Source of the DNA: a virus
Virus record (IMG/VR): IMGVR_UViG_3300028197_001558
Location: 1 to 64,000 of that record
Strand: one strand, 5' to 3'
Length of the DNA stretch: 64,000 bases
The notes below the pieces were generated by a model. The model did no database searches, had not been told where the DNA came from, and saw only the letters and a program-made list of their open reading frames with translations. A program made the position numbers and the translations under genes. The stretch's first letter is position 1; the number at the start of each line of letters is the position of its first letter. Shown here piece by piece: positions 1-64,000 of this stretch.

Positions 1-2
1 TA

Positions 3-368
3 CTTGGTTTAGTCTTGTTGGTATCGCTAATCGCGAATGTTATGCTTTTTAGACTAGCTATGTGGCAATCTAAAGATTTGACATTGGTCAGTGATAACGT
101 TGGAGACTTGGTTGAAATAATCGAGAGTTATAGGAATCACCTAAGAGACGTTTATCAACTTGATTCGTTTTATGGAGATGAAACTCTAGAAGGTCTTATG
201 ACGCACACAAATGCAATTAGGTCAATTCTAGAAGAGCAATATGGAGACGTTATGGCTATAACAACTCCAATTGAATATCAAATAAACGAGGAAGAAGAAA
301 ATGAGGAAGAGAGCACCGAAAAAGAAAAACATGTACTTTACGCAGGTTCACGAAGACGCGATAGTTAA
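3..368 (+). CDS. C-terminal part of a small membrane-anchored phage protein (5' end outside window)
   Basis: The open frame runs in from the left edge without a stop, so the true start is probably outside the window; TTG codons at 15 and 18 are possible starts but have no good ribosome binding site. The visible N-terminus is a hydrophobic segment (LGLVLLVSLIANVMLF) that looks like a membrane anchor, followed by a helical acidic stretch with YRNHLRDVYQLDSFYGDETL and a Glu-rich C-terminus. Small anchored proteins with a similar DxFYGDxTLxxLxxHT stretch occur beside late sigma genes in marine T4-like phages; their role is unknown to me. The 3' end overlaps the sigma gene by 68 bases. Confidence 0.6.
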   Translation, partial: LGLVLLVSLIANVMLFRLAMWQSKDLTLVSDNVGDLVEIIESYRNHLRDVYQLDSFYGDETLEGLMTHTNAIRSILEEQYGDVMAITTPIEYQINEEEENEEESTEKEKHVLYAGSRRRDS

Positions 369-990
369 GTACTGTTCTGCACCAGACATGCGAACAAAAG
401 AAGAACTTTACATGTCACTTATCCGACCAGCGTTTTCGCAAATGGTCGATAAGATTGTATTTACTTACAGATTCACAAACCTTCCAGATATCGAAGATCT
501 GAGGGAAGAGTGCAAAGGTTGGCTTGTAACAATCCTTGCAAAGTTTGATCCAAACAAAGGATCGAAGGCTTTTTCCTATTTTTCTGTTGTAACAAAGAAT
601 TGGTTCATTCACAAAGTTAAGAAGAACAAGAAGCGACTCGAGAGAGAAGTTTCGTTCGAAGCTGTGGATTATGACCTCGAAAGAGACTTGATGGACAAAG
701 GCGAGAGCTATCAAGACAAAAAGGTTCGCAAAGAATTGATCGCCAATCTTAGAAAAGAGATGGAGACTTGGGAAGTTGACTTCACTAAGCCAGCTGAGAA
801 GAAGGTTTATGACGCGGTAATAGTTCTTTTTGACTCAGCAGAAGAGATCGAGATCTTTAACAAGAAAGCAATTTACCTTTATCTTCGCGAGATAACAGGC
901 ATGAATACAAAACAAGTCGTCACACAATTAAATAAAATGAGAAAGAAATATCGCGAATTCAGAGATGATTGGGATGATGGCAAAATTTAA
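301..990 (+). CDS. gp55: gp55-like late-transcription sigma factor
   Basis: A 229-residue protein that resembles the T4 gp55 family, minimal sigma factors that direct host RNA polymerase to phage late promoters. Residues 11-50 (YFTQVHEDAIVKY onward) and the region-2-like segment at about 62-110 (EDLREECKGW, then KFDPNKGSKAFSYF and NWFIHKVKKNKK) match the family layout: a helical promoter-melting region rich in aromatic residues followed by a basic helix. The C-terminal half is helical and charged. The ATG at 301 has GAGGAAGAAG just upstream; the ATG at 331 is a second possible start and would lose only ten basic residues. If correct, this protein would read the structural genes that fill the window. 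Assignment is from motif recognition by eye; a generic sigma-70 region 2 protein is the alternative. Confidence 0.75.
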   Translation: MRKRAPKKKNMYFTQVHEDAIVKYCSAPDMRTKEELYMSLIRPAFSQMVDKIVFTYRFTNLPDIEDLREECKGWLVTILAKFDPNKGSKAFSYFSVVTKNWFIHKVKKNKKRLEREVSFEAVDYDLERDLMDKGESYQDKKVRKELIANLRKEMETWEVDFTKPAEKKVYDAVIVLFDSAEEIEIFNKKAIYLYLREITGMNTKQVVTQLNKMRKKYREFRDDWDDGKI

Positions 991-1008
991 CAGAGACTAA
1001 TTATTACC

Positions 1009-1293
1009 ATGAGCAGCAATAAATTCATTAAAGAAGCAATAGACAACATCAGAGGCGATCGTGAAACAACGCGAGAACTACTTGATGACGCAATGCGATA
1101 TTTAGCCATAGACCAATCCCGCCACAGGGACATGGGTCAAACCCTAGCGAAGTACGTAGAAACTCTTCAGAGGTCAAATGAACAACTTGTAAAGCTTTGT
1201 GGGCTCCTATCAAAGAATGAAAAGACAGACGAGTTAACCGACAAAGATTTTGCTCAAATATTTGATCAAATTCAAGAGTCGGAGGAGAAGTAA
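1009..1293 (+). CDS. small helical acidic protein, function unknown
   Basis: A 94-residue, predominantly helical and acidic protein with a conserved-looking core (KYVETLQRSNEQLVKL). Proteins with this core are common in T4-like marine phages next to structural or sigma genes, but I know of no function. It starts 19 bases after the sigma gene and ends 6 bases before the tail hydrolase. A late co-activator role (like T4 gp33) is conceivable from size, charge and position, but there is no sequence evidence for it. Confidence 0.7.
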   Translation: MSSNKFIKEAIDNIRGDRETTRELLDDAMRYLAIDQSRHRDMGQTLAKYVETLQRSNEQLVKLCGLLSKNEKTDELTDKDFAQIFDQIQESEEK

Positions 1294-1298
1294 CATCA

Positions 1299-2612
1299 AT
1301 GGGCGACAAGTCTTTAACCAACAAATATTTATACAGACAATTTTCGAACAGTTCTTCTGAAATGTTTGACTATACTATGACCAATATCATGGATGGATTT
1401 TACAATAGTTCAATGAACTCATCTACGGATGGTAAATTTAAAGCTGTTTGCTTGTCTGGTATTAAAACTGAAGATGGCTCTGGAGCAGGAACTGATGTAA
1501 ACGACGCTGAAAAAAGAGGAAATTATGTCAACATAATAGTAAGACCTCTGACAGATTTTGGAAACATAATTCCTGATCCGAGAGAAAATCAGGAACCGGA
1601 AGAAATTAATGAACTAATATCGCTCCACGCATCCACATTTCTAGCGCGGTCAGATTATGAATTTAAAGACACTGATGCAATCCATTTTGGCCAAGTAGTT
1701 GACTGCTACTTTGAAGAAGGCTCAATTTATAATTCTGACTTTAGAACTATGAGATTCGCTCAACCAGAAGGGGAGTTATTCGACTTATCCTTCCAGCAAT
1801 TATCCTTAATAACTGGAGTGGAAACAATGTCAGAAGCAGATTGGACCACGGCAGGACTCTTGGGTGAAGAAGTTGGTTTTGGTGAAGGTAAGTGTACCAA
1901 CATTCAAGGCTCTCGTCCGGCAGATCAAATAAAATATATAGTAATACATTACAGTGCCGCATGGGGTGGAAAAAAGGTTGTTTTAGAAACTGAAAACGAA
2001 GACACAGTTTACGGATACCATTTCATGATAGACAGGGACGGATCGTTTTATATTTCCGCGGAACCAGAGTCTCTAATTTTTCATGCTGGTGGAAACAAGT
2101 TAGTTGATAATGATAACAGTATTGGTGTTTGCTTAATGAATGTTGGTTTCGAGAGAAAAGGTGTTCGTCAAGGAAGTAGGTATTTTATTGGAGAAGGTTG
2201 GGTCGAGGGGTCTTTCCCAAATGGCATTGATAGTGTAGCAATAAGATATCAGAACGGCAAGGTAACCCGTGGAGGTACTAGCGGTATGTGGGAATCTTAT
2301 CCCAAAGCTTCCATAGATCAATGCGCAAAGATCTGTGCCGAATTATGCGTAAAATATAATATTCCCGTGTCAAACATTGTAGGACACAGTGATATTCAAT
2401 CCGATAAAAGTGACCCAGGACCGGCCTTTGGGCCGATGGCTTCATTTAGAGCGACGGTAGAGTCATTAATGACGGGTAAAAATTTGTTTGAACTAGCTAT
2501 GGATGACTTAAATGATTCGAATCCTTTACCGCGCATACCAACTGCTCCTCCGGGAATATCAACAGGGTACTTACCAACAAATCAAGCACCCGCAGGAATA
2601 TCAACAAAATGA
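1299..2612 (+). CDS. baseplate hub / tail-tip protein with N-acetylmuramoyl-L-alanine amidase domain
   Basis: A 437-residue protein in two parts. The first ~190 residues have no enzymatic motif but look like the OB-fold part of a gp5-type hub protein. Residues about 198-395 form an Amidase_2 / PGRP domain: YIVIHYSAAW with zinc-ligand candidate His217, a HAGG turn, and GHSDIQSDKSDPG with His363 and Asp372, matching the His/His/Asp zinc site of AmpD-like amidases. This activity cuts the amide bond between N-acetylmuramic acid and the peptide stem. T4 gp5 uses a lysozyme domain in the same place, so the enzyme here probably opens the cell wall during injection. The C-terminal ~40 residues are Pro/Gly/Thr rich with a repeated PPGIST / PAGIST. 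The next gene overlaps by 4 bases (ATGA), suggesting translational coupling and a common complex. A free endolysin is the alternative, but the N-terminal domain and baseplate neighbours argue against it. Confidence 0.8.
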   Translation: MGDKSLTNKYLYRQFSNSSSEMFDYTMTNIMDGFYNSSMNSSTDGKFKAVCLSGIKTEDGSGAGTDVNDAEKRGNYVNIIVRPLTDFGNIIPDPRENQEPEEINELISLHASTFLARSDYEFKDTDAIHFGQVVDCYFEEGSIYNSDFRTMRFAQPEGELFDLSFQQLSLITGVETMSEADWTTAGLLGEEVGFGEGKCTNIQGSRPADQIKYIVIHYSAAWGGKKVVLETENEDTVYGYHFMIDRDGSFYISAEPESLIFHAGGNKLVDNDNSIGVCLMNVGFERKGVRQGSRYFIGEGWVEGSFPNGIDSVAIRYQNGKVTRGGTSGMWESYPKASIDQCAKICAELCVKYNIPVSNIVGHSDIQSDKSDPGPAFGPMASFRATVESLMTGKNLFELAMDDLNDSNPLPRIPTAPPGISTGYLPTNQAPAGISTK

Positions 2613-3631
2613 GTTCAAAATCACTAAAAGACCAGTCAAAATCACTTGATTTAGATCAGATTAAAAAAGAAAAACGCGTTGGAAAGAATCAAGGGGTAGC
2701 AAACAAGAATTTACGTGAAGCCCAGCCTACGTATGAAAAAGCACCATCTGAAAAAATAGAGAAAGGTAAAAATAATTCTTTTATTATACAAGGTCGCGAC
2801 CGACCCGGAAACCTTTACTCTGGATACGGTGGCCGAGGGGCAACGCATGCATCTCGAATAGACCTCATCGCTGGACTTGGATCGTCTTATAGACATAAAG
2901 ATGGTACATATGGTCAACCAAACAGAGAAACAATTATTAATCCAAACTTCGCAATGGATGCAGCAAGAGTTTATATATCTCAAAAAGCAGATATCGATAG
3001 ATATATGGGACTAGCAGAAGTGCCAATGCAAGCACCTGCAGGAAGGTCAACTATCGGCCTTAAAGCAGATACTATCCGTATTCATTCTAGAAATGACATT
3101 AAGATCGTCACAGGACGCGCGCGATATGAGGGCTTAGGTGGTGATGGAGAGAGGCTTTCAAATGGTGGAATCAATCAGACCGTTGGAACTATATCTCTTA
3201 TAGCAGGAAATCATACCGGCAAAGAGGAGCGTCAATACCTAGACATCTTACGACCATTTGAAAGAACCGGAGACGCCCGCAACAAGCTTCAACCAATTCC
3301 AAAGGGTGAGAACCTATCTGAATGCATAGAAGACGTTGTGAAAGCAATACAAGAGCTTTCTGCACTAATTGGTACCAATACTGCAATGATAGCAAAGATG
3401 AACGCGCACTTGATGAATCCGCTAAATCATAACGCAACTGCACCAGGAGCACCAACCACATTCACGCTAGGTACCTATATGTCTATGGCTGGTCCCTTTG
3501 TAGCAACCAGCTCGGGAAAATCAATATTGGCCAGACAAATGACTAACAAAAATTTAGGAATGATCAAGTTTAACTACTTAAGTCAATATGGGTCAGACTA
3601 TATCAACAGCAAATACGTATTCACAACATAG
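2609..3631 (+). CDS. tail-tip / spike-like virion structural protein
   Basis: A 340-residue protein belonging to a family I recognise from marine T4-like phages but which has no firm function. Family hallmarks are RIDLIAG near residue 87, AARVYISQKADID at about 115-128, a KADTIRIHSRNDIKIVTG segment at about 150-170 of repeated short beta strands as in spike beta-helices, ISLIAGNH, a central helical stretch, and a C-terminal YINSKY. The N-terminal ~55 residues are lysine-rich and probably disordered. It overlaps the amidase hub gene by 4 bases, and the beta-strand repeats suggest it makes the trimeric spike or shaft that T4 gp5 carries in its own C-terminus. This role is inferred from context. 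Confidence 0.65.
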   Translation: MSSKSLKDQSKSLDLDQIKKEKRVGKNQGVANKNLREAQPTYEKAPSEKIEKGKNNSFIIQGRDRPGNLYSGYGGRGATHASRIDLIAGLGSSYRHKDGTYGQPNRETIINPNFAMDAARVYISQKADIDRYMGLAEVPMQAPAGRSTIGLKADTIRIHSRNDIKIVTGRARYEGLGGDGERLSNGGINQTVGTISLIAGNHTGKEERQYLDILRPFERTGDARNKLQPIPKGENLSECIEDVVKAIQELSALIGTNTAMIAKMNAHLMNPLNHNATAPGAPTTFTLGTYMSMAGPFVATSSGKSILARQMTNKNLGMIKFNYLSQYGSDYINSKYVFTT

Positions 3632-3640
3632 AGGTAAGAC

Positions 3641-6600
3641 ATGGCTGAGATAGAGAAGAAATATTCGGACTACCAAACAAGCGAGTGTGACACACAAGAA
3701 ACTATAGAGCCCATAGGTGATGATAAGCTTTGTCCAACATGCCAGATAAATCCTAACTGGAAACTACCAGCTGCGCACTGGTCTATGATACAAGAAGCTT
3801 ATCTTAATGAGAGCGTCTGTGAGTATCACGTAAGAGTTTACGAGAAAGAAAAGGCAATAAATCAAAAAAGATTGGTACCCAATTTTAATTTGGAAGATGA
3901 GATAAAAAAACTAGCTGTGAAGAGAATCCTTGTGGACTTGGACAAGCCGCTAAGCGCAGCAACGGAAGACCCGTTATTCAGAGCTTCATTCATCGTAGAT
4001 AAATTCGAAGATATGAATTCTGAAGAGCTTGGAGTGACATATCTAGTAGGTGTACCAGCTTTCAACATGGACCAAATTAAGCCAAACGATTCTGATGAAG
4101 CTGAAGATAGTGGAATAGAAGAGGGTTCTGGTGGCGAGATAATTATTGATCTCAATGGATTTAACCGCAAACTGCGCCAACTAAGGGCTGCACTCTGGAC
4201 TTACAGTATGTATTACGCAACAGCCAATAAAGCTGGTGCCGGCTTCGTTATACGACAAGAAAACAATGAAGTGCTCAGAATACAATACGGAGATGCCCGA
4301 GACAAGCTAAAAAACTTTAAGTCAAAACTAAACGACAGACTTAAGCTAAAAGGCTATCCCAAAATAGGGAATACCGGCATCTTTAAAAGCAAAAGATTCA
4401 AGAAGATAAAATTCGTCTTTAGAGACAACGGAAAACCGTATGACCTCAAGCAAGTGTTCGTTCTAGACGCTGACTGTGACAAGTACAAGAAGATACCTAT
4501 ACCCAACGGCCACTTGTTGCGTAAACCATCTATGAGAGTGATATATAGCTTTCTAGAAAACTTCGACCAAGTCATCAATGACATTACGGCGAAAGAAACA
4601 AAGCCATGGCTTGACTTTACTTTGGAGCATTTTTATCCAAAATACATTGTAGATTATGGAGATCTTGGAGCAATTGACGACACAAAAGCAGGTCTCGAGT
4701 GTTTGCTTGAGCTTGAGCTGGGCTTAGGCAATGGACAAGTCATTGATTCTCTAACATCAGAAATCATGTCCGCCTTCGCCACCATCGAAAAACAAATGGC
4801 AGAACAGGCGTGCCGCTCCCTAAGCGAATTATCTTCCGGAGGAGCAACAGCATTAGCAGAGCAGAATGGCTTAGGAAAAACCCCTAAAGAAGAACGAGAA
4901 CTTGCTATGAAGGCAAGATATCAAAAAGAATTCGAAAATAAAATCTACAAAGATATTCTATCTCAAGCAACAAAGCAGGTAGTGAGATCGAATCTCGTAC
5001 TTAGCGGACAAATTCAAAACAATCCTGAGCTTAAATCTAAAATTTTGCCAAAGCCAACTAAAGAGAATGTGTTCGATTATGATTTTATCATAATAGGATA
5101 TCAAGTTACAATAGCAGATGTGGAATCTCTCCCGAGCTTTACGAAAACAATTTCCAACAATAATGATGTGATAAACTTCACAAAAGAATTATCCGTAATA
5201 AAATTCAACAGATTGGAAAGTGGCACAGTTGGAAATCAAATCCAAAACTCTCCTCACTTCCAAGAAGCAATGGATGCTGCAAAAGAAGTTATAGCAGACT
5301 TTGAAAACACATATATCGACACAATAAAAAACAGAAACACCGACATGGAAATGTCAGACGTTATCTCTGCTATTGGTCTTTGTGGTATGTCTAAAATTGC
5401 CGGTAAAGCGATGAAGTGTCTTACTAATGGTGTGTCATTTGATGACTTTTTGGATATCTTAATTGAGAAAACATTTGATTTTATGGAGGTCAATACTCTT
5501 GGTCTATTTTTAAATGGATTGCCAAACTCATTCCGTACAAAACTTAACAAATCAATCGAAGAGCAATTTGGCAATGGAGTTGATATATCCGGATTATTAG
5601 GAGTTAAGCTAGCAGAAGGTGGCAGTCAAAAAATGAAAGACTTTGTTACCTTAAAGAGTAACGCAAAAAGAATTCAAAAACTTTTCGAAAAATATATTAA
5701 TCCTTATATTGCCGCAACTGATGAAGAAATAAAATACTTAAAATCTCAGATTGCTGAGGAGTACTATGAGCCACTCGCAGCGGCATTCAAGAATGCTAAA
5801 TGGGATCCTGAAGAAAAAGTGTATATAGGGCAAACACCCGACGGAAAAGTGAACTCATCGAATATCCTTGGACCAGCCCCAGATATGAAGCCGTCAAAAT
5901 ATTTTAAAAAGATAATTCGCGAATATATGAGGTATAGCAAACTTGATAGAAGGGACTTTCAAGCTTCCATGGAAAGAGTTGTAGACTCTTTAGTAATCAC
6001 AGAAGATAACAATCAAGCCGATGATGCATTGAGTGAATTTGAAAAAGCAGCAAAGTCATTTGAAGAAACAGCGCTTGGCGTAAAAGTCGACGTAGTTTTT
6101 GACGTAGTTTTTGACTTTGTTATAGAGTCAATTATGGACTATTTCTCGCTTGACGAATTATTTGAGATGCTTCGATCATACCCAGCAGTTGATTTTGCTC
6201 TAGACAAAATTGAACAACTATTTTTGAAGCCATGCCCTATAGCTCCGGTTATATTCCCGCCACCTGATGACTTCATGAAGTCTTTGTCTGTAGATGTGTG
6301 TGACCCAACTCGCCCTCTTGTTGTTCCTAAAATAATCATTCCAAATATTAGCAATAGATTTCAAATTGATTACGAGTTCGGCGAAATCTTTAGAGAGGCA
6401 ATGATCAAAGTAGTAACTGACATAGCCATTGGCATGCTGACGAGATTAATGTCAACTCTCGAAAGCGCCCTGTGTAATCTTGTTGAAGCAGCCGGCGGTA
6501 TCGTTGCAGAAGGGTTAAAAGGAAACCTCAAAGGAAGTTTTTACCGCGCCTTAAATGAGGCTTTTTGCAACGATGGAGAAAACCCAGAGACAAGCCAAAG

Positions 6601-9600
6601 TAAAGCAGAAGAACTAGCTGAAGCATTGTTTGCTCCACTCTCTTTTGATTCTGGGCAGGATTACACTGGTGCAGGAGCAAAAGTATCGAATATCGTATCA
6701 TCCGTCGCTACAACCGAAGAGTTTTTAGAAGCCATGGTCGCGAGAGAAGGTGAGGAGGATGACCAATTTAATCAAAGAGTCGCAAATGCAGTAACTGCTT
6801 TGGCTCCGGAGATGGAGGTTTTAATGGGCTCTCCGGATCAAGTTGCTTATTTCTTTAAGAGTCTAGGAAGTTTTTTGCCATCAGAAGATAGGAAAAGAAT
6901 CAGAGACCTATTGAACGCAGGAGTCCCCAATCTACCAATTTCAGCAGCGCTATGTCTAACTAATGATCAATTGGATGAATGGAACAAGATGAGAGAGCAG
7001 CTATTGGGTGGAAAAGCTCCTGTCGATAAGCTAAACGAGGAGACGCTAAAGGCCTTAGAGGGTGTTATGGACGACGTCGCAGCTCTCGATTCGGATGGAC
7101 CATTTGTTGGAGCTATAACAAATGAAGTGATGAAAGATGTGTGTAATCCCAACAACTTGATCAATGATGTTTCGCAAAGCGGAACCGACAAGATCTTAGA
7201 AGACGAGATGATTGAAGGCTTCTTCTCTAATATCATGATGCTAATTAAGAAAGGATTCATGGGAAGAGGTGGCCTTCTGGGAGAAGCAATGGCTGACGTT
7301 GCTGGTAGGAGAGAGTTTGGTAGAAAATTTCAAAAACTAATCCGTATGAACTACGCTAATACTCAAGAAGAAAGAAATTTAGATTATGAGTCTAGAAACG
7401 GATTTGGACAGTTTTTTATGGACCTTGGATACAATGAGGAAGAAGGCGCACCGGGTATATATCCCGAGACTGTTGCCATCAAGCAAAGAAAGGAGATCCT
7501 AGAAGGCGGAACGGCTTACGATTTTGCTCGAGTCAAGTCGGGGAAAGGGTCCTCTAGAAACGTTGTCTATAGCTTTACTGATAGTTTTGAAGGTCTTATT
7601 GGGAGCTTCTCATATGTAAAAAGAGTGACTGCTTCAAATTTGAGAGCGCCAAAAAAGACGTTTGGATACAATCTCCAAGTGATTGAAAACATTAATGATG
7701 AAGGTCCTCAAACTGAAGTTAATATGAATACACCTGCCCCAATCTCTTCAGCAGAAAATAAGTTTCTAGAATCTAAAGGCTTCCAGTACAAAAAGAACGA
7801 AAAGCAAGACATACGTAAGGCAGCGTTCCAAAAGATAATGCAAAGCAAAGTTCCATTCGACAAAAACTTCTCAGGACTTTATGAACAATTGTTCGAGACA
7901 TCTAATAAGAAAATTGTAGAGGCCTTGCTGACTTCGGGCTCTGACGGCTTACCAATTGGATATCAATTTGGATATGTTTCAGATGATCTAACTGATGCAT
8001 CGTTTGTATATACGCCAAATTCAGATCCAGACAAACTAGGAACTTTTGACAGCGACAGAATCATAGCGTTGGACCCCAAGATTTACGGTGGACGCTATTC
8101 AAATCCTCCATACTATGTTGAGCCTCGTAAGTTCACAGGGTGGCTTGAGTTGGCAACCACAGCCTTTGAGAGCCAAGATGGATGTGACCCCAAGACTCCT
8201 CCATTGCTGTCGTTTAAAGATATCGAGACAAGAACTAAAAATCTAGGAAGCTCTTTAAGAAATGATCCTAGATTGTCAAAATCTCGTGATTGTGTTTCTG
8301 TTAAGCCATTTCATCTGCTTCTTGATAGTAAAAGCAAGGCAAAGCTAGATGGAGTAGTAAGGACAACTTTTAGAACGTACATTGCTGAATTCTTTATGAC
8401 TGGTTATGGATTATTCTCGAACCTTCAAATAAGACCCGAGAACTTCGACGCCTCTTTTCCTTCATACTTAGCTCGAAAAATGCAATCAGAAATGTCAGAG
8501 CTTGGAACCTTTAGATCTAATAAGAAAGTTAGAATTGTCCGAGAGAGATATTGGTACGCTTTTCTAGAACAAACCGTCGAAGCTTATCAGAGAATGGTTG
8601 ATGTCGATGGCGTTGAGCCTCCCCCTGCTGTGTTTGAAGCTTTAAACAAAATACAACGAGGGCTGGATAAATACCGCGTAGTAGATGCAAGAATGAAGAA
8701 AAAACTTAGGAAAGAAGTGGGAGACATGGATCTCCGGAGACCGGAAGCCAACTACAATCCAATTGAAGAAATAAACAAAGGCTCTAGATACAATCTAGCC
8801 ATGGCTATAGCATACCGACTAGCGGACGAAGATGTAAGAGAATCTTTTTTTGACGGGCAAATCGACGATAAGGTTACCACAAGAAAAGTGAGATATGCGA
8901 AACTTAAGAAATTACAATTCTTTCAAAAGATTTATTTCATTAAGTTGTTCGAGAAGGAAGCATTGCTTATAATGTCTGAATTCATACGAGACGAACTCAA
9001 TAGAATGTCTCAATTGGTTGTAGACGGTCCTACTGACAAGCCTTATTATTTTGACCTTTATAAGTCTTTCTTTGGGATGCAATCCTTCTTTCCACAATCC
9101 ACTAGTCGCGTTGGACTAAATTCATATTACTTAGACAAGCAAAGGTTCGAAGTAGCCGAAGCCGGTGAAGTGCCAACAGTCCAAAGTTCAAATTTAGAAT
9201 CTCCATTATTTGCCACAGAAGAACCGCAATACATAGTCGAAAGTTATGTAAGATTAGTTGAGCGAGAAGGTGTAGATATGCCAAACTTTATTAGATCTCG
9301 CGACACAAAGTATCTAGGCGCCGTCTCTCTAACTGACATGTCCAGATTTGTAGACCAAAATCTCGACAGATTGGAAGATAAGAATCTGTCTGACTATTTT
9401 GGAGACCTATCCTTTACATACAGCGGATCATTCAAATCATTAATGAGTAAAGGGTTTGCAACAACAAACCATATTTCCAAACTAGTAGAGCTGAACAAAG
9501 GAACGGACGTAGACAATATATTGCTAATAAAATCATACAGAGCACATGTTGGCTCTAGATCTTTCGAAGACTTCGATGTCGTGTATGATGAGACATTTCT

Positions 9601-10327
9601 TCTAGAAGGTGAGACCCCAACACCAACAGGTACAAAAGGGTCAACCGGTGTGAAATATGGATTACGAGTATCAGTCGTTTTACCAGAAGGTGCTATGTCT
9701 ACTGGAGAGATTCAAAAACTAAAAGCAGATCCCAATTTCTCCAAAAAATCAAAGGAAGAAAAAAGCTTTCTGTTTGAAGATGGAACTGTCATAATGCCTT
9801 TGGCTAGTGCTGAGATAGATGTAGTGGACGCAAAATTTGAAGACTTTGATCCATTTTACGGAACCGAACGTTATGATTTGGAGTGCTTGATCAACAAGAT
9901 AGTTGAGACTCCGGAGTTTACTGTTATGTTTGACAAAATCTTAAACTTTAGACAAGCCTCTTCTATGCTCTCAGTATACTGCATGGAGACACTGCCGGCA
10001 GCTATAGGACAAGATGAAAGCGAAAGAAACGTTGTCGGAGGAAACCCAGAAGTTGAAGCATGGGACAAAACAGTCAACAAGAGAGCGAAGAGGTTCTTAA
10101 GAAGAGAATTTAAGTCTTTGTATTTATCAGATACGGAAGACGGACTCTCTGGAGATGACGATGATGAAGATTCAGGTATGATTAACCTAATAAAACTAAA
10201 CAATCCGTTTGACGGCTTTGCTTTTCCAGCAGTTAGGTTGCCATGGTGGCTTAAGAGAAGAATGAAGACAAAAGTTTATGATGCAAACGGCGTAGAGTGT
10301 GCTGATCCTGAAAAAGATTTGGAATAA
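3641..10327 (+). CDS. giant (2228-residue) tail/baseplate structural protein
   Basis: A single uninterrupted frame of 2228 residues between the tail-tip genes and the gp25/gp6 wedge genes, so most likely a baseplate or tail component. Near the N-terminus is a Cys cluster, CPTCQINPNW with a further Cys at about residue 60 (ESVCEYH), and around residues 862-890 a Pro/Cys-rich stretch (PCPIAPVIFPPPDD, then VVPKIIIPN). Both patterns occur in very large structural proteins of marine myoviruses. Long helical and acidic regions fill the rest; the C-terminus is acidic (GDDDDEDS near 2170). No enzymatic motif, signal peptide or membrane segment is evident. A short in-frame tandem duplication gives VDVVFDVVFDFV near residue 820. 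Exact role unknown; tape measure is a weaker alternative because the Cys/Pro content and location fit the baseplate better. Confidence 0.65.
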   Translation: MAEIEKKYSDYQTSECDTQETIEPIGDDKLCPTCQINPNWKLPAAHWSMIQEAYLNESVCEYHVRVYEKEKAINQKRLVPNFNLEDEIKKLAVKRILVDLDKPLSAATEDPLFRASFIVDKFEDMNSEELGVTYLVGVPAFNMDQIKPNDSDEAEDSGIEEGSGGEIIIDLNGFNRKLRQLRAALWTYSMYYATANKAGAGFVIRQENNEVLRIQYGDARDKLKNFKSKLNDRLKLKGYPKIGNTGIFKSKRFKKIKFVFRDNGKPYDLKQVFVLDADCDKYKKIPIPNGHLLRKPSMRVIYSFLENFDQVINDITAKETKPWLDFTLEHFYPKYIVDYGDLGAIDDTKAGLECLLELELGLGNGQVIDSLTSEIMSAFATIEKQMAEQACRSLSELSSGGATALAEQNGLGKTPKEERELAMKARYQKEFENKIYKDILSQATKQVVRSNLVLSGQIQNNPELKSKILPKPTKENVFDYDFIIIGYQVTIADVESLPSFTKTISNNNDVINFTKELSVIKFNRLESGTVGNQIQNSPHFQEAMDAAKEVIADFENTYIDTIKNRNTDMEMSDVISAIGLCGMSKIAGKAMKCLTNGVSFDDFLDILIEKTFDFMEVNTLGLFLNGLPNSFRTKLNKSIEEQFGNGVDISGLLGVKLAEGGSQKMKDFVTLKSNAKRIQKLFEKYINPYIAATDEEIKYLKSQIAEEYYEPLAAAFKNAKWDPEEKVYIGQTPDGKVNSSNILGPAPDMKPSKYFKKIIREYMRYSKLDRRDFQASMERVVDSLVITEDNNQADDALSEFEKAAKSFEETALGVKVDVVFDVVFDFVIESIMDYFSLDELFEMLRSYPAVDFALDKIEQLFLKPCPIAPVIFPPPDDFMKSLSVDVCDPTRPLVVPKIIIPNISNRFQIDYEFGEIFREAMIKVVTDIAIGMLTRLMSTLESALCNLVEAAGGIVAEGLKGNLKGSFYRALNEAFCNDGENPETSQSKAEELAEALFAPLSFDSGQDYTGAGAKVSNIVSSVATTEEFLEAMVAREGEEDDQFNQRVANAVTALAPEMEVLMGSPDQVAYFFKSLGSFLPSEDRKRIRDLLNAGVPNLPISAALCLTNDQLDEWNKMREQLLGGKAPVDKLNEETLKALEGVMDDVAALDSDGPFVGAITNEVMKDVCNPNNLINDVSQSGTDKILEDEMIEGFFSNIMMLIKKGFMGRGGLLGEAMADVAGRREFGRKFQKLIRMNYANTQEERNLDYESRNGFGQFFMDLGYNEEEGAPGIYPETVAIKQRKEILEGGTAYDFARVKSGKGSSRNVVYSFTDSFEGLIGSFSYVKRVTASNLRAPKKTFGYNLQVIENINDEGPQTEVNMNTPAPISSAENKFLESKGFQYKKNEKQDIRKAAFQKIMQSKVPFDKNFSGLYEQLFETSNKKIVEALLTSGSDGLPIGYQFGYVSDDLTDASFVYTPNSDPDKLGTFDSDRIIALDPKIYGGRYSNPPYYVEPRKFTGWLELATTAFESQDGCDPKTPPLLSFKDIETRTKNLGSSLRNDPRLSKSRDCVSVKPFHLLLDSKSKAKLDGVVRTTFRTYIAEFFMTGYGLFSNLQIRPENFDASFPSYLARKMQSEMSELGTFRSNKKVRIVRERYWYAFLEQTVEAYQRMVDVDGVEPPPAVFEALNKIQRGLDKYRVVDARMKKKLRKEVGDMDLRRPEANYNPIEEINKGSRYNLAMAIAYRLADEDVRESFFDGQIDDKVTTRKVRYAKLKKLQFFQKIYFIKLFEKEALLIMSEFIRDELNRMSQLVVDGPTDKPYYFDLYKSFFGMQSFFPQSTSRVGLNSYYLDKQRFEVAEAGEVPTVQSSNLESPLFATEEPQYIVESYVRLVEREGVDMPNFIRSRDTKYLGAVSLTDMSRFVDQNLDRLEDKNLSDYFGDLSFTYSGSFKSLMSKGFATTNHISKLVELNKGTDVDNILLIKSYRAHVGSRSFEDFDVVYDETFLLEGETPTPTGTKGSTGVKYGLRVSVVLPEGAMSTGEIQKLKADPNFSKKSKEEKSFLFEDGTVIMPLASAEIDVVDAKFEDFDPFYGTERYDLECLINKIVETPEFTVMFDKILNFRQASSMLSVYCMETLPAAIGQDESERNVVGGNPEVEAWDKTVNKRAKRFLRREFKSLYLSDTEDGLSGDDDDEDSGMINLIKLNNPFDGFAFPAVRLPWWLKRRMKTKVYDANGVECADPEKDLE

Positions 10328-10334
10328 ACAACTA

Positions 10335-10356
10335 GTTAGTCTTAAAGGAGACTAGC
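10335..10356 (+). promoter_or_regulatory. RNA hairpin holding the Shine-Dalgarno of the gp25 gene in its loop
   Basis: An 8-pair inverted repeat (10335-10342 with 10349-10356, one G-U pair) encloses a 6-base loop; the ribosome binding sequence AAAGGAG (10344-10350) lies in the loop and the start of the 3' arm. The gp25 ATG follows at 10358, 7 bases after the GGAG. Such a hairpin could either mask or present the ribosome binding site. T4 gene 25 is also known for a hairpin in its translation initiation region, which makes the coincidence worth noting. Confidence 0.5.
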
Positions 10357-10357
10357 T

Positions 10358-10759
10358 ATGCCCCTCTATGGCCCCAAGTGGCCCTTAAAATCAGGAAACG
10401 CCGATACATTTGAGATGTACAAAACTGTCGAGCAGCAAATAGGTTTTTATTTAAAGAACCTTCTGTTGACATCTCCAGGAGAGAATATAAGCGATCCTAA
10501 CTACGGTGTTGGAATAAGAAGGTTTATTTTTGAACAAAATATAGACTCTGTCAGATCATCAATTGAGTCAGAGGTTTTATCTCAGATTTCAATTCATCTT
10601 TCGTACCTAGCAATTTCAGATGTTCAAGTTTTAGCATCAGCCGCAGACGTCGACAATAACCTCATGACAATTAGAGTGGTCTATGGTATACCAGGTGACG
10701 TCACACAAAAAGTATTCGAACTGGACCTCAAGCCAGAAACAACAATAGGGTTTTACTAA
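10358..10759 (+). CDS. gp25: gp25-like baseplate wedge protein
   Basis: A 133-residue protein of the GPW/gp25 family, a baseplate wedge component at the base of the contractile sheath. The family core is visible: KNLLLTSPGE at about 33-42 followed by DPNYGVGIRRFIFEQ, then a helix (SSIESEVLSQI) and a beta-rich C-terminus ending in ELDLKPE. Length is typical of the family. It shares a TAATG junction with the gp6-like gene downstream; gp25 and gp6 are partners in the T4 wedge. Confidence 0.9.
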   Translation: MPLYGPKWPLKSGNADTFEMYKTVEQQIGFYLKNLLLTSPGENISDPNYGVGIRRFIFEQNIDSVRSSIESEVLSQISIHLSYLAISDVQVLASAADVDNNLMTIRVVYGIPGDVTQKVFELDLKPETTIGFY

Positions 10760-12552
10760 TGCCAGACAAGAAAATTTTAATTAATTATACAAATAAGGAT
10801 TTCGAGTCCATAAAAAGAGGCTTGGAAGAGCATGCTCGGAGATATTATCCGGATACATATAGAGACTTTTCTGAGAATTCATTTGGCTCATACATACTGG
10901 ATACCGTGTCTTACGTCGGAGATATGTTGTCTTTCTACGTAGATTATCAAGTTAACGAGTCGTTTTTAGAGACAGCAATTGAATATGATAATGTAAGAAG
11001 ATTAGCTAAAAATACTGGGTATAAATTTGCCGGTAGACCAGCTGCCTTTGGAATAGCAACTTTTTATGTGATTGTTCCCGCAAATACTTCAGGACTGGGA
11101 CCAGATAGAACATTGATTCCAATTTTAAAAACAGGGACGGAGATTCGATCGACAACTATGACAACATTTGTATTGACAGAGGATGTGGATTTTAATAATA
11201 CAAAAAATGAAATTATTGCATCTAGATTTAATACAACGACAGGTAAACCATCCAGCTATGCAATTCGAGCACAGGGTCAAGTAAAATCTACTGTTTTATT
11301 CAGAACAACTATTGATATTGGTGAATTTGCGAGATTTAAAAAAATACGTATTGGATCTCCATCGATTGCCGAAGTCCAGTCAGTAATTGATACAGAAGGT
11401 CATCATTATTATCAAGTTGATCACTTATCTCAAGATGTTGTCTACATAAACACTACAAATCCAAATGCAGCTTCTGATGGGGTGCCTCAAATAGTCAAGC
11501 CTAAGATAGTTCCTAGGAGATTTGTCTTAGAGCAAGATGAGACAGGCACATATTTACAGTTTGGATACGGAACCGATATTGAAACAACAACTACTGACAT
11601 CGCAGACCCTTCGCAAATATCTCTCCAGATGACTGGAAAACCTTATATAACTGATGCAGCATTCGACCCAACTAAGCTTTTAGACTCTAATACTTTAGGC
11701 GTAGCACCGGCGAATACTACACTTACAATCTTGTTTTACCAAAATGATACAGACTCTGTCAATGTCGCACAAGGTAATTTAACCACAATATCTATTTCAT
11801 CTATGGTATTTCCAAATGCCGACGGTATAAAAGATGGATTGCAAAGGGTAGTAGAGTCTTCCTTGGAAGTATCAAATGACACGGCCATAGTGGGCAATAC
11901 AAGCCTTCCAACATCGGAAGAGATACGTTACCGCTCCTATGCCGCAAAAGCCGCTCAACAACGTTCTGTGACCCGTAATGACTATGAGGCATATATGTAT
12001 ATGATGCCAGCGGCTTTTGGATCAATAAAGAGAGCATGTGTAATTAACGATCCATCCTCCTCGAATAGGAGATTGTCCGTGTATGTAATTTCAGAAGATG
12101 GCTCCGGAAATCTCACAACATCGAATTCAACAATAAAGCAAAATGTTAAGCAATGGTTAAACAAGAATAAGATGCTCAATGACAATATAGACATTTACGA
12201 CGCAAAAATACTAAACATGGGTTTTGAATATGAGATAATCGTCCACCCAACAATGGATAAGATTGAAGTACTAAATTCTGTGCAGAGACGTTTAGCATCT
12301 GAGCTAAACAATAAGATGTACATTGGAGAACCTTTCTATTTAACAAACATATTTAACATAATCAACAAAGTAGACGGTGTAGTAGATACAATCAAAGTAA
12401 TACCAGTTTTGAAAACAGGAACAGGGTATAGCTCAGCACCAGTATCAATCGAAGAGATGAAATCTAAAGACGGAACATACATTCAAGCTCCGAAAAATGT
12501 AATCTTCGAGATTAAAAACTTTAACAGAGACATCAGAGGATCAGCGGTATGA
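10759..12552 (+). CDS. gp6: gp6-like baseplate wedge protein (Baseplate_J family)
   Basis: A 597-residue protein resembling T4 gp6, which forms the continuous ring of the inner baseplate. The N-terminal pattern NYTNKDFESIK, DTYRDFSENSFGSYILDTVSYVGDMLSFYVDYQVNE (only the outline quoted: DF..NS.G..ILD..SYVGDMLSFY) is characteristic, followed by FLETA and VRRLAKNTGY. A second recognisable block is EEIRYRSYAAKAAQQRSVTRNDYEAY at about 392-417 (IR.R....A.Q.R.VT..DY), the Baseplate_J core. It lies directly behind gp25 (TAATG overlap) and overlaps the next gene by 4 bases, supporting a wedge operon. Confidence 0.88.
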   Translation: MPDKKILINYTNKDFESIKRGLEEHARRYYPDTYRDFSENSFGSYILDTVSYVGDMLSFYVDYQVNESFLETAIEYDNVRRLAKNTGYKFAGRPAAFGIATFYVIVPANTSGLGPDRTLIPILKTGTEIRSTTMTTFVLTEDVDFNNTKNEIIASRFNTTTGKPSSYAIRAQGQVKSTVLFRTTIDIGEFARFKKIRIGSPSIAEVQSVIDTEGHHYYQVDHLSQDVVYINTTNPNAASDGVPQIVKPKIVPRRFVLEQDETGTYLQFGYGTDIETTTTDIADPSQISLQMTGKPYITDAAFDPTKLLDSNTLGVAPANTTLTILFYQNDTDSVNVAQGNLTTISISSMVFPNADGIKDGLQRVVESSLEVSNDTAIVGNTSLPTSEEIRYRSYAAKAAQQRSVTRNDYEAYMYMMPAAFGSIKRACVINDPSSSNRRLSVYVISEDGSGNLTTSNSTIKQNVKQWLNKNKMLNDNIDIYDAKILNMGFEYEIIVHPTMDKIEVLNSVQRRLASELNNKMYIGEPFYLTNIFNIINKVDGVVDTIKVIPVLKTGTGYSSAPVSIEEMKSKDGTYIQAPKNVIFEIKNFNRDIRGSAV

Positions 12553-14339
12553 TTAGAAGATATTACGCCAAGAAAGACAATACAGTATCAAATGCTTTCC
12601 TAGAGAACTTGACAACCAGAGCAACTGGATCTAACATGGGAGCCTCAGATATACTGGAGGTATTCTCGATTTATGGCCAAGCTTCTGCCACTTCGTCGGA
12701 ACTCGCAAGATCTTTAATTGAATTTAGCATAACAGAAGTATCATCTTCTCGAGAAACAGGAAAAATACCGGCTTCAGGATCTGTATCGTTTTATCTCAAA
12801 ATGTTCAACGCTCCTCATTCGCAAACAGTTCCCTCAGAATTTGATCTTGAAGTGTCAGCTATATCAAGAACATGGGAAGAAGGTTATGGAATTGACATGG
12901 ATTATTACGAGGACATAACTCGAGATGGTATAGGGTCAAGCTGGATTAACGCCAAAGAACGAACACCATCCACCGCAAATTTAGCAGTCACTACCGCCAT
13001 AACACTAACATCTGTTGCCAAAGGTAGAACAAGAAACACAAACACATTTCAAACTGTTGTAAATGCTCCCGCTGCGAATGCTGGCGAGGCTGTATTGGTT
13101 TCGTTCACTGGTACATCTACTGCGGTGGTATGTACAGTCACTCCGGACGATGCCATTTTGACTCTTACATCGCAAGAGCTTGTTGAGCTTATTAATAACG
13201 GATCCGTATCGGGCAAGACTGTCACAGTTACTGACACCTCAAGTCTTAGAGCGCTACAGACCGCCACAGGTGGTTCCACTGCTAATTTAGCCCAAGCTAC
13301 CACCACTGCCACATTTACTGGAGCAGTAGGTCAATGGTTGACAGAAGGTGGAGATTATCTTACTGATACCAGCTCTTCTTTCACTGCTTCATTCCCAACC
13401 GGACTTGAAGATATGGAGCTTGACGTAACAACTCTAGTAGAACAGTGGATCAATACCGATGGAAATGTTCTTGGGTCCAAAGACAACTATGGCTTCGGAA
13501 TTAAACTCCCAGACGCAACCGAAACAGCAGCTCGCTCATTTTACACAAAAAAATTCTTTGGAAGAGATTCAGAGTTCTTTTTTCAACGTCCCGTGCTTGA
13601 AGCACGATGGGATAGTGCGAGAAAGGACGATAGAGGCTATTTCTACGCATCCTCGTCGCTTGTTAGTGCGACGGACAACCTAAACGCTTTGTACCTCTAC
13701 AATCGCGTTAGAGGACGTCTGAGAGACTATCCTGTAATGCCAACAAGCGCAAGTCTTAGACTTAACTCAACAGATGCCGTTGGAAGCAATTTAGTTGCCG
13801 CAGCGGTTAGCAAGGTTTCAACCGGTATTTATAAAGCTGATATAGCACTTGATACAACAGCTTCAGTGGTATATGACATATGGTATAGCGGCTCTGTCGC
13901 TTATCGTACAGGGTCGGTATCTGTCAAGTCTTTTAATTCTTATGGTTACAATCCGGAAGATGTATATGTTCTTTCGATGCCAAGTCTCCGAGACGAATAT
14001 AAAAAAGACCAGACCCACAGGCTTAACTTATATGTCCGAGAAAAAAACTGGTCTCCAAACATTTACACTCAAGCGGTGAAGACGGCTATACCAAGCTTGA
14101 TAATTCCAAGCGCCTCATTCCAACTCAGAAGAGCAATTGACGACTACGTTGTTGTTTCTTACGGAACAGGTTCCAACATGCACACAGGATTGTCTTATGA
14201 CGTCTCTGGAAACTACTTTGATTTAGACACAACTTATCTGGAAGCGGGATATTTATATGATATACAATACTCGTTTTACGATGAGGAAAACGGCTGGGAA
14301 GAACAGCCTTATAGGTTTAAATTCAGAGTGGTAGATTAA
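12549..14339 (+). CDS. baseplate- or fibre-associated beta-rich structural protein (DNRLRE-like)
   Basis: A 596-residue Ser/Thr-rich protein. It contains segments like the DNRLRE beta-sandwich domain found in surface proteins: SLIEFSI at about residue 56, WEEGYGIDMDYYED at about 115-128, and LDVTTLVEQW around 292-301 followed by NYGFGIKL. The remainder is beta-rich. Its position immediately after gp6 (ATGA overlap) and before the LamG giant (TAATG) suggests a peripheral baseplate or fibre-attachment role. No catalytic motif is seen. Confidence 0.6.
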   Translation: MIRRYYAKKDNTVSNAFLENLTTRATGSNMGASDILEVFSIYGQASATSSELARSLIEFSITEVSSSRETGKIPASGSVSFYLKMFNAPHSQTVPSEFDLEVSAISRTWEEGYGIDMDYYEDITRDGIGSSWINAKERTPSTANLAVTTAITLTSVAKGRTRNTNTFQTVVNAPAANAGEAVLVSFTGTSTAVVCTVTPDDAILTLTSQELVELINNGSVSGKTVTVTDTSSLRALQTATGGSTANLAQATTTATFTGAVGQWLTEGGDYLTDTSSSFTASFPTGLEDMELDVTTLVEQWINTDGNVLGSKDNYGFGIKLPDATETAARSFYTKKFFGRDSEFFFQRPVLEARWDSARKDDRGYFYASSSLVSATDNLNALYLYNRVRGRLRDYPVMPTSASLRLNSTDAVGSNLVAAAVSKVSTGIYKADIALDTTASVVYDIWYSGSVAYRTGSVSVKSFNSYGYNPEDVYVLSMPSLRDEYKKDQTHRLNLYVREKNWSPNIYTQAVKTAIPSLIIPSASFQLRRAIDDYVVVSYGTGSNMHTGLSYDVSGNYFDLDTTYLEAGYLYDIQYSFYDEENGWEEQPYRFKFRVVD

Positions 14340-17300
14340 TGAGCATTAAAGATTTATTTAACAGCAAAGGTTCTCCAAAAATTCAAAAGAGCGTAACGAC
14401 TGAGGAATTAGTCGATCAAGTCGAGTCTTCTGATTTTGTCGAGGCAAAAAGAACGCAATTTGACGAGTTTGTCCCCCCGATTGACTTTTCAACTGCCACT
14501 AACTTCGCAAAGTTTGGTTCCGCCGAGCTTTATTATGAAAAATCTTTTGAAAGAATTTATCAATATTATCCTTATGATGGAACGCTTCATGAGAAAATTG
14601 AGTTCGAAAACTCCTCGTCCTACTTGGATAAGTATGTTTTTGATTATTTGTATCCTCGAACTAACGGATATTTGAACTTTAATTCATCATCATACATTTC
14701 TGTGTTCGGTGGTCCACATACAGCATCTGCTGGTATGGCCGGCAAGCCTTTGGACTCTACATTTGACTTGTCAATGAAATATGACGAAGAAAAAAAGAGA
14801 ACGAGCGCCTTTGAATTCCGCGGAGAAGACGGTATTACTGCCGAGTTTTGGTATAAAAAGAATCCATCCACTTCCTTTCAAAGAACTATTTTTCACATAT
14901 CTGGTACTGCTGGAGACATTGAAGTAAGATCAAACAGCGCCGAGACTTCACTAAGTCTGATTGTCAAATCTGGATCCGCTCAGATCAATCCAACTTTCGC
15001 ATTTATTACCGATACAAACTGGAACCATTATGCAGTAACTCTCCTCTCATCTTCTGCCGGCCTTACAACAAAGGGCTATAAGAATGGCCAAGAAGTTAGT
15101 CAAGTGACGTCCGCTAAGAATATACCAAGTCTCTTGCCGACAACCGATGCTATGAATATGAGAATTGGTCGTCGCTTTGACGACGATCATAAGTTAAGCG
15201 GATCTTTGGATGAGTTTAGATTCTGGAAAACCGCGAGAACATCGGAAGATATTTTTAACACTTGGTTTATACCCGTTGGTGGTGGAACAAATAACTTTGA
15301 ATCCAACATAGCACTGAGCTGTTATTTCAAGTTCAACGAAGGCATAACTGGAAACTCAGCTTTAGACTCACAAGTGTTAGATTATTCCGGAAGAATTAAC
15401 AACGGAACGATTGAGAACTTTACAACAGACTTGCGAGAAACTGGATCAGCTATAACTGAGAAACTATCTGAACCAGAATTTAAAGATCCTATCATATACT
15501 CTTCTCATCCTGACGTCGTTGCGAAAAAGCTAGAATACAAGACTTCCGGCTCTTTGGCAGACTTGGAAAGCACATCGATGTTTAACAACTACTTTCCGGG
15601 CTGGATGCAAGAAGAAGACGAGCAGAACGGAAACCAGATGAAGCACTTGTCTCAAGTATTGGGTTCTTATTTTGACACTCTCTGGCATCAAATTGATTTT
15701 GTAAACAGAGTCCACGATCAACAATACGTCAGCGGATCAAACAAAGCACTGCCTTTTGCCAAGAAACTTCTTTACGATCAAGGATTTGTAATTCCAGATT
15801 TGTTCGTGGACGCAACAAAAATTGAAAACTTGCGACAAAAAGACGACAATGAAGTGTTCGAGAAAGAAATCAACGAAGTTCGAAACACAATTTATCACAA
15901 TATTTACAACAACTTAGACGGAATATACAAGACTAAGGGAACTGAAAAGTCTTTTCGCAACTTCTTTAGGTCTATAGGTATAGGTCAAGACGTAGTAAAG
16001 CTGAAGATGTACGCAGACGACTCTACGTTTGTGCTAAGAGACAACTATGAATACAAATCATATGAAAGAAAGTTTGTAGACTTCAACATTGCCGGCCATT
16101 TCGACGCTACAATATATCAAACATCTTCTGCGAATAATTCTAATATATACATTCCCGGTGACAGTAACTTCACAGGATCGTTTACTGTACAATCAGAAGT
16201 ACTTCTTCCCAGAAAGCAGAGAAAAAATGAACCAAACTACAACCCATACCCTTACTTATCTTCGTCTATATTCGGATATCACTCGGGACAGAGTTACACC
16301 CACCCATCACCAGACTATGGACTACAAGCGTATGTCGTACATTCAACTTTAGAGTCTAATCTAAGTCCGGATGACGAGCAAAGAGTAAAATTTGTTTTAA
16401 CCGGTTCTGGTGTAAATTTAGAGTCAGATTGGTACTGGGGAGAGTACGAAAACAACAAGTGGTCTTTGGCCATTCGTGTAAAAGATGCATCTTATCCGAA
16501 CCCTAATACGACCGGAAGCGCTGCAAACGACTATTTAATAGAGTTCTACGGAGTTGAAGCTGACGGGGACACGGAGAGAAATTCTTTCTTGTTGGCAACA
16601 TCTAGCGTAGCGCACTCATATTTCTCCTCCGATAAAATATTCTATGCCGGATCTCACAAAACAAACTTTACTGGGTCAACTCTCCAATATACAGACGTAA
16701 AGCTAGGCTACTTGAGATACTGGCATAGTTATTTGTCAGACAACGCAGTTAAGCAGCACGCTTTTGATTCAGAGACTTTCGGAACAAATGAGCCATTTGA
16801 ACAAGATCTCTATGACACATATCCTGTCGAGATCCCTAGAGAGAAGACTCTAGGGTTTCATTGGGCATTTAACGACCTGACGAGCTCAAATGCTTCCGGT
16901 GAGTTCTTAGTAACTGACTTATCCTCAGGATCTGCAGCAAATAATTATGGCTCACTGTCTCCTACGATAGAAAAGTATGTTGCAGGGCAAGCAGTAGGCT
17001 TTACAGCGTCTAGTTCAAAGGTTCTAGACAAGAACTACTTGTATTCTGCTAGAAAGCGCCTGCCGGATGATTTAATGTCCTCAGACCTCACTACAATTAA
17101 GAGTGAAGAGACCGAACAATTCTTCGTAGATGAAGATGTCTCTGATAACTTTTACTCGTTTGAGAAGTCAATGTGGGGAGCAATCTCAGATGAGATGATG
17201 AATATGTTCTCGACCGCATTGGACATCAACAACCTCATTGGACAGTCTAATCAGAAGTATCATCACAAGTACGGAATGGCAGAATTTCTAAGAGACAGAT

Positions 17301-20155
17301 TCTTTGATGATGTCGAGAACGAACCAGACATAGAAAAATTTACATCTTTTTACAAGTGGATTGATGACTCAATTTCAATTGCTTTACAACAACTAACGCC
17401 AGCTTCAGCTCGATTCTCAGAGAAGATCAACAATGTGATCGAGAGTCATGTGCTAGAGAGAAACAAGTACGTTCACCAAATTCCAATTTTGACAAACTTT
17501 GAATCAACCGAAGGGTCGATAAAGGGTATTTCGGAGATGAAATACGATTGGCAATTCGGACATGCCCCAACAAACCCTAGCGATGAATCAAATCATGTTT
17601 TGTGGCAAAGAGATAGGAAACAAAAAGAAGGGTTCCGAGAGAATATAAGAAACAGTCGAAACAACAAATCAATCCAGTCATCTGGATTAATAAGAAGGGA
17701 AATTGATGGAGCAACAAGAATAAGCGATACTTATGCCATAAGAAGTTTTGCAAAGATCTACGACGTATCAATCGTGTCTCAACCAACAATCCATGGCGGG
17801 ACTAACTTTGCAAGAAGGAAGAATATGCAATTATTCAACCAGTCAATCGCCCCCGCTGGTGCCATAGGGTCTCCATCAGGCGCCCCTCAAAACATAATAA
17901 CCATTGGTGTAGGCACTGGTACGGACATTCACCCATTGTCACGAGGAATTTACAATAAGGATGAGACTCCATATAAAAGAAAGATCCAAGTAGACGCTAA
18001 GGTTGGAAATTTATTTGGTCAAGAATACGGTCATAATGTTTTTGGGGAAACAATTCTCCCGATTAACATAATGTCTGGAACAGTAAATTCAGGATTCAAC
18101 AGTGTCGTGAGCCGTTCGTATAGCTCAGATGTCTATTTCACTAATTTGCATCATGATATTGTTGGCAACTATAATGAAACACCAATACAGGGCCCCTTCA
18201 CAGAACAACATGTTGGAGGTTTACAGTATAGACATACTGATTTAAATCAATACGATTCCAACACTGATAAAGTAGACTCTAGAGAAGACAGACCCGAAGG
18301 TTGGGGGTTGGTTTTTAAAGATCACCCGTCTCAAGCTGACGGTGACGGATCATTCGGATTCATCGGTGCTGATTATAATTCGACATACCCAAGCCCTCAT
18401 AAACTAAAGGCTACAAGGTACAGAGATGAGACTGCAAAGAGACCTGTTAATCTTAGAAATATCAAGACAGTGTCTGGTTCATGGAAAGTCGGGAACTATA
18501 AAAATGAACTAGAAATATTTCAAACTTCCCCAACGTTTCAAAAGACTTGGACGGTTGAAGCCAGCAATGATCCAAATATTGATATCTTGCCTCCATCCAC
18601 CTCGACCTCTCTTCCGCTTACTACTCATTATCAAACTCTTGTTACCCGCGCACCATTAGCAGTAGGCAATGTTTTTGGTCAAATGAACAATAACCGACAA
18701 GTGGATTCTACAGGACTCGAGGTCCAATCTCTAGCTATAAACGCAGCAACAACAAGTGAAAATTATAGAATGGCCTCCTCAACAGCAATCGCGGGATACT
18801 CTGGCTTTGCCACTGGTGGTAAAACAATATCATTCTGGATCAACCTAGATAATGCCAACCTTGCTGCCCGCTACATTGCACGAGGCCAAAATGCAACTTC
18901 TGCTGCGGAATCATTTTCTATATTTTTCACATATTCTGGAACCCAAGCAAGGTTATTCTATAGAGTTAGAGGCCCAGGTGGAACAAGGGCTTGGCGTTGG
19001 GACATTGATTATAGTGACTATGTTGGAATCTGGAATCATCTAGCAATCGCATGGGATGGAAACACTACAAATGCTCCAAAACTTTACAGAAATGGATCTC
19101 CCACAATCGGAACTGTACAGTCAGGACCTACTGGTGTAACTACAATTTACGTCCCAGAAAGAATTTATCTTTTTGATGATGGCACTAGTAATAGTTCGAA
19201 CTATGAATTGCAAGGATCTTTACAAGATTTTGGCGTTTATTCTGGAGAACTCAGTACATCATCTATCCTCCAAATCTACAACTCGGGCGTCGTACTCGAT
19301 ATTCCTTATTTATCTGGGAATCTTTATGACTATTGGAAACTAGGCAATGCAAACCCTGATATTACATTTGGAGCCACCGTTGTCAATGGCACCATCTTCT
19401 CTTCTTCGTATGGTTCCCAAAATGCGCTAACGTCATCTGAAGGATTAGCTGTTGTGGCTGGAAATAATACTCTCACAAGGAGAACTACTCCAACTAACAT
19501 TGATCCTGCCCTATACAACACTATAACAATCCCCAGAACTGACCTTACAGGATCACAAAGAAACATTATAACAAGATTCTCAGCCCCCGGCGGCCCTGAG
19601 ATTCAATCGATAGGATATTTGGATGCCTACACACAAACCCATACTGTTCATAATGCCATGCCTTTCCGTAACCTGTCTGTATTGGGCTCTGGAAGCGGCG
19701 AAGAGGGTACCATAAGGGTAGAAGACCATCTTGGACTTAGACGAGGTTTGAGGACCCTTAGAGGGCTTCATATGGGGCAATTTGGTATTGACTCTCAATA
19801 CGGCGAGATCACATCTGGTGATTATCCATCAAGTGGTTCTTTCAATAAGCAGTTCGGAAATGTATCAAATTTATATCAATGGAATTCTTCAACCGATATT
19901 ACAGCCTCTCTTTCAGAAAGTAACCTAATTACTGGTAGTAATTATGACAATGCTTTTATTAACACGCCAATACCAAGAAGTGAACTTCAGTACTCGTGGA
20001 TCCACAATGCGACCTCCGGAGCAGCTGGAGCTACGTATGGCGCACCAGTCCAAAGAATTTTGGGCTATGCTCCAAGAGACGGAATCATTTCTTCGTCAGC
20101 TGGTTATGTTGAAGCAATTGTCTTTCCAAGCGCATCAAGTATTTTCGGGAGCTAA
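14339..20155 (+). CDS. giant (1938-residue) tail protein with two LamG/concanavalin-like domains
   Basis: A 1938-residue virion protein. Two laminin-G / concanavalin A-like beta-sandwich domains can be seen: one at about 160-325 (ITAEFWYKK, WNHYAVTLL, YKNGQEV, GSLDEFRFWKTARTSEDI) and one at about 1490-1655 (KTISFWINLDN, WNHLAIAWDGN, LYRNGSP, GSLQDFGVYSGELSTS). These domains bind carbohydrate in many fibre proteins, so receptor or glycan recognition is a reasonable inference. Between them lie helical segments (EFLRDRFFDDVENEPDIEKF at about 980-1000) and beta-rich stretches. Marine myoviruses often have one such giant protein downstream of gp6. It starts on a TAATG junction and ends 2 bases before the next structural gene. 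Confidence 0.7.
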   Translation: MSIKDLFNSKGSPKIQKSVTTEELVDQVESSDFVEAKRTQFDEFVPPIDFSTATNFAKFGSAELYYEKSFERIYQYYPYDGTLHEKIEFENSSSYLDKYVFDYLYPRTNGYLNFNSSSYISVFGGPHTASAGMAGKPLDSTFDLSMKYDEEKKRTSAFEFRGEDGITAEFWYKKNPSTSFQRTIFHISGTAGDIEVRSNSAETSLSLIVKSGSAQINPTFAFITDTNWNHYAVTLLSSSAGLTTKGYKNGQEVSQVTSAKNIPSLLPTTDAMNMRIGRRFDDDHKLSGSLDEFRFWKTARTSEDIFNTWFIPVGGGTNNFESNIALSCYFKFNEGITGNSALDSQVLDYSGRINNGTIENFTTDLRETGSAITEKLSEPEFKDPIIYSSHPDVVAKKLEYKTSGSLADLESTSMFNNYFPGWMQEEDEQNGNQMKHLSQVLGSYFDTLWHQIDFVNRVHDQQYVSGSNKALPFAKKLLYDQGFVIPDLFVDATKIENLRQKDDNEVFEKEINEVRNTIYHNIYNNLDGIYKTKGTEKSFRNFFRSIGIGQDVVKLKMYADDSTFVLRDNYEYKSYERKFVDFNIAGHFDATIYQTSSANNSNIYIPGDSNFTGSFTVQSEVLLPRKQRKNEPNYNPYPYLSSSIFGYHSGQSYTHPSPDYGLQAYVVHSTLESNLSPDDEQRVKFVLTGSGVNLESDWYWGEYENNKWSLAIRVKDASYPNPNTTGSAANDYLIEFYGVEADGDTERNSFLLATSSVAHSYFSSDKIFYAGSHKTNFTGSTLQYTDVKLGYLRYWHSYLSDNAVKQHAFDSETFGTNEPFEQDLYDTYPVEIPREKTLGFHWAFNDLTSSNASGEFLVTDLSSGSAANNYGSLSPTIEKYVAGQAVGFTASSSKVLDKNYLYSARKRLPDDLMSSDLTTIKSEETEQFFVDEDVSDNFYSFEKSMWGAISDEMMNMFSTALDINNLIGQSNQKYHHKYGMAEFLRDRFFDDVENEPDIEKFTSFYKWIDDSISIALQQLTPASARFSEKINNVIESHVLERNKYVHQIPILTNFESTEGSIKGISEMKYDWQFGHAPTNPSDESNHVLWQRDRKQKEGFRENIRNSRNNKSIQSSGLIRREIDGATRISDTYAIRSFAKIYDVSIVSQPTIHGGTNFARRKNMQLFNQSIAPAGAIGSPSGAPQNIITIGVGTGTDIHPLSRGIYNKDETPYKRKIQVDAKVGNLFGQEYGHNVFGETILPINIMSGTVNSGFNSVVSRSYSSDVYFTNLHHDIVGNYNETPIQGPFTEQHVGGLQYRHTDLNQYDSNTDKVDSREDRPEGWGLVFKDHPSQADGDGSFGFIGADYNSTYPSPHKLKATRYRDETAKRPVNLRNIKTVSGSWKVGNYKNELEIFQTSPTFQKTWTVEASNDPNIDILPPSTSTSLPLTTHYQTLVTRAPLAVGNVFGQMNNNRQVDSTGLEVQSLAINAATTSENYRMASSTAIAGYSGFATGGKTISFWINLDNANLAARYIARGQNATSAAESFSIFFTYSGTQARLFYRVRGPGGTRAWRWDIDYSDYVGIWNHLAIAWDGNTTNAPKLYRNGSPTIGTVQSGPTGVTTIYVPERIYLFDDGTSNSSNYELQGSLQDFGVYSGELSTSSILQIYNSGVVLDIPYLSGNLYDYWKLGNANPDITFGATVVNGTIFSSSYGSQNALTSSEGLAVVAGNNTLTRRTTPTNIDPALYNTITIPRTDLTGSQRNIITRFSAPGGPEIQSIGYLDAYTQTHTVHNAMPFRNLSVLGSGSGEEGTIRVEDHLGLRRGLRTLRGLHMGQFGIDSQYGEITSGDYPSSGSFNKQFGNVSNLYQWNSSTDITASLSESNLITGSNYDNAFINTPIPRSELQYSWIHNATSGAAGATYGAPVQRILGYAPRDGIISSSAGYVEAIVFPSASSIFGS

Positions 20156-20157
20156 TA

Positions 20158-23100
20158 ATGCCAACATTTGTTGATTATGCAGGAATGAACACGCTAGTGT
20201 CCAGTTCCATAGAAGGGAACACCATATCATCCGGTAGAAACACGGAAGTTTTCTCAAGCGGAATTCCTGTCGTAGATGAGTTAGTTGGAATAAACATTCA
20301 TCGCAACGGCCCTTATGGGTACTCGTCATGGAAGCAATTGAGAGTATCAGAAAATCCTGTGACAAGAAACCATGTCGCCAATAGTACAATGACATTTGTT
20401 GTTGAACCCGGCCCGGTTATGAACCTAGGTCAAAACGGAGAACTACGAATTAGAAGCCGCTACTCTGCACTTTACAACTACACAGAGCCGGCTATAGCAC
20501 AAAAATCTTATCCACTAGTATGGAACGTCGGCCGACACTTCAAAGATGAAGATGGACAACTAGCTCCGGATCCACAGAAGTTCTCAATTGTCTCATCTTA
20601 CGGCAACCAACAGATTGGTTTCGCAAACGAGAAGGTCGATAAGCTTTTAAAGTTCGACCCCGACGAAGAACAGACCGAATACGTAGCGATAGCAGACATG
20701 TATCTCGAGAACGGCTTAAACAAACAAGATTCACCTTTAACTTATTGGGAATTCTTACAATACCGAGAGACTGTTTATCCTCATATGAAAAACCAATTTC
20801 AAAATGAAAACTTGGAAAGACCAACATTCGAGAGTTTCTTTAGGCACAACAGAGCAGATAGAAACAAAACCTTAGGCAGTCTAGGTCCACCATATCCGTT
20901 TGGATTTGATCCAACACTTGGCTTAAAGAAGCAGAGCTCATGGACCATCGACGTGGGTGATGAATTTTTGACTTTTTCCGACAAAGGAAATATATCCCCC
21001 ACTGTCGCCAACGACAGACCGACAGGGATTTTACTAAGTCGCAACACGACTTTTATTGACACAATGACGGCTTACAATGGAAATTTAAATAGTTCAAACC
21101 CAGCCCTTGTTGAAAACGGCGCAACATTCACTAGTAAAGTCTTAGCGCCCTATCCAATATATAGTCGAAGAATATCTCTATCAAACTCTGCGTCCGTATC
21201 TAGCCCATCCGGTATGGAAATATATGGAACAGCTAGTTCATTGATATTGTTTGAAGGTGGAGCTCTTTGGGAAACTGGTCCAAAGCGATATATTAAAGAC
21301 ACCAACGGAAGCTACATATCTGCTCCAAAATTGCCGTTCTACGACACATATGAAGACTATATCGAAGAAGCAAGAAGAAGGCACAAGAACTTCTCTGTCG
21401 TTCCTGAATTCAGAATGAGCACACAAGTCGAAGACTATCGCAGAACAAACAATGCAATCGAGCTAGACATGTTCGACGTGACAGGCGGAGTATCCGGAAC
21501 CACTAATTCATCAGATGACAATTTTTACGAGATCTACTCAAACTCGGACTTCATGAGAAACTTTGAAGTGATTGACGACGACCACAAAGATTTCACAAAC
21601 GGAAAGGTATTGTCCCTCCGCTGTAAAGCAGTCAAAAAGTTCCTTCCATACGAAGGATTTTACCCAGCACAACGAACAGTTGATTTGACAAAACAGTTTT
21701 ACGACTCTTTCAAGGATAACATCAAGCTTTATAATGCGAACAACGTTGAGCTGAATGGTTTTAATTATGGACGACAAATGGTTATGACACCTTTGTTTGC
21801 GCCTGGTGTGCTATTCAATACCATCAAATCCGGTGTTGCTGTTGACTATCCAATTATTACTGGTAGCCTTTCAACAGTAGAGTTGAACAATGAATATTAT
21901 ATTGAAGCAGACAATTTTGATAAGAGAATTCCATTCGAAGCACTCATCGAGCCCCACAGACATTTGGCAGGCTTTGATTTAACATCAAACGAACCTCATC
22001 CAAGCGGTAATCTTTCTGCATCTGCAAACTGGGATGGCGGTGGAGATGGGCTATATGGGTTGATGATCAATAACTTCCTCGCTGAAGTTCCTGAGTTTTT
22101 CCTACCTAACGGAGAATTAACGTCTGTTGTTTCAAAAAAACAAGGAGACATAACTTTAATATCAGGCTCTGTATATGGAATGAGAGTGAGAATGGGAAGA
22201 TCCATGGACAAGACAAGGGGATCCGTTTATCACTCAGGCGCAGCTGGTCTTCCTTATTACCCACCTCAAGACGTTGGATCTGGTTCATTTGCTCATGAAA
22301 ACTTCACAATGTATTCAAGACCATCTGCTTTTGGTCCTCCAACATACGGCTTTAATTCTTTGGCCGGTAAATCATTGACGCAATATAACCAAGCAACCGC
22401 AGAATTCCATGGATTCTATTTAAATGATAGAGCTGAACTTGATTTACAAGGCGGATTCAATACCGCATTTTTTAAATTGGATTCTCTGTATGGATACAAT
22501 TTTCCTTTCACTCCTCCATATTACCATGGTGAAGCATGGTGCGACATAACAATAACAGCATCATCAGACAAAATGACAATATCAGAAATTCAAGAAAAAG
22601 CAGAATACAACTTTACAAGATTCGATAGTAGTTTTTTCAACATAACCAGTAGCTCAGGGTCATTCGGCTCGACCGATCTTACTCCTTTCGGGCCACAATC
22701 ATGGGGCAACATAGATTCAAACGCTGTTCAACTTTCAGCATCGTTGAATCTTAAAGGCATTGGGCGTACAAAAGACACTATTCGAAGATCTCGGGATCAA
22801 GCACTTGTTGTCGACACTGCTTTGGACGAATCAGATCGCTGGATTATACAAACAAAATTCGAAACACCAATGTTAAACTTTGCTCATGTATCTGGAAGTG
22901 ACCATTTGACCCTTCCTGATTATGGTTCTGGATCCGTCCCTAGAGGGATGTGGCATCAACACGGAAGAATACCAGAGGAGAACGAAGGGGTGTTCTTAGA
23001 AGTTGGACCAATTTCTAGAAACTATCACATCCAAGCAAGGGGAAATACCGAAGCTGCTGCTGATAAGTTACAAGATCTTTCAGAAGCTTTGGGCTTCGCT

Positions 23101-24402
23101 GGTACATCTACCAAGATTGGACGCATAGCCTCGAGCAAAAAGATTTCCGAATGCGTCGTAGCAGTCCCATTCATCGAAAAAGAAGGTGGGAAGAAGTTTT
23201 TCCGCTTAGCATTAAGCGACGATCAACTCACACAATATAAGTCGGGCGACAAACAACCATTAATAACAGGACCAGCTCAATCCCAAATCGGACGTTCGGT
23301 CTTGCTTCAACTCGACAAAATGGAGAAGTTTGTGTTTCCACCGTCGTTTGACTTCTTGAGATTCCCTGACGTAGAACCAGTAGCAATGTACGCTTTTGAA
23401 TTCTCACACACGCTATCTCAACAAGATCTATCAGACATTTGGCAGAACTTACCACCAGATATCGGCACAACAATGGAAGTGTCAGAACTTGCCATTACAC
23501 ACCCTCTCTTGCAAAAAGAGCTCTTGGGACAAGGCGGAGAAGAAGGAAATCAAACCATAGATATGCCTGAAAGATTGAAGTGGATGGTGTTCAAGGTTAA
23601 GCAGAGAGCCGCCACAAGTTACTTTAAGAAGACTGTTTTAAGGAACCCCGAGGTCAATACCGATGTGAATGATTCAAACGTCACCAAAGACGAATTTGGG
23701 GACACTAGCCCTATTCAATATAACTGGCCTTATGACTTCTTCTCCTTAGTAGAACTAGTTAAGATTGATGCTGAAGTTGAATTAGGAAACATTGATTTTA
23801 CAAATTATACTGACACCCTACCAAACTGGAATGCCGTCGAAGCAGATAGAGAAAAGATTGTTAATATAGTCGGAGGCCTTGAGAATGACCCAATTGCTGA
23901 GGTCCAAATTCCGGAGTTTACTCCTGAAGAAATAGTGAATATTGCAGAAGACTTCCAGAGAAACTTGGAGATTCAAGCCAGTGCTGGTCAAACTCTCGTA
24001 CAAGGGTCGATGATGGCCGGCCAAATCCAGCAGGACATCCTAGACACCACCGCGCAACAAGTCGGCGGGGAACTATCTCAAGTGAGAGATATGGAAATGT
24101 CTTTCAATATGGGTGTTGACTTTGGATCGTTTGATAACTTTATGAATTCGGTCCCTGCAAATGCTGTTTTACAAGCCGGCATTCCCATGGATCAATTTCA
24201 AAACATAGCAAGCACAGCAGCCAGTCAGGCTAATCAATATCAAGTAGCAGTTGCTCAATTTGGTGTTGGGTCTACACCTGCAAATGCGGCACAAGCTCAA
24301 CTGCAGACGACACTACAACCATTACAAGGAACCGCACTTGGAACTAATTTAGCTAACAATTTAGGGCTAAATATGAATAGTCTTTTTGGGGGATCTAATT
24401 AA
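20158..24402 (+). CDS. large (1414-residue) tail/virion structural protein
   Basis: A 1414-residue protein in the tail-gene series. The bulk is Ser/Gly/Asn-rich and beta-like, with no enzymatic motif. The C-terminal ~150 residues are different: low-complexity, Gln/Ala/Asn-rich and probably helical (QQDILDTTAQQVGGEL, then ANAAQAQLQTTLQPLQ). Its tight spacing (2 bases behind the LamG protein, TAATG with the next gene) argues that it is made and assembled together with its neighbours. I do not recognise a T4 counterpart. Confidence 0.55.
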   Translation: MPTFVDYAGMNTLVSSSIEGNTISSGRNTEVFSSGIPVVDELVGINIHRNGPYGYSSWKQLRVSENPVTRNHVANSTMTFVVEPGPVMNLGQNGELRIRSRYSALYNYTEPAIAQKSYPLVWNVGRHFKDEDGQLAPDPQKFSIVSSYGNQQIGFANEKVDKLLKFDPDEEQTEYVAIADMYLENGLNKQDSPLTYWEFLQYRETVYPHMKNQFQNENLERPTFESFFRHNRADRNKTLGSLGPPYPFGFDPTLGLKKQSSWTIDVGDEFLTFSDKGNISPTVANDRPTGILLSRNTTFIDTMTAYNGNLNSSNPALVENGATFTSKVLAPYPIYSRRISLSNSASVSSPSGMEIYGTASSLILFEGGALWETGPKRYIKDTNGSYISAPKLPFYDTYEDYIEEARRRHKNFSVVPEFRMSTQVEDYRRTNNAIELDMFDVTGGVSGTTNSSDDNFYEIYSNSDFMRNFEVIDDDHKDFTNGKVLSLRCKAVKKFLPYEGFYPAQRTVDLTKQFYDSFKDNIKLYNANNVELNGFNYGRQMVMTPLFAPGVLFNTIKSGVAVDYPIITGSLSTVELNNEYYIEADNFDKRIPFEALIEPHRHLAGFDLTSNEPHPSGNLSASANWDGGGDGLYGLMINNFLAEVPEFFLPNGELTSVVSKKQGDITLISGSVYGMRVRMGRSMDKTRGSVYHSGAAGLPYYPPQDVGSGSFAHENFTMYSRPSAFGPPTYGFNSLAGKSLTQYNQATAEFHGFYLNDRAELDLQGGFNTAFFKLDSLYGYNFPFTPPYYHGEAWCDITITASSDKMTISEIQEKAEYNFTRFDSSFFNITSSSGSFGSTDLTPFGPQSWGNIDSNAVQLSASLNLKGIGRTKDTIRRSRDQALVVDTALDESDRWIIQTKFETPMLNFAHVSGSDHLTLPDYGSGSVPRGMWHQHGRIPEENEGVFLEVGPISRNYHIQARGNTEAAADKLQDLSEALGFAGTSTKIGRIASSKKISECVVAVPFIEKEGGKKFFRLALSDDQLTQYKSGDKQPLITGPAQSQIGRSVLLQLDKMEKFVFPPSFDFLRFPDVEPVAMYAFEFSHTLSQQDLSDIWQNLPPDIGTTMEVSELAITHPLLQKELLGQGGEEGNQTIDMPERLKWMVFKVKQRAATSYFKKTVLRNPEVNTDVNDSNVTKDEFGDTSPIQYNWPYDFFSLVELVKIDAEVELGNIDFTNYTDTLPNWNAVEADREKIVNIVGGLENDPIAEVQIPEFTPEEIVNIAEDFQRNLEIQASAGQTLVQGSMMAGQIQQDILDTTAQQVGGELSQVRDMEMSFNMGVDFGSFDNFMNSVPANAVLQAGIPMDQFQNIASTAASQANQYQVAVAQFGVGSTPANAAQAQLQTTLQPLQGTALGTNLANNLGLNMNSLFGGSN

Positions 24403-25394
24403 TGACATTTTTTAACAAAAAAACAGAAGTAATGCAAATTGAAATGACTCCTTACGGTCGTTATTTGTATTCAATTGGAAAATTCAAGCCACACTCATAC
24501 GAGTTTGTGGATGAGGATATCCTATATAAAGCCTCCGGCTCAACCGAAGCACAAGAAGCCGCTCACACAAGAATTATTAGCGAGACACCAAAGCTTAAAA
24601 TCAACAGAGCGTTCCAAGATGAGGCTGCACAACAGGAGTCTCCACCAACTTTAGATAAGAAGAGGTTCATGGAAAAGAAAATGGATCAGAAGCAAAACGG
24701 ATTGTTTGCTCTTGGGAGATCATCGTATTCAAACGACAGAAGTCCAGCATTTCAAGTAACAATGTTGCAAGGCGCCATATCTGGCTCTGAAGCTACTTTT
24801 GAAACGAACATTGTTGAAGCCACTAGTGAAGACGTAGGCGGTGTTCTAGCCATACCACAGGTCGATATTGACCTTAATTTTAGAGCAACACTTAAAAATA
24901 CTTTAAATCAAATCAACTTGAACCCTGAGATAATAACTTCTAGAATTTTTGAAGATGGAACTTATGTGCAAGTTAATTACACAGACCCGATTATTCACTT
25001 GAAAGAGTTCAACTCATTTTATGAAAAAGAAAACTTTGAAATAGAAGTATTCCAAGTCGGCACACAAGGACGTCTAGTACCAATGAAGATGGTAAGAAAA
25101 ACCTCAGCAATTGTCGATGGATTCCTGGTCACAGGGGACGATTTTCAAAACGCTGAGCCATCTTTTGGTGATTTTTTTGAAGAAGGACAGGGGAATGAAT
25201 CATACACAGAATTCTTCTTTAGTGTCGAAGTCGACGAAGATATTGCCCCAGAAATTTTGTGTCGAGCAGTGAAGAATCTAGAGATCAATAGTCAGTTTCT
25301 TGATGAAGAACTTATATGTCCGGACCAAAGAACTGATCGCTTTGATATTTATGCTACAAGGGTTGGCCCTGAAGATCTGGAGGATTGCGACTAA
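24402..25394 (+). CDS. structural protein with T-x2-GR-x2-L-x2-G-F motif at N-terminus
   Basis: A 330-residue protein starting FFNKKTEVMQIEMTPYGRY. The segment MTPYGRYLYSIGKF followed by YEFVDEDILY is shared in outline with the protein at 30804 (LTDEGRRRLAQG, FALADDEINY), so the two appear to be remote relatives. The family is common among marine myovirus structural genes without a known function. The C-terminal half is acidic. It shares a TAATG junction with both neighbours. Confidence 0.55.
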   Translation: MTFFNKKTEVMQIEMTPYGRYLYSIGKFKPHSYEFVDEDILYKASGSTEAQEAAHTRIISETPKLKINRAFQDEAAQQESPPTLDKKRFMEKKMDQKQNGLFALGRSSYSNDRSPAFQVTMLQGAISGSEATFETNIVEATSEDVGGVLAIPQVDIDLNFRATLKNTLNQINLNPEIITSRIFEDGTYVQVNYTDPIIHLKEFNSFYEKENFEIEVFQVGTQGRLVPMKMVRKTSAIVDGFLVTGDDFQNAEPSFGDFFEEGQGNESYTEFFFSVEVDEDIAPEILCRAVKNLEINSQFLDEELICPDQRTDRFDIYATRVGPEDLEDCD

Positions 25395-26203
25395 TGAATG
25401 ACATGACCGTAGGAATGGAAAATCTTCCAAATGTATTTATCGATAAGATAATGGTTGAGCGAAACTCAATTGATCAACAAACAGTTCAATATTACATTAA
25501 AGTAATGCTAAAGATGTTTGACAACAAAGATAATCCTTCATGGAGAAATAAGCTTGACGGACTTAAAGTTAAGTGTTCGTTTATAGATGATGAAAGAATA
25601 GAGAGTTTAAACACCGGCGACCTTAGTTTGTACGACATTACCAGAAAAGATTCCAATACCACCATGACTGATTCTTGTGATGAGTTTCAAAATGGCAATA
25701 CTCAAAACGGATACGAGTCTTTTACTAAGACTTTTGAGTTCACCACCCTAACACAACCAGAAAACTTGACCGTTTATGTTGCATGCTTTATAGATGGTTT
25801 AGAGTTTGGAATTCCACAATTTGATAAGTTTTATGGACCAATGGCCGCAGAGCGCATATTTGTTGGTGGAATTCCAAATCAAGAGTCTGGGTATTTTTAC
25901 AATCCCGAGACGAACGAAGAGTATGGTGGCCCAGTCCACCAGCACAGCTCGGGATACATGGAAGGCTCGGAGCATATTGATGCAGCACACGCTGGTCTTA
26001 GATATGTATCGGAGGAGAATTATAAGATGATCGTCGGCACTTATCTGACCAATCAAGTGTTTGATGGGATCGACACGGGAATGATTTTTGATTTTGGGGA
26101 TGGTACGCCATCACTAGACAACCTAGGTGCCAATGCGGTACTCACCAGTGATGATGAGTCAGTCGAACTTGACGCAACAGGTATTTCAACGGAGGTTTAC
26201 TGA
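25394..26203 (+). CDS. unrecognised virion structural protein
   Basis: The ATG at 25394 overlaps the stop of the preceding gene (TAATG), which is more convincing than the in-frame TTG nine bases earlier; this gives 269 residues. The N-terminal half looks beta-rich (PNVFIDKIMVERN, YYIKVMLKMFDN, KVKCSFIDD). Residues 160-210 hold a Gly/Tyr/His-rich region with HQHSSGYMEG and a repeated Glu-Glu-Tyr/Asn pattern. No known domain recognised; placed among tail genes and coupled to both neighbours. Confidence 0.5.
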   Translation: MNDMTVGMENLPNVFIDKIMVERNSIDQQTVQYYIKVMLKMFDNKDNPSWRNKLDGLKVKCSFIDDERIESLNTGDLSLYDITRKDSNTTMTDSCDEFQNGNTQNGYESFTKTFEFTTLTQPENLTVYVACFIDGLEFGIPQFDKFYGPMAAERIFVGGIPNQESGYFYNPETNEEYGGPVHQHSSGYMEGSEHIDAAHAGLRYVSEENYKMIVGTYLTNQVFDGIDTGMIFDFGDGTPSLDNLGANAVLTSDDESVELDATGISTEVY

Positions 26204-28308
26204 TGAACAGGTCACTAGTATTTAATATTGAAACACAAACCGAAGACAGTGAAGTAGTCTCTCTTTGTTTTGTTAACGAGAACACCATCGCACTCGATAC
26301 TTCTCAAATAGCCAGAACTTTGTTTAAAAGAAACAGACCTTTGTTTGACAGAATAAACTCATCCACAAAGATGTTGGGTGGTACTCTTTATAGACAAGAG
26401 ATTGTGAAGTCCAAGACAAACACCACAAGATTGTATACACATTTAGATAACAAGTTTGAATCAAATGAAGTAGAAATTTCTCAACTATTTTTTGAAGACA
26501 ATATCTTAAAGAGACAAGTAAGAGCAATTACGGGCCAAGGAAGGAAGGTTGACTACGATCCAACAAAACTAAAAGACGGAACTACAAGTGGATTTTTAGA
26601 TTTTGATAATCTAACAGTAGATGATGTAGACAGTATGACCAAGGTTTGCGAGGTCGAAGAAATGTCTTTGTTTGGGAACATTGGGGTCAAAACCATTATA
26701 GTTACAGACAATCTAAAAGAAAAAAGATCTTTACTAAAAGTCGGATACAGAATTGAATTCAATGTGGATACAGATTTTAAAGAATACATAGACTTGGTTA
26801 TGAGTCGATTAGACAAATCAATAACTTTTATGACGGCGTACCTCAGACAGATTCAAACTACAAGCTTTTACGATTCTGAAACATTGACATTCAAGAAAAC
26901 TTTTGCGGACTCGATAATGAATGGTTTGGGCCTCGCTTCTTCGTTAATATCTTCTGACTTAGGAGATCCACAAGTTAAGAATTCAGAATTTGGCCAAGCT
27001 GCACTAAACTACTATAATGGACTTCTTTTGCTGTCTACAAATGTCGACAAAGAAGTGTATGGGACGTTCTTAAAATCAGTTTTGCCAACTTCCGGAACAA
27101 GCCCGTCAATAATATCAGAGACACTAAGATCTCTTTCCCTAGTGTATTCTAGAATAAAAAAAGCATATTTCTATGGGAATAGTAGCTCGAACAGAGATAG
27201 AAAGTTTTCAAAAGTAGGAAGCATCAAGGCCACTGAAAACAAGCTGGAAGCTTTTTCAACAGAGAGCTTTCTCTTAGATAAAGAAATATTGGGTTATTCC
27301 CTATTCTCTAGTGTGCAAAAGGGACTGAACAAGTTCTCCGCGACAGATTATAAAACCAGACTAGTTTTAGAACAAGCAAAGTATTATCCTAGGATTGAAC
27401 CAGACGACGACACCGGCTTTATGACTCCCTCTGAGAAATCACAATTTTCTAGAATCGATAATGCACCAGCATTTGTAACACCAGTAGTAATGATGCTTGG
27501 AGATAGAACAGTTTCTACCAACAGAGGTATGAGGAACATGGACGTAGATTTTGTCAGACAGTTTAGATTAGCAAAATCCTCTAGAGCACAAAGATCTGAC
27601 ACAGATAGCTATCCCCGGGGAACATCGAGAGCAAGAATTTCCAATAACATAATGTCCGAATTTAATATACAGATCGGCGCGCCAAAAAAAGCCTTATTAG
27701 GTAGGGCATTAGAGCAAGAGATCGACCCATTGGTTGACGTCGAGCAGTACATAGGAGATGACTCCATCTTTTCAACTAGCAACCCTATATCTTTAATTAA
27801 AAGCTTCAGAAGGATTCTTTCGCGCGAAGACAAAAGGGTTCTTTCGATTGTTTCAGACATTGTACCTAGAAGATTTCTACGACAACGACATGCTACTAGA
27901 TCAATTAAGCAGTTGCAATTATCAAATCCCAGTTCTTTGATTAGGAAAACAGTTACATCCCAAGCTATTGATTTGGCATCTATACCACCACAGGTAAAGT
28001 TTATGATGACTAAAGCGTTCAATCCAAATCCTGAATCAGATCCTATCCAAAACAGCGAGTCATCTCAAATAATTGAAGAAACTCAAAAAAACCTGTTTCT
28101 CGTTAGAGCACTAATAGGCTTCGGCCGCAACGGACAAGGATTCATTGATGTTAGACAGCCGATTTACGAAAATCTGTCTATGGATATGTTGGGTACCAAT
28201 GGCTCAGTATTAGCCAAAGCTTTTGACTATGAGGTCCCAGAACTTGGAATTGTAAAAGATAAATTTGCAGCAACTATTTATAGTAATCTTATTTATATCA
28301 GGGGATAA
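26203..28308 (+). CDS. unrecognised 701-residue virion structural protein
   Basis: Starts on a TGATG junction (TGA of the preceding gene overlapping the ATG) and encodes 701 residues. The protein mixes beta-rich N-terminal sequence with helical segments after residue 200 (DLVMSRLDKSITFMTAYLRQIQ outline) and a basic patch around residues 565-590 (RRFLRQRHATRSIKQL). No known enzymatic motif. Context suggests a tail component. Confidence 0.5.
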   Translation: MNRSLVFNIETQTEDSEVVSLCFVNENTIALDTSQIARTLFKRNRPLFDRINSSTKMLGGTLYRQEIVKSKTNTTRLYTHLDNKFESNEVEISQLFFEDNILKRQVRAITGQGRKVDYDPTKLKDGTTSGFLDFDNLTVDDVDSMTKVCEVEEMSLFGNIGVKTIIVTDNLKEKRSLLKVGYRIEFNVDTDFKEYIDLVMSRLDKSITFMTAYLRQIQTTSFYDSETLTFKKTFADSIMNGLGLASSLISSDLGDPQVKNSEFGQAALNYYNGLLLLSTNVDKEVYGTFLKSVLPTSGTSPSIISETLRSLSLVYSRIKKAYFYGNSSSNRDRKFSKVGSIKATENKLEAFSTESFLLDKEILGYSLFSSVQKGLNKFSATDYKTRLVLEQAKYYPRIEPDDDTGFMTPSEKSQFSRIDNAPAFVTPVVMMLGDRTVSTNRGMRNMDVDFVRQFRLAKSSRAQRSDTDSYPRGTSRARISNNIMSEFNIQIGAPKKALLGRALEQEIDPLVDVEQYIGDDSIFSTSNPISLIKSFRRILSREDKRVLSIVSDIVPRRFLRQRHATRSIKQLQLSNPSSLIRKTVTSQAIDLASIPPQVKFMMTKAFNPNPESDPIQNSESSQIIEETQKNLFLVRALIGFGRNGQGFIDVRQPIYENLSMDMLGTNGSVLAKAFDYEVPELGIVKDKFAATIYSNLIYIRG

Positions 28309-28310
28309 TA

Positions 28311-28517
28311 ATGAATTATTTTGACACAGAGGTTGGAAGCCAGACAATTGACGTCTCCGCATCCACTCGAAAATTTCAAACATCAATCATTGTAAAACAG
28401 GATGAGGGTAAAAGCGGCATACTTTCTTTTCTTCAAAAAGTTGAAGAAGCAACACCGCAAGTCCCAACTCGAACTGCACCTCAAACTATGAGACCTAGTA
28501 CACAAGGTAATTATTAA
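28311..28517 (+). CDS. small structural-region protein, unknown
   Basis: A 68-residue protein with a Pro/Thr/Gln-rich tail (TPQVPTRTAPQTMRPST), fitted between two large structural genes: 2 bases after the upstream stop and with a TAATG junction downstream. This spacing is good evidence that it is a real gene. No domain recognised; it could be a small adaptor or chaperone for its neighbours. Confidence 0.5.
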   Translation: MNYFDTEVGSQTIDVSASTRKFQTSIIVKQDEGKSGILSFLQKVEEATPQVPTRTAPQTMRPSTQGNY

Positions 28518-30748
28518 TGGCAACAGTTGTAGATTCACAGAACGTAGTCAATTCTCTAGAGCAAGCCCCGGACGGCTTACGCGGAGAAATAGGAAGCTAC
28601 TATTCTCCCACAGTCCCTGCTTTGTCTAATTTTACAAACTTTAACACGAACATCAATAAGAGTTTCATTGAGGATCTAGACTCAATCAATCAGGTACTAA
28701 TACCTACCAAGAAATCTAGAGTGTTATTCACAGGTCATGAAGGTGCCTTTAGAGACCAGACACAATGGAATACTTATGTAAGCCAGATTGTGTCGGAAGG
28801 TGGGCAAAATTTGGATCATCAATTTAATTTAGACACTCCAACTATTGAAAACTCATTTCAGAAAAACTATCACAATCCATCTTACGAAGACGCAACAAAA
28901 GCAGCCGACTCAAATACCTTACTAAACTACAACTTAATCTCTTACCCCTATAAAGACCAGTCCGATACTGTAGCTAAGATAGGCGACATTAAGACAACAT
29001 TTGATGAAGCTTCTGGATTTATAATAAACAACGAAAACACTCTCAAGACAGCAATGTCTCAGTTTCGCAATAGATTGGCTAACTTCTCTGGTAGTGTAAA
29101 TGAGATATCAACAAAGCAACGCAACATTTTTGACTTACAAAAAACTCAGATAGTAAGCAATGGAATATCCCCAGGCGGCACAGTCTTAATTGATACTACT
29201 CCAACAATATCTCCAAGTAGGTTTCCGTATTATTACGAAAAAACTCTACCAAGAATTGGAACAAACCTAAACTCTCAAGAGTTCAAAGACATAATGGATG
29301 AGCACGGAAAGACAAAAAATATATTCCAATCAATTAAAAGGAACTTATCTTTTCTAAATAGAAACTTCAATATCGGCCCAAATCAAATCGGCGCAAAGCT
29401 TTATGACTTGATATCGATTATTACATCAACTTCGATAGTATCAATAACAGATGCTTCTGACGAATTGTTTCTAGTCCAAGAAGACGAAGTGAATTTTGGT
29501 AAAAGATCCGAGAGATTCACGGAGTCAATTGGAGCTGTTAGATTTTTATCACGCATGCGAACATTCATAAATGATCATGCTAGAAGTTTAGAAGATATAT
29601 ATAACTCTATTAGTTGTGAGACATTCTTTTTGGGCTATAAGATTGAAAAGTATTTGGACAATGATGCCACACAACCCATACAGACCTATTACACAAATGA
29701 CGCAAACTTTTTTGACACTCAATTAAAATACGGTAGAAAATACATCTACAAAACAAAAGTGCTTTTAGGTATTTTAGGAAGCTCATACTCTTACTCGAAT
29801 TTATTTGTTTCTCAGAACGAAACCCAAATGATGAATAACCAAGGAGAGTTTCCCACCTCGAACCCTTCTAATCTCACTCAAATATCTTCTGAAAAATACC
29901 GAGCATATGTGGACGTGGAAATTTCGCCATCATTCAAGATTCTAGAATATGAAATAGATGTAGATGAGGTAGCCTTTGTCGATGCACCCACATTACCACC
30001 GCAGGTTGACATGTTCAATCAAAAGAATAAGCCAACAATTGGTATGAGGTTTAGCCCCATCTTTGCAAAGGTTGAAAGCGTGTCTGCTGGAACGAACAAG
30101 GAACTAATGAGAGCGTTAGAACCACTAACAGAAGCAGATAGAAGGATCTCAAATCTATTGGAGATATCAAAGAACAGTGGAGTCTCACCAGATTACTTTA
30201 CAGGAATCTACGAAATCTATAGAATGAGAAAGGCCCCACAAAAGGAGTCAGATTTTATGGATAGTTATCTAACAACAGTTGATGATACATCCGGACTTTC
30301 CTTTCTTACCACAAACCTGCCCGATGAAACAATAGACAATATGGATGGATTTTTTGAAGACTATCCGATTGTCAATGAAAAGTATTACTACGCGTTTAGA
30401 TCTCTGACTTACCATGGCACACCATCAAACTTGACCGTACCCTTTGAAGTAGAACTAATGAGAGACTCTGATGAATACAAAGTGAATATATCTCAATATC
30501 ACTATCCAAATGACAAGGCTTACGACATGAGTAAGGTGTCGAAAAGAATTCTAAAGATCACTACGAATATCGAGAGACTTCTATTTAGCGATGAAGAAAG
30601 CAAATCAAACTGGAAGCTCAATGATGGCTCTTTGGTGGATTTTGGAACTACAAAAACCTTTAAGATTAGAGTTACCTCTAAACATACCGGTAAGAAGATT
30701 GACTTGAACATAAGCTTTAAATTATCGAAAGACGATAGTTTTAGCTAG
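28517..30748 (+). CDS. unrecognised 743-residue virion structural protein
   Basis: A 743-residue protein that closes the first large structural block. It has helical regions near residues 170-210 and 270-300 and beta-rich segments later (YEIDVDEVAFVDAPTLPPQVDMF outline near 475-500, then MRFSPIFAKV). A fibronectin-like or linker segment around residues 620-665 (YYYAFRSLTYHGTPSNLTVPFEVEL outline) is possible. No motif identifies a function. It is followed by a 55-base gap holding a putative late promoter. Confidence 0.5.
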   Translation: MATVVDSQNVVNSLEQAPDGLRGEIGSYYSPTVPALSNFTNFNTNINKSFIEDLDSINQVLIPTKKSRVLFTGHEGAFRDQTQWNTYVSQIVSEGGQNLDHQFNLDTPTIENSFQKNYHNPSYEDATKAADSNTLLNYNLISYPYKDQSDTVAKIGDIKTTFDEASGFIINNENTLKTAMSQFRNRLANFSGSVNEISTKQRNIFDLQKTQIVSNGISPGGTVLIDTTPTISPSRFPYYYEKTLPRIGTNLNSQEFKDIMDEHGKTKNIFQSIKRNLSFLNRNFNIGPNQIGAKLYDLISIITSTSIVSITDASDELFLVQEDEVNFGKRSERFTESIGAVRFLSRMRTFINDHARSLEDIYNSISCETFFLGYKIEKYLDNDATQPIQTYYTNDANFFDTQLKYGRKYIYKTKVLLGILGSSYSYSNLFVSQNETQMMNNQGEFPTSNPSNLTQISSEKYRAYVDVEISPSFKILEYEIDVDEVAFVDAPTLPPQVDMFNQKNKPTIGMRFSPIFAKVESVSAGTNKELMRALEPLTEADRRISNLLEISKNSGVSPDYFTGIYEIYRMRKAPQKESDFMDSYLTTVDDTSGLSFLTTNLPDETIDNMDGFFEDYPIVNEKYYYAFRSLTYHGTPSNLTVPFEVELMRDSDEYKVNISQYHYPNDKAYDMSKVSKRILKITTNIERLLFSDEESKSNWKLNDGSLVDFGTTKTFKIRVTSKHTGKKIDLNISFKLSKDDSFS

Positions 30749-30773
30749 AATTAGAAATAAAATTAACAATAAT

Positions 30774-30780
30774 CTATTTA
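30774..30780 (+). promoter_or_regulatory. putative phage late promoter box CTATTTA
   Basis: CTATTTA within a 55-base gap, extended as CTATTTATTGAAGAA, 23 bases before the ATG at 30804. The same 15 bases occur upstream of the scaffold gene at 62787. Five of the larger gaps in the window contain CTATTTA. The box could be the local form of the T4 late promoter element (TATAAATA) recognised by the gp55-like sigma factor. The functional assignment is inference. Confidence 0.45.
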
Positions 30781-30803
30781 TTGAAGAATAGGAGAAAGAA
30801 AAC

Positions 30804-31736
30804 ATGGCTTTTCAAAATAATAGCGGTGATGTCATCTTAGATGTCGTGCTCACTGATGAAGGAAGAAGAAGATTGGCTCAAGGTAACAGCGGCTTTTCAA
30901 TCGTTAAGTTTGCTTTAGCAGATGACGAAATTAACTATGGACTGTTTGATCTTACATCAACAACAGCTTTGCAAGATTTGAGTATTTTACAGACGCCGGT
31001 TTTAGAAGCGTTCACAAATAACGGTTCTTCTATGAAGTCTAAGCTTTTGTCCCTAACAAATCAGAACCTTCTATATTTACCCGTTCTAGAACTTAATACA
31101 GTCCCTGGTCAAGCTAGGCAGACTGCAGATAGTAATTATGTAGTGTGTGTCGATAAGAGAACGTTTGATGATAGCGACTTGGGAACAACAAACGCAATTG
31201 GTTATAGTACTGCTGGAGTCCGAGATGGGTTCTTGTATGGATTAGACACGGACAATTTGGGTGGCTACATTCGAATTGATGCCGGTATTGATTCTACCGA
31301 TGTTACTGAGATTGATGAGTCATTAATTGAAACACAGTTCATGGTTGAAATTGACGATCGTTTAGGTCAAATCATTTCGAAAGATGGAAAAAGCTTTCCC
31401 GGATTTGTATCTCGTGATGATGACTTTATTGCAACATACGTTTTCACAAAACAACCAGGCGATGCTTTTGTTCGAACTCCAAGTCAAGAAAATCCAAATG
31501 ACGCCTCAACTCCAATTGATGGACCAATCGCATCTAGTTTTGAATTCAAGATTCGTTCCTCGCAAGACTTGAGAGTATCAAACTTTTTGTTCACCCGAAT
31601 CGGTGGAACCACTAATTACGATAACTCCAGCGGATCTGGTACTTCATCAACTAAATTTATCGACTCTATTGTTAGAGTCACCGGTATGACAACGGGATAT
31701 GCAGTAGACATCCCTGTAAGATTTGCAAAAATATAA
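30804..31736 (+). CDS. virion structural protein (family with GR-x-LAxG motif)
   Basis: A 310-residue protein starting MAFQNNSGDVILDVVLTDEGRRRLAQG; the LTDEGRRRLAQG-F...FALADDEINY block is typical of a marine phage structural family and resembles the N-terminus of the 24402 product. Ribosome binding site AGGAGAAAG lies upstream, behind a putative late promoter, so this is probably the first gene of a late transcript with the two proteins that follow. The rest is beta-rich and acidic. Exact place in the virion unknown. Confidence 0.6.
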   Translation: MAFQNNSGDVILDVVLTDEGRRRLAQGNSGFSIVKFALADDEINYGLFDLTSTTALQDLSILQTPVLEAFTNNGSSMKSKLLSLTNQNLLYLPVLELNTVPGQARQTADSNYVVCVDKRTFDDSDLGTTNAIGYSTAGVRDGFLYGLDTDNLGGYIRIDAGIDSTDVTEIDESLIETQFMVEIDDRLGQIISKDGKSFPGFVSRDDDFIATYVFTKQPGDAFVRTPSQENPNDASTPIDGPIASSFEFKIRSSQDLRVSNFLFTRIGGTTNYDNSSGSGTSSTKFIDSIVRVTGMTTGYAVDIPVRFAKI

Positions 31737-31746
31737 GGAATAAAGC

Positions 31747-32853
31747 ATGACCATTTTTAAACCATTATCAGCTGACGACAGAGTTTCAACTAAAACACTA
31801 TTGCATGAAGCAATTCCTATTACGGGGACAATTGTAAGTGGGAATTACGCAGATGAAAATATACAGAATTTTACACACGGCATGTTTCAATCTGTATACG
31901 ATTATCCCTATCTTAGCTCGTCTGCTAATCATATTTTCGATATCACTTTTGGAACCTCTGCAACTTCTGGCTTGGCAGTAACCAATCAGATCGCCAAAAA
32001 AGACAACGTCTATAACCAAATGGCACAAGTCCTTATGGGCTATGACCAAAATGGATCAATTCAAAAGTTCGACGAAGACGGCGACTTAACAACTGCCGGC
32101 GATAAACTTAATGATGTATCCTTTCTGTCTTTCTCGAGACTTCTTTCAAAGGATGAAATTAAGAAAGGATCTTTCGAATTAGAGCTTGGAGTCAGTGCTT
32201 CATATTCCGATAATACATTTGGAAATAGAATTAAAATTACAGACTTTGGTGCGGCCACTTCTTACAAGGTAAATTCTCCAGCTGGTGAGTATGGTATTCT
32301 TTATGCTACAGCTTCAGCAGGAACGAATGTACTGGACACAACCAGTACGCATACCTCTTCATTAGGCGCTTCACCAACTACATATTGGAAAGCTGGACTT
32401 ATCTACTATCAAGCAGGTGTTATAGTCTTAACAAGTTCATTCTTCATGAAGACTGCAGATGGCGGGTACTTGTCAGAAGCAACTGTTTTGGACTATGATG
32501 GTGCTGGAACTTCATTCACTGGCTCACTTATCTCTCAAGAGATATCTGGTGCAGCTGATCACCTGAGACATAGAATTTACAACCTCCAATTCAACAACAC
32601 AATTGAGTTAAACTCTACTGTATACTTCTGCCGTGCAAAGCACAACGAATTTAACTACAGCGCCAATCCAACTTATTTATCCGGGTCTCAGATCAGAGTT
32701 AAGAATCAAGGAACTGATACTCCTATTTCTTACATCACCTCAATTGGTCTCTACTCTGCTGACAATCAGCTTCTTGCTGTTGGTAAATTTTCTGAACCAA
32801 TCAGGAAAGATAGTAATATCGAATTAACTTTCCGAGCAAGATTGGACTACTAG
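31747..32853 (+). CDS. virion structural protein, paralogue of the next gene
   Basis: A 368-residue beta-rich protein. Its C-terminal half has the pattern RAKHNEFNYSANPTYL, then SYITSIGLYSADNQLLAVGKF outline, SEPIRK and a closing RARLDY. The downstream gene (32860) ends with the same plan (HAKKGHLNHSNNPTYR, YISKVNIYDEDGNL, AKPIKK, KMKLDL), so they are paralogues. The shared N-x-NPTY / PI-K block is a recurrent module in large phage structural proteins. RBS AAGGAATAAAGC precedes the ATG. Confidence 0.6.
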   Translation: MTIFKPLSADDRVSTKTLLHEAIPITGTIVSGNYADENIQNFTHGMFQSVYDYPYLSSSANHIFDITFGTSATSGLAVTNQIAKKDNVYNQMAQVLMGYDQNGSIQKFDEDGDLTTAGDKLNDVSFLSFSRLLSKDEIKKGSFELELGVSASYSDNTFGNRIKITDFGAATSYKVNSPAGEYGILYATASAGTNVLDTTSTHTSSLGASPTTYWKAGLIYYQAGVIVLTSSFFMKTADGGYLSEATVLDYDGAGTSFTGSLISQEISGAADHLRHRIYNLQFNNTIELNSTVYFCRAKHNEFNYSANPTYLSGSQIRVKNQGTDTPISYITSIGLYSADNQLLAVGKFSEPIRKDSNIELTFRARLDY

Positions 32854-32859
32854 GATGCT

Positions 32860-34152
32860 ATGCACAAATTTGAGTTTACACCTGACGACCTTTTTATAAA
32901 CAGATTAAAGACGTATGCTGAATATAATGTCTTTATCTATCAATCAAAGATGTCTATCAATAGAGGTGTACAGCCCAATGGCTCTGGTGGTCTTGTAGTC
33001 TATGATGTAAACGCAAATCGATCTGCAACAGACAAGGTATATCCTTTTGTTGAAACGGGATCTCTAAAAAACGTTTTTAAAAAATATAAATATCAACCAA
33101 TTGTGAAGAATTATAGTAATGAATACTTTAATATTCACAAGTATTGGCTAGAATCTAGTGGTGGATTAGCAGAAAATGCCTCAGCCGTATCTAACAATGG
33201 TATTGTGACTTCTTCATATTCTAGCGAAAGTCCGATAAAAAGAAACTTGACATCTAGAGTTTCGACTATATCAGCCAACTATTGGAATATGACAAGCTCC
33301 GCTCTAATAACTGGACAAGTTATAACTTTGCCAAACTCGACAAATCTAAGCGCCTCTGCGCTTCAAAACGTTGCGAGAAAATACACAACTCTGTCTGATC
33401 ACTTCATATTTAATTCAACACCAGCAAGATTACGTGATCTCGTAACTGGATCTGCTGGAGACTACATAAACTTTATTACAATTCCAAGCATGTACTATGG
33501 ATCAACCATCAAGAAAGGTTCGGTAGAACTTAATTATTATATAACAGGATCTAAAATTGCTACATGTGCGGACACAAACCACAACGGAACTTTGATTGGA
33601 ACAACAGGTTCTACTTCAGGTTCCGTTGTTGGCCTTGTGCTTTATGATGAAGGCATTATAATGTTGACCTCATCTACAAAGATTGAAGAGGGAAATCATG
33701 CAATACAGTATGATGGCTCATCAACGACAATTAGTGGCTCATGGCTTTACTATGGAACGACATTGAATGATGGAACTGGTTCCTCAAATACATTGGCCTC
33801 AGCTTCTTACGATCTAAATTTCAAGGGAACGAACTATGTCAACTCTTTGACTATGTTTGCTCATGCTAAAAAAGGCCACCTTAACCACTCAAACAATCCA
33901 ACATACAGAGACTTAAGTATCGACAAAATTAATACAACAGGCTCGGACCTGACATTTGTTGAAGGTACAACAGCACTAGCTAATGTTGTATCCGCTTCTT
34001 ATGTATCGGCATCATTTGAGAAAACAACTTACATCTCTAAAGTAAACATATATGACGAAGACGGAAACCTAATAGCCATTACATCAATGGCAAAGCCTAT
34101 AAAGAAGACTCTGACGGACGAATTTACATTTAAAATGAAATTAGACTTGTAA
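32860..34152 (+). CDS. virion structural protein, paralogue of the preceding gene
   Basis: A 430-residue Ser/Thr-rich protein that shares its C-terminal organisation with the 31747 product: IKKGSVEL near residue 212, GIIMLTSS near 266, NNPTYR near 346, and AKPIKK with KMKLDL at the end. The N-terminal ~200 residues differ from the paralogue. Probably two subunits or alternative forms of one tail or surface structure. It ends the second structural block and is followed by a strong sigma-70 type promoter. Confidence 0.58.
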   Translation: MHKFEFTPDDLFINRLKTYAEYNVFIYQSKMSINRGVQPNGSGGLVVYDVNANRSATDKVYPFVETGSLKNVFKKYKYQPIVKNYSNEYFNIHKYWLESSGGLAENASAVSNNGIVTSSYSSESPIKRNLTSRVSTISANYWNMTSSALITGQVITLPNSTNLSASALQNVARKYTTLSDHFIFNSTPARLRDLVTGSAGDYINFITIPSMYYGSTIKKGSVELNYYITGSKIATCADTNHNGTLIGTTGSTSGSVVGLVLYDEGIIMLTSSTKIEEGNHAIQYDGSSTTISGSWLYYGTTLNDGTGSSNTLASASYDLNFKGTNYVNSLTMFAHAKKGHLNHSNNPTYRDLSIDKINTTGSDLTFVEGTTALANVVSASYVSASFEKTTYISKVNIYDEDGNLIAITSMAKPIKKTLTDEFTFKMKLDL

Positions 34153-34175
34153 AACCCTCACGTATGTGCTATAAT
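34147..34175 (+). promoter_or_regulatory. sigma-70 type promoter upstream of the RuvC-like gene
   Basis: TTGTAA (34147-34152), a 17-base spacer and a perfect TATAAT (34170-34175) lie just before the resolvase gene; the AAAGGAG ribosome binding site follows at 34180. The -35 element overlaps the last codons of the preceding gene. It separates the structural block from a nucleic-acid island, suggesting earlier expression of that island by the host polymerase. Confidence 0.65.
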
Positions 34176-34192
34176 ATATAAAAGGAGTATTC

Positions 34193-34708
34193 ATGATTTT
34201 AGGCTTAGACGTCTCGACCTCAAGAACCGGTTGGGCAATTATCACAGACGAAGGTGAGTATGTTGATTCAGACTTCTTCAAGATGAAACCAAAGACGCCA
34301 TTGGAAGAACGAGCAACTCTATTAGAGGAGCAGGTCCTCGAGCCTCTCTTCGCAAAGTACATAATCAACGAAGTCAGAATTGAAGAACCATTCTCTATGT
34401 TTTCAGGTGGAAAGACCACAGCAAAGACTATGAGCTCCCTACAGCGGTTTAACGGCATGGTAAGTCTCTTGGCCTATCAACACCTAGGCAAACCTCCAAC
34501 GATGGTTGGAGCCACAACAGCGCGCTCCAGATGCGGCATTAAGGTCCCAAGAGGAACAAAGGCAAAGGTTGTTGTCCTCCAATGGGTCGATGAGAATATT
34601 GACCAGTTTGAGATGGTTTACACAAAACACGGAAACCCAAAGCCGGGACTTGATGACGAAGCAGATGCAATCGTTGTTGCGAAGTCTCATTTTGATCTTC
34701 GAGACTAA
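34193..34708 (+). CDS. ruvC: RuvC-like Holliday junction resolvase
   Basis: A 171-residue RNase H-fold nuclease resembling RuvC. Acidic catalytic candidates are Asp6 in GLDVSTSRTGW, Glu64/65 in RIEEPF and the C-terminal DDEADA group (Asp154, Asp155, Asp158), the RuvC spacing. RuvC-type enzymes cut four-way DNA junctions; in a phage this would clear branched DNA before packaging, the task done by endonuclease VII in T4. It is behind a good sigma-70 promoter and begins the nucleic-acid island. Length is typical. Other RNase H-fold roles are possible but the motif set fits RuvC well. Confidence 0.82.
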   Translation: MILGLDVSTSRTGWAIITDEGEYVDSDFFKMKPKTPLEERATLLEEQVLEPLFAKYIINEVRIEEPFSMFSGGKTTAKTMSSLQRFNGMVSLLAYQHLGKPPTMVGATTARSRCGIKVPRGTKAKVVVLQWVDENIDQFEMVYTKHGNPKPGLDDEADAIVVAKSHFDLRD

Positions 34709-34716
34709 TTAAGAAC

Positions 34717-35352
34717 ATGAAACTTACCGAAGCAAAATTAAAGAAACTCATTAACGAAGTATTGGAAGAGGGCATGAATACCGCCTCAATGCTCCCAGAT
34801 GATGTTTATGTTTTAATCATGAGGAGATCGACCGGTCTCTACGTTGTTGCCTTCGCTAACGAAGAAGGAGAGGTTATTATGCCTTGGACCATGGAAGGGG
34901 CGGAGAATGATGTCTATGGAGACGTAAACTTCTATACCAAGAGTTACGATGGCGAACCATGTGGTGGAGGTTCTATTATCGCTGTCACACAAGCTGCCGA
35001 GGGCTGGGGCCCTCTATTGTATGATATAGCAATGGAAGCAGCTACGATTATGACTAAGGGATTGGCTCCCGACAGAAACATTGTCTCAGACGAAGCATCC
35101 GAGGTATGGGACTATTATGATCAAAACCGCACAGATGTAAAAAAGAAACAACTTGACGATGAATACGGATCCTTAACCCCAGATGAACCAGAAGATGATT
35201 GTGGACAAGAATCCGCTCGCGATCGTTCATATAAAATGGAAGATTGGAACAAGTCTTCTTTATCAAGAATGTATAGCAAAGATCCGACAACCTTGAATCA
35301 GCTTCGTAATGCCGGAAAACTAATATTAAAACGAGTAACTTTAAATTTTTAA
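34717..35352 (+). CDS. tagged cargo candidate with divergent acetyltransferase-like domain
   Basis: A 211-residue protein with the N-terminal tag MKLTEAKLKKLINEVLEEG; the I-N-E at 12-14 fits the (I/L)-x-E rule of gp21 proteases. Behind the tag are a beta-rich segment and a helix GWGPLLYDIAMEAA, then GLAPDRNIVSDEASEVWDYY and LTPDEPEDDC. The last two blocks recur in the products at 50958 and 51714, which have a GNAT-like fold signature, so this is probably a third, degenerate member without an obvious R/Q-x2-G-x-G/A acetyl-CoA loop. It lies 8 bases behind the resolvase. I infer that it is packaged in the head; activity unknown. Confidence 0.6.
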   Translation: MKLTEAKLKKLINEVLEEGMNTASMLPDDVYVLIMRRSTGLYVVAFANEEGEVIMPWTMEGAENDVYGDVNFYTKSYDGEPCGGGSIIAVTQAAEGWGPLLYDIAMEAATIMTKGLAPDRNIVSDEASEVWDYYDQNRTDVKKKQLDDEYGSLTPDEPEDDCGQESARDRSYKMEDWNKSSLSRMYSKDPTTLNQLRNAGKLILKRVTLNF

Positions 35353-35364
35353 CGGAGAACCCAA

Positions 35365-35733
35365 ATGAAACTTACAAAAGAAGCCTTAAGGCAAATTATC
35401 AAAGAAGAGTTGCAAAACTCAATACAAGAAGCGGAGACTGGCTCTTTAGCAGACGTTTTAGACTTCCCAGAATGGCAAAATCTCGCAGACGATTTGGGAT
35501 CTAAATTACTCCAACTTGGAAACTTTATGGAACAAAGAGCATCAGCGGCTGCTGGTGATGACATGGGTTTCTCATTTGGCGAAGAAGCATCAGATTCGGA
35601 AGTTCAAGTATTCTACAAGATGGCTTTAGCAAGAAAAAAAGAGACTCAAGCAATCCGTGATTTTCTAGAGCCAGATATTTTCCTAAACAATAAGCAAACC
35701 TTGCTGGAATTCCTACAAAACAAGGGTCTATAG
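35365..35733 (+). CDS. small tagged cargo candidate
   Basis: A 122-residue protein whose first 17 residues (MKLTKEALRQIIKEELQ) are the common tag, with I-K-E at 12-14. The remainder is helical and acidic (LADDLGSKLLQLGNFMEQRA) with no recognised domain. A GGAG ribosome binding site precedes the ATG; the junction GGAGAACCCAAATGAAAC closely resembles that before the tagged gene at 48829. Function inferred only from the tag. Confidence 0.6.
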   Translation: MKLTKEALRQIIKEELQNSIQEAETGSLADVLDFPEWQNLADDLGSKLLQLGNFMEQRASAAAGDDMGFSFGEEASDSEVQVFYKMALARKKETQAIRDFLEPDIFLNNKQTLLEFLQNKGL

Positions 35734-35753
35734 AACTAATCTAAACTTTCTAC

Positions 35754-35782
35754 TTGACAAACCTTTAATAACGAGTTATCTT
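35754..35782 (+). promoter_or_regulatory. sigma-70 type promoter upstream of the primase gene
   Basis: Perfect TTGACA (35754-35759), 17-base spacer and TATCTT (35777-35782), followed by AAAGGAGG and the primase ATG at 35799. Position, spacing and intergenic location support a host-type promoter. Confidence 0.65.
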
Positions 35783-35798
35783 ATTAAAGGAGGACATT

Positions 35799-36734
35799 AT
35801 GATCGAGAACAAAAGAAAAATTGTAACCCAAGTTCTTGGGAGTTACTATCAGAAGGGTGATGAGCATTTATACCATTGCCCTTATTGCAATCACCACAAA
35901 AAGAAAATGTCGGTGAACTTCGCAAACGGCTACTGGAAATGCTGGATTTGTGATGCAAGAGGCAAGAACATTTACCGAATTGTAAGAAAGTTCGGCACCT
36001 ACCAGCAACGACAAAAGTATCTTGAATTACAAGGACGTCTTGATCTAAACGAGTTCGACAATCTGTTCAGGGAACTTAACAACATTGAAGAGAAGCAGCA
36101 CATTGACTTGCCCGAAGAGTTCATCTCATTGTGTAACAAAGACTTGCCTATCGAGACAACGGACGCATTCCGCTATCTGTCCTCTAGAGGCATTGGTCGA
36201 AGAGAAATATTAAAATGGAAAATTGGCTATTGTAAGGAGGGTCGTTATGCAGGAAGAATTATTATACCGTCGTTTGACATGGATGGAGATTGCAATTACT
36301 TCATCGCTCGCAGTTACGTTGGGCATTCTTATAGGTACCTCAACCCTCCAGCGGATCGTGACATCGTTTTTAATGAATTGATGATTGACTGGGATGAACC
36401 AATCGTTCTTGTCGAAGGTGTCTTTGATGCCATCGCAGCAGGAGAGAACGCCATCCCAATCCTCGGCTCAACCCTTAGGGAGCAGTCACGCTTGTTCCAA
36501 GCAATTGCTATTCACGACACACCAGTCTACATGGCTCTTGACTATGACGCCGAGAAGAAGGCCGAATGGATCATTAAGTCCCTACTTAAGTATGACCTCG
36601 AAGTTTTCAAAATTCCAATCGACGAAGAAGATGTTGGAGAAATGGGCGAGAAAGAGTTTAAAGAAAGACTACTTAGTGCTAGACAAATAAAGAATGAAAT
36701 GTATTTCTTTGAACAAATGTTGGAGAACATCTAA
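35799..36734 (+). CDS. gp61: gp61-like DNA primase (zinc finger plus TOPRIM)
   Basis: A 311-residue primase that would make RNA primers for lagging-strand synthesis. The N-terminal zinc-binding domain shows CPYC (Cys27, Cys30) and CWIC (Cys48, Cys51). The TOPRIM catalytic domain has the Glu motif LVEGVFDA (Glu206) and the DxD motif LDYDAEKKA (Asp248, Asp250). Length and order match the DnaG-type phage primases including T4 gp61, which lack the bacterial helicase-interaction domain. It has its own promoter and a strong ribosome binding site. The next, tagged, gene starts on a TAATG junction. Confidence 0.88.
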   Translation: MIENKRKIVTQVLGSYYQKGDEHLYHCPYCNHHKKKMSVNFANGYWKCWICDARGKNIYRIVRKFGTYQQRQKYLELQGRLDLNEFDNLFRELNNIEEKQHIDLPEEFISLCNKDLPIETTDAFRYLSSRGIGRREILKWKIGYCKEGRYAGRIIIPSFDMDGDCNYFIARSYVGHSYRYLNPPADRDIVFNELMIDWDEPIVLVEGVFDAIAAGENAIPILGSTLREQSRLFQAIAIHDTPVYMALDYDAEKKAEWIIKSLLKYDLEVFKIPIDEEDVGEMGEKEFKERLLSARQIKNEMYFFEQMLENI

Positions 36735-37174
36735 TGAAACTAACGGAAGCAAAATTAAAGCAATTAATCAACGAAACCTTGGAGATTACAAACCAAGAAA
36801 GAAAAATTGCAGACCTCTTAACTAGTTCGGCTGATGACGCAAACCTAGGATTGTCTTTCATAGAGTCTCTAGGAATGACACCGCACATTCGAAGGCAAAG
36901 AACTGGACCACACTTAGGCTATCCAAAGAGTAGACTAGAGCAGCCATATGAAATAATGAAAAATGTAAATCATCTTCAAATCACAGAATCTCTTTATGAG
37001 GCAATCGTTGAAGAATCAAAAAACAAGAGAATCTATGTGGATTCTACTGTTTCCGGAATGATTGTCAATACTCAAGATGTTAGAATTTATTTAAATAATA
37101 TAGACAAATCTCGTGTTAGAGATGGATATTATGGAGTTATTCAAGTGCAAATCGATGAGCGAGTTAGCGCATAA
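36734..37174 (+). CDS. small tagged cargo candidate
   Basis: A 146-residue protein with the tag MKLTEAKLKQLINETLE (I-N-E at 12-14), nearly the same as in the 34717 product. The remaining ~125 residues start helical (RKIADLLTSSADDA) and end beta-rich (RIYVDSTVSGMIV, YYGVIQVQID). No known family recognised. It is translationally coupled to the primase by a TAATG junction even though its tag suggests a virion protein. Confidence 0.58.
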   Translation: MKLTEAKLKQLINETLEITNQERKIADLLTSSADDANLGLSFIESLGMTPHIRRQRTGPHLGYPKSRLEQPYEIMKNVNHLQITESLYEAIVEESKNKRIYVDSTVSGMIVNTQDVRIYLNNIDKSRVRDGYYGVIQVQIDERVSA

Positions 37175-37216
37175 TATTAAAGGGCGCCTAATTATTATTG
37201 TAAAGCGGAGTCTTTT

Positions 37217-38116
37217 ATGATATTAGCATTTCTTCTCGCATGCGGAGGAGACATTGGCATCAGGCAGGTTGACAAAATTCCTTCCAACCCTGACACAGCG
37301 ACAACAATAGTTGACACATCTCCCTCAGATCCATCTAGCGAACCAGCTATAGAACCTGCCGGAGAACCGTCTACTGAGCCTTTAAACGGCACTGTTGGAC
37401 TCACTAGGTACACTCTAGAGCAACTAGCATGCCCAGCATGTATGGGAGCAAGTCAAGAGATTACTGTTTTGTTCGAGACTAAATTACATAATAAAATTAG
37501 TGAAGAACATCCACTTTGGTTCCCTCCTATGGAGCAGTGTACCACAAACACAAATCCAATAGAAATCAGCGTCTCTCCAATAAATGTTGGACAGTCTCTG
37601 AGCATACAAGGGTCGATGAATTCTTTCACGGCTTACAACAACGGTATGGGGCTGTACTCGAGCTATTTACAAGAGTGGCAATACGACAGAAATACTAGTA
37701 TGACTGTCAACATGCAAGACAATACATCCTACTCGTTTCGCTCCATCCAAGGTTTTGATGAGATACAACCGCTAGAACTTAGATATGTTGATCCTTCGTA
37801 TGCCTTTGCTGCTGTTGTCTCTAAATTTGGAACGACATTTTCATGGTTACCCGCAGGTGTGTCTGATGAGTTCAATGTTATGATAGCAACCTACTCTCCT
37901 GATGGCTCGCAGCTTTTAGGTGTGATTTCCTGTACTGTACCAGATACTGGTTTTATGAATTTTGATGGAAGCTACTTTCAGTCTTATCCGACTTGGTCAT
38001 TGGCTGCAATATATTTAACAAGGATATCGAAACAAAGAGTTCCATATGCAGGCTTAAACGGGTACATTGACATCCAGCTTGAGTGGACTGTTGTTGGCAC
38101 CGGCCATATCGAATAA
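37217..38116 (+). CDS. predicted lipoprotein with Ser/Thr-Glu-Pro repeats
   Basis: A 299-residue protein beginning MILAFLLACGGD: a very short signal peptide with lipobox LLAC and acylated Cys9. Residues 28-58 are a proline-rich linker with spaced SEP/TEP/GEP units (SSEPAIEPAGEPSTEP). The rest is a beta-rich domain with two Cys pairs (ACPACMG near 72, a Cys near 104). Such linkers are typical of bacterial surface lipoproteins. In a phage, membrane lipoproteins often block superinfection, so exclusion is a plausible role; a captured host gene is the alternative. GGAG at 37207 supports the ATG, and no in-frame upstream start gives a longer signal peptide. Confidence 0.6.
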   Translation: MILAFLLACGGDIGIRQVDKIPSNPDTATTIVDTSPSDPSSEPAIEPAGEPSTEPLNGTVGLTRYTLEQLACPACMGASQEITVLFETKLHNKISEEHPLWFPPMEQCTTNTNPIEISVSPINVGQSLSIQGSMNSFTAYNNGMGLYSSYLQEWQYDRNTSMTVNMQDNTSYSFRSIQGFDEIQPLELRYVDPSYAFAAVVSKFGTTFSWLPAGVSDEFNVMIATYSPDGSQLLGVISCTVPDTGFMNFDGSYFQSYPTWSLAAIYLTRISKQRVPYAGLNGYIDIQLEWTVVGTGHIE

Positions 38117-38158
38117 TTTCAATAGCACTCGATACTATATATTGGTGGAGGGTTTTAC

Positions 38159-38365
38159 TTGAAAGAGATCAAAGTCGGAAGTCTAGTGATATTTTTAGAC
38201 ATTTTTCAAAGCGATTCAATCCCAAACGTTGGCATTGTTTTGGAAGTCATCGATTTCGACGAACTAATCGGAGATTTTTACGGCTCGGAAGTTGTTTGGT
38301 ACGCTGTTTTGTTTGGAGAAGTCGACATGGTTGTGTCATCTGAAATGATTATCTTGCTTAGTTAA
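38159..38365 (+). CDS. small conserved-type phage protein, unknown
   Basis: A 68-residue protein starting at a TTG codon with a strong GGAGGG site 6 bases upstream. The sequence has a small beta-barrel-like pattern (VGSLVIFLD, NVGIVLEVID, VVWYAVLFG, SSEMIILL), similar to little phage proteins carrying a VGxLV...GIVLE...WYxVLW plan. Function unknown. A sigma-70 promoter lies directly downstream. Confidence 0.6.
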   Translation: MKEIKVGSLVIFLDIFQSDSIPNVGIVLEVIDFDELIGDFYGSEVVWYAVLFGEVDMVVSSEMIILLS

Positions 38366-38366
38366 C

Positions 38367-38395
38367 TTGACAAGTTATACTTAACATGTTATATT
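38367..38395 (+). promoter_or_regulatory. sigma-70 type promoter upstream of the Mre11-Rad50 gene pair
   Basis: Perfect TTGACA (38367-38372), 17-base spacer and TATATT (38390-38395) in an intergenic gap, followed by AGGAGG and the ATG at 38420. It probably drives 38420 and the recombination nuclease. Confidence 0.68.
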
Positions 38396-38419
38396 ATCTT
38401 ATACAATAGGAGGTATGAC

Positions 38420-38740
38420 ATGAATAAATTTATAGACGACGCCGTAAAAAAAGGTTACGAGTTTATTGTAATAGAGCCGCAAGAGTGCTACAACGATTCG
38501 ATAGTGGCTTTTGATAGAGGAAGATTAGTTTATGATACAGAGAAGCTAATGGACCGTACACGCGTGTATTACGAGTGGGAGTATGAAACTGCTATCGAGT
38601 GGTTTGAGTATAACACCATGTCTCTCACATATATGAAGGGTGGTCCACTTTTTTTTGAAGAAGATGAAGAATTTTACTTGACACATGACAGTGAACGTGT
38701 TACATTAGAAGTACGAAACAAAATCCTGGAGGATAAATGA
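38420..38740 (+). CDS. small acidic protein coupled to recombination nuclease
   Basis: A 106-residue acidic protein rich in Glu, Asp and Tyr with no recognised domain. It has a strong promoter and ribosome binding site of its own and overlaps the recombination nuclease by 4 bases (ATGA). Coupling suggests a role in replication or recombination, but nothing in the sequence shows it. Confidence 0.6.
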   Translation: MNKFIDDAVKKGYEFIVIEPQECYNDSIVAFDRGRLVYDTEKLMDRTRVYYEWEYETAIEWFEYNTMSLTYMKGGPLFFEEDEEFYLTHDSERVTLEVRNKILEDK

Positions 38741-41700
38741 AACGAATTGCACACATATCAGATACACATATTAGAAACCTTAAGTACCACGAAGAGTACC
38801 GACATGTTTTTAAGCAAATCTATGACTCTTTGAAACAAGAGTCTCCGGACTATATTGTCCATACCGGTGACTTGGCTCACACAAAAACACAACTATCACC
38901 AGAGTACTTTGAAGTCGCTTCAAATTTCTTAAGGTCTTTAGCGGACATAGCTCCCACTATCATGATCTTAGGTAATCATGACGGAAACTTAAAGAACGGA
39001 GACCGTCAAGACGCCGTTACTCCAATCATCGAAGCCCTGCAGCATCCAAACTTTACTTTGCTGAAAAACTCTGGAGAGTATTCTCCGGAGCCAGGACTGA
39101 CTTTTAATGTCCTCTCTGTTTTCGACAGAGACAATTGGCAGAGACCGTCTAATGACAAATCAATTAATATTGCAATGTATCATGGTTCAATCATGGGCTC
39201 TGAATTAAATTCTGAATATGCAATGGATCACGGAGAAGATGACATAACCATCTTTGAGTCATTCGACTACGCAATGTTGGGTGACATCCACAGAACTCAA
39301 TATCTAGATCCAGATAAGAAAGTATGGTATGCAGGCTCTACTGTGCAGCAAAACTTTGGAGAGTCAAAGTTGAAAGGTTACTTGATGTGGAACATCCACG
39401 ACAAAGACAAGCACACCGTTGAAAAGCGTTTGTTTCAATCTCCACGTCCTTTTATAACAGTCAGGCTTAACAGAGACGGTACGCTACCAAAAGAGATTGT
39501 ACCAAAAGGATCTAGATTAAGGCTTGTCTGTGAACATAATTTGCCGATTGCAAAACTAAAAAGAGCATGTGATTATGCAAAAGTTAAGTGGGATTGCTTC
39601 TCTGTTAGCTTTGTTAACAATTATTCAGGTCCACACTCCTCCGTTAAGGTTGCTACAGGCAAAGCCATTAACATGAGGGACGAGAAGAATCAAGAAAAGT
39701 TTCTTCGTGAGTACATGGAGAACAAAGAAATAAGCTCTGATGTTAGAGAAAGGGTGGTAGAACTATCTCGAGAATACCTAAAAAAGATATCCGTAGATGA
39801 TATTTCTAGAAATGTTGTATGGGATTTAAAGAAAATGGAGTGGAACTACCTATTTAACTACGGTAAAGGCAATTCTATTGATTTCAGCAAGCTAAATGGC
39901 TTAGTTGGAATATTCGGAAAGAACTACTCGGGCAAGTCTTCAATCATTGACGCAGCCCTATTCGGCCTATTTAATGACACTTCCAAAGGAGAAAGAAAGA
40001 ATGTCCATATCATCAATCAAAACCAAGAAAAAGCTCTTTGTAAGCTCGAGATCGCTGTCGGTGATGATCTATACAAAATTAGCAGATCGATCGAAAGAAC
40101 CAAAAGCTCTGCAAAAACAGATCTAGACTTCACTAAAGTATCGCTTGGCGTCCACTCCGAATCAAAGAATGGCGAGACAAGAAACAAAACAGACGAAGAG
40201 ATCCAAAAGAAATTTGGTACAATGTCTGACTTTCTAATGACGTCTCTCGCTGCTCAGAATGATTCTTTTGGCTTTATCAACGAGGGTTCAACAAAGCGCA
40301 AAGAGATACTTGCAAAATTCTTAGACCTTCAAGTGTTTGACCAAATGCACAAGTTAGCCAAGGCAGATTCCTCAGAGTTGCGTGGAGTGATCAAGCACCT
40401 GAATTCAGCTGAGTCCGAAAAGAAACTTAAGAGAGCACAAGGTGAATTATCCGAGATTCTTGAAGACATACAAATTCAAAAAGACTCTTGCGACAAGCAT
40501 CGAGCTAGATTGGAAATACTTATAAAAGAACAAGATATGATTAATAATCAGGTAAGTGCAGCTTCTCAGCGTGAAATCGATATCGAAAGCTTAAAAAGTC
40601 AAAAATCCAAGACCGAGAAGGCTCTCTCTAGAGCGTCTAGTAAAAAACTAGACCTAGAGCAAAGGGTAGAGGTCATGAGTGCACAGATCGAAGATATGGC
40701 CTTTGAACTAACATCCATGGCTTTAAACGCAGACTCTGCAGCCGTTAAATTAGAGGCTGTTGAGATGCACAAGAAAGATATAGGCATTCAAAAAAAGAAG
40801 GTTGAGAAGACAGATAGGCAAAGTAAAGCTTTACAATCTAAAATTGACTTGCTCCACGACCATGAATATGATCCGGATTGTGAGTACTGCTCCAACAACG
40901 AGTTTGTAAAGCAAGCAGAACAAGCAAAGATAGACATCGTCTCTCTAGCACAAAATCTGGAAGACTATATGGATAAGCTAGCGTTGATGGAAAAAAGCTT
41001 GAAAGATTATGACGTAGATTCCTTAGAGTCTTGCGTGAGAGAGCACAAAGAGACAGACAAAAGGCATCGCAATCTTCTAAACGAAAGCAAGTTTGAAAAG
41101 CTTGAGTTAGAAAACGCCATATCATCTATTGAAATCAATACAAACAAGCTGAGCAATATTGAAGCTGACATCTTGTACTATAATGAAAACATTGAAGCAT
41201 ATGAAAATCTTGTGTCTCTTCGACGCGACTTGGTAGCAATTAATAAAACAGTTGATATTAAGAAGGGAGAGATCAAGAAGTGTGACGATAAGGTTCTGGA
41301 GTACATGTCAGAAAAAGGATCTGCTACTAGGACAATTGAGGAGTGTAAGGAAAACATTACGAAAATCAAAGAAGCAGAGAGAGACTATATTGCTTACGAT
41401 ATTTTCGTACAATCAACTCATCCTAACGGAATCTCTTATGAAGTGATCAAGTCAATGCTGCCTGTAATCAATGGTGAAATTCAAAAGATTTTGGCATCAA
41501 TTGTAGACTTCAAAGTATTCTTTGCTGATGAAGGAAGTAAGTTGGAAATTTACTTACAACATCCAAAGTATGATCCTCGACCGTTGTCAATGGGGTCTGG
41601 TGCTGAGAAGACAATTGCTTCCATGGCTGTTCGTCTAGCTCTAGTTTCTGTATCTTCTTTGCCAAAGTCGCAAGTGTTTATCTTAGATGAACCTGCAACT

Positions 41701-41865
41701 GCATTGGACGCTGACCATATGGAAGGCTTCACAAGATTGTTGCAGATGATCAAGACTCAATTCAAGACTGTTTTGTTGATTACCCACCTCGAATCTCTTA
41801 AGGATGTTGTCGATACAACGATTGAAATAGACAAAGTTGATGGATATGCTCAGGTCAATTTGTAG
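38737..41865 (+). CDS. gp47-gp46: fused gp47-gp46 (Mre11-Rad50 / SbcD-SbcC type) recombination nuclease
   Basis: A 1042-residue protein joining two subunits that are separate in T4. Residues 1-330 form an Mre11-like metallophosphoesterase: HISDTHI (Asp9, His11), HTGDLAHT (Asp45), LGNHDGN (Asn80, His81). From about residue 370 a Rad50-like ATPase follows: Walker A GIFGKNYSGKSS near 388-399, long coiled coil, a zinc-hook CEYC near 714-717 at the turn, ABC signature LSMGSGAEK near 949, Walker B VFILDEPATALDADH near 980. The complex resects DNA ends and is needed for recombination-dependent replication. No stop or frameshift separates the two parts, so it is a true fusion. Confidence 0.88.
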   Translation: MKRIAHISDTHIRNLKYHEEYRHVFKQIYDSLKQESPDYIVHTGDLAHTKTQLSPEYFEVASNFLRSLADIAPTIMILGNHDGNLKNGDRQDAVTPIIEALQHPNFTLLKNSGEYSPEPGLTFNVLSVFDRDNWQRPSNDKSINIAMYHGSIMGSELNSEYAMDHGEDDITIFESFDYAMLGDIHRTQYLDPDKKVWYAGSTVQQNFGESKLKGYLMWNIHDKDKHTVEKRLFQSPRPFITVRLNRDGTLPKEIVPKGSRLRLVCEHNLPIAKLKRACDYAKVKWDCFSVSFVNNYSGPHSSVKVATGKAINMRDEKNQEKFLREYMENKEISSDVRERVVELSREYLKKISVDDISRNVVWDLKKMEWNYLFNYGKGNSIDFSKLNGLVGIFGKNYSGKSSIIDAALFGLFNDTSKGERKNVHIINQNQEKALCKLEIAVGDDLYKISRSIERTKSSAKTDLDFTKVSLGVHSESKNGETRNKTDEEIQKKFGTMSDFLMTSLAAQNDSFGFINEGSTKRKEILAKFLDLQVFDQMHKLAKADSSELRGVIKHLNSAESEKKLKRAQGELSEILEDIQIQKDSCDKHRARLEILIKEQDMINNQVSAASQREIDIESLKSQKSKTEKALSRASSKKLDLEQRVEVMSAQIEDMAFELTSMALNADSAAVKLEAVEMHKKDIGIQKKKVEKTDRQSKALQSKIDLLHDHEYDPDCEYCSNNEFVKQAEQAKIDIVSLAQNLEDYMDKLALMEKSLKDYDVDSLESCVREHKETDKRHRNLLNESKFEKLELENAISSIEINTNKLSNIEADILYYNENIEAYENLVSLRRDLVAINKTVDIKKGEIKKCDDKVLEYMSEKGSATRTIEECKENITKIKEAERDYIAYDIFVQSTHPNGISYEVIKSMLPVINGEIQKILASIVDFKVFFADEGSKLEIYLQHPKYDPRPLSMGSGAEKTIASMAVRLALVSVSSLPKSQVFILDEPATALDADHMEGFTRLLQMIKTQFKTVLLITHLESLKDVVDTTIEIDKVDGYAQVNL

Positions 41866-41874
41866 TTGTAATGA

Positions 41875-41881
41875 CTATTTA
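41875..41881 (+). promoter_or_regulatory. putative phage late promoter box CTATTTA
   Basis: CTATTTA in the 38-base gap before the holin-like gene, 22 bases upstream of the ATG. Same box as in four other gaps; lysis genes would be expected to be late. Inferred from recurrence. Confidence 0.4.
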
Positions 41882-41903
41882 GTTCTAAAATAGGAGATCT
41901 ATT

Positions 41904-42206
41904 ATGGGACTTAAAGAAGAATTGGCTGAAAAGCTTGCAGGCATTGACTGCAAAGACAAAATTAAAGAGACTCTGGATGAGCACAAAGATGACATTCAGA
42001 GAGCTCTTTATCTTGACAGAAAAGACAAAGGAGTATTCGATGCAGTTCAGGAGAAGGTTATTTCTCGCAAGCTGCTTGTATTTGGTGTGGCTACTGGGCT
42101 ACTTTATTGGGGCGCAGGTCTTGATGCCGATACTTGGGGCATGATTGCAATGACTTACATTGGCGGACAAACAGCGATTGACTTCGCAAAAGTTTGGAGA
42201 GGCTAA
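41904..42206 (+). CDS. holin-like small membrane protein
   Basis: A 100-residue protein with a charged helical N-terminus (about 50 residues) and two hydrophobic segments: KLLVFGVATGLLYWGAGL at about 54-71 and WGMIAMTYIGGQTAIDF at about 77-94. The short hairpin-like pair and the DADTWGMIAMTYIGGQ pattern resemble a holin-like family common in phages. Holins permeabilise the inner membrane at lysis. It leads a three-gene set of membrane and coiled-coil proteins that looks like a lysis cassette. AGGAGAT precedes the ATG; the next gene overlaps by one base (TAATG). Confidence 0.6.
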   Translation: MGLKEELAEKLAGIDCKDKIKETLDEHKDDIQRALYLDRKDKGVFDAVQEKVISRKLLVFGVATGLLYWGAGLDADTWGMIAMTYIGGQTAIDFAKVWRG

Positions 42207-42544
42207 TGCTCAACTGGCTTAAAGATAAGTGGGAATTCGTAGCAGCAGGTATAACTGTTGTTGCGGTTTTCCTGCTTGGCCGTAAAGGCAAGAGTGCGGC
42301 CGATAGAAAGGTTGAATTAAAAGAAAAAGAAATTGACGTTGTAAGCAAAGCTAATGAAAAAGAGCTCGCTGCAACAAAGGCTGCTGCCGACAAGCATGTT
42401 AAAGAAATAATAAACATCCATGCTGACGCAGAGCGGAAACTAAAACAAGCGGAAGAAGACAGAGACAATCTCGTACGAGAATTGGTCAACGACCCTAACG
42501 CTATTGACAAAAAGATTAAAGAACTAGGTATCAAGGAGATCTAA
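42206..42544 (+). CDS. Rz-like protein: N-terminal membrane segment plus coiled coil
   Basis: The ATG at 42206 (TAATG overlap with the holin-like gene) is preferred to the TTG at 42194; it gives 112 residues. A single membrane segment (FVAAGITVVAVFLLG) lies at about 10-24, followed by a basic stop-transfer (RKGKSAADRK) and a long charged coiled coil. This is the topology of inner-membrane spanins such as lambda Rz, which help disrupt the outer membrane. No homology is claimed; topology and position are the evidence. A structural coiled-coil protein is possible. Confidence 0.5.
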   Translation: MLNWLKDKWEFVAAGITVVAVFLLGRKGKSAADRKVELKEKEIDVVSKANEKELAATKAAADKHVKEIINIHADAERKLKQAEEDRDNLVRELVNDPNAIDKKIKELGIKEI

Positions 42545-42948
42545 TGTTTTTTCTACTTATGGCTTTGGCTAGTGCCGACCCATTGATTACAAAGGTCGAT
42601 GTAGGCGACAGAGCGCCTTTCGAGGGTAGACTATTCAATGATGAGGCCGTGGCTATTGTGCTGGCTGACTCTGAACTAGCAGTCCAACAGTGTGAGATAA
42701 GAAAAGATCTTGAATGGAAGACGCAGTTGTCAACACTTCAATATGATCACGACACTCTCAGTGCGAAACACGACTCTCTAGAGTTCAAACACACAGAGTT
42801 GATTGCTATTAAAGACGAAGAGATTGACTTGTTGCAAAGGCACTCGAGTCCTCAAAGAGGCATGTGGATGTTCTTAGGTGGCTTTACAATTGGCACCGCT
42901 TCGTCTCTTGCGACTTACTACGCTGTTAATCAAATATCGGAGAACTAA
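42544..42948 (+). CDS. exported coiled-coil protein with C-terminal membrane anchor (spanin candidate)
   Basis: A 134-residue protein with a signal-peptide-like start (MFFLLMALASAD, cleavage after ASA likely), an APFEGRLFNDEAVA block, a coiled coil at about 40-100, and a C-terminal membrane segment (MWMFLGGFTIGTASSLATYYA). If exported it would span the periplasm with its C-terminus in the inner membrane, like a unimolecular spanin, but there is no lipobox cysteine for anchoring in the outer membrane. Proteins with a GxxAPFxGxLFNDEA block and this architecture are frequent beside holin-like genes in phages. Coupled to both neighbours by TAATG. Confidence 0.5.
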   Translation: MFFLLMALASADPLITKVDVGDRAPFEGRLFNDEAVAIVLADSELAVQQCEIRKDLEWKTQLSTLQYDHDTLSAKHDSLEFKHTELIAIKDEEIDLLQRHSSPQRGMWMFLGGFTIGTASSLATYYAVNQISEN

Positions 42949-43316
42949 TGAGCAAAGATCCAAACTACGCTGTAAAGGTTGAGAAAGCCATAGCAGAAAG
43001 ATACGGCAAAGAAGCCGTAGTAAATCCTAAGTCAGAATGGGATGATGACAAAGAAAAAGAATATCTAGCCGAGCTGAAAAGCAACTATCGCCATGGCAAA
43101 TCCGAAACTGAAAGAGTTGAAATTGGTGGAGTTTTAATCTCGGAAGAACTACTTAATAGAGAATCCGAGCGTTCATGCCCCACTTGTAACACTTATTCAT
43201 TCAAATCCGTCGATGATCTTTACATGACAAAATTTGATTGTTGCTACAAATGTTACATCCAGTGGATAGAGGGTCGAGAAGAAAGATGGAAAAAAGGTTG
43301 GAGACCAAACAAATGA
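42948..43316 (+). CDS. zinc-ribbon-like small protein
   Basis: A 122-residue protein with a C-terminal four-cysteine set, CPTC near residue 76-79 and CCYKC near 98-102, spaced as in a zinc ribbon, followed by a helical WIEGREERWKKGWRP tail. The N-terminal part is acidic and contains ERYGKEAVV and a DDKEKEY stretch. Similar small proteins are found near packaging genes of marine phages, function unknown. It overlaps the upstream gene by one base and the following tagged gene by 4 bases (ATGA). Confidence 0.55.
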   Translation: MSKDPNYAVKVEKAIAERYGKEAVVNPKSEWDDDKEKEYLAELKSNYRHGKSETERVEIGGVLISEELLNRESERSCPTCNTYSFKSVDDLYMTKFDCCYKCYIQWIEGREERWKKGWRPNK

Positions 43317-43864
43317 AACTTACAAAAGAAACACTTAAACGAATCATTAAAGAAGAACTTGATGCTGTTATGAACGAAGAAGCGACGCCCGAGTTAGATT
43401 TGCCTCAACAAGATGCTAAAAAAGCATTACAGGTGGCAAAAGCTACAAAAGATACGCCTAAAATGCAAGCAATTTTTGATAGACTTGAAAAAGATCCTAA
43501 GTTTATGCAAGCAATTGATCAAATGAAACGAGAAATGTCTTCAACGAACGAGGGTATGGAAGCCCCCGAAGGTTATAGGGAAGTTCCGGGAGAATCTTCA
43601 AGTGATCCGTCTGCTGGAATGGCAATGCTTGGATCCATGGTAGGTTCTGTAGCAGGATGGAAAGTTCTGTATACATCTGGTGGAGCAGCTGCGGTTGCAG
43701 CCCTAGCACCACACTATGGATCAGATCTTGCCACTGCAGGTGTTGTCGGCGCCGCAGTAGCCGCTCCAATACTTTTAGGATTTATACTTGATAGAGTCGG
43801 TGATGCTGCAACAGGTGGCAACTGGAATCCAGAGATAATAAAGAAACCAGAGGGGATAAGATGA
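43313..43864 (+). CDS. tagged cargo candidate with C-terminal membrane segments
   Basis: The true start is the ATG at 43313 (overlapping the upstream TGA), because it restores the tag MKLTKETLKRIIKEELDAV; this gives 183 residues. I-K-E at 12-14 fits gp21-type processing. After a helical region, residues about 104-165 are Gly/Ala-rich and hydrophobic and can form two membrane helices (AMLGSMVGSVAGWKVLY, then TAGVVGAAVAAPILLGFIL). A protein that is both tagged and membrane-active could be stored in the head and injected to make a channel in the cell membrane; a holin-like role is the alternative. No homology is recognised. Confidence 0.58.
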   Translation: MKLTKETLKRIIKEELDAVMNEEATPELDLPQQDAKKALQVAKATKDTPKMQAIFDRLEKDPKFMQAIDQMKREMSSTNEGMEAPEGYREVPGESSSDPSAGMAMLGSMVGSVAGWKVLYTSGGAAAVAALAPHYGSDLATAGVVGAAVAAPILLGFILDRVGDAATGGNWNPEIIKKPEGIR

Positions 43865-44415
43865 GCAAAGAAACATTGGAAATTATACAGGGACTATCGC
43901 AAGCTGCTGCAAATGCTTACGACGGTTCCCATGACGAGAGATTTACTCTCGATGGACAAACAAAGCAGGTAGGTTTACAAAGAGAATCTGGTTGCCCACT
44001 TATAGACAAGAGAGTGATCGATGGGTTCTCCGTTAAGTTCTATGCGGACTCAATGATCATCAACTATCAAAGTGACGTCAGAATGAAAGAGCTTAAAGAT
44101 AACAGTTTTGAGAACGATATTGTCAAAACAATCAATGAAGTTAAGAAATTTCTACAGAAAGAGTACAAGGCAGTTACCGGCAAGTCAGTTTCTTTGACGG
44201 CCAAAGGTGAGCCGAATATCCTCGTGCAAGCAACTTCTAGATATAGAACGTTCGTACAAGCATATCAGCACTATAAAATCGGTGGACTGAAGATGGATCA
44301 AATTAATGCACCATCAGAAGATCCTACTCGAGATATTACAAAGAAATTTTTGAAAGCAGCGAAAGCAAAGCGACCTCAAAATGAAAAAATTAAAGCTTCG
44401 GACAATCAGAAATGA
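43861..44415 (+). CDS. conserved-type phage protein, unknown
   Basis: A 184-residue protein coupled by ATGA overlaps to the tagged genes on both sides. The start MSKETLEIIQGLSQAAANAYDG lacks the tag. Central segments are mixed alpha/beta (VIDGFSVKFYADSMIINYQSD, then NDIVKTINEVKKFLQKEY), and the C-terminus is basic and probably disordered (KAAKAKRPQNEK). The family seems to occur in other marine phages near packaging genes. The last ~19 codons belong to a direct repeat that recurs at the end of the next gene. Confidence 0.55.
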   Translation: MSKETLEIIQGLSQAAANAYDGSHDERFTLDGQTKQVGLQRESGCPLIDKRVIDGFSVKFYADSMIINYQSDVRMKELKDNSFENDIVKTINEVKKFLQKEYKAVTGKSVSLTAKGEPNILVQATSRYRTFVQAYQHYKIGGLKMDQINAPSEDPTRDITKKFLKAAKAKRPQNEKIKASDNQK

Positions 44416-44461
44416 AGCTCACAAAAGAAACATTAAAGCAAATCATCAAAGAAGAGTTGGA
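44356..44461 (+). repeat. direct repeat copy 1 spanning a gene junction and the tag sequence
   Basis: About 106 bases covering the last ~19 codons of the 43861 gene, the overlapping stop/start and the first ~17 codons of the 44412 gene. Copy 2 lies exactly 563 bases downstream (44919-45024) with no insertion or deletion; by eye about 45 of 56 bases before the ATG and about 45 of 50 after it are the same. Confidence 0.75.
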
Positions 44462-44942
44462 AGCTATTCAACAAGAAGGTTTTGTAGATTCCATTAAAGA
44501 CACGTTCTTTGGTAGAAGCGCACCCAATCCTGCTATGAAAGGATTTAATCAAGGACCAAGCCCTCATAATTTTGAATTGGTTGATGAGAGAGAATTAGGA
44601 TTCCGAAAGAGAAAGTTCCTACGCGATTTAGAACAAACTCGAACAAGTGTTGAAATGGGTAAAAACTCTAGTATGATTGACGCTCAGCAGATAATGGATG
44701 ATATCGAAGCAGACTTGTCCGGTATTGATGCTATGGGATACGTTCATGCAAATGCCAACTCTCTATTCTTACCAGGAGTAATTGAGAACCCACCAATCAC
44801 ACCCGATTATGTTGGAGATCCAATGACTGGCTGGTTAACTCTCTCAAAATATCTTAGCGGAAGGACCAGTCGTCTACCGGTAGAAAACAAAGATCTTTTA
44901 GCAATTCAACAGGCGTACGCAGCGGAAGCAAAGCGCTCTTAA
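44412..44942 (+). CDS. tagged cargo candidate
   Basis: A 176-residue protein with tag MKLTKETLKQIIKEELEAI (I-K-E at 12-14). The rest contains a charged helical part (RKRKFLRDLEQTRTSVEM near 70-90) and a Pro/Gly-rich segment (VIENPPITPDYVGDP) with no recognised domain. Its 3' end (AAEAKRS then TAA) aligns in frame with the C-terminus of the 43861 product (AAKAKRPQ), and the alignment continues past the stop codon, showing that this end arose by duplication and was shortened by a CAA-to-TAA type change. Confidence 0.6.
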   Translation: MKLTKETLKQIIKEELEAIQQEGFVDSIKDTFFGRSAPNPAMKGFNQGPSPHNFELVDERELGFRKRKFLRDLEQTRTSVEMGKNSSMIDAQQIMDDIEADLSGIDAMGYVHANANSLFLPGVIENPPITPDYVGDPMTGWLTLSKYLSGRTSRLPVENKDLLAIQQAYAAEAKRS

Positions 44943-45024
44943 AATAAAAAAATTAACCCAAAGGATAATCAGAAATGAAACTCACAAAAGAAACATTAAA
45001 GCAACTCATCAAAGAAGAACTAGA
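44919..45024 (+). repeat. direct repeat copy 2 spanning a gene junction and the tag sequence
   Basis: Second copy of the 44356 repeat. It begins inside the 3' end of the 44412 gene, crosses the 32-base gap (which still encodes, in frame after the stop, the peptide NKKINPKDNQK and a TGA like the NEKIKASDNQK end of the 43861 product), and ends within the tag of the 44975 gene. Confidence 0.75.
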
Positions 45025-45313
45025 ACAAGTTGTCGATGAGGGATACACTGCCGGTGGTGATTTTCCAATGCCAAAGGCGTCCATGGGCGTCCTATACAAC
45101 TTCAATGATGAGCAAAAAGAAGCTTTGAAATGGGGAATTGACCAGCTCGAAAGGGGCCCTAAGAACTATGATTGGTCAGCCAAAGTTCTCAGACATTTAG
45201 CTTATAGACATCCTGCCTTTAAGGGAGAGAATTATCCAACAATGGCATTACAAGATCAAATGAAAAGAATGGGATACGAAGGAAAAATTTACACAACTAC
45301 CGCTGTTCCATAA
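44975..45313 (+). CDS. small tagged cargo candidate
   Basis: A 112-residue protein with tag MKLTKETLKQLIKEELEQV, I-K-E at 12-14. The remaining ~90 residues hold a helix-rich domain (DEQKEALKWGIDQLERGPKNYDW outline, then SAKVLRHLAYRHPAFKG) of unknown type. It sits directly upstream of the terminase and its first bases belong to the junction repeat shared with 44412. Confidence 0.6.
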   Translation: MKLTKETLKQLIKEELEQVVDEGYTAGGDFPMPKASMGVLYNFNDEQKEALKWGIDQLERGPKNYDWSAKVLRHLAYRHPAFKGENYPTMALQDQMKRMGYEGKIYTTTAVP

Positions 45314-45332
45314 GATATAGTGTCGAGGCCGA

Positions 45333-46910
45333 ATGAAACTCACCAAAAATGAAATCGTTAAAGAGCTTGTAAAGTGCGGAAAAGATCCTCAATATTTTAT
45401 TGACAATTATTGCAAGATCTCTCACCCAATGCACGGGCAAATTCCTTTTAAGACTTATGACTACCAAAAGGACATGCTTAAGAGCTTTAACGATTATCGC
45501 TTTAACGTAATTTTAAAAGCAAGGCAGCTCGGGATCTCAACCATCTCGGCTGCTTATGTTGCTTGGTTTATGTTGTTTCATCGAGAAAAGAATGTTCTCG
45601 TAATCGCGACAAAACTATCTACAGCAGTGAACCTCGTAAAGAAGGTCAAGATGATCTTCAAGAACCTTCCATCCTGGATGCTCATCGCAAAGATCCAAAC
45701 AGACAACAAGCAATCATTTGAGTTGACAAACGGGTCTCAAGTTAAAGCCGGAACCACTTCAGGTGACGCCGGTCGATCAGAAGCTTTATCTCTTCTCATT
45801 ATTGACGAGGCAGCGTTCGTTGACGGTCTAGAAGAGCTTTGGACGGGTCTTTACCCTACTTTGTCTACAGGGGGTCGCTGTATCGCTCTAAGCACCCCTA
45901 ACGGCGTTGGAAACTGGTTTCATAAAACCTACACCGAAGCTGAAGATGCTCGGAATGATTTTAATCATATCGAACTCATGTGGGACGTACATCCTGACAG
46001 AGATCAAGAATGGTTCGAGAAAGAAACTAGAAATATGTCTAAGAGGCAGATAGCACAAGAGCTCGAGTGCTCATTTAATGCTTCCGGTGAAACAGTTATT
46101 AATCCCGAGGATCTTCAGAGAATACATGCGACTCTGTCTGAACCAATTTACAGAACAGGGTATGACAGAAATTTCTGGATCTGGGAGAAATACGAAGAAG
46201 GATTACCCTATCTTCTTGTTGCTGATGTGGCGAGAGGAGACGGAAGTGACTTTTCCTGCTTTCATGTCATAAGAGTGGATACGATGACGGTGGTGGCCGA
46301 ATATCAAGGCAAGCCAGATCTAGACATGTATGCCGGGATTTTACAATCAGCAGGTAAAGAATACGGAACCTGTTTGCTTGTAGTTGAAAATAACGGAATT
46401 GGGATTGCTGTCTTGGAGAAGCTTAAAGACTTGGGATATTCTAAAATTTATTACTCCTATAAGTCAACCCACGAGTATGTCGAGTCTTATTTGGCTGAGT
46501 ATGACGAAAGAGCTATACTAGGTTTTACTACGTCTACAAAGACAAGACCATTAATTGTAGCTAAATTAGAGGAGTACGTTAGAAACAAACTAATTAACAT
46601 ACACTCTTCTCGTGTTTTTAACGAACTGAAGACTTTTATTTGGCACAATGGTAAACCTCAAGCTATGCGATCTTATAATGATGACCTAGTAATGTCTCTT
46701 GCAATTGCCTGTTGGGTTCGAGATACTGCTCTAACGGAAAATGAAAAAGACATGGCATACAAAAAGGCGATGATTGGTGGGTTAATGAAATCTACCACAA
46801 CCATGAACACTCAAATAAAAGGCCAAGACTTCTACAAAGAAACGTTCAATGAAAAACACGAGGAGGAAATAAAGAAAACAAAAGAATTTTTCTGGATATA
46901 CAAAGGATAG
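45333..46910 (+). CDS. gp17: large terminase subunit (gp17-like)
   Basis: A 525-residue DNA-packaging motor. The ATPase domain shows a Walker A-like LKARQLGIST at 61-70 and Walker B LLIIDEAAF (Asp158, Glu159), with a following coupling motif LSTPNG. The C-terminal RNase H-like nuclease has VADVARGDGSD (Asp298), LLVVENNGIG and a closing NDDLVMSLAIA with the last acidic ligand. Length and layout match T4 gp17. It translocates DNA into the prohead through the portal encoded 3 bases downstream. The N-terminus begins MKLTK, but then diverges from the tag. Confidence 0.93.
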   Translation: MKLTKNEIVKELVKCGKDPQYFIDNYCKISHPMHGQIPFKTYDYQKDMLKSFNDYRFNVILKARQLGISTISAAYVAWFMLFHREKNVLVIATKLSTAVNLVKKVKMIFKNLPSWMLIAKIQTDNKQSFELTNGSQVKAGTTSGDAGRSEALSLLIIDEAAFVDGLEELWTGLYPTLSTGGRCIALSTPNGVGNWFHKTYTEAEDARNDFNHIELMWDVHPDRDQEWFEKETRNMSKRQIAQELECSFNASGETVINPEDLQRIHATLSEPIYRTGYDRNFWIWEKYEEGLPYLLVADVARGDGSDFSCFHVIRVDTMTVVAEYQGKPDLDMYAGILQSAGKEYGTCLLVVENNGIGIAVLEKLKDLGYSKIYYSYKSTHEYVESYLAEYDERAILGFTTSTKTRPLIVAKLEEYVRNKLINIHSSRVFNELKTFIWHNGKPQAMRSYNDDLVMSLAIACWVRDTALTENEKDMAYKKAMIGGLMKSTTTMNTQIKGQDFYKETFNEKHEEEIKKTKEFFWIYKG

Positions 46911-46913
46911 AAA

Positions 46914-48839
46914 ATGGCCCGTAATAATAGAAACCCTAATAATAATCAAAATGAACTCTTTAAGACGTTAACTAAGATGTTCTCTGGTCCAATAACCCAG
47001 CGAAGAACACAGTCTGGGAGACAATTACGACGCCGACACTTAGACAAATACGCTAAGAGATTCCAAACCGCATCGGGTCAGCAGTTCAAAAAGACTGAAT
47101 ATAACCCTATGAACATCATGGCTCTCAACATGATCTCGAACAGAAACCGTTCGGAACGATATGTTGACTTTGACCAAATGGAATTTACACCAGAGATTGC
47201 ATCCTCACTAGATATTTACGCAGATGAGATGACAACACACTCGGCATTGAATCCGATGCTTCATATCAAATGTCCGAATGATGAGATCAAGTATATGTTG
47301 CATGCTCTCTACTATAACATCATGAACATTGAACATAACCTCTTTGGTTGGGCAAGAACTATGTGTAAGTACGGAGACATGTTTTTGTATCTAGATCTCG
47401 ATGAGGAGAAGGGGTTGCAAAATTGTATTGGACTTCCACCTCAAGAAGTGGAAAGGCTTGAAGGAGAAGACCCAACAAATCCGAATTACGTTCAGTTTCA
47501 GTGGAACAGCGCAGGTCTTACTTTAGAGAATTGGCAAATGGCTCACTTTCGTGTACTTGGAAACGACAAGCATGCTCCATACGGAACATCTGTTTTAGAG
47601 CCCTCTAGACGCATCTGGAGACAGCTTACGCTCCTCGAGGACGCAATGATGGCCTATCGAATTACAAGGTCACCAGAGCGACGTGTGTTCAAGATTGACG
47701 TTGGTGGAATTGCACCTCAAGATGTTGAGCAATACATGCAGAAAGTTATGACACAAATGAAACGACATCAAGTTGTTGATGAAAAGTCCGGACGCGTAGA
47801 TTTACGCTATAACCCTCTCTCGATTGAAGAAGACTACTTTATCCCCATTAGAGGTGGACAGTCCTCTACAGACATTGTGAACCTTCCTGGTGGGCAATTT
47901 ACAGCACAGATCGAAGACGTGAAGTATCTCCGAGATAAACTATTCTCAGCATTAAAAGTTCCTCAATCTTATCTCTCTATGGGAGAAGGTGGTACCGAAG
48001 ACAAGACAACCCTCGCACAGAAGGATATCCGATTCGCAAGAACAATCCAACGACTTCAGAGAGTGCTAATCACCGAGCTAGAGAAGATTGGAATCATCCA
48101 CTTGTATACACTTGGTTATCGTGGAGACGACTTATTAAACTTTAAACTCAGCCTTAACAATCCATCGAAGATTGCTGAGATGCAAGAGCTTGAACACTGG
48201 AAGACAAAGTTTGATATCGCTGGAGCTGCAACAGAGGGTTATTTCTCTCGACGTTGGGTTTCTGAAAATCTACTCGGATTGTCTCAAGACGAATACTTGA
48301 GAATGCAAAGAGAAATGTTTACCGACAAGAAATTCATGGCAGGCCTTGAAGCTGCTGGTCAACCAGCAGAAGAAGGTGGAGGAGACTTGGGTGGCGATCT
48401 TGGTGGAGACATGGACCTAGGTGGTGACGACTTAGGTAGCGACTTGGGTGGTGATGATCTAGGTGGAGATCTAGGTGATGACGACTTAGGTGGTGACACA
48501 GGCGGAGAAGAGGAGGGCGACTTACTAGCTGAGCCTCCCGCCAAACGTGACGATGACGCAAAGCCAAATAAGAGAGGCCCATACAAGAAGCATAAAATTT
48601 CTTATCGCAAAGGTGGATTCTCGAAACAAATGAAGAACCAAGCATTTAGCGGAGAAGTTCGTGGCTCAACAGCAAGAACAACCTTTCCGGGCAAAGTTGG
48701 CTTTGGTGGAATGGATTCTTTGGCAAGAGGAATCTATGAAGAGAACGAAAATGAAGAAGCGAAACTATTTAGCATTGACGCATCAATAAAGACTCTACTC
48801 GAGTCACTCAACAAAAAGGAAAACCCAGATGAAACTTAA
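46914..48839 (+). CDS. gp20: portal protein (gp20-like)
   Basis: A 641-residue portal protein of the T4 gp20 family, the dodecameric ring at the DNA-entry vertex. Family features include DQMEFTPEIASSLDIYADE near 85-105, a YGDMFLYL strand, the RSPERRVFKIDVG block near 255, NLPGGQ near 323, and KVPQSYLSMGEG near 350. Residues about 485-545 form an unusual low-complexity acidic tail of repeated GGDLGGD / GGDDLG units, followed by a basic stretch (KPNKRGPYKKHKISYRKGGF). The last 11 bases overlap the start of the tagged gene at 48829. Confidence 0.92.
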   Translation: MARNNRNPNNNQNELFKTLTKMFSGPITQRRTQSGRQLRRRHLDKYAKRFQTASGQQFKKTEYNPMNIMALNMISNRNRSERYVDFDQMEFTPEIASSLDIYADEMTTHSALNPMLHIKCPNDEIKYMLHALYYNIMNIEHNLFGWARTMCKYGDMFLYLDLDEEKGLQNCIGLPPQEVERLEGEDPTNPNYVQFQWNSAGLTLENWQMAHFRVLGNDKHAPYGTSVLEPSRRIWRQLTLLEDAMMAYRITRSPERRVFKIDVGGIAPQDVEQYMQKVMTQMKRHQVVDEKSGRVDLRYNPLSIEEDYFIPIRGGQSSTDIVNLPGGQFTAQIEDVKYLRDKLFSALKVPQSYLSMGEGGTEDKTTLAQKDIRFARTIQRLQRVLITELEKIGIIHLYTLGYRGDDLLNFKLSLNNPSKIAEMQELEHWKTKFDIAGAATEGYFSRRWVSENLLGLSQDEYLRMQREMFTDKKFMAGLEAAGQPAEEGGGDLGGDLGGDMDLGGDDLGSDLGGDDLGGDLGDDDLGGDTGGEEEGDLLAEPPAKRDDDAKPNKRGPYKKHKISYRKGGFSKQMKNQAFSGEVRGSTARTTFPGKVGFGGMDSLARGIYEENENEEAKLFSIDASIKTLLESLNKKENPDET

Positions 48840-49287
48840 CAAAGAAACACTTAAACGAATCATTAAAGAAGAACTCGAAGCAGTCATGAATGAGACGATG
48901 ACAAAACCCCAAATCGGAGGCAATATAACTCCTGATCAACAATTAAAAATTGATGACCTTATCAACTCTGGGAAAGAAGATTATATCAACCAAGCCAGAT
49001 CATTGGTAGATGGCTTAGGTGGAAACCCAGAATATGTCGATGCACTTTTGAATATAGAATATCAAGGAATCACATCAATGGCCCACCAACAAAGAGATGT
49101 TGTTGATTCCTTCCCTGATTATGAGGATGCAACAGATCAAGATACCAAAGATTTCTACGATGCGACAGTTAACCATGAGTACGACGCCCGTCAGAAAATA
49201 GAAGACAGATACTATGATACACCAGAGACCGCAAGCCGTGCAGGACGCATGTACCACAACACATCAAACTCTAGGATCCGTAAATGA
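48829..49287 (+). CDS. tagged cargo candidate
   Basis: A 152-residue protein with tag MKLNKETLKRIIKEELEAV, I-K-E at 12-14; at DNA level its first 50 bases differ from those of the 43313 gene by only a few positions. The remainder is acidic and helical with many Asp/Tyr (FPDYEDATDQDTKDFYDA) and no recognised domain. It begins inside the end of the portal gene and is coupled by ATGA to the next tagged gene. Confidence 0.62.
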   Translation: MKLNKETLKRIIKEELEAVMNETMTKPQIGGNITPDQQLKIDDLINSGKEDYINQARSLVDGLGGNPEYVDALLNIEYQGITSMAHQQRDVVDSFPDYEDATDQDTKDFYDATVNHEYDARQKIEDRYYDTPETASRAGRMYHNTSNSRIRK

Positions 49288-49565
49288 AGCTTAACAAAGA
49301 AACACTTAAAAGAATTATCAAAGAAGAATTTGATAGACTAAGTGAAGGCATGTTTTCTCCTACTGAAATCTATATGGACTTTCAGAGACAAGGCGGCCGG
49401 GATTATTGGATCTCTAAAGCACATGGAATGAATATGAAGTATTCAGACTTTATGCATGCCGACCAAGCACTCAAAGCCTATATTGATGAGATCAACCCAT
49501 CCTTAAATGATATGCCCCAAAATGTTTGGAGCCAAATAACGCAACTAATTAACGACACAGTATAA
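49284..49565 (+). CDS. small tagged cargo candidate
   Basis: A 93-residue protein with tag MKLNKETLKRIIKEEFDRL, I-K-E at 12-14. After the tag it contains a helical domain (PTEIYMDFQRQGGRDYWISK outline, then ADQALKAYIDEIN) without a known relative. The pair 48829/49284 sits between portal and protease, where T4-type phages place small prohead core genes, which supports a head role. Confidence 0.62.
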   Translation: MKLNKETLKRIIKEEFDRLSEGMFSPTEIYMDFQRQGGRDYWISKAHGMNMKYSDFMHADQALKAYIDEINPSLNDMPQNVWSQITQLINDTV

Positions 49566-49580
49566 AACAAGGAAACAAAC

Positions 49581-50396
49581 ATGAAACATAATAAGAAAAG
49601 AAATACCGCTTTTCTTTACGAATGTCTAATTCGTGAATTGACAAAAGCAATTGTTCAAGAGAATAAATCCAAGCAAACAAAAGTCAAGGGACTTTTAAGA
49701 GAATTCTTCTCAAAAGGAAAGTCTCTCAAGCAAGAACTTGACATTTATCGTAGTCTTATGGAGACTAAGGATGTCAGCGAAGACTTTTCCCGACGGCTGC
49801 TTTTAGAAAGTAAGGTTGATTTTACAAAGCTTGATAGAAAAGAAATCTTCAATGAGCAGACAACTCTGATCAACAAGATCAACAAAGCTCTTGGCGGTGA
49901 AGCCTTTGCGAATTTTGTTCCCAACTACAAAGACTTGGCAACCCTTGGTTTGTTTTTTCAAAACGACAACCTCAACGCGAAAAAAAGAATCATGTTAGAA
50001 TCTAAAATGGTAAATTTTCTTACCAGAAAAGAGCAAAACCAGACAGAAATGAAACCGGTTGATCAGCTTGAGTTCAAAATGTTTGTCAAAAGATTTAATG
50101 ACACTTACGAGAACTCATTGCTCCGAGAACAAAAAGAATTATTAAGTAACTTCATTGTTTCCTTCGCGGACAATGGTTTAGGCTTAAAGTCCTATCTAAA
50201 TGACGAGATTGGAAGACTCAAAGAAGCTGTGGCTACCGAAATAGTAGAGACGGACAGTGTTGCCTTAAAAGAAAATTTTGAAAAAGTTAAGGCCAAGCTT
50301 CATAGTTATGCCAAAACTCCTTTAAATTCGCAAATTGTAGAAGAAGTGTTTTATATACAGGATCTTTTAGCGGAGGTAAAGCGCAATGTCAATTAA
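49581..50396 (+). CDS. conserved-type head-region protein, unknown
   Basis: A 271-residue, largely helical protein starting MKHNKKRNTAFLYECLIREL. The KKRNTAFLYECLIRELTKAI start recalls a family that lies between portal and protease in marine T4-like phages; function is not known to me. Long helical stretches and a basic character would suit a prohead core or assembly factor. It overlaps the next gene by 11 bases. Confidence 0.55.
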   Translation: MKHNKKRNTAFLYECLIRELTKAIVQENKSKQTKVKGLLREFFSKGKSLKQELDIYRSLMETKDVSEDFSRRLLLESKVDFTKLDRKEIFNEQTTLINKINKALGGEAFANFVPNYKDLATLGLFFQNDNLNAKKRIMLESKMVNFLTRKEQNQTEMKPVDQLEFKMFVKRFNDTYENSLLREQKELLSNFIVSFADNGLGLKSYLNDEIGRLKEAVATEIVETDSVALKENFEKVKAKLHSYAKTPLNSQIVEEVFYIQDLLAEVKRNVN

Positions 50397-50958
50397 TATT
50401 ACTATTTCCGATGAAGGAGCAGAGCAGTTACCACCAGAACCAAAAGGTGTAAAAATTGAAGTTGTCGAAAAAGACAATATCGAAGGGAAGCTGAACTTAA
50501 GATCAGCAATCAACGGCGACCTAATGATCATGGACCACAAAGACATTGATATAGTTGTGAAACCAAAAGACAAAAAGATAGTTGCATTTGCAAAAGATAC
50601 TTTGTCAGATTTAGTTTACGGCGCAGAATCTAGACTACTTGAGTACCTCAGAAAAACTGGTGTGCTAGAGATAGACTCGATACAAGGTGGAAATATTTAT
50701 GGATCATTAGAGGGTCAAATTCAAGAAGGAGAAAAGTCAGTGGAAATAGCTCTGATGAAAATCTCAGAATGGATGGAGACAGAACAGCCAATGATTGCAG
50801 GCAGAACCGGCTATGATGAAATGGAAGACGAACACCTACTAGAGCCTGACGGTGAGTATTCCACCGAGCTCGGAGAAGTACCTCAAGCAGAAGAGAAGGG
50901 ATCGATTAACAAATCAACATTGTTCGCTCCTTATCTATACGGGAGATATTCATACTAA
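50386..50958 (+). CDS. head-region protein, unknown
   Basis: A 190-residue protein with a beta-rich N-terminus (VKIEVVEKDN), a helix near residues 70-90 (DTLSDLVYGAESRLLEYLRKTG), and an acidic C-terminal part (YDEMEDEHLLEPDGEYSTEL). No domain recognised. It is wedged between the 49581 gene (11-base overlap) and a tagged acetyltransferase-like gene (TAATG), in the head-assembly cluster. Confidence 0.5.
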   Translation: MSINITISDEGAEQLPPEPKGVKIEVVEKDNIEGKLNLRSAINGDLMIMDHKDIDIVVKPKDKKIVAFAKDTLSDLVYGAESRLLEYLRKTGVLEIDSIQGGNIYGSLEGQIQEGEKSVEIALMKISEWMETEQPMIAGRTGYDEMEDEHLLEPDGEYSTELGEVPQAEEKGSINKSTLFAPYLYGRYSY

Positions 50959-51701
50959 TGAATCACAAACTTATAATGGAAGGGTGGAGAAAGTTCTTAG
51001 GAATGGATAGCAAGAAAGAAACTAGCGACTTTAACCCAGCACAAACATGTATGATTGCGTTAGACCAAAAGGGACGCAGAAAAAAAATAATCTTGTACAA
51101 CCCAAGAGGCATTAGAAAGCTTTCACGCGATGAAATGAAAAACGGAGATCACTATACAGAGATAGAGATGATTGGAAGCATAGACCTGGTAATTTCCACT
51201 ATAATATCAAAAGAGCCATGTATAGCAGACACGTATCAAATTGCAGCAATCTATGTCGCTGATGCTTATAGGGGTAACGGACTTCAAAAGCAACTAATGG
51301 ATATAGCTTTTTACATGGCTTCTGAGGAAGGCGCTGGGCTGACATCGGACCATCAGTATGGAACGAGACCCAAGGCTGGTGGAGCATGGAAGAAGATTGA
51401 AAAAAGTTCAAGCTACGAAAAGAAGACGACGAGCAAAGGCAACGATACTTTTGACTACGATGAATCCACTTCAGATCCAAATGACGATTGTAGTAAGCCA
51501 AAAAGAGACCCTTCAGCTACTGAGCATAGTTTTGAAAAGAAATCAAACGCTGTAGGCGGAAACCTATACGACAGATATGGATCACAACACAAAGTAATAG
51601 CCAACTTCATGAAAAGTAAATTTGTAGATGTCGGCGACTTCGAAGATGCCATGAAAAGAATTTCTAATAGTGAATTCAGAGACGCATACGCTAATAGCTA
51701 A
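50958..51701 (+). CDS. GNAT acetyltransferase-like protein with MNxKLIMExWRxFL tag
   Basis: A 247-residue protein. The N-terminal peptide MNHKLIMEGWRKFLG has I-M-E at 6-8, another (I/L)-x-E. At about 95-120 is IAAIYVADAYRGNGLQKQLMD, the acetyl-CoA loop pattern R-G-x-G of GNAT motif A, followed by GLTSDHQYG and a FDYDESTSDPNDDC block. The downstream gene repeats the whole plan. In phages, GNAT-like enzymes can modify host proteins early in infection; if packaged it could be delivered with the DNA. Enzymatic activity is not proven by the sequence. Confidence 0.6.
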   Translation: MNHKLIMEGWRKFLGMDSKKETSDFNPAQTCMIALDQKGRRKKIILYNPRGIRKLSRDEMKNGDHYTEIEMIGSIDLVISTIISKEPCIADTYQIAAIYVADAYRGNGLQKQLMDIAFYMASEEGAGLTSDHQYGTRPKAGGAWKKIEKSSSYEKKTTSKGNDTFDYDESTSDPNDDCSKPKRDPSATEHSFEKKSNAVGGNLYDRYGSQHKVIANFMKSKFVDVGDFEDAMKRISNSEFRDAYANS

Positions 51702-51713
51702 AGGGAAAATAAC

Positions 51714-52448
51714 ATGAATCAAAAGCTTATAATGGAAAGCTGGCGTCGCTTTCTTCATGAAGAAAAGAAGAGAGGCATTCGCTTAGGTGATGAAGTCGTC
51801 TGCTTGAGAGCAGAGATCAGTCCCAAGAGTGATGCGGAGTTTACACTCTATACACCAGGACCTGGTACAAAAGCGTCCAACAGAATTCTCAGACTAGAAA
51901 TAATAGGACAAATAAACATTTCAAGTCTTAAAAGTAGTGGACCATGCCTGACGGCAGATGGGAAGAATCCATCTTGGCACGTGGAAGCCATTCACACAGC
52001 GGAGAAGTACAGAAACGTTGGCTACGGAGCCCTCCTTTATGGGTTTGCATTTTACGTAGCAAAGAATGACAATGCCGGTCTTACATCGGATAAAGACACG
52101 GGCTCGAAAAAAGACGCCGTTATCAAGTGGGATTCATTCGAGAAGAACACTCAAACATTCGACAAGGTAACAACTCCTGCTGGTAACAATACTTTTGACT
52201 ACGACAGTGTAACACCTGATCCAGACGATGACTGTGATGTATTGGTCGATGATGAACAAAATGCTACCGACTTTAGTTTTGACCACAAGAACCCACAAAT
52301 CTATGAAGAGTCAATGACGATGTATGAGGCAAACCATATGGAATTCTTAAGCGAAGTTCTCGACTCTGGCTTTATGAGCGAGAAAGAGTTCAATAAGTTT
52401 TTAGATCAAGCCGCTTTTACTAGCTTCACAAACGAATACGATGATTAA
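51714..52448 (+). CDS. GNAT-like paralogue with MNxKLIMExWRxFL tag
   Basis: A 244-residue paralogue of the preceding protein: tag MNQKLIMESWRRFLHEE (I-M-E at 6-8, L-H-E at 14-16), then HVEAIHTAEKYRNVGYGALLYG, GLTSDKDTGS, and NTFDYDSVTPDPDDDC. The acetyl-CoA loop here is R-N-V-G-Y-G, a closer match to the Q/R-x2-G-x-G/A consensus than in 50958. The C-terminal ~50 residues are helical and acidic. Tandem arrangement implies local duplication followed by strong divergence. Confidence 0.6.
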   Translation: MNQKLIMESWRRFLHEEKKRGIRLGDEVVCLRAEISPKSDAEFTLYTPGPGTKASNRILRLEIIGQINISSLKSSGPCLTADGKNPSWHVEAIHTAEKYRNVGYGALLYGFAFYVAKNDNAGLTSDKDTGSKKDAVIKWDSFEKNTQTFDKVTTPAGNNTFDYDSVTPDPDDDCDVLVDDEQNATDFSFDHKNPQIYEESMTMYEANHMEFLSEVLDSGFMSEKEFNKFLDQAAFTSFTNEYDD

Positions 52449-52463
52449 CAACAAGAGGCCTAC

Positions 52464-52793
52464 TTGGAACTTTTAAATTTTATTCTCGCAGCTTACGGTA
52501 TGACATTTATGATAGTCTACGGTAAAATCTTTGAAGACATCAGGCCCAAGAAGGACTACACAAAGAAGTGGAACACGCTGTGGAACTGTCCATTGTGCAT
52601 TGGTTTTCACGTAGGTTGGGTTTTAATGCTCCTTTCTCAATATACCGAACTATTTACTTACGAGTGTTCTTTCGGGAATGCTTTTGTTCTCGGTTGCATA
52701 TCAGCTGGAACATCTTATTTAATTTCGGTCTTAGTCGATGATTTTGGACTAAGGCTATCGTCGAGATCAGGAGGTGATTATGTCGATGATTAA
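52464..52793 (+). CDS. small membrane protein with CPLC motif (DUF1360-like outline)
   Basis: A 109-residue membrane protein starting at TTG with an AAGAGG site 5-6 bases upstream. Two or three hydrophobic segments are visible: LNFILAAYGMTFMIVYG, GFHVGWVLMLLSQY and AFVLGCISAGTSYLISVLV. Between the first two is WNCPLCIGFHVGW, the CPxCxGFxVG signature of small membrane proteins such as DUF1360. Relatives lie beside the prohead protease gene in marine T4-like phages. A membrane anchor for prohead assembly is possible but unproven. Confidence 0.6.
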   Translation: MELLNFILAAYGMTFMIVYGKIFEDIRPKKDYTKKWNTLWNCPLCIGFHVGWVLMLLSQYTELFTYECSFGNAFVLGCISAGTSYLISVLVDDFGLRLSSRSGGDYVDD

Positions 52794-52839
52794 GCGCTGG
52801 GTTTTACAACCCGTCCGTCGCTGCTGCAGCGGATCCTAG
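52780..52839 (+). CDS. possible 19-residue peptide with a near-perfect ribosome binding site
   Basis: AGGAGGTGATT, almost the full complement of the 16S rRNA 3' end, lies directly before ATG 52780, inside the 3' end of the membrane protein gene. The frame encodes MSMIKRWVLQPVRRCCSGS, a short basic peptide, and ends at TAG 52839 among hairpins. It may be a leader peptide or chance; the strong site is what makes it worth listing. Confidence 0.35.
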   Translation: MSMIKRWVLQPVRRCCSGS

Positions 52840-52860
52840 CTCGAGCGGGTAACGCCCGCT
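52799..52860 (+). other. GC-rich multi-hairpin segment before the prohead protease gene
   Basis: Three short perfect hairpins follow one another: GGGTT/AACCC (52799-52812), CGCTG/CAGCG (52819-52831) and AGCGGG/CCCGCT (52844-52860). The segment is markedly richer in G+C than its surroundings and is followed by a fourth, terminator-like hairpin. It does not fold into a tRNA by eye. Candidate structured RNA, processing site or attenuator. Confidence 0.5.
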
Positions 52861-52862
52861 AA

Positions 52863-52896
52863 GGGTGGAGCTTTGCTCTGCCCACCTTTTTATTTT
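52863..52896 (+). terminator. rho-independent terminator (or attenuator) upstream of the prohead protease
   Basis: A bulged hairpin with arms GGTGGAGC and GCTC..CCACC and a TTT loop (52864-52886) is followed by TTTTTATTTT. The protease ribosome binding site (TTGGAG) comes directly after, so read-through must be substantial or another promoter is needed. Confidence 0.6.
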
Positions 52897-52906
52897 GGAG
52901 AAAAGA

Positions 52907-53533
52907 ATGAGTAAAAAATTATTAAGAGAGTTCCACGCATTGTGTCCCGATGGAAGATGTCTCGATCTCTTGACAGAGAGAGAGAAAAAAGAAGTTGTTC
53001 AAGACGGAGCAGTATATTTGACTGGTCGGATCCAAACAGCAGACAAGAAAAACGGCAATGGCCGCAAGTATCCTCATAAGGTCCTCAAAAGAGAGATGGA
53101 CAATTACATGAGAATAGTAAAAGATAACAGAGCGACAGGTGAATTAGATCACCCTGACGACTCCGTAATTAACCTTAAAAACGTTTCTCACATGGTCACC
53201 GACTGTTGGTGGGAAGGTAAGGACGTAATGGGCAAGATCAAGGTCCTAGATACTCCTAGCGGTAGAATCCTAAAGGATCTCATTAATGCTGGTGTAAAGC
53301 TTGGAATTTCATCTCGAGGACTTGGTTCGGTCAAAGAATCTATGGGCGAGACCATAGTAGAGGAAGACTTCCAACTCATCTGCTTTGACATAGTTTCAGA
53401 GCCATCAACCCCAGAAGCATATGTTTATCCGGGTGAAGGCAAGCCAAAGACTTCAAACGCTTTCAATATGAGATTGAGAGAACAGAGAGAAAACAATATT
53501 GATGACCTATTTAAGAAGATTCTTGGAGATTAA
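52907..53533 (+). CDS. gp21: prohead protease (gp21-like, S80 family)
   Basis: The ATG at 52907 with TTGGAG upstream is chosen over a GTG at 52865 that lies inside the terminator hairpin; this gives 208 residues. Catalytic outline: GELDHPD (His82), GISSRGLG (Ser135/136) and ICFDIVSEPSTP (Asp161), the signature of T4 gp21-type serine proteases. In T4 this enzyme is activated inside the prohead and cuts scaffold, capsid and internal proteins after (I/L)-x-E. Its presence in a cluster of I-x-E-tagged proteins supports the cargo hypothesis. The next gene begins immediately after the stop. Confidence 0.9.
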   Translation: MSKKLLREFHALCPDGRCLDLLTEREKKEVVQDGAVYLTGRIQTADKKNGNGRKYPHKVLKREMDNYMRIVKDNRATGELDHPDDSVINLKNVSHMVTDCWWEGKDVMGKIKVLDTPSGRILKDLINAGVKLGISSRGLGSVKESMGETIVEEDFQLICFDIVSEPSTPEAYVYPGEGKPKTSNAFNMRLREQRENNIDDLFKKILGD

Positions 53534-53947
53534 ATGAATAAAGATCAACTAAAAAAGACCTTGAGACCAATGATAAAAGAGTGTATCAAAGAAGTAATAT
53601 TCGAAGAAGGTATTCTTTCAAGTATTATATCTGAGGTAATGAAGGGTACGTCTGCTCCTTTAGTGGAGTCTAGACAGCCAACATATCAACAACCACAAGT
53701 AGACTACGAAGCTCGTGAAAGAGCAGCCAAAGAGGAGCGAAGAAAAATGCTCGACTCAATTGGTAGAGATTCTTACAACGGTGTTGATTTATTTGAAGGA
53801 ACTCAACCACTTCAAGAAAGAAGATCTTCCGCTCATTCTCCACGCGGATCCAAACCACTAGACGGTATAGCACCGAACGACCCAGGAGTTAACTTGGGCG
53901 CATTGGGTGTAGATACTAGGCTCTGGTCTAAATTAGCTAAAGGATAA
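53534..53947 (+). CDS. head-region protein with divergent tag-like N-terminus
   Basis: A 137-residue protein starting MNKDQLKKTLRPMIKECIKE; a basic/hydrophobic helix with I-K-E at 14-16, like a longer, divergent form of the cargo tag. The middle is charged (ARERAAKEERRKML), and the C-terminus is GVNLGALGVDTRLWSKLAKG. Similar proteins occur behind the prohead protease in marine myoviruses, role unknown. It may be a core or internal protein. Confidence 0.6.
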   Translation: MNKDQLKKTLRPMIKECIKEVIFEEGILSSIISEVMKGTSAPLVESRQPTYQQPQVDYEARERAAKEERRKMLDSIGRDSYNGVDLFEGTQPLQERRSSAHSPRGSKPLDGIAPNDPGVNLGALGVDTRLWSKLAKG

Positions 53948-53951
53948 CAAA

Positions 53952-54140
53952 ATGGCAACAAATTATTCCGAAAGGGCTCGCAAGAACGAGAACCCCGAAC
54001 GTTTTATTAAAAGATTTTTAAAGAAATGTAAAAAGCTTGGAATCATCCAAGAAGCCCGAGACAGAAAGCAGTTCATTTCAAAATCTGAAAAGAAAAGAAT
54101 TGCGAAACGAAAAGCAAAAAGAAACAATAACAAAGAGTAA
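53952..54140 (+). CDS. rpsU: ribosomal protein bS21-like protein
   Basis: A 62-residue, very basic protein whose layout resembles bS21: ENPERFIKRFLKKCKKLGII then EARDRKQF and a KKRIAKRKAKRNN tail, comparable with the ERFxRRFKKxxEKAGVLxExRRRxxYEKP plan of bacterial bS21. Phage-encoded bS21 homologues are known in marine phages, and are thought to replace the host subunit on the 30S ribosome near the anti-Shine-Dalgarno end. A DNA- or RNA-binding structural protein is the alternative because of the position beside head genes. Confidence 0.6.
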   Translation: MATNYSERARKNENPERFIKRFLKKCKKLGIIQEARDRKQFISKSEKKRIAKRKAKRNNNKE

Positions 54141-54171
54141 CTAATTACTTGTGAAATAAGAGAGGTTTAAT

Positions 54172-54636
54172 ATGTCATTAAAATATACAACTGGTGCAAG
54201 AACCAGAAACGTGGTCAACCTTGCGGTTCCCGGTGGAACAACTCCTGCCTTACAATTGACTGAAGATAACTTAGCTCCCTCTGGTGCAACAGCTGGATTT
54301 AAAAATTTTAATACACAAAGAATGCTACATGTATTAATTCATAACAATGGATTGATACGCAGTGGTGGAGATCTTGATGTCTCCAATATAGAAATATGGG
54401 GTTACAACGCTTCTTTGGGAGGTTTGTGGACAATACTCACTCATACTGAGAGAGCTAATGCCGGCGACACACTAATATATCCAGAATACAACAATATAGC
54501 AGCTGCTCATGATGCTAAAATCAGATTAGCAATTCCAATAGAAGGTGTCGAGAGAATATATGTCCGCGCAAGGACATTTAGTCATACTCGAACGGGCGGA
54601 ACACTAGATATCTATCTCGGTGTCAACTCAATCTGA
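54172..54636 (+). CDS. virion surface protein candidate
   Basis: A 154-residue beta-rich protein, starting MSLKYTTGARTRNVVNLAVPGG, with NIEIWGYNASLGGLW and IYVRARTFSHTRTGGTLDIYLG. The small beta-sandwich style and position between head genes and fibre genes suggest a head decoration or fibre-base protein. AGAGAGG precedes the ATG. Function is inferred from context only. Confidence 0.5.
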   Translation: MSLKYTTGARTRNVVNLAVPGGTTPALQLTEDNLAPSGATAGFKNFNTQRMLHVLIHNNGLIRSGGDLDVSNIEIWGYNASLGGLWTILTHTERANAGDTLIYPEYNNIAAAHDAKIRLAIPIEGVERIYVRARTFSHTRTGGTLDIYLGVNSI

Positions 54637-54647
54637 AGGAGGTCTAA

Positions 54648-57600
54648 ATGGCTGATTTCGGCTGGGCATTTGTAAAGGGGAACCTATTAACCGGCTCCGC
54701 GCCTCCAAGTGGCTCAATACAATACAACGATGGAAACAATAAATTCGCTGGATCTGGTGATTTAGTATTTGTATCTGGTTCTACGTCCGAACTTAACTTG
54801 ACAGGTACGCTCAATGTATCAGGCGCCATTAATACAAATGAATTTAACATCAACGTTACAAACAAGAGCGTAATCAACTTAAGTGCTACCGGTTCAACTA
54901 AGTTTGGAGACACAGTAGATGATACTCATGTTTTTACTGGTAGTCTAGACATCTCTGGTACCAGTAACCCAATAAGAATACAGGGGCTTCAAGCAGGTAC
55001 TCCACCAAACACATCCAGCTATTTAGCTTTGGATTCTAATTATCAATTAGTTCTAACCTCAGCTGCCGGCAATGGAACTGGTGGTACAATTGGTGCAGCC
55101 GAAGACGGAACTTATGCTGATGGTTTATTTAGCGACTTTCTCACCACGACCACAATTGGAACCGCTATTGATAAATTTAATGAAATATTAAAAATCATCG
55201 TTCCGGGACCATCCCCGTCAGTAGATCAAATTAATTATACTAACCCTTCCGGTATAGCCACAAAACTATCTTTCGAGACAGGCGATCAAGCTCCAACTGG
55301 ATATACTGATGTTGGCCAAAAAGGTCAATTCCAATCTCCTCCTGGATTAAACAGCCAATATACTGTCGCAACTAGCGGAGAAGACTTTCGACTTGGAGCA
55401 TACAACGGTACACAAGAGGTCACCGGAGTCATAAACCACCAAGTAGTGGAACAACTAAAAAGCACAGAAGTTAATTATTCTACAGACTCCTTTGGAAACG
55501 CGGAGAGCGGGTCATTAAAATTATACTTGAACAACTCTGTACTTCACACATTAAACTTAAATGGTTTCACTGGTGCTGGTAATCCGAACACTGGATCGGC
55601 ATCAAGTTTAAATAGCAATGGGTCTGGTTTTTTTGATATATCAACGGCCGCTTCAGCCACAGACCAAAATGGATCAACATACGACATATTCAAGCACAGA
55701 ACAGCAAAGTTTGTTGTCGACCCTGCGGATCAAAACAAAGGATGGAATTATGTGAAAGTTGATCATGTTTATGGCGCAACAACATATACTACCAATTTTA
55801 TCCAATGGTTTAACGATACAGACGCCTCAAGTCAAACAATGACGGTCACTAATCCTAGAGTAACTTTTACTGGTGGTGGATCAAAATATCTATCTGGAGT
55901 TCAATACTTTAGATCATCAACGCTTGTATACAACTCAGAAGTCAACAATGCTTATAAATTTACTTACCCTACCGGTAGCGTCTTAACGTTCAACGTTGAC
56001 ACGAATGACGTATCAGCAATAGCAGCACAATCAATGCCGGCAACTGATGGGACAGATCTTTACAATAAAATACTAAAGATAACTGGGTCAACAGCAACAG
56101 TGGACAACACTATGCTGAATGACTCAACCACAATCTCAATCAATCTAGATCACCCTCTCAAGACAAACCTAGCTTCGACTGGATCTGTTGCGACTAGTGG
56201 CATATTGATCTACAATGTTGACACGGCAAACAACAATTTAACAGAGAACTTTGATCTCGAGAACTTCAGAATAACAAGCCATGCCTATTCTTCCCAAAGC
56301 GACGTCACCTCCGGAGATTCTGTTTGGAACTCGCAAAACCATATGCTCGAGGCAGGACCATCTAGCCACAGAGATGGCTTGCTAATGTATAATGGTAGAT
56401 TATATTCTCCTAAACAGGGAGCAAACGGCGGAAACTTTAACACTCTAGCTAATGGTCCAGCAGCAAACCCGAACTACTCAGGCGTTTCTGGTACCAGAAC
56501 TTTCTTTAGAAAAATACAAAACACTAGCGGAGCAACAATTAGAGACTTGAAGATTTCTACCACGAAAGCTACTAGATTTGATGACGAGACGCTAACCACT
56601 AACAATGTAAAGTTTTCCATAAAAGTTCCTGGAGCTACTGGCTTTATGGACATATCGGAAATCTTCACTTACGGAAATACTGCAGATGACGATGGCGCCT
56701 TAATCAATGGCGCTACTGATAACTCAAACACTTTAGAAACCGATACAGGCGACGCAGTACATTGTATTACCTTTGGAACTCAACCAGTTGCTAACAATGA
56801 ATATGTCGTTGTAAGAATCCAAGCCGACGAGTCTTGGACTGGGTTTATCAACACACTTACATTTCAACTAGGAGCATCTGACGATGCCTCAGCACCAACT
56901 GCCGCCCCTGCCCTAGACGATATTGACCTGTCAGACACAGCCGGAGAGACCGCTAAGTTATCTTTTGGTACTTCAAACGGTGTGGTAGGCTATACTAATG
57001 TTGCTGGTGGTGTTGGATCAATGTCAGCTGTGAATTCAAACGGACTCTACACGGACAACGAGGATACCAACAGAGGCGTCTTTAAAGCATCGGAGGTAAT
57101 GACAGGTGTTTTGAATCAAGACGTAGCAGGAAACGGCAATAACTACCCAGCAAATAGCTTTCTCAATGCTTACACTGGCTCACTTTTGTTGATCGTCAAT
57201 GACGCAACAGCAAGCACTCTCAGTTTGGTCAACTTGAACTCTATAAACAATCTATCATCAAATACTGGGTTTAGTGTTGGAGCAGTTGGATTCTCAACAT
57301 CAACCGACAATATCCCAGATTACACCAAACCATATAGAACTGGTACATATAGTGTTGGAACTGCTCAGCAGAGATCCGGATGGAACTATGCGAGAGTTTT
57401 ACATAGAATTGGAGCATCGGATACACAAACAAATTATGTCCAATGGGTTGTTGATCCTTCCGGCTCTACAGATGACACTGCTGTCTCAACTGGAACTCTT
57501 GCACGATTTAGTGGAGATTCAGATGACTATTATTATTCATCCGGAATAGCTTACTTTACTACGGATTCAGTTCCAACCGCTTCTTTTGCTTTCACGGGAT

Positions 57601-58685
57601 CTAACTTTTACTCCAATGTATATTACAGTGGTTCAGACGGAGTTTCTTTCCCAACTACCACCAATTGCTCCATCAACAATACAAGAATTACCGGATCGGG
57701 AATAACAACTTTCAACTCCGGTGTCTCACAAGCCTCAATGCCACCATTAAACAACACAGCAGATTGCGAGCTTACATCGATTGAAGTCACCGGCAATGTT
57801 CTGTATAGCGGCGGAACTTCAATCATGAGTGACTTAGGTTTATTTAATACCAGAGCGGCTTCAATTGAAGGTAGAATAAAACATGTTGCTAATTTCAAAT
57901 CAGACAGAGACACAAGCACTAGGAGCAGTTCAACATTTATGTTCTATTCCGGATCAATTGGGAGCACAACTCTGTCCAACAATGAATACTTCGGCTTAGA
58001 GACTCACAGAATTGTATCGGGCAACTATGCTAACCAAGCAGACCTTACATCAGAATCAAACACATGGAATTCAGAAACTCACATGAATGCAGCTAATGCA
58101 CATGGAGACGGAATGGTAACAGCAAATGGATACCTATTGTCACCATTAAAGATTGGAGACGACGGAGACACTAGGAATGCCACAAACGGCGGATCACTAG
58201 AAGCCCCAGCTGGTAATCCAAATTATTCATCTCTAACAGACGACGTAAGAAGTTACTACAGGATATTCAGATACACAGGTGCATCAACGGTTGCTAGTTT
58301 TACTGCTACACTCTATGGTGATGCAACGCTGAGATCAATCGCTCCATCAAACGACCCGTACTATGCTGCGTTAGGTGCAAACAAAAACTGCAACGTTGAG
58401 CTGAAAATCTCTTACGATCCAAACTTTCCTGGTGCGGACGACCAATCAACCGGTTGGGCCGATTTGGGGAAAATATTTGATTCAGGTAATCAACCTAATA
58501 ATGACGGAGCAGGTATCAGATCTGGAGCTTCTAGTGGAGAAGATGTAAGTATCGACACGAATGGCTTGGCTCTGTCTCTTACTTTGGGAACTCGGAGAAT
58601 AAAGCAAAATCAATATTATGTCGTCAAAATCACAGCACACAAAGATTGGACCGGATACATATCTAGAATACAGGTGGCTTACTAA
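54648..58685 (+). CDS. large fibre-like protein with two tandem ~570-residue repeats
   Basis: A 1345-residue protein. The first ~185 residues are fibre-like (PPSGSIQYNDGNNKFAGSGD, LNVSGAINTNEF). Two long repeats follow, about 190-752 and 754-1345, sharing TKLSF/AKLSF, GWNY(V/A)(K/R)V, a WNS(Q/E)(N/T)HM block, NPNYS and a closing (S/D)WTG(F/Y)I. Each repeat looks like several beta-sandwich domains. Such proteins form virion fibres that touch the host surface. AAGGAGG precedes the ATG. No enzyme motif seen. Confidence 0.65.
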   Translation: MADFGWAFVKGNLLTGSAPPSGSIQYNDGNNKFAGSGDLVFVSGSTSELNLTGTLNVSGAINTNEFNINVTNKSVINLSATGSTKFGDTVDDTHVFTGSLDISGTSNPIRIQGLQAGTPPNTSSYLALDSNYQLVLTSAAGNGTGGTIGAAEDGTYADGLFSDFLTTTTIGTAIDKFNEILKIIVPGPSPSVDQINYTNPSGIATKLSFETGDQAPTGYTDVGQKGQFQSPPGLNSQYTVATSGEDFRLGAYNGTQEVTGVINHQVVEQLKSTEVNYSTDSFGNAESGSLKLYLNNSVLHTLNLNGFTGAGNPNTGSASSLNSNGSGFFDISTAASATDQNGSTYDIFKHRTAKFVVDPADQNKGWNYVKVDHVYGATTYTTNFIQWFNDTDASSQTMTVTNPRVTFTGGGSKYLSGVQYFRSSTLVYNSEVNNAYKFTYPTGSVLTFNVDTNDVSAIAAQSMPATDGTDLYNKILKITGSTATVDNTMLNDSTTISINLDHPLKTNLASTGSVATSGILIYNVDTANNNLTENFDLENFRITSHAYSSQSDVTSGDSVWNSQNHMLEAGPSSHRDGLLMYNGRLYSPKQGANGGNFNTLANGPAANPNYSGVSGTRTFFRKIQNTSGATIRDLKISTTKATRFDDETLTTNNVKFSIKVPGATGFMDISEIFTYGNTADDDGALINGATDNSNTLETDTGDAVHCITFGTQPVANNEYVVVRIQADESWTGFINTLTFQLGASDDASAPTAAPALDDIDLSDTAGETAKLSFGTSNGVVGYTNVAGGVGSMSAVNSNGLYTDNEDTNRGVFKASEVMTGVLNQDVAGNGNNYPANSFLNAYTGSLLLIVNDATASTLSLVNLNSINNLSSNTGFSVGAVGFSTSTDNIPDYTKPYRTGTYSVGTAQQRSGWNYARVLHRIGASDTQTNYVQWVVDPSGSTDDTAVSTGTLARFSGDSDDYYYSSGIAYFTTDSVPTASFAFTGSNFYSNVYYSGSDGVSFPTTTNCSINNTRITGSGITTFNSGVSQASMPPLNNTADCELTSIEVTGNVLYSGGTSIMSDLGLFNTRAASIEGRIKHVANFKSDRDTSTRSSSTFMFYSGSIGSTTLSNNEYFGLETHRIVSGNYANQADLTSESNTWNSETHMNAANAHGDGMVTANGYLLSPLKIGDDGDTRNATNGGSLEAPAGNPNYSSLTDDVRSYYRIFRYTGASTVASFTATLYGDATLRSIAPSNDPYYAALGANKNCNVELKISYDPNFPGADDQSTGWADLGKIFDSGNQPNNDGAGIRSGASSGEDVSIDTNGLALSLTLGTRRIKQNQYYVVKITAHKDWTGYISRIQVAY

Positions 58686-59797
58686 TGGCAAAAACTAACG
58701 TCACATCAACCCAGTTCGCCGCAAAGAAGCTGCTTGGGAAAACACAAACAAGACCATCGCTTACAGATGCTCAAGAAGCTTATCCGTCGAACGTCTCTGT
58801 TCCGGGCGGTGGTGTATTTGCAGAGAGTATCCCGAGAGAACCCGGAACTGAATATTTTACACTCTTTTCAGCTTCAGCTGGACTGCCAGCTACAGTTGAG
58901 CGAGTATATTTTGACCTCGTAGCAGTTGGAGACGGATACTATGATGGTGATGCATCTGCAGAAGACGGAGGTGAAAGCGGCCAAAACGCTACGAATCACG
59001 CTTACTATCTCAAACTTCCTGCAAACTACGAAACAACCAGTTCGAATCCCAATAAGGGCTCTGGTAATTACGTAAATGGCAAGAGAGTCTATCTGTCGAA
59101 AGGTGGGCTACAATTAATTCCTCCATTCGCCACTGACGCTGGTCTTCCTGGTGCATCCGGAAACAACAGATATTATGTTGAGATATTCACTGGAGACCCA
59201 TCTGACCCAGCAAACAAAATATCTTCTACAGATTCCATTGATTGGCAATTCGATTATTACTCTGGAATACTCTTCATTCAAGACTCTGCATCTGCTGCTC
59301 CTGTGACAGCATCCGCTTACTTATATACCGGTAAGTATTTAGATGAAAAACTGACGTCAATCTCAGCAGCTGCTGGTAATGATATCATAGTAAAAGATGA
59401 AGGATCGAATATAACAACAACTGCTACGAGCTTTAATTTTGTTGGAGCCACCGTTGTTGCAAGTAATTCTGGAAACGACGTAACTGTCACAATCAACGAA
59501 GGTATAGATTATGGAAGGACGGCTATAACTACAACCTCGACAGCTTCGGTGTCATCGAGGATTTTAGGGGTCAACGCTGCCGCTGCGATAGACATTAGAT
59601 TACCATCCGCAGCAAATTATTCTGCTGGTCAATATTTTGTGATTAAAGACGAAAGTGGAACAGCGCACACTAACAATATTACGATACTAGCTTCTGGATC
59701 TCAAACACTTGACGGAAATACTTCAATTATCTTAGAATCTCCGTATGCTGCAGTTAATATTTATTCAAATGGAACAGATAAATTCTTCATATACTAA
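58685..59797 (+). CDS. fibre protein with shared C-terminal domain (1 of 3)
   Basis: A 370-residue protein coupled by TAATG to the large fibre gene. The N-terminal part is beta-rich and may join it to the virion (VSVPGGGVFAESIPREPG). The C-terminal ~80 residues (FVIKDESGTAHTNNITI, GSQTLDGNTSIILESPYAAV, KFFIY) share a plan with the ends of the next two proteins (59905 and 61856), so this is a mobile fibre-end module. A rho-independent terminator follows. Confidence 0.62.
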   Translation: MAKTNVTSTQFAAKKLLGKTQTRPSLTDAQEAYPSNVSVPGGGVFAESIPREPGTEYFTLFSASAGLPATVERVYFDLVAVGDGYYDGDASAEDGGESGQNATNHAYYLKLPANYETTSSNPNKGSGNYVNGKRVYLSKGGLQLIPPFATDAGLPGASGNNRYYVEIFTGDPSDPANKISSTDSIDWQFDYYSGILFIQDSASAAPVTASAYLYTGKYLDEKLTSISAAAGNDIIVKDEGSNITTTATSFNFVGATVVASNSGNDVTVTINEGIDYGRTAITTTSTASVSSRILGVNAAAAIDIRLPSAANYSAGQYFVIKDESGTAHTNNITILASGSQTLDGNTSIILESPYAAVNIYSNGTDKFFIY

Positions 59798-59819
59798 GTC
59801 TTTGTAGTCAAGTTCCAAA

Positions 59820-59826
59820 CTATTTA
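59820..59826 (+). promoter_or_regulatory. CTATTTA box upstream of a terminator
   Basis: A CTATTTA box in the 107-base gap, but 79 bases before the ATG and upstream of a terminator; this copy is less well placed than the perfect TATAAATA further down. Confidence 0.25.
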
Positions 59827-59830
59827 GTGT

Positions 59831-59864
59831 GAATCGAAGAGTTCAACTCTTTGGTTCCTTTTTT
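59831..59864 (+). terminator. rho-independent terminator after fibre gene
   Basis: An 11-pair stem (59831-59841 with 59847-59857, two G-U pairs) with a TTCAA loop is followed by six T residues. It ends transcripts of the 54172-59797 group. Confidence 0.75.
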
Positions 59865-59866
59865 AA

Positions 59867-59874
59867 TATAAATA
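59867..59874 (+). promoter_or_regulatory. T4-type late promoter TATAAATA
   Basis: An exact match to the T4 late promoter core lies between the terminator and the ribosome binding site of the 59905 gene, 30 bases before its ATG. A gp55-like sigma factor is encoded in the window. Confidence 0.6.
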
Positions 59875-59904
59875 TTATAATTAATTATCTTGGAGGATAA
59901 TAAT

Positions 59905-61767
59905 ATGGCTTATAAATTTCAATTAGGGGCAGCTCGTTTGAGCGGGTCTCTTGTACAAGAAGGAAACCTGGAAGCACAAGGCTCCGGTGAATTCAGTTCT
60001 TTAAAAATCGCTGACGATGGTGCGATCGGTGCGATCGGTGATCTTGACATGATCACACTTGACGCTACAAACAGCGTTACTATCGCTGCTGATCTTGATC
60101 TTATCGTTGCAGAAGGACAATTCGTACTCGGAAGTGCTGCAGTAACGGCTACTGCTGCTGAGCTTAACTTGCTTGACGGTGTTGCTGGTTTGGTTCAGGG
60201 TGACTTTACTAAACTTGCTGCAGTAACGGCTACTGCTGCTGAGATCAACTATTTAGATAACGACGACTTGAGTGCTGCTGATATCCAGAAGTTAGCTGAT
60301 TTAACTGCAACTGCTGCTGAGTTAAACTTGCTTGACGGTATTACTCGTGGATCTATCGTTTATGGTAACGCTTCTGCTGCTTCTGCTCGTTTGGCAAAAG
60401 GTGATGCGCATTCGTTTCTTCAATCTGATGGGACCGACATATCTTATGTTACTATGAGTGGTGATGCTACTTTAAATGCTGGCGTACTTTCTATCGGTGC
60501 TACCAAAATTACTGATGCAATGATTAACAACGACGTTGCAACAGAATTGGCATCCGGAAATGGTATCGGAGCTTCTGATGGCGTTCTTTCTGTTGCTGGT
60601 GGAGACGGTATTACTGCTGAAGCTAATGGTGTTAAGGTAACACCTGCTCAAACAACTATTACATCAGTATTGAATGCTGCCTTGACTATTGGTAGAGATG
60701 CTGACAACGTAGTTGACTTTGCTACTGATAATATGATTAAGTTCAAAACCAATGGTGCTGAAAGAATGTCAATTGATGCTGACGGTGATGTCATCATTGA
60801 AGGCGGTTTAACTGTTAATGGTACAACCACAACAATTAATTCTACAACAGTCCAAATCGATGACTTAAACCTTCAGTTAGCTGATGGTGCTGCAGCTGCA
60901 TCTGCTGTTAATGGTGGGGGTATTACTCTTGCTACTTCTGGTGATGATTTTACTTTCGCATACAACCATGCAAGTACTGCTTGGAAATCAAGTATCGATA
61001 TGGATCTTGCTAGCAACAAGCTTTTAAAGATCAATGGTGCTGAAGTTCTTTCTGCTGCTGGTGCTGTAAAAGTTCAAGATGGTGTTGCTGGTGCTGGACT
61101 TGCTGCTTCTTCTGGTGTTCTTTCTGTTGGTGTCGATGGCACTGGTATCGAGATTAACTCTGACGCTCTTCGCTTGAAGGACGGTGGTGTTACTGCTGAT
61201 AAGATGGTTAACTTGGCTGCTACTAACTTGTATGTTGGTAATGGTTCAAATCGTCCAGTTGCTGTTGCTTTGTCTGGTGACGTTACCATGAGTAACGCTG
61301 GTGCGGTTACAATTGCTGCTACTGCTGTTGAAGCAGGCATGTTAAACGCCAACATTATCTCAGGACAAACTGAGTTAGCAAGTGGTTTGGCTTCTACAGA
61401 TGAGCTTATAGTATCAGACGCTGGAGTCCTTAAGAGAATGGATATGTCCGTTCTTAGTACTTTCATTGGCACTAACATTTCAGCTGATGTTCAGAATGTT
61501 GCAGCTGCTGGCACTCTTGTTGTTGGAGTTAACTACTTCTCTGACATGACTGCTGACGGTGAAGATGTTGTAACTCTTCCTGCTTCTCCTTCTGTAGGAC
61601 AATCAGTTAAAGTTAAGGCTCCTTCTGACTGTTCTTTCGAACGCTTCATCACGATCCTCAAAGCTGGTTCACAGACAATTGATGGCGCTGATTCAATTCG
61701 TCTTGAATCTCCGTTTGCTGCTGTTGAATTGGTATATGTAGCTTCTAATGCATGGAGAGTATTCTAA
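59905..61767 (+). CDS. tail fibre-like protein with TATAAELNLLDG repeats and shared C-terminal domain (2 of 3)
   Basis: The ATG at 59905 with TTGGAGG upstream is preferred to TTG 59890, giving 620 residues. Residues from 80 on hold three 27-residue repeats (VTATAAELNLLDG, VTATAAEINYLD, LTATAAELNLLDG), a common fibre-shaft motif. The C-terminus (GSQTIDGADSIRLESPFAAV) matches the other two fibres here. The gene is unusually rich in Ala with GCT codons compared with neighbours and lies between its own promoter and a strong terminator, consistent with a highly expressed virion protein. Its role as fibre or major surface protein is inferred. Confidence 0.72.
   Translation: MAYKFQLGAARLSGSLVQEGNLEAQGSGEFSSLKIADDGAIGAIGDLDMITLDATNSVTIAADLDLIVAEGQFVLGSAAVTATAAELNLLDGVAGLVQGDFTKLAAVTATAAEINYLDNDDLSAADIQKLADLTATAAELNLLDGITRGSIVYGNASAASARLAKGDAHSFLQSDGTDISYVTMSGDATLNAGVLSIGATKITDAMINNDVATELASGNGIGASDGVLSVAGGDGITAEANGVKVTPAQTTITSVLNAALTIGRDADNVVDFATDNMIKFKTNGAERMSIDADGDVIIEGGLTVNGTTTTINSTTVQIDDLNLQLADGAAAASAVNGGGITLATSGDDFTFAYNHASTAWKSSIDMDLASNKLLKINGAEVLSAAGAVKVQDGVAGAGLAASSGVLSVGVDGTGIEINSDALRLKDGGVTADKMVNLAATNLYVGNGSNRPVAVALSGDVTMSNAGAVTIAATAVEAGMLNANIISGQTELASGLASTDELIVSDAGVLKRMDMSVLSTFIGTNISADVQNVAAAGTLVVGVNYFSDMTADGEDVVTLPASPSVGQSVKVKAPSDCSFERFITILKAGSQTIDGADSIRLESPFAAVELVYVASNAWRVF
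60142..60342 (+). repeat. three 81-bp tandem repeats encoding a fibre-shaft motif
   Basis: Units start at 60142, 60223 and 60304; each encodes 27 residues beginning (V/L)TATAAE(L/I)N. The first two share a run of more than 20 bases with no mismatch, the third has diverged. Confidence 0.8.
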
Positions 61768-61801
61768 TTTCTGATTAGAGTTCTACAAGATTTTTCTTGG
61801 A

Positions 61802-61829
61802 GGGGTCGGGCGAAAGCTTGGCCCCTTTT
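61802..61829 (+). terminator. strong rho-independent terminator after the fibre gene
   Basis: A 10-pair stem (61802-61811 with 61816-61825, including three G-U pairs) is closed by a GAAA tetraloop and followed by TTTTC. It separates the 59905 gene from the next fibre gene. Confidence 0.82.
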
Positions 61830-61836
61830 CTATTTA
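61830..61836 (+). promoter_or_regulatory. putative phage late promoter box CTATTTA
   Basis: CTATTTA directly behind the terminator T-run, continued as TATAAAAA, 19 bases before the ATG at 61856. Its position after a terminator and before a late gene supports promoter function. Confidence 0.45.
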
Positions 61837-61855
61837 TAAAAACGGAGATTTAATT

Positions 61856-62755
61856 ATGGGATACAACTATTCTAAAGGGCCTCAAGTAATTGGAGACCTC
61901 AAAGCAGCTGATGACGCTCAAAGAGATACCTTGATAGACTTTGGCGAAGACTTAATACAACTACAAACCAGTGGATCAACGAGACTTCATATCGACAACG
62001 ATGGTGTTTATATTCCGGACACCGCTGCCGACACTAGTCTCAGAGTCTCAGGAGCTGTCGAGATCACTCCCGGAAATAATGCCGGCTTAACGTTTAAAAA
62101 GGGCGAGAGCGAATTAAATTTTATTTCTTTCAAGAACGCTAGCGATGGAGCTTCATATAACGCAAGGCTAGCATACCAAGCGGCCGAGCATTTGTTCATA
62201 GCTCCAGGTAGGGGAGCGGACTTTTACATAAACTCATCTCAGAACTCTGGTGACGCTACTTTTCCTTTTAGAATTATGGACGACGGAACAGCAAGGTTTG
62301 AAAAAGGCTTGACAGATGGTTCAACATCATCAACTAACCTAGACTCGAGCATTTCATTTTATGTCTCGGGTACATTGGACGGAAACAACAACGCGGTATT
62401 TGACGGAAACGTGATGCTGAACGGCACAACTCTTCAAGCTTCAGCACAGAGAGTATCGGCCACAGTAGCCTCCAGCTTCCCATACGCAGTGGCCGAAGGT
62501 GACTATGTAATTTTAGTAGAGGGCACTGGCTCTCCGCGAAGAATTGAACTCCCAGCAAAGGCAAATCATGCAGGGCGAGTATTAATAATAAAAGACGCAA
62601 CAGGCAACGCTTCGTCAAACAATATCGAGATCAAACCCAATGGATCAGAGAATATTGACGGCGCCGGCGACAAACTAATGAACGGAAACAAATCATCTTT
62701 GACAATTGTATGCGGATCCGACCAGTGGTTCGTCCTTGGAAATTATCCAGGATAA
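61856..62755 (+). CDS. fibre protein with shared C-terminal domain (3 of 3)
   Basis: A 299-residue protein. The N-terminus resembles fibre proteins (DDAQRDTLIDFGEDLIQLQTSG outline, TRLHIDNDGVYIP). The C-terminal ~75 residues (VLIIKDATGNASSNNIEI, NGSENIDGAGDK, TIVCGSDQWFVLG) follow the same plan as those of the 58685 and 59905 products. It lies between a terminator/late box and the scaffold gene. Probably a minor surface or head fibre. Confidence 0.62.
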   Translation: MGYNYSKGPQVIGDLKAADDAQRDTLIDFGEDLIQLQTSGSTRLHIDNDGVYIPDTAADTSLRVSGAVEITPGNNAGLTFKKGESELNFISFKNASDGASYNARLAYQAAEHLFIAPGRGADFYINSSQNSGDATFPFRIMDDGTARFEKGLTDGSTSSTNLDSSISFYVSGTLDGNNNAVFDGNVMLNGTTLQASAQRVSATVASSFPYAVAEGDYVILVEGTGSPRRIELPAKANHAGRVLIIKDATGNASSNNIEIKPNGSENIDGAGDKLMNGNKSSLTIVCGSDQWFVLGNYPG

Positions 62756-62786
62756 GCAAGAAACCTTCCTTTTATTAATCTAAATA

Positions 62787-62793
62787 CTATTTA
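62787..62793 (+). promoter_or_regulatory. putative phage late promoter box CTATTTA
   Basis: CTATTTATTGAAGAA in the 70-base gap before the scaffold gene, matching the 30774 site for all 15 bases. The ATG follows 32 bases downstream. Fifth example of the box in a larger gap; inferred late promoter. Confidence 0.45.
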
Positions 62794-62825
62794 TTGAAGA
62801 AATTATATTTTTAGGAGATTATTTA

Positions 62826-63953
62826 ATGTCTAATATGTTAGAACAAGCAATAGCAGATGCGGCTGCCCTTAGAGAACAAGCAATTAAGAATGCTGAGCAG
62901 TCTGTTTTAGACAAGTACTCACGACAAATCAAAGAAGCAGTAGACCAAATGCTTGAGATGGATGACGCTCCGCAAAGAGCACAATCTATTGTAGCAGAAG
63001 CTGAAGAAGAATTAATGCAAGAAGAAGAAGGCGATGGCATGGGTGCTGCTCCTGCTGAATCTTCATTCGATGCTCCACCTTCTTGGGATTCACGCTTTGA
63101 TGATATTTCCACAAAATTAACTGCAATGGTTGATAACTTACCAGAAGACGAAAACGGCATGGTCGATTTGGATCTTGGCGACTTCTCAGTTCCCGAAGAT
63201 GAAGAGATGGCAGCCTCAGGAGCTCTAGAAGAGCCCACAAGCGATCTTGGAGACTTGGGAGGGGAAACACCCGCTGAAGAAGGTGGAGACGGTTTAGACG
63301 ACCTTCTCGGAGGCCTTGAAGATGATGCTGGAGAAGGTGATGAATTAGACCTTCAAGAAGTCCTTAGTATGCTCGAGGAAGACATGGAGATCGATTATAA
63401 TCCACAAACCGATTCTCTAGGAAAATGGAGAAACAATCGAAGCAGAGAAGAGTTCAACGGCGAAATGGCTGATGTTCTCTATGAAGAAGAGCCCGAAGAA
63501 GAAAGCACTGACGAAGAAAAGGAAGAGCTCATGGGCAAAGTTAACGAATTACACGAGACAGTAAAGAGTCTGACGCAACAAAGAACACAACTGGAAAGCG
63601 TCCTTACCAAGCTAGAATCCTATCTTGAGGAATCTTTATTGTCCAACGCAAAGTTTTTATATCAAAACCGCACACTGAGCGATGCCTCCCTGAATGAGCG
63701 ACAAAAGTCAAAAATTGTCGAAGCCATCTCCAATGCGGAGTCTCCGAAAGAAGCTAAAAGACTTCACGAGACACTCAAAGCTACAGTGGGGTCGACGCCT
63801 AACAGCACAAGAGGCCCACAATCACTTAGCGAGTCTGTCAATCGAAGATCGAACTTAAGTTCTATGCTAAATTCGAGACAAAACATTAAAGAAAGCAAGA
63901 ATTCTGAACCATCTCTCAAAGAGAAGATGCAGAGACTTGCCGGCATAAAATAA
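62826..63953 (+). CDS. prohead core / scaffold protein candidate (gp22-like position)
   Basis: A 375-residue protein, helical and strongly acidic. The N-terminus is Ala-rich (MLEQAIADAAALREQAI, containing L-R-E), the middle has Gly-Asp-Glu-rich low complexity (GDLGGETPAEEGG, DLLGGLEDDAGEGDELDL), and residues 225-265 form a coiled coil (LMGKVNELHETVKSL). It stands directly before the presumed capsid gene, the place of gp22 scaffold in T4. Sequence similarity to gp22 is not claimed. AGGAG precedes the ATG. Confidence 0.62.
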   Translation: MSNMLEQAIADAAALREQAIKNAEQSVLDKYSRQIKEAVDQMLEMDDAPQRAQSIVAEAEEELMQEEEGDGMGAAPAESSFDAPPSWDSRFDDISTKLTAMVDNLPEDENGMVDLDLGDFSVPEDEEMAASGALEEPTSDLGDLGGETPAEEGGDGLDDLLGGLEDDAGEGDELDLQEVLSMLEEDMEIDYNPQTDSLGKWRNNRSREEFNGEMADVLYEEEPEEESTDEEKEELMGKVNELHETVKSLTQQRTQLESVLTKLESYLEESLLSNAKFLYQNRTLSDASLNERQKSKIVEAISNAESPKEAKRLHETLKATVGSTPNSTRGPQSLSESVNRRSNLSSMLNSRQNIKESKNSEPSLKEKMQRLAGIK

Positions 63954-63971
63954 TTTTAAGGAGATTTTAAA

Positions 63972-64000
63972 ATGTCAATTATCGAAACACTCACAGAGGG
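63972..64000 (+). CDS. start of probable major capsid protein gene (truncated by window end)
   Basis: Only MSIIETLTEG is visible after an AAGGAG site, 18 bases behind the scaffold candidate. Order scaffold then capsid is as in T4 (gp22-gp23), and L-T-E followed by Gly is a possible gp21-type cleavage site. The identification rests on position. Confidence 0.4.

Follow-up and report, generated by a model that had tools for sequence, protein, structure and literature searches.

Exchangeable N-terminal peptides appear to address unrelated small proteins to the heads of environmental T4-like phages

The phage studied here, like many environmental relatives of T4, appears to label unrelated small proteins with short N-terminal peptides for loading into the head, trimming and probable injection. 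In T4, cargo enters the core by means of propeptides, which gp21 then removes (PMC9026906), and the internal proteins, which block restriction enzymes, have only the targeting sequence in common (PMC3012670, PMC12373910). Judged from their sequences and genomic context, the N-terminal peptides described below are very probably the capsid-targeting sequences of a T4-like internal-protein system, and the tag families together with a much larger cargo set are, on the best reading, what is new here. With less assurance, we consider it likely that T4-like phages of one large environmental branch possess several interchangeable head-targeting tags, by which very large and rapidly changing sets of injected proteins, with hundreds of undescribed cargo families, are loaded, and that the tag alone predicts injected effectors from metagenomes.

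The window analyzed comprises 64,000 bases out of the 65,275-base IMG/VR record IMGVR_UViG_3300028197_001558. Tag 1 (start MKLTKETLKQIIKEEL...), which reads MKL(T/N)xxxLKxxI(K/N)E, is N-terminal in eight open reading frames (ORFs; starts 34717, 35365, 36734, 43313, 44412, 44975, 48829, and 49284), and tag 2, which reads MN(H/Q)KLIMExWRxFL, in two (50958 and 51714). All ten tagged genes had been listed in a first-pass annotation of the same DNA and were confirmed. They share one co-directional stretch with genes for the terminase, the portal, the S77 protease and a probable scaffold. The features are as follows, with an arrow marking the candidate cut position:

34717..35352, + strand: tag-1 protein, 211 aa, candidate site VLEE↓G (E18), cargo akin to the tag-2 GNAT-like family
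35365..35733, + strand: tag-1 protein, 122 aa, candidate site SIQE↓A (E22)
36734..37174, + strand: tag-1 protein, 146 aa, short tag, candidate site LINE↓T (E14)
43313..43864, + strand: tag-1 protein, 183 aa, candidate site VMNE↓E (E22)
44412..44942, + strand: tag-1 protein, 176 aa, tag end IQQE↓G (not hydrophobic-x-E)
44975..45313, + strand: tag-1 protein, 112 aa, candidate site VVDE↓G (E22)
45333..46910, + strand: terminase large subunit (head-gene context)
46914..48839, + strand: portal protein (context; phrog_213, 1.6e-73)
48829..49287, + strand: tag-1 protein, 152 aa, candidate site VMNE↓T (E22)
49284..49565, + strand: tag-1 protein, 93 aa, candidate site RLSE↓G (E21)
50958..51701, + strand: tag-2 protein, 247 aa, GNAT-like, tag end FLGMD, without a clear site
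51714..52448, + strand: tag-2 protein, 244 aa, GNAT-like fold model, candidate site FLHE↓E (E16)
52907..53533, + strand: S77 (T4 gp21-type) prohead protease (PF03420, E=2.2e-33; phrog_207, E=1.6e-58)
53534..53947, + strand: conserved gene of the head cluster following the protease, with a distantly tag-1-like N-terminal helix
62826..63953, + strand: probable scaffold (context), assigned by its position just 5' of the capsid gene and by composition only

The product of 52907, taken for a gp21-type protease at first pass, was borne out as Peptidase S77 (T4 gp21) with a PF03420 score of 115.9 bits against a curated cut-off of 27. A gp23-type capsid gene lies just beyond the window end and carries the sequence LLKE↓S; capsid orthologs within the group have a common LLxE↓(S/A) site, which is equivalent to the site at the tag ends. 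The gene order terminase, portal, ..., protease, ..., scaffold, capsid is also found in the cultured Microcystis phage Mel-JY01 and Flavobacterium phage immuto. In the latter (vB_FspM_immuto), protein starts resembling tag 1 are present at 102250, 111140 and 113144. Neither PHROGs nor Pfam assigned a family to most of the window cargos. Apart from 51714, these cargos have few or near-identical relatives: searches with 44412 found none and those with 34717 only two. For 49284, the tag is kept in eight near relatives, and the remaining matches are alike in the tag only. The protein encoded by 43313 shows a single hydrophobic stretch at about residues 141-160.

The strongest support for a modular address label comes from the exchange of tags between cargos. 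After removal of the tags, 505 proteins fell into 376 cargo families, 319 of which are singletons. Homologous cargos were found with different tags in L171/L200 (78% identity), in L174/L094 (a P-loop kinase, 64% identity) and in L122/L093 (62% identity), and one cargo occurs with three tags: with tag 1 as MKTTERQLRMIIRE↓MLELDLEKGDIILTGRF (L351) and MKITRRQLRKIISE↓ALELDIEEGDVILTGRF (L103), with tag 2 as MKLLLENWRKYMKE↓NIDLDIKVGDVLLGGRY (L095), and with a third tag as MKHLREYIRQILLE↓SISLDVDVGDVILTGRF (L319/L344). The statement that the sequences following the tags are mostly unrelated holds in general, with the exception that the tag-1 cargo of 34717 is related to the tag-2 family of 50958 and 51714 (best E=3e-9) and also to tag-3 proteins of a jumbo-phage contig.

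An alignment of 347 tags revealed where these peptides end, as information drops to near zero past column 22. The pattern used for fetching had fixed columns 1 to 14 only, and the conservation of columns 15 to 22 is therefore an independent result. Tag 1 exists in two classes, long (with E at 15) and short. Among long tags, 73% contain a hydrophobic-x-E with the E at positions 20-24, compared to 6-11% of background windows. Tag counts come from related contigs and do not represent independent events; the main end-site test was repeated with one long tag per cargo family, of which 229 out of 307 had a terminal hydrophobic-x-E (shuffle mean 68, maximum 91). In short tags, the I-I-x-E at position 14 is mostly followed by A, S, V or T, without an excess of a later site, and 48 of 62 tag-2 peptides terminate in WxxF-phi-x-E. 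At P3, 204 of 281 sites have L or I and the others M or V, which is broader than the L/I-x-E type of site recognized by T4 gp21 (PMC9026906). These sequence patterns suggest that each tag tends to have one terminal gp21-type site and that the cut in most long tags probably lies behind residue 21/22 and not behind the IKE at 12-14, although the I-I-K-E at 11-14 likewise matches the protease motif and provides long tags with a second candidate site. A cut after I-x-E at 12-14, as originally proposed, thus fits short tags (e.g., 36734) but probably not long ones, whose conservation reaches the hydrophobic-x-E at 21/22; the proposed tag-2 cut after I-M-E at 6-8 is not supported, as tag 2 ends at F-L-x-E instead. 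Two of the ten window tags (44412 and 50958) depart from the hydrophobic-x-E end. For T4, it is reported that processing, but not targeting, is blocked when aspartate occupies the cut position (PMC9026906), and by this analogy 50958, with its tag end FLGMD, may be packaged untrimmed.

The tag is not a chance pattern. Its DNA pattern matched at least 120 stretches across viral contigs (IMG/VR); a permuted pattern with the same kind of codons had no match across all viral contigs, and the strict tag-1 pattern had none in random viral loci totalling 1.02 Mb. Among bacterial and archaeal genomes (257 billion bases), the DNA pattern was present on four contigs only, all of them from metagenome-assembled bins (MAGs), and several of these carry the tags in dense arrays. 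The 306-kb contig among them also has an S77 protease, and at least this contig is therefore phage. The tag is virus-restricted. In 674 of 699 cases, the motif is located straight after the start codon, and many of the 25 cases found elsewhere represent one helix of the conserved gene 49581.

A link to the head protease was apparent in 28 contigs chosen solely by tag 1 and a length of at least 70 kb, as 20 of them contain S77, compared to three of 15 random contigs of at least 60 kb (Fisher p=0.003). The eight S77-negative contigs are also without the gp23 capsid gene and are for this reason most simply read as fragments without the head module; all gp23-bearing long tag contigs (18/18) contain S77. 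The outcome named beforehand as contradicting the proposal, tags spread widely among genomes without a prohead protease, was not borne out by these contigs. In 79 loci fetched with the protease, all 110 tag-1 and all 49 tag-2 genes are located on the protease strand, and several clades have a tagged gene directly following the protease. The converse fails, as no such tag is seen in many of the cultured S77 phages, and the co-occurrence of tag and protease is partly shared ancestry, all contigs being T4-like phages. Together with tag exchange and the hydrophobic-x-E ends, this strand and protease linkage lends good support to the central idea of the first-pass annotation, namely that the peptides would act as capsid-targeting sequences of many cargos and be cut by a gp21-type protease.

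Tag-selected contigs contain one to 12 strict tag-1 copies each, and such counts per genome are minima, as most contigs are fragments. The contig NHDW01000006.1 (306-kb), which was binned with a Methylococcaceae MAG and has S77 and the same type of capsid site, carries 25 tag-1 and 12 tag-3 genes, i.e., 37 tagged genes, and 19 of its tag-1 genes are situated inside about 10 kb. The expectation of a set far larger than that of T4 was thereby upheld, with ten tagged genes in the window and 37 on this contig versus three internal proteins in T4; over the relatives of T4, at least 10 have been reported (PMC12373910). The median cargo length without the tag is 94 residues. A membrane helix is predicted in only three of 376 cargo families, and a membrane or secretion signal was rejected on this ground. 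Pfam recognized few of 140 family representatives, including a YkuD L,D-transpeptidase, AAA_33 and guanylate-kinase P-loop kinases, a zeta-toxin-like P-loop protein, an RNase_T exonuclease, an NT5C nucleotidase, and pentapeptide and leucine-rich repeats. In a structure model of 51714 (mean pLDDT 83), the tag forms a separate helix outside the folded domain with a pLDDT below 50. The top PDB fold matches of this model are all acetyltransferases, with a best E of only 1.1e-3, and the GNAT Pfam scores of 51714 and 50958 are under the cut-off; on the model, the tag-2 family to which 51714 belongs resembles a divergent GNAT acetyltransferase.

Tagged genes are arrayed, and cassettes are evidently exchanged at the tag, both of which would also be expected if the repeats were a DNA-level cassette, i.e., a start region or recombination site with an incidental peptide. 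Comparison of codon positions and flanks largely refutes such an artefact. Pairwise differences between the eight window tags amount to 40% at codon position 3 and to 20% and 17% at positions 1 and 2, 113 codon differences are synonymous, and the flanking regions are not conserved (33% identity upstream and 27% downstream). The excess at position 3 and the unconserved flanks therefore indicate selection on the peptide and not on the DNA, and the peptide is moreover encoded by differing codons in different clades. A DNA-level origin thus has next to no credibility. A docking peptide would likewise look like an amphipathic N-terminal helix conserved on many proteins, and the tag might accordingly serve another assembly or enzyme (e.g., a tail, polymerase or replication complex) without being removed and without any link to the head. 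We regard this as improbable, since it leaves unexplained the sharp hydrophobic-x-E end, the existence of two end positions (small residues follow the shorter one), the swapping with unrelated tags that have the same ending, and the link to the prohead protease.

Slightly less probable still is the explanation that prohead targeting is real but serves mainly structural or core head proteins instead of injected effectors. T4 core proteins carry propeptides too (PMC9026906), certain conserved head-cluster genes begin with a tag-2-like peptide, and the conserved gene 53534 encodes a related helix, with the N-terminal consensus MNKxxLKKxLKPLIKECIKEVIFE↓(E/D)G resembling tag 1. Orthologs of 53534 sit at the same place in most related loci. 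The gene had been counted among the tagged cargos at first pass; this assignment was dropped, as the helix is only a distant form of the tag and the gene is conserved in place, and 53534 is probably a core component and not variable cargo. Because the ortholog helix resembles tag 1, it may be speculated that tag 1 originated from the N-terminus of a core protein. Core proteins would be expected to be conserved, yet most cargos are confined to one contig, 319 of the 376 families being singletons, and the recognizable cargos are enzymes (kinases, L,D-transpeptidase, exonuclease, nucleotidase).

On the preferred reading of a T4-like capsid-targeting system, we infer that the tagged proteins bind the scaffold, are cleaved and packaged, and after ejection act as effectors. 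In this model, the amphipathic tag helix would bind the scaffold core during prohead assembly and thereby carry the cargo inside. The S77 protease would then cleave after the hydrophobic-x-E at the tag end, at about residue 21/22 in long tag-1 forms, at 14 or 18 in short forms, and after F-L-x-E in tag 2. The released cargo, mostly small and soluble, would remain with the DNA and be ejected into the host, where it would most likely counter defences or reprogram the cell. In T4, the internal proteins that are injected specifically inhibit type IV restriction enzymes (PMC12373910). Should the tags be markers of injection, a list of candidates for anti-defence and takeover would be at hand in hundreds of phage proteins annotated without a function, the tags could be used as tools for loading phage heads beyond enteric hosts, and what phages inject would be readable from sequence and testable gene by gene.

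In the open-licence literature, no description of the tags was found, and nothing usable on the motif or on virion proteomics of the cultured Flavobacterium relative. A tblastn search of 50,697 phage records, for which such short queries are weak, matched tag 1 to one uncultured megaphage and tag 2 at chance level only. No match to T4-group targeting peptides was obtained by tblastn, with short queries at the limit of the method, and the tags show no recognizable homology with the T4 targeting peptide. Phage P1 likewise uses an N-terminal signal, which on its own can direct a foreign protein to the inside of the head (PMC9024508); however, this signal is described on one large protein (the 250 kDa DarB) and not on a repeated-tag family, and no separate scaffold is known for P1. 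In phiKZ and SPN3US, head proteins are trimmed after glutamate by a distant gp21 homolog (PMC9026906) and many proteins are ejected (PMC10052503), whereas a single short tag on hundreds of unrelated cargos is not described in these sources. The closest likeness is to the capsid-targeting sequences of T4 (IPI, IPII, IPIII, and Alt, with gp21), which share with the present tags a short N-terminal peptide on unrelated proteins, an S77 protease, an L/I-x-E type site, a gp23-type capsid and hypervariable cargo (PMC9026906, PMC3012670, PMC12373910). In contrast to T4, the tags described here differ in sequence, are longer (about 14 to 22 residues vs 10 in T4) and exist in at least three exchangeable types, with more cargos per genome and hundreds of cargo families, and they are found in environmental phages instead of enteric ones.

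The 306-kb contig NHDW01000006.1 (comparison loci L335-L350) carries 37 tagged genes together with the T4 gp21-type prohead protease and a gp23-type capsid site. It is a jumbo-phage contig, yet it has been assigned to a Methylococcaceae MAG bin. A third tag, MK(H/L)LR(Q/E)YIR(Q/E)(I/L)L(L/T)E, was identified in at least 12 proteins (locus L345, about 14000-20000, and locus L319), one of which is a P-loop kinase-like protein.

Peptides resembling tag 2 (MNxKLIMExWRxFL), for example WSSFEKQQLLTENWRKF, also open large conserved proteins of the head cluster (431-686 aa), located as follows:

Loci L043, L096, L099 and L366: gene following the protease, head-cluster protein with a tag-2-like start

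The acetyltransferase (GNAT)-like tag-2 genes occur in tandem, with up to three adjacent copies between portal and protease (L141, L130, L169, L158).

A few motifs of tag 1, MKL(T/N)xxxLKxxI(K/N)E, are situated internally or near the C-terminus rather than at the ORF start, and represent either genuine internal tags or miscalled starts:

Loci L103/L361: ORF lengths 110 and 70 aa
Locus L359: ORF length 217 aa

The head cluster of the window further includes one gene with a positional counterpart in a cultured phage:

Window 53952-54140: ribosomal protein S21-like gene, within the head cluster

Microcystis phage Mel-JY01 exhibits an S21-like gene at the matching position. In the cultured Flavobacterium phage immuto (MW353176, 117587-118887), two adjacent proteins have a common start peptide, (N/D)(F)(N/D)L(R/K)(S/K)FL(T/V)ENKLT, which is possibly a further tag.
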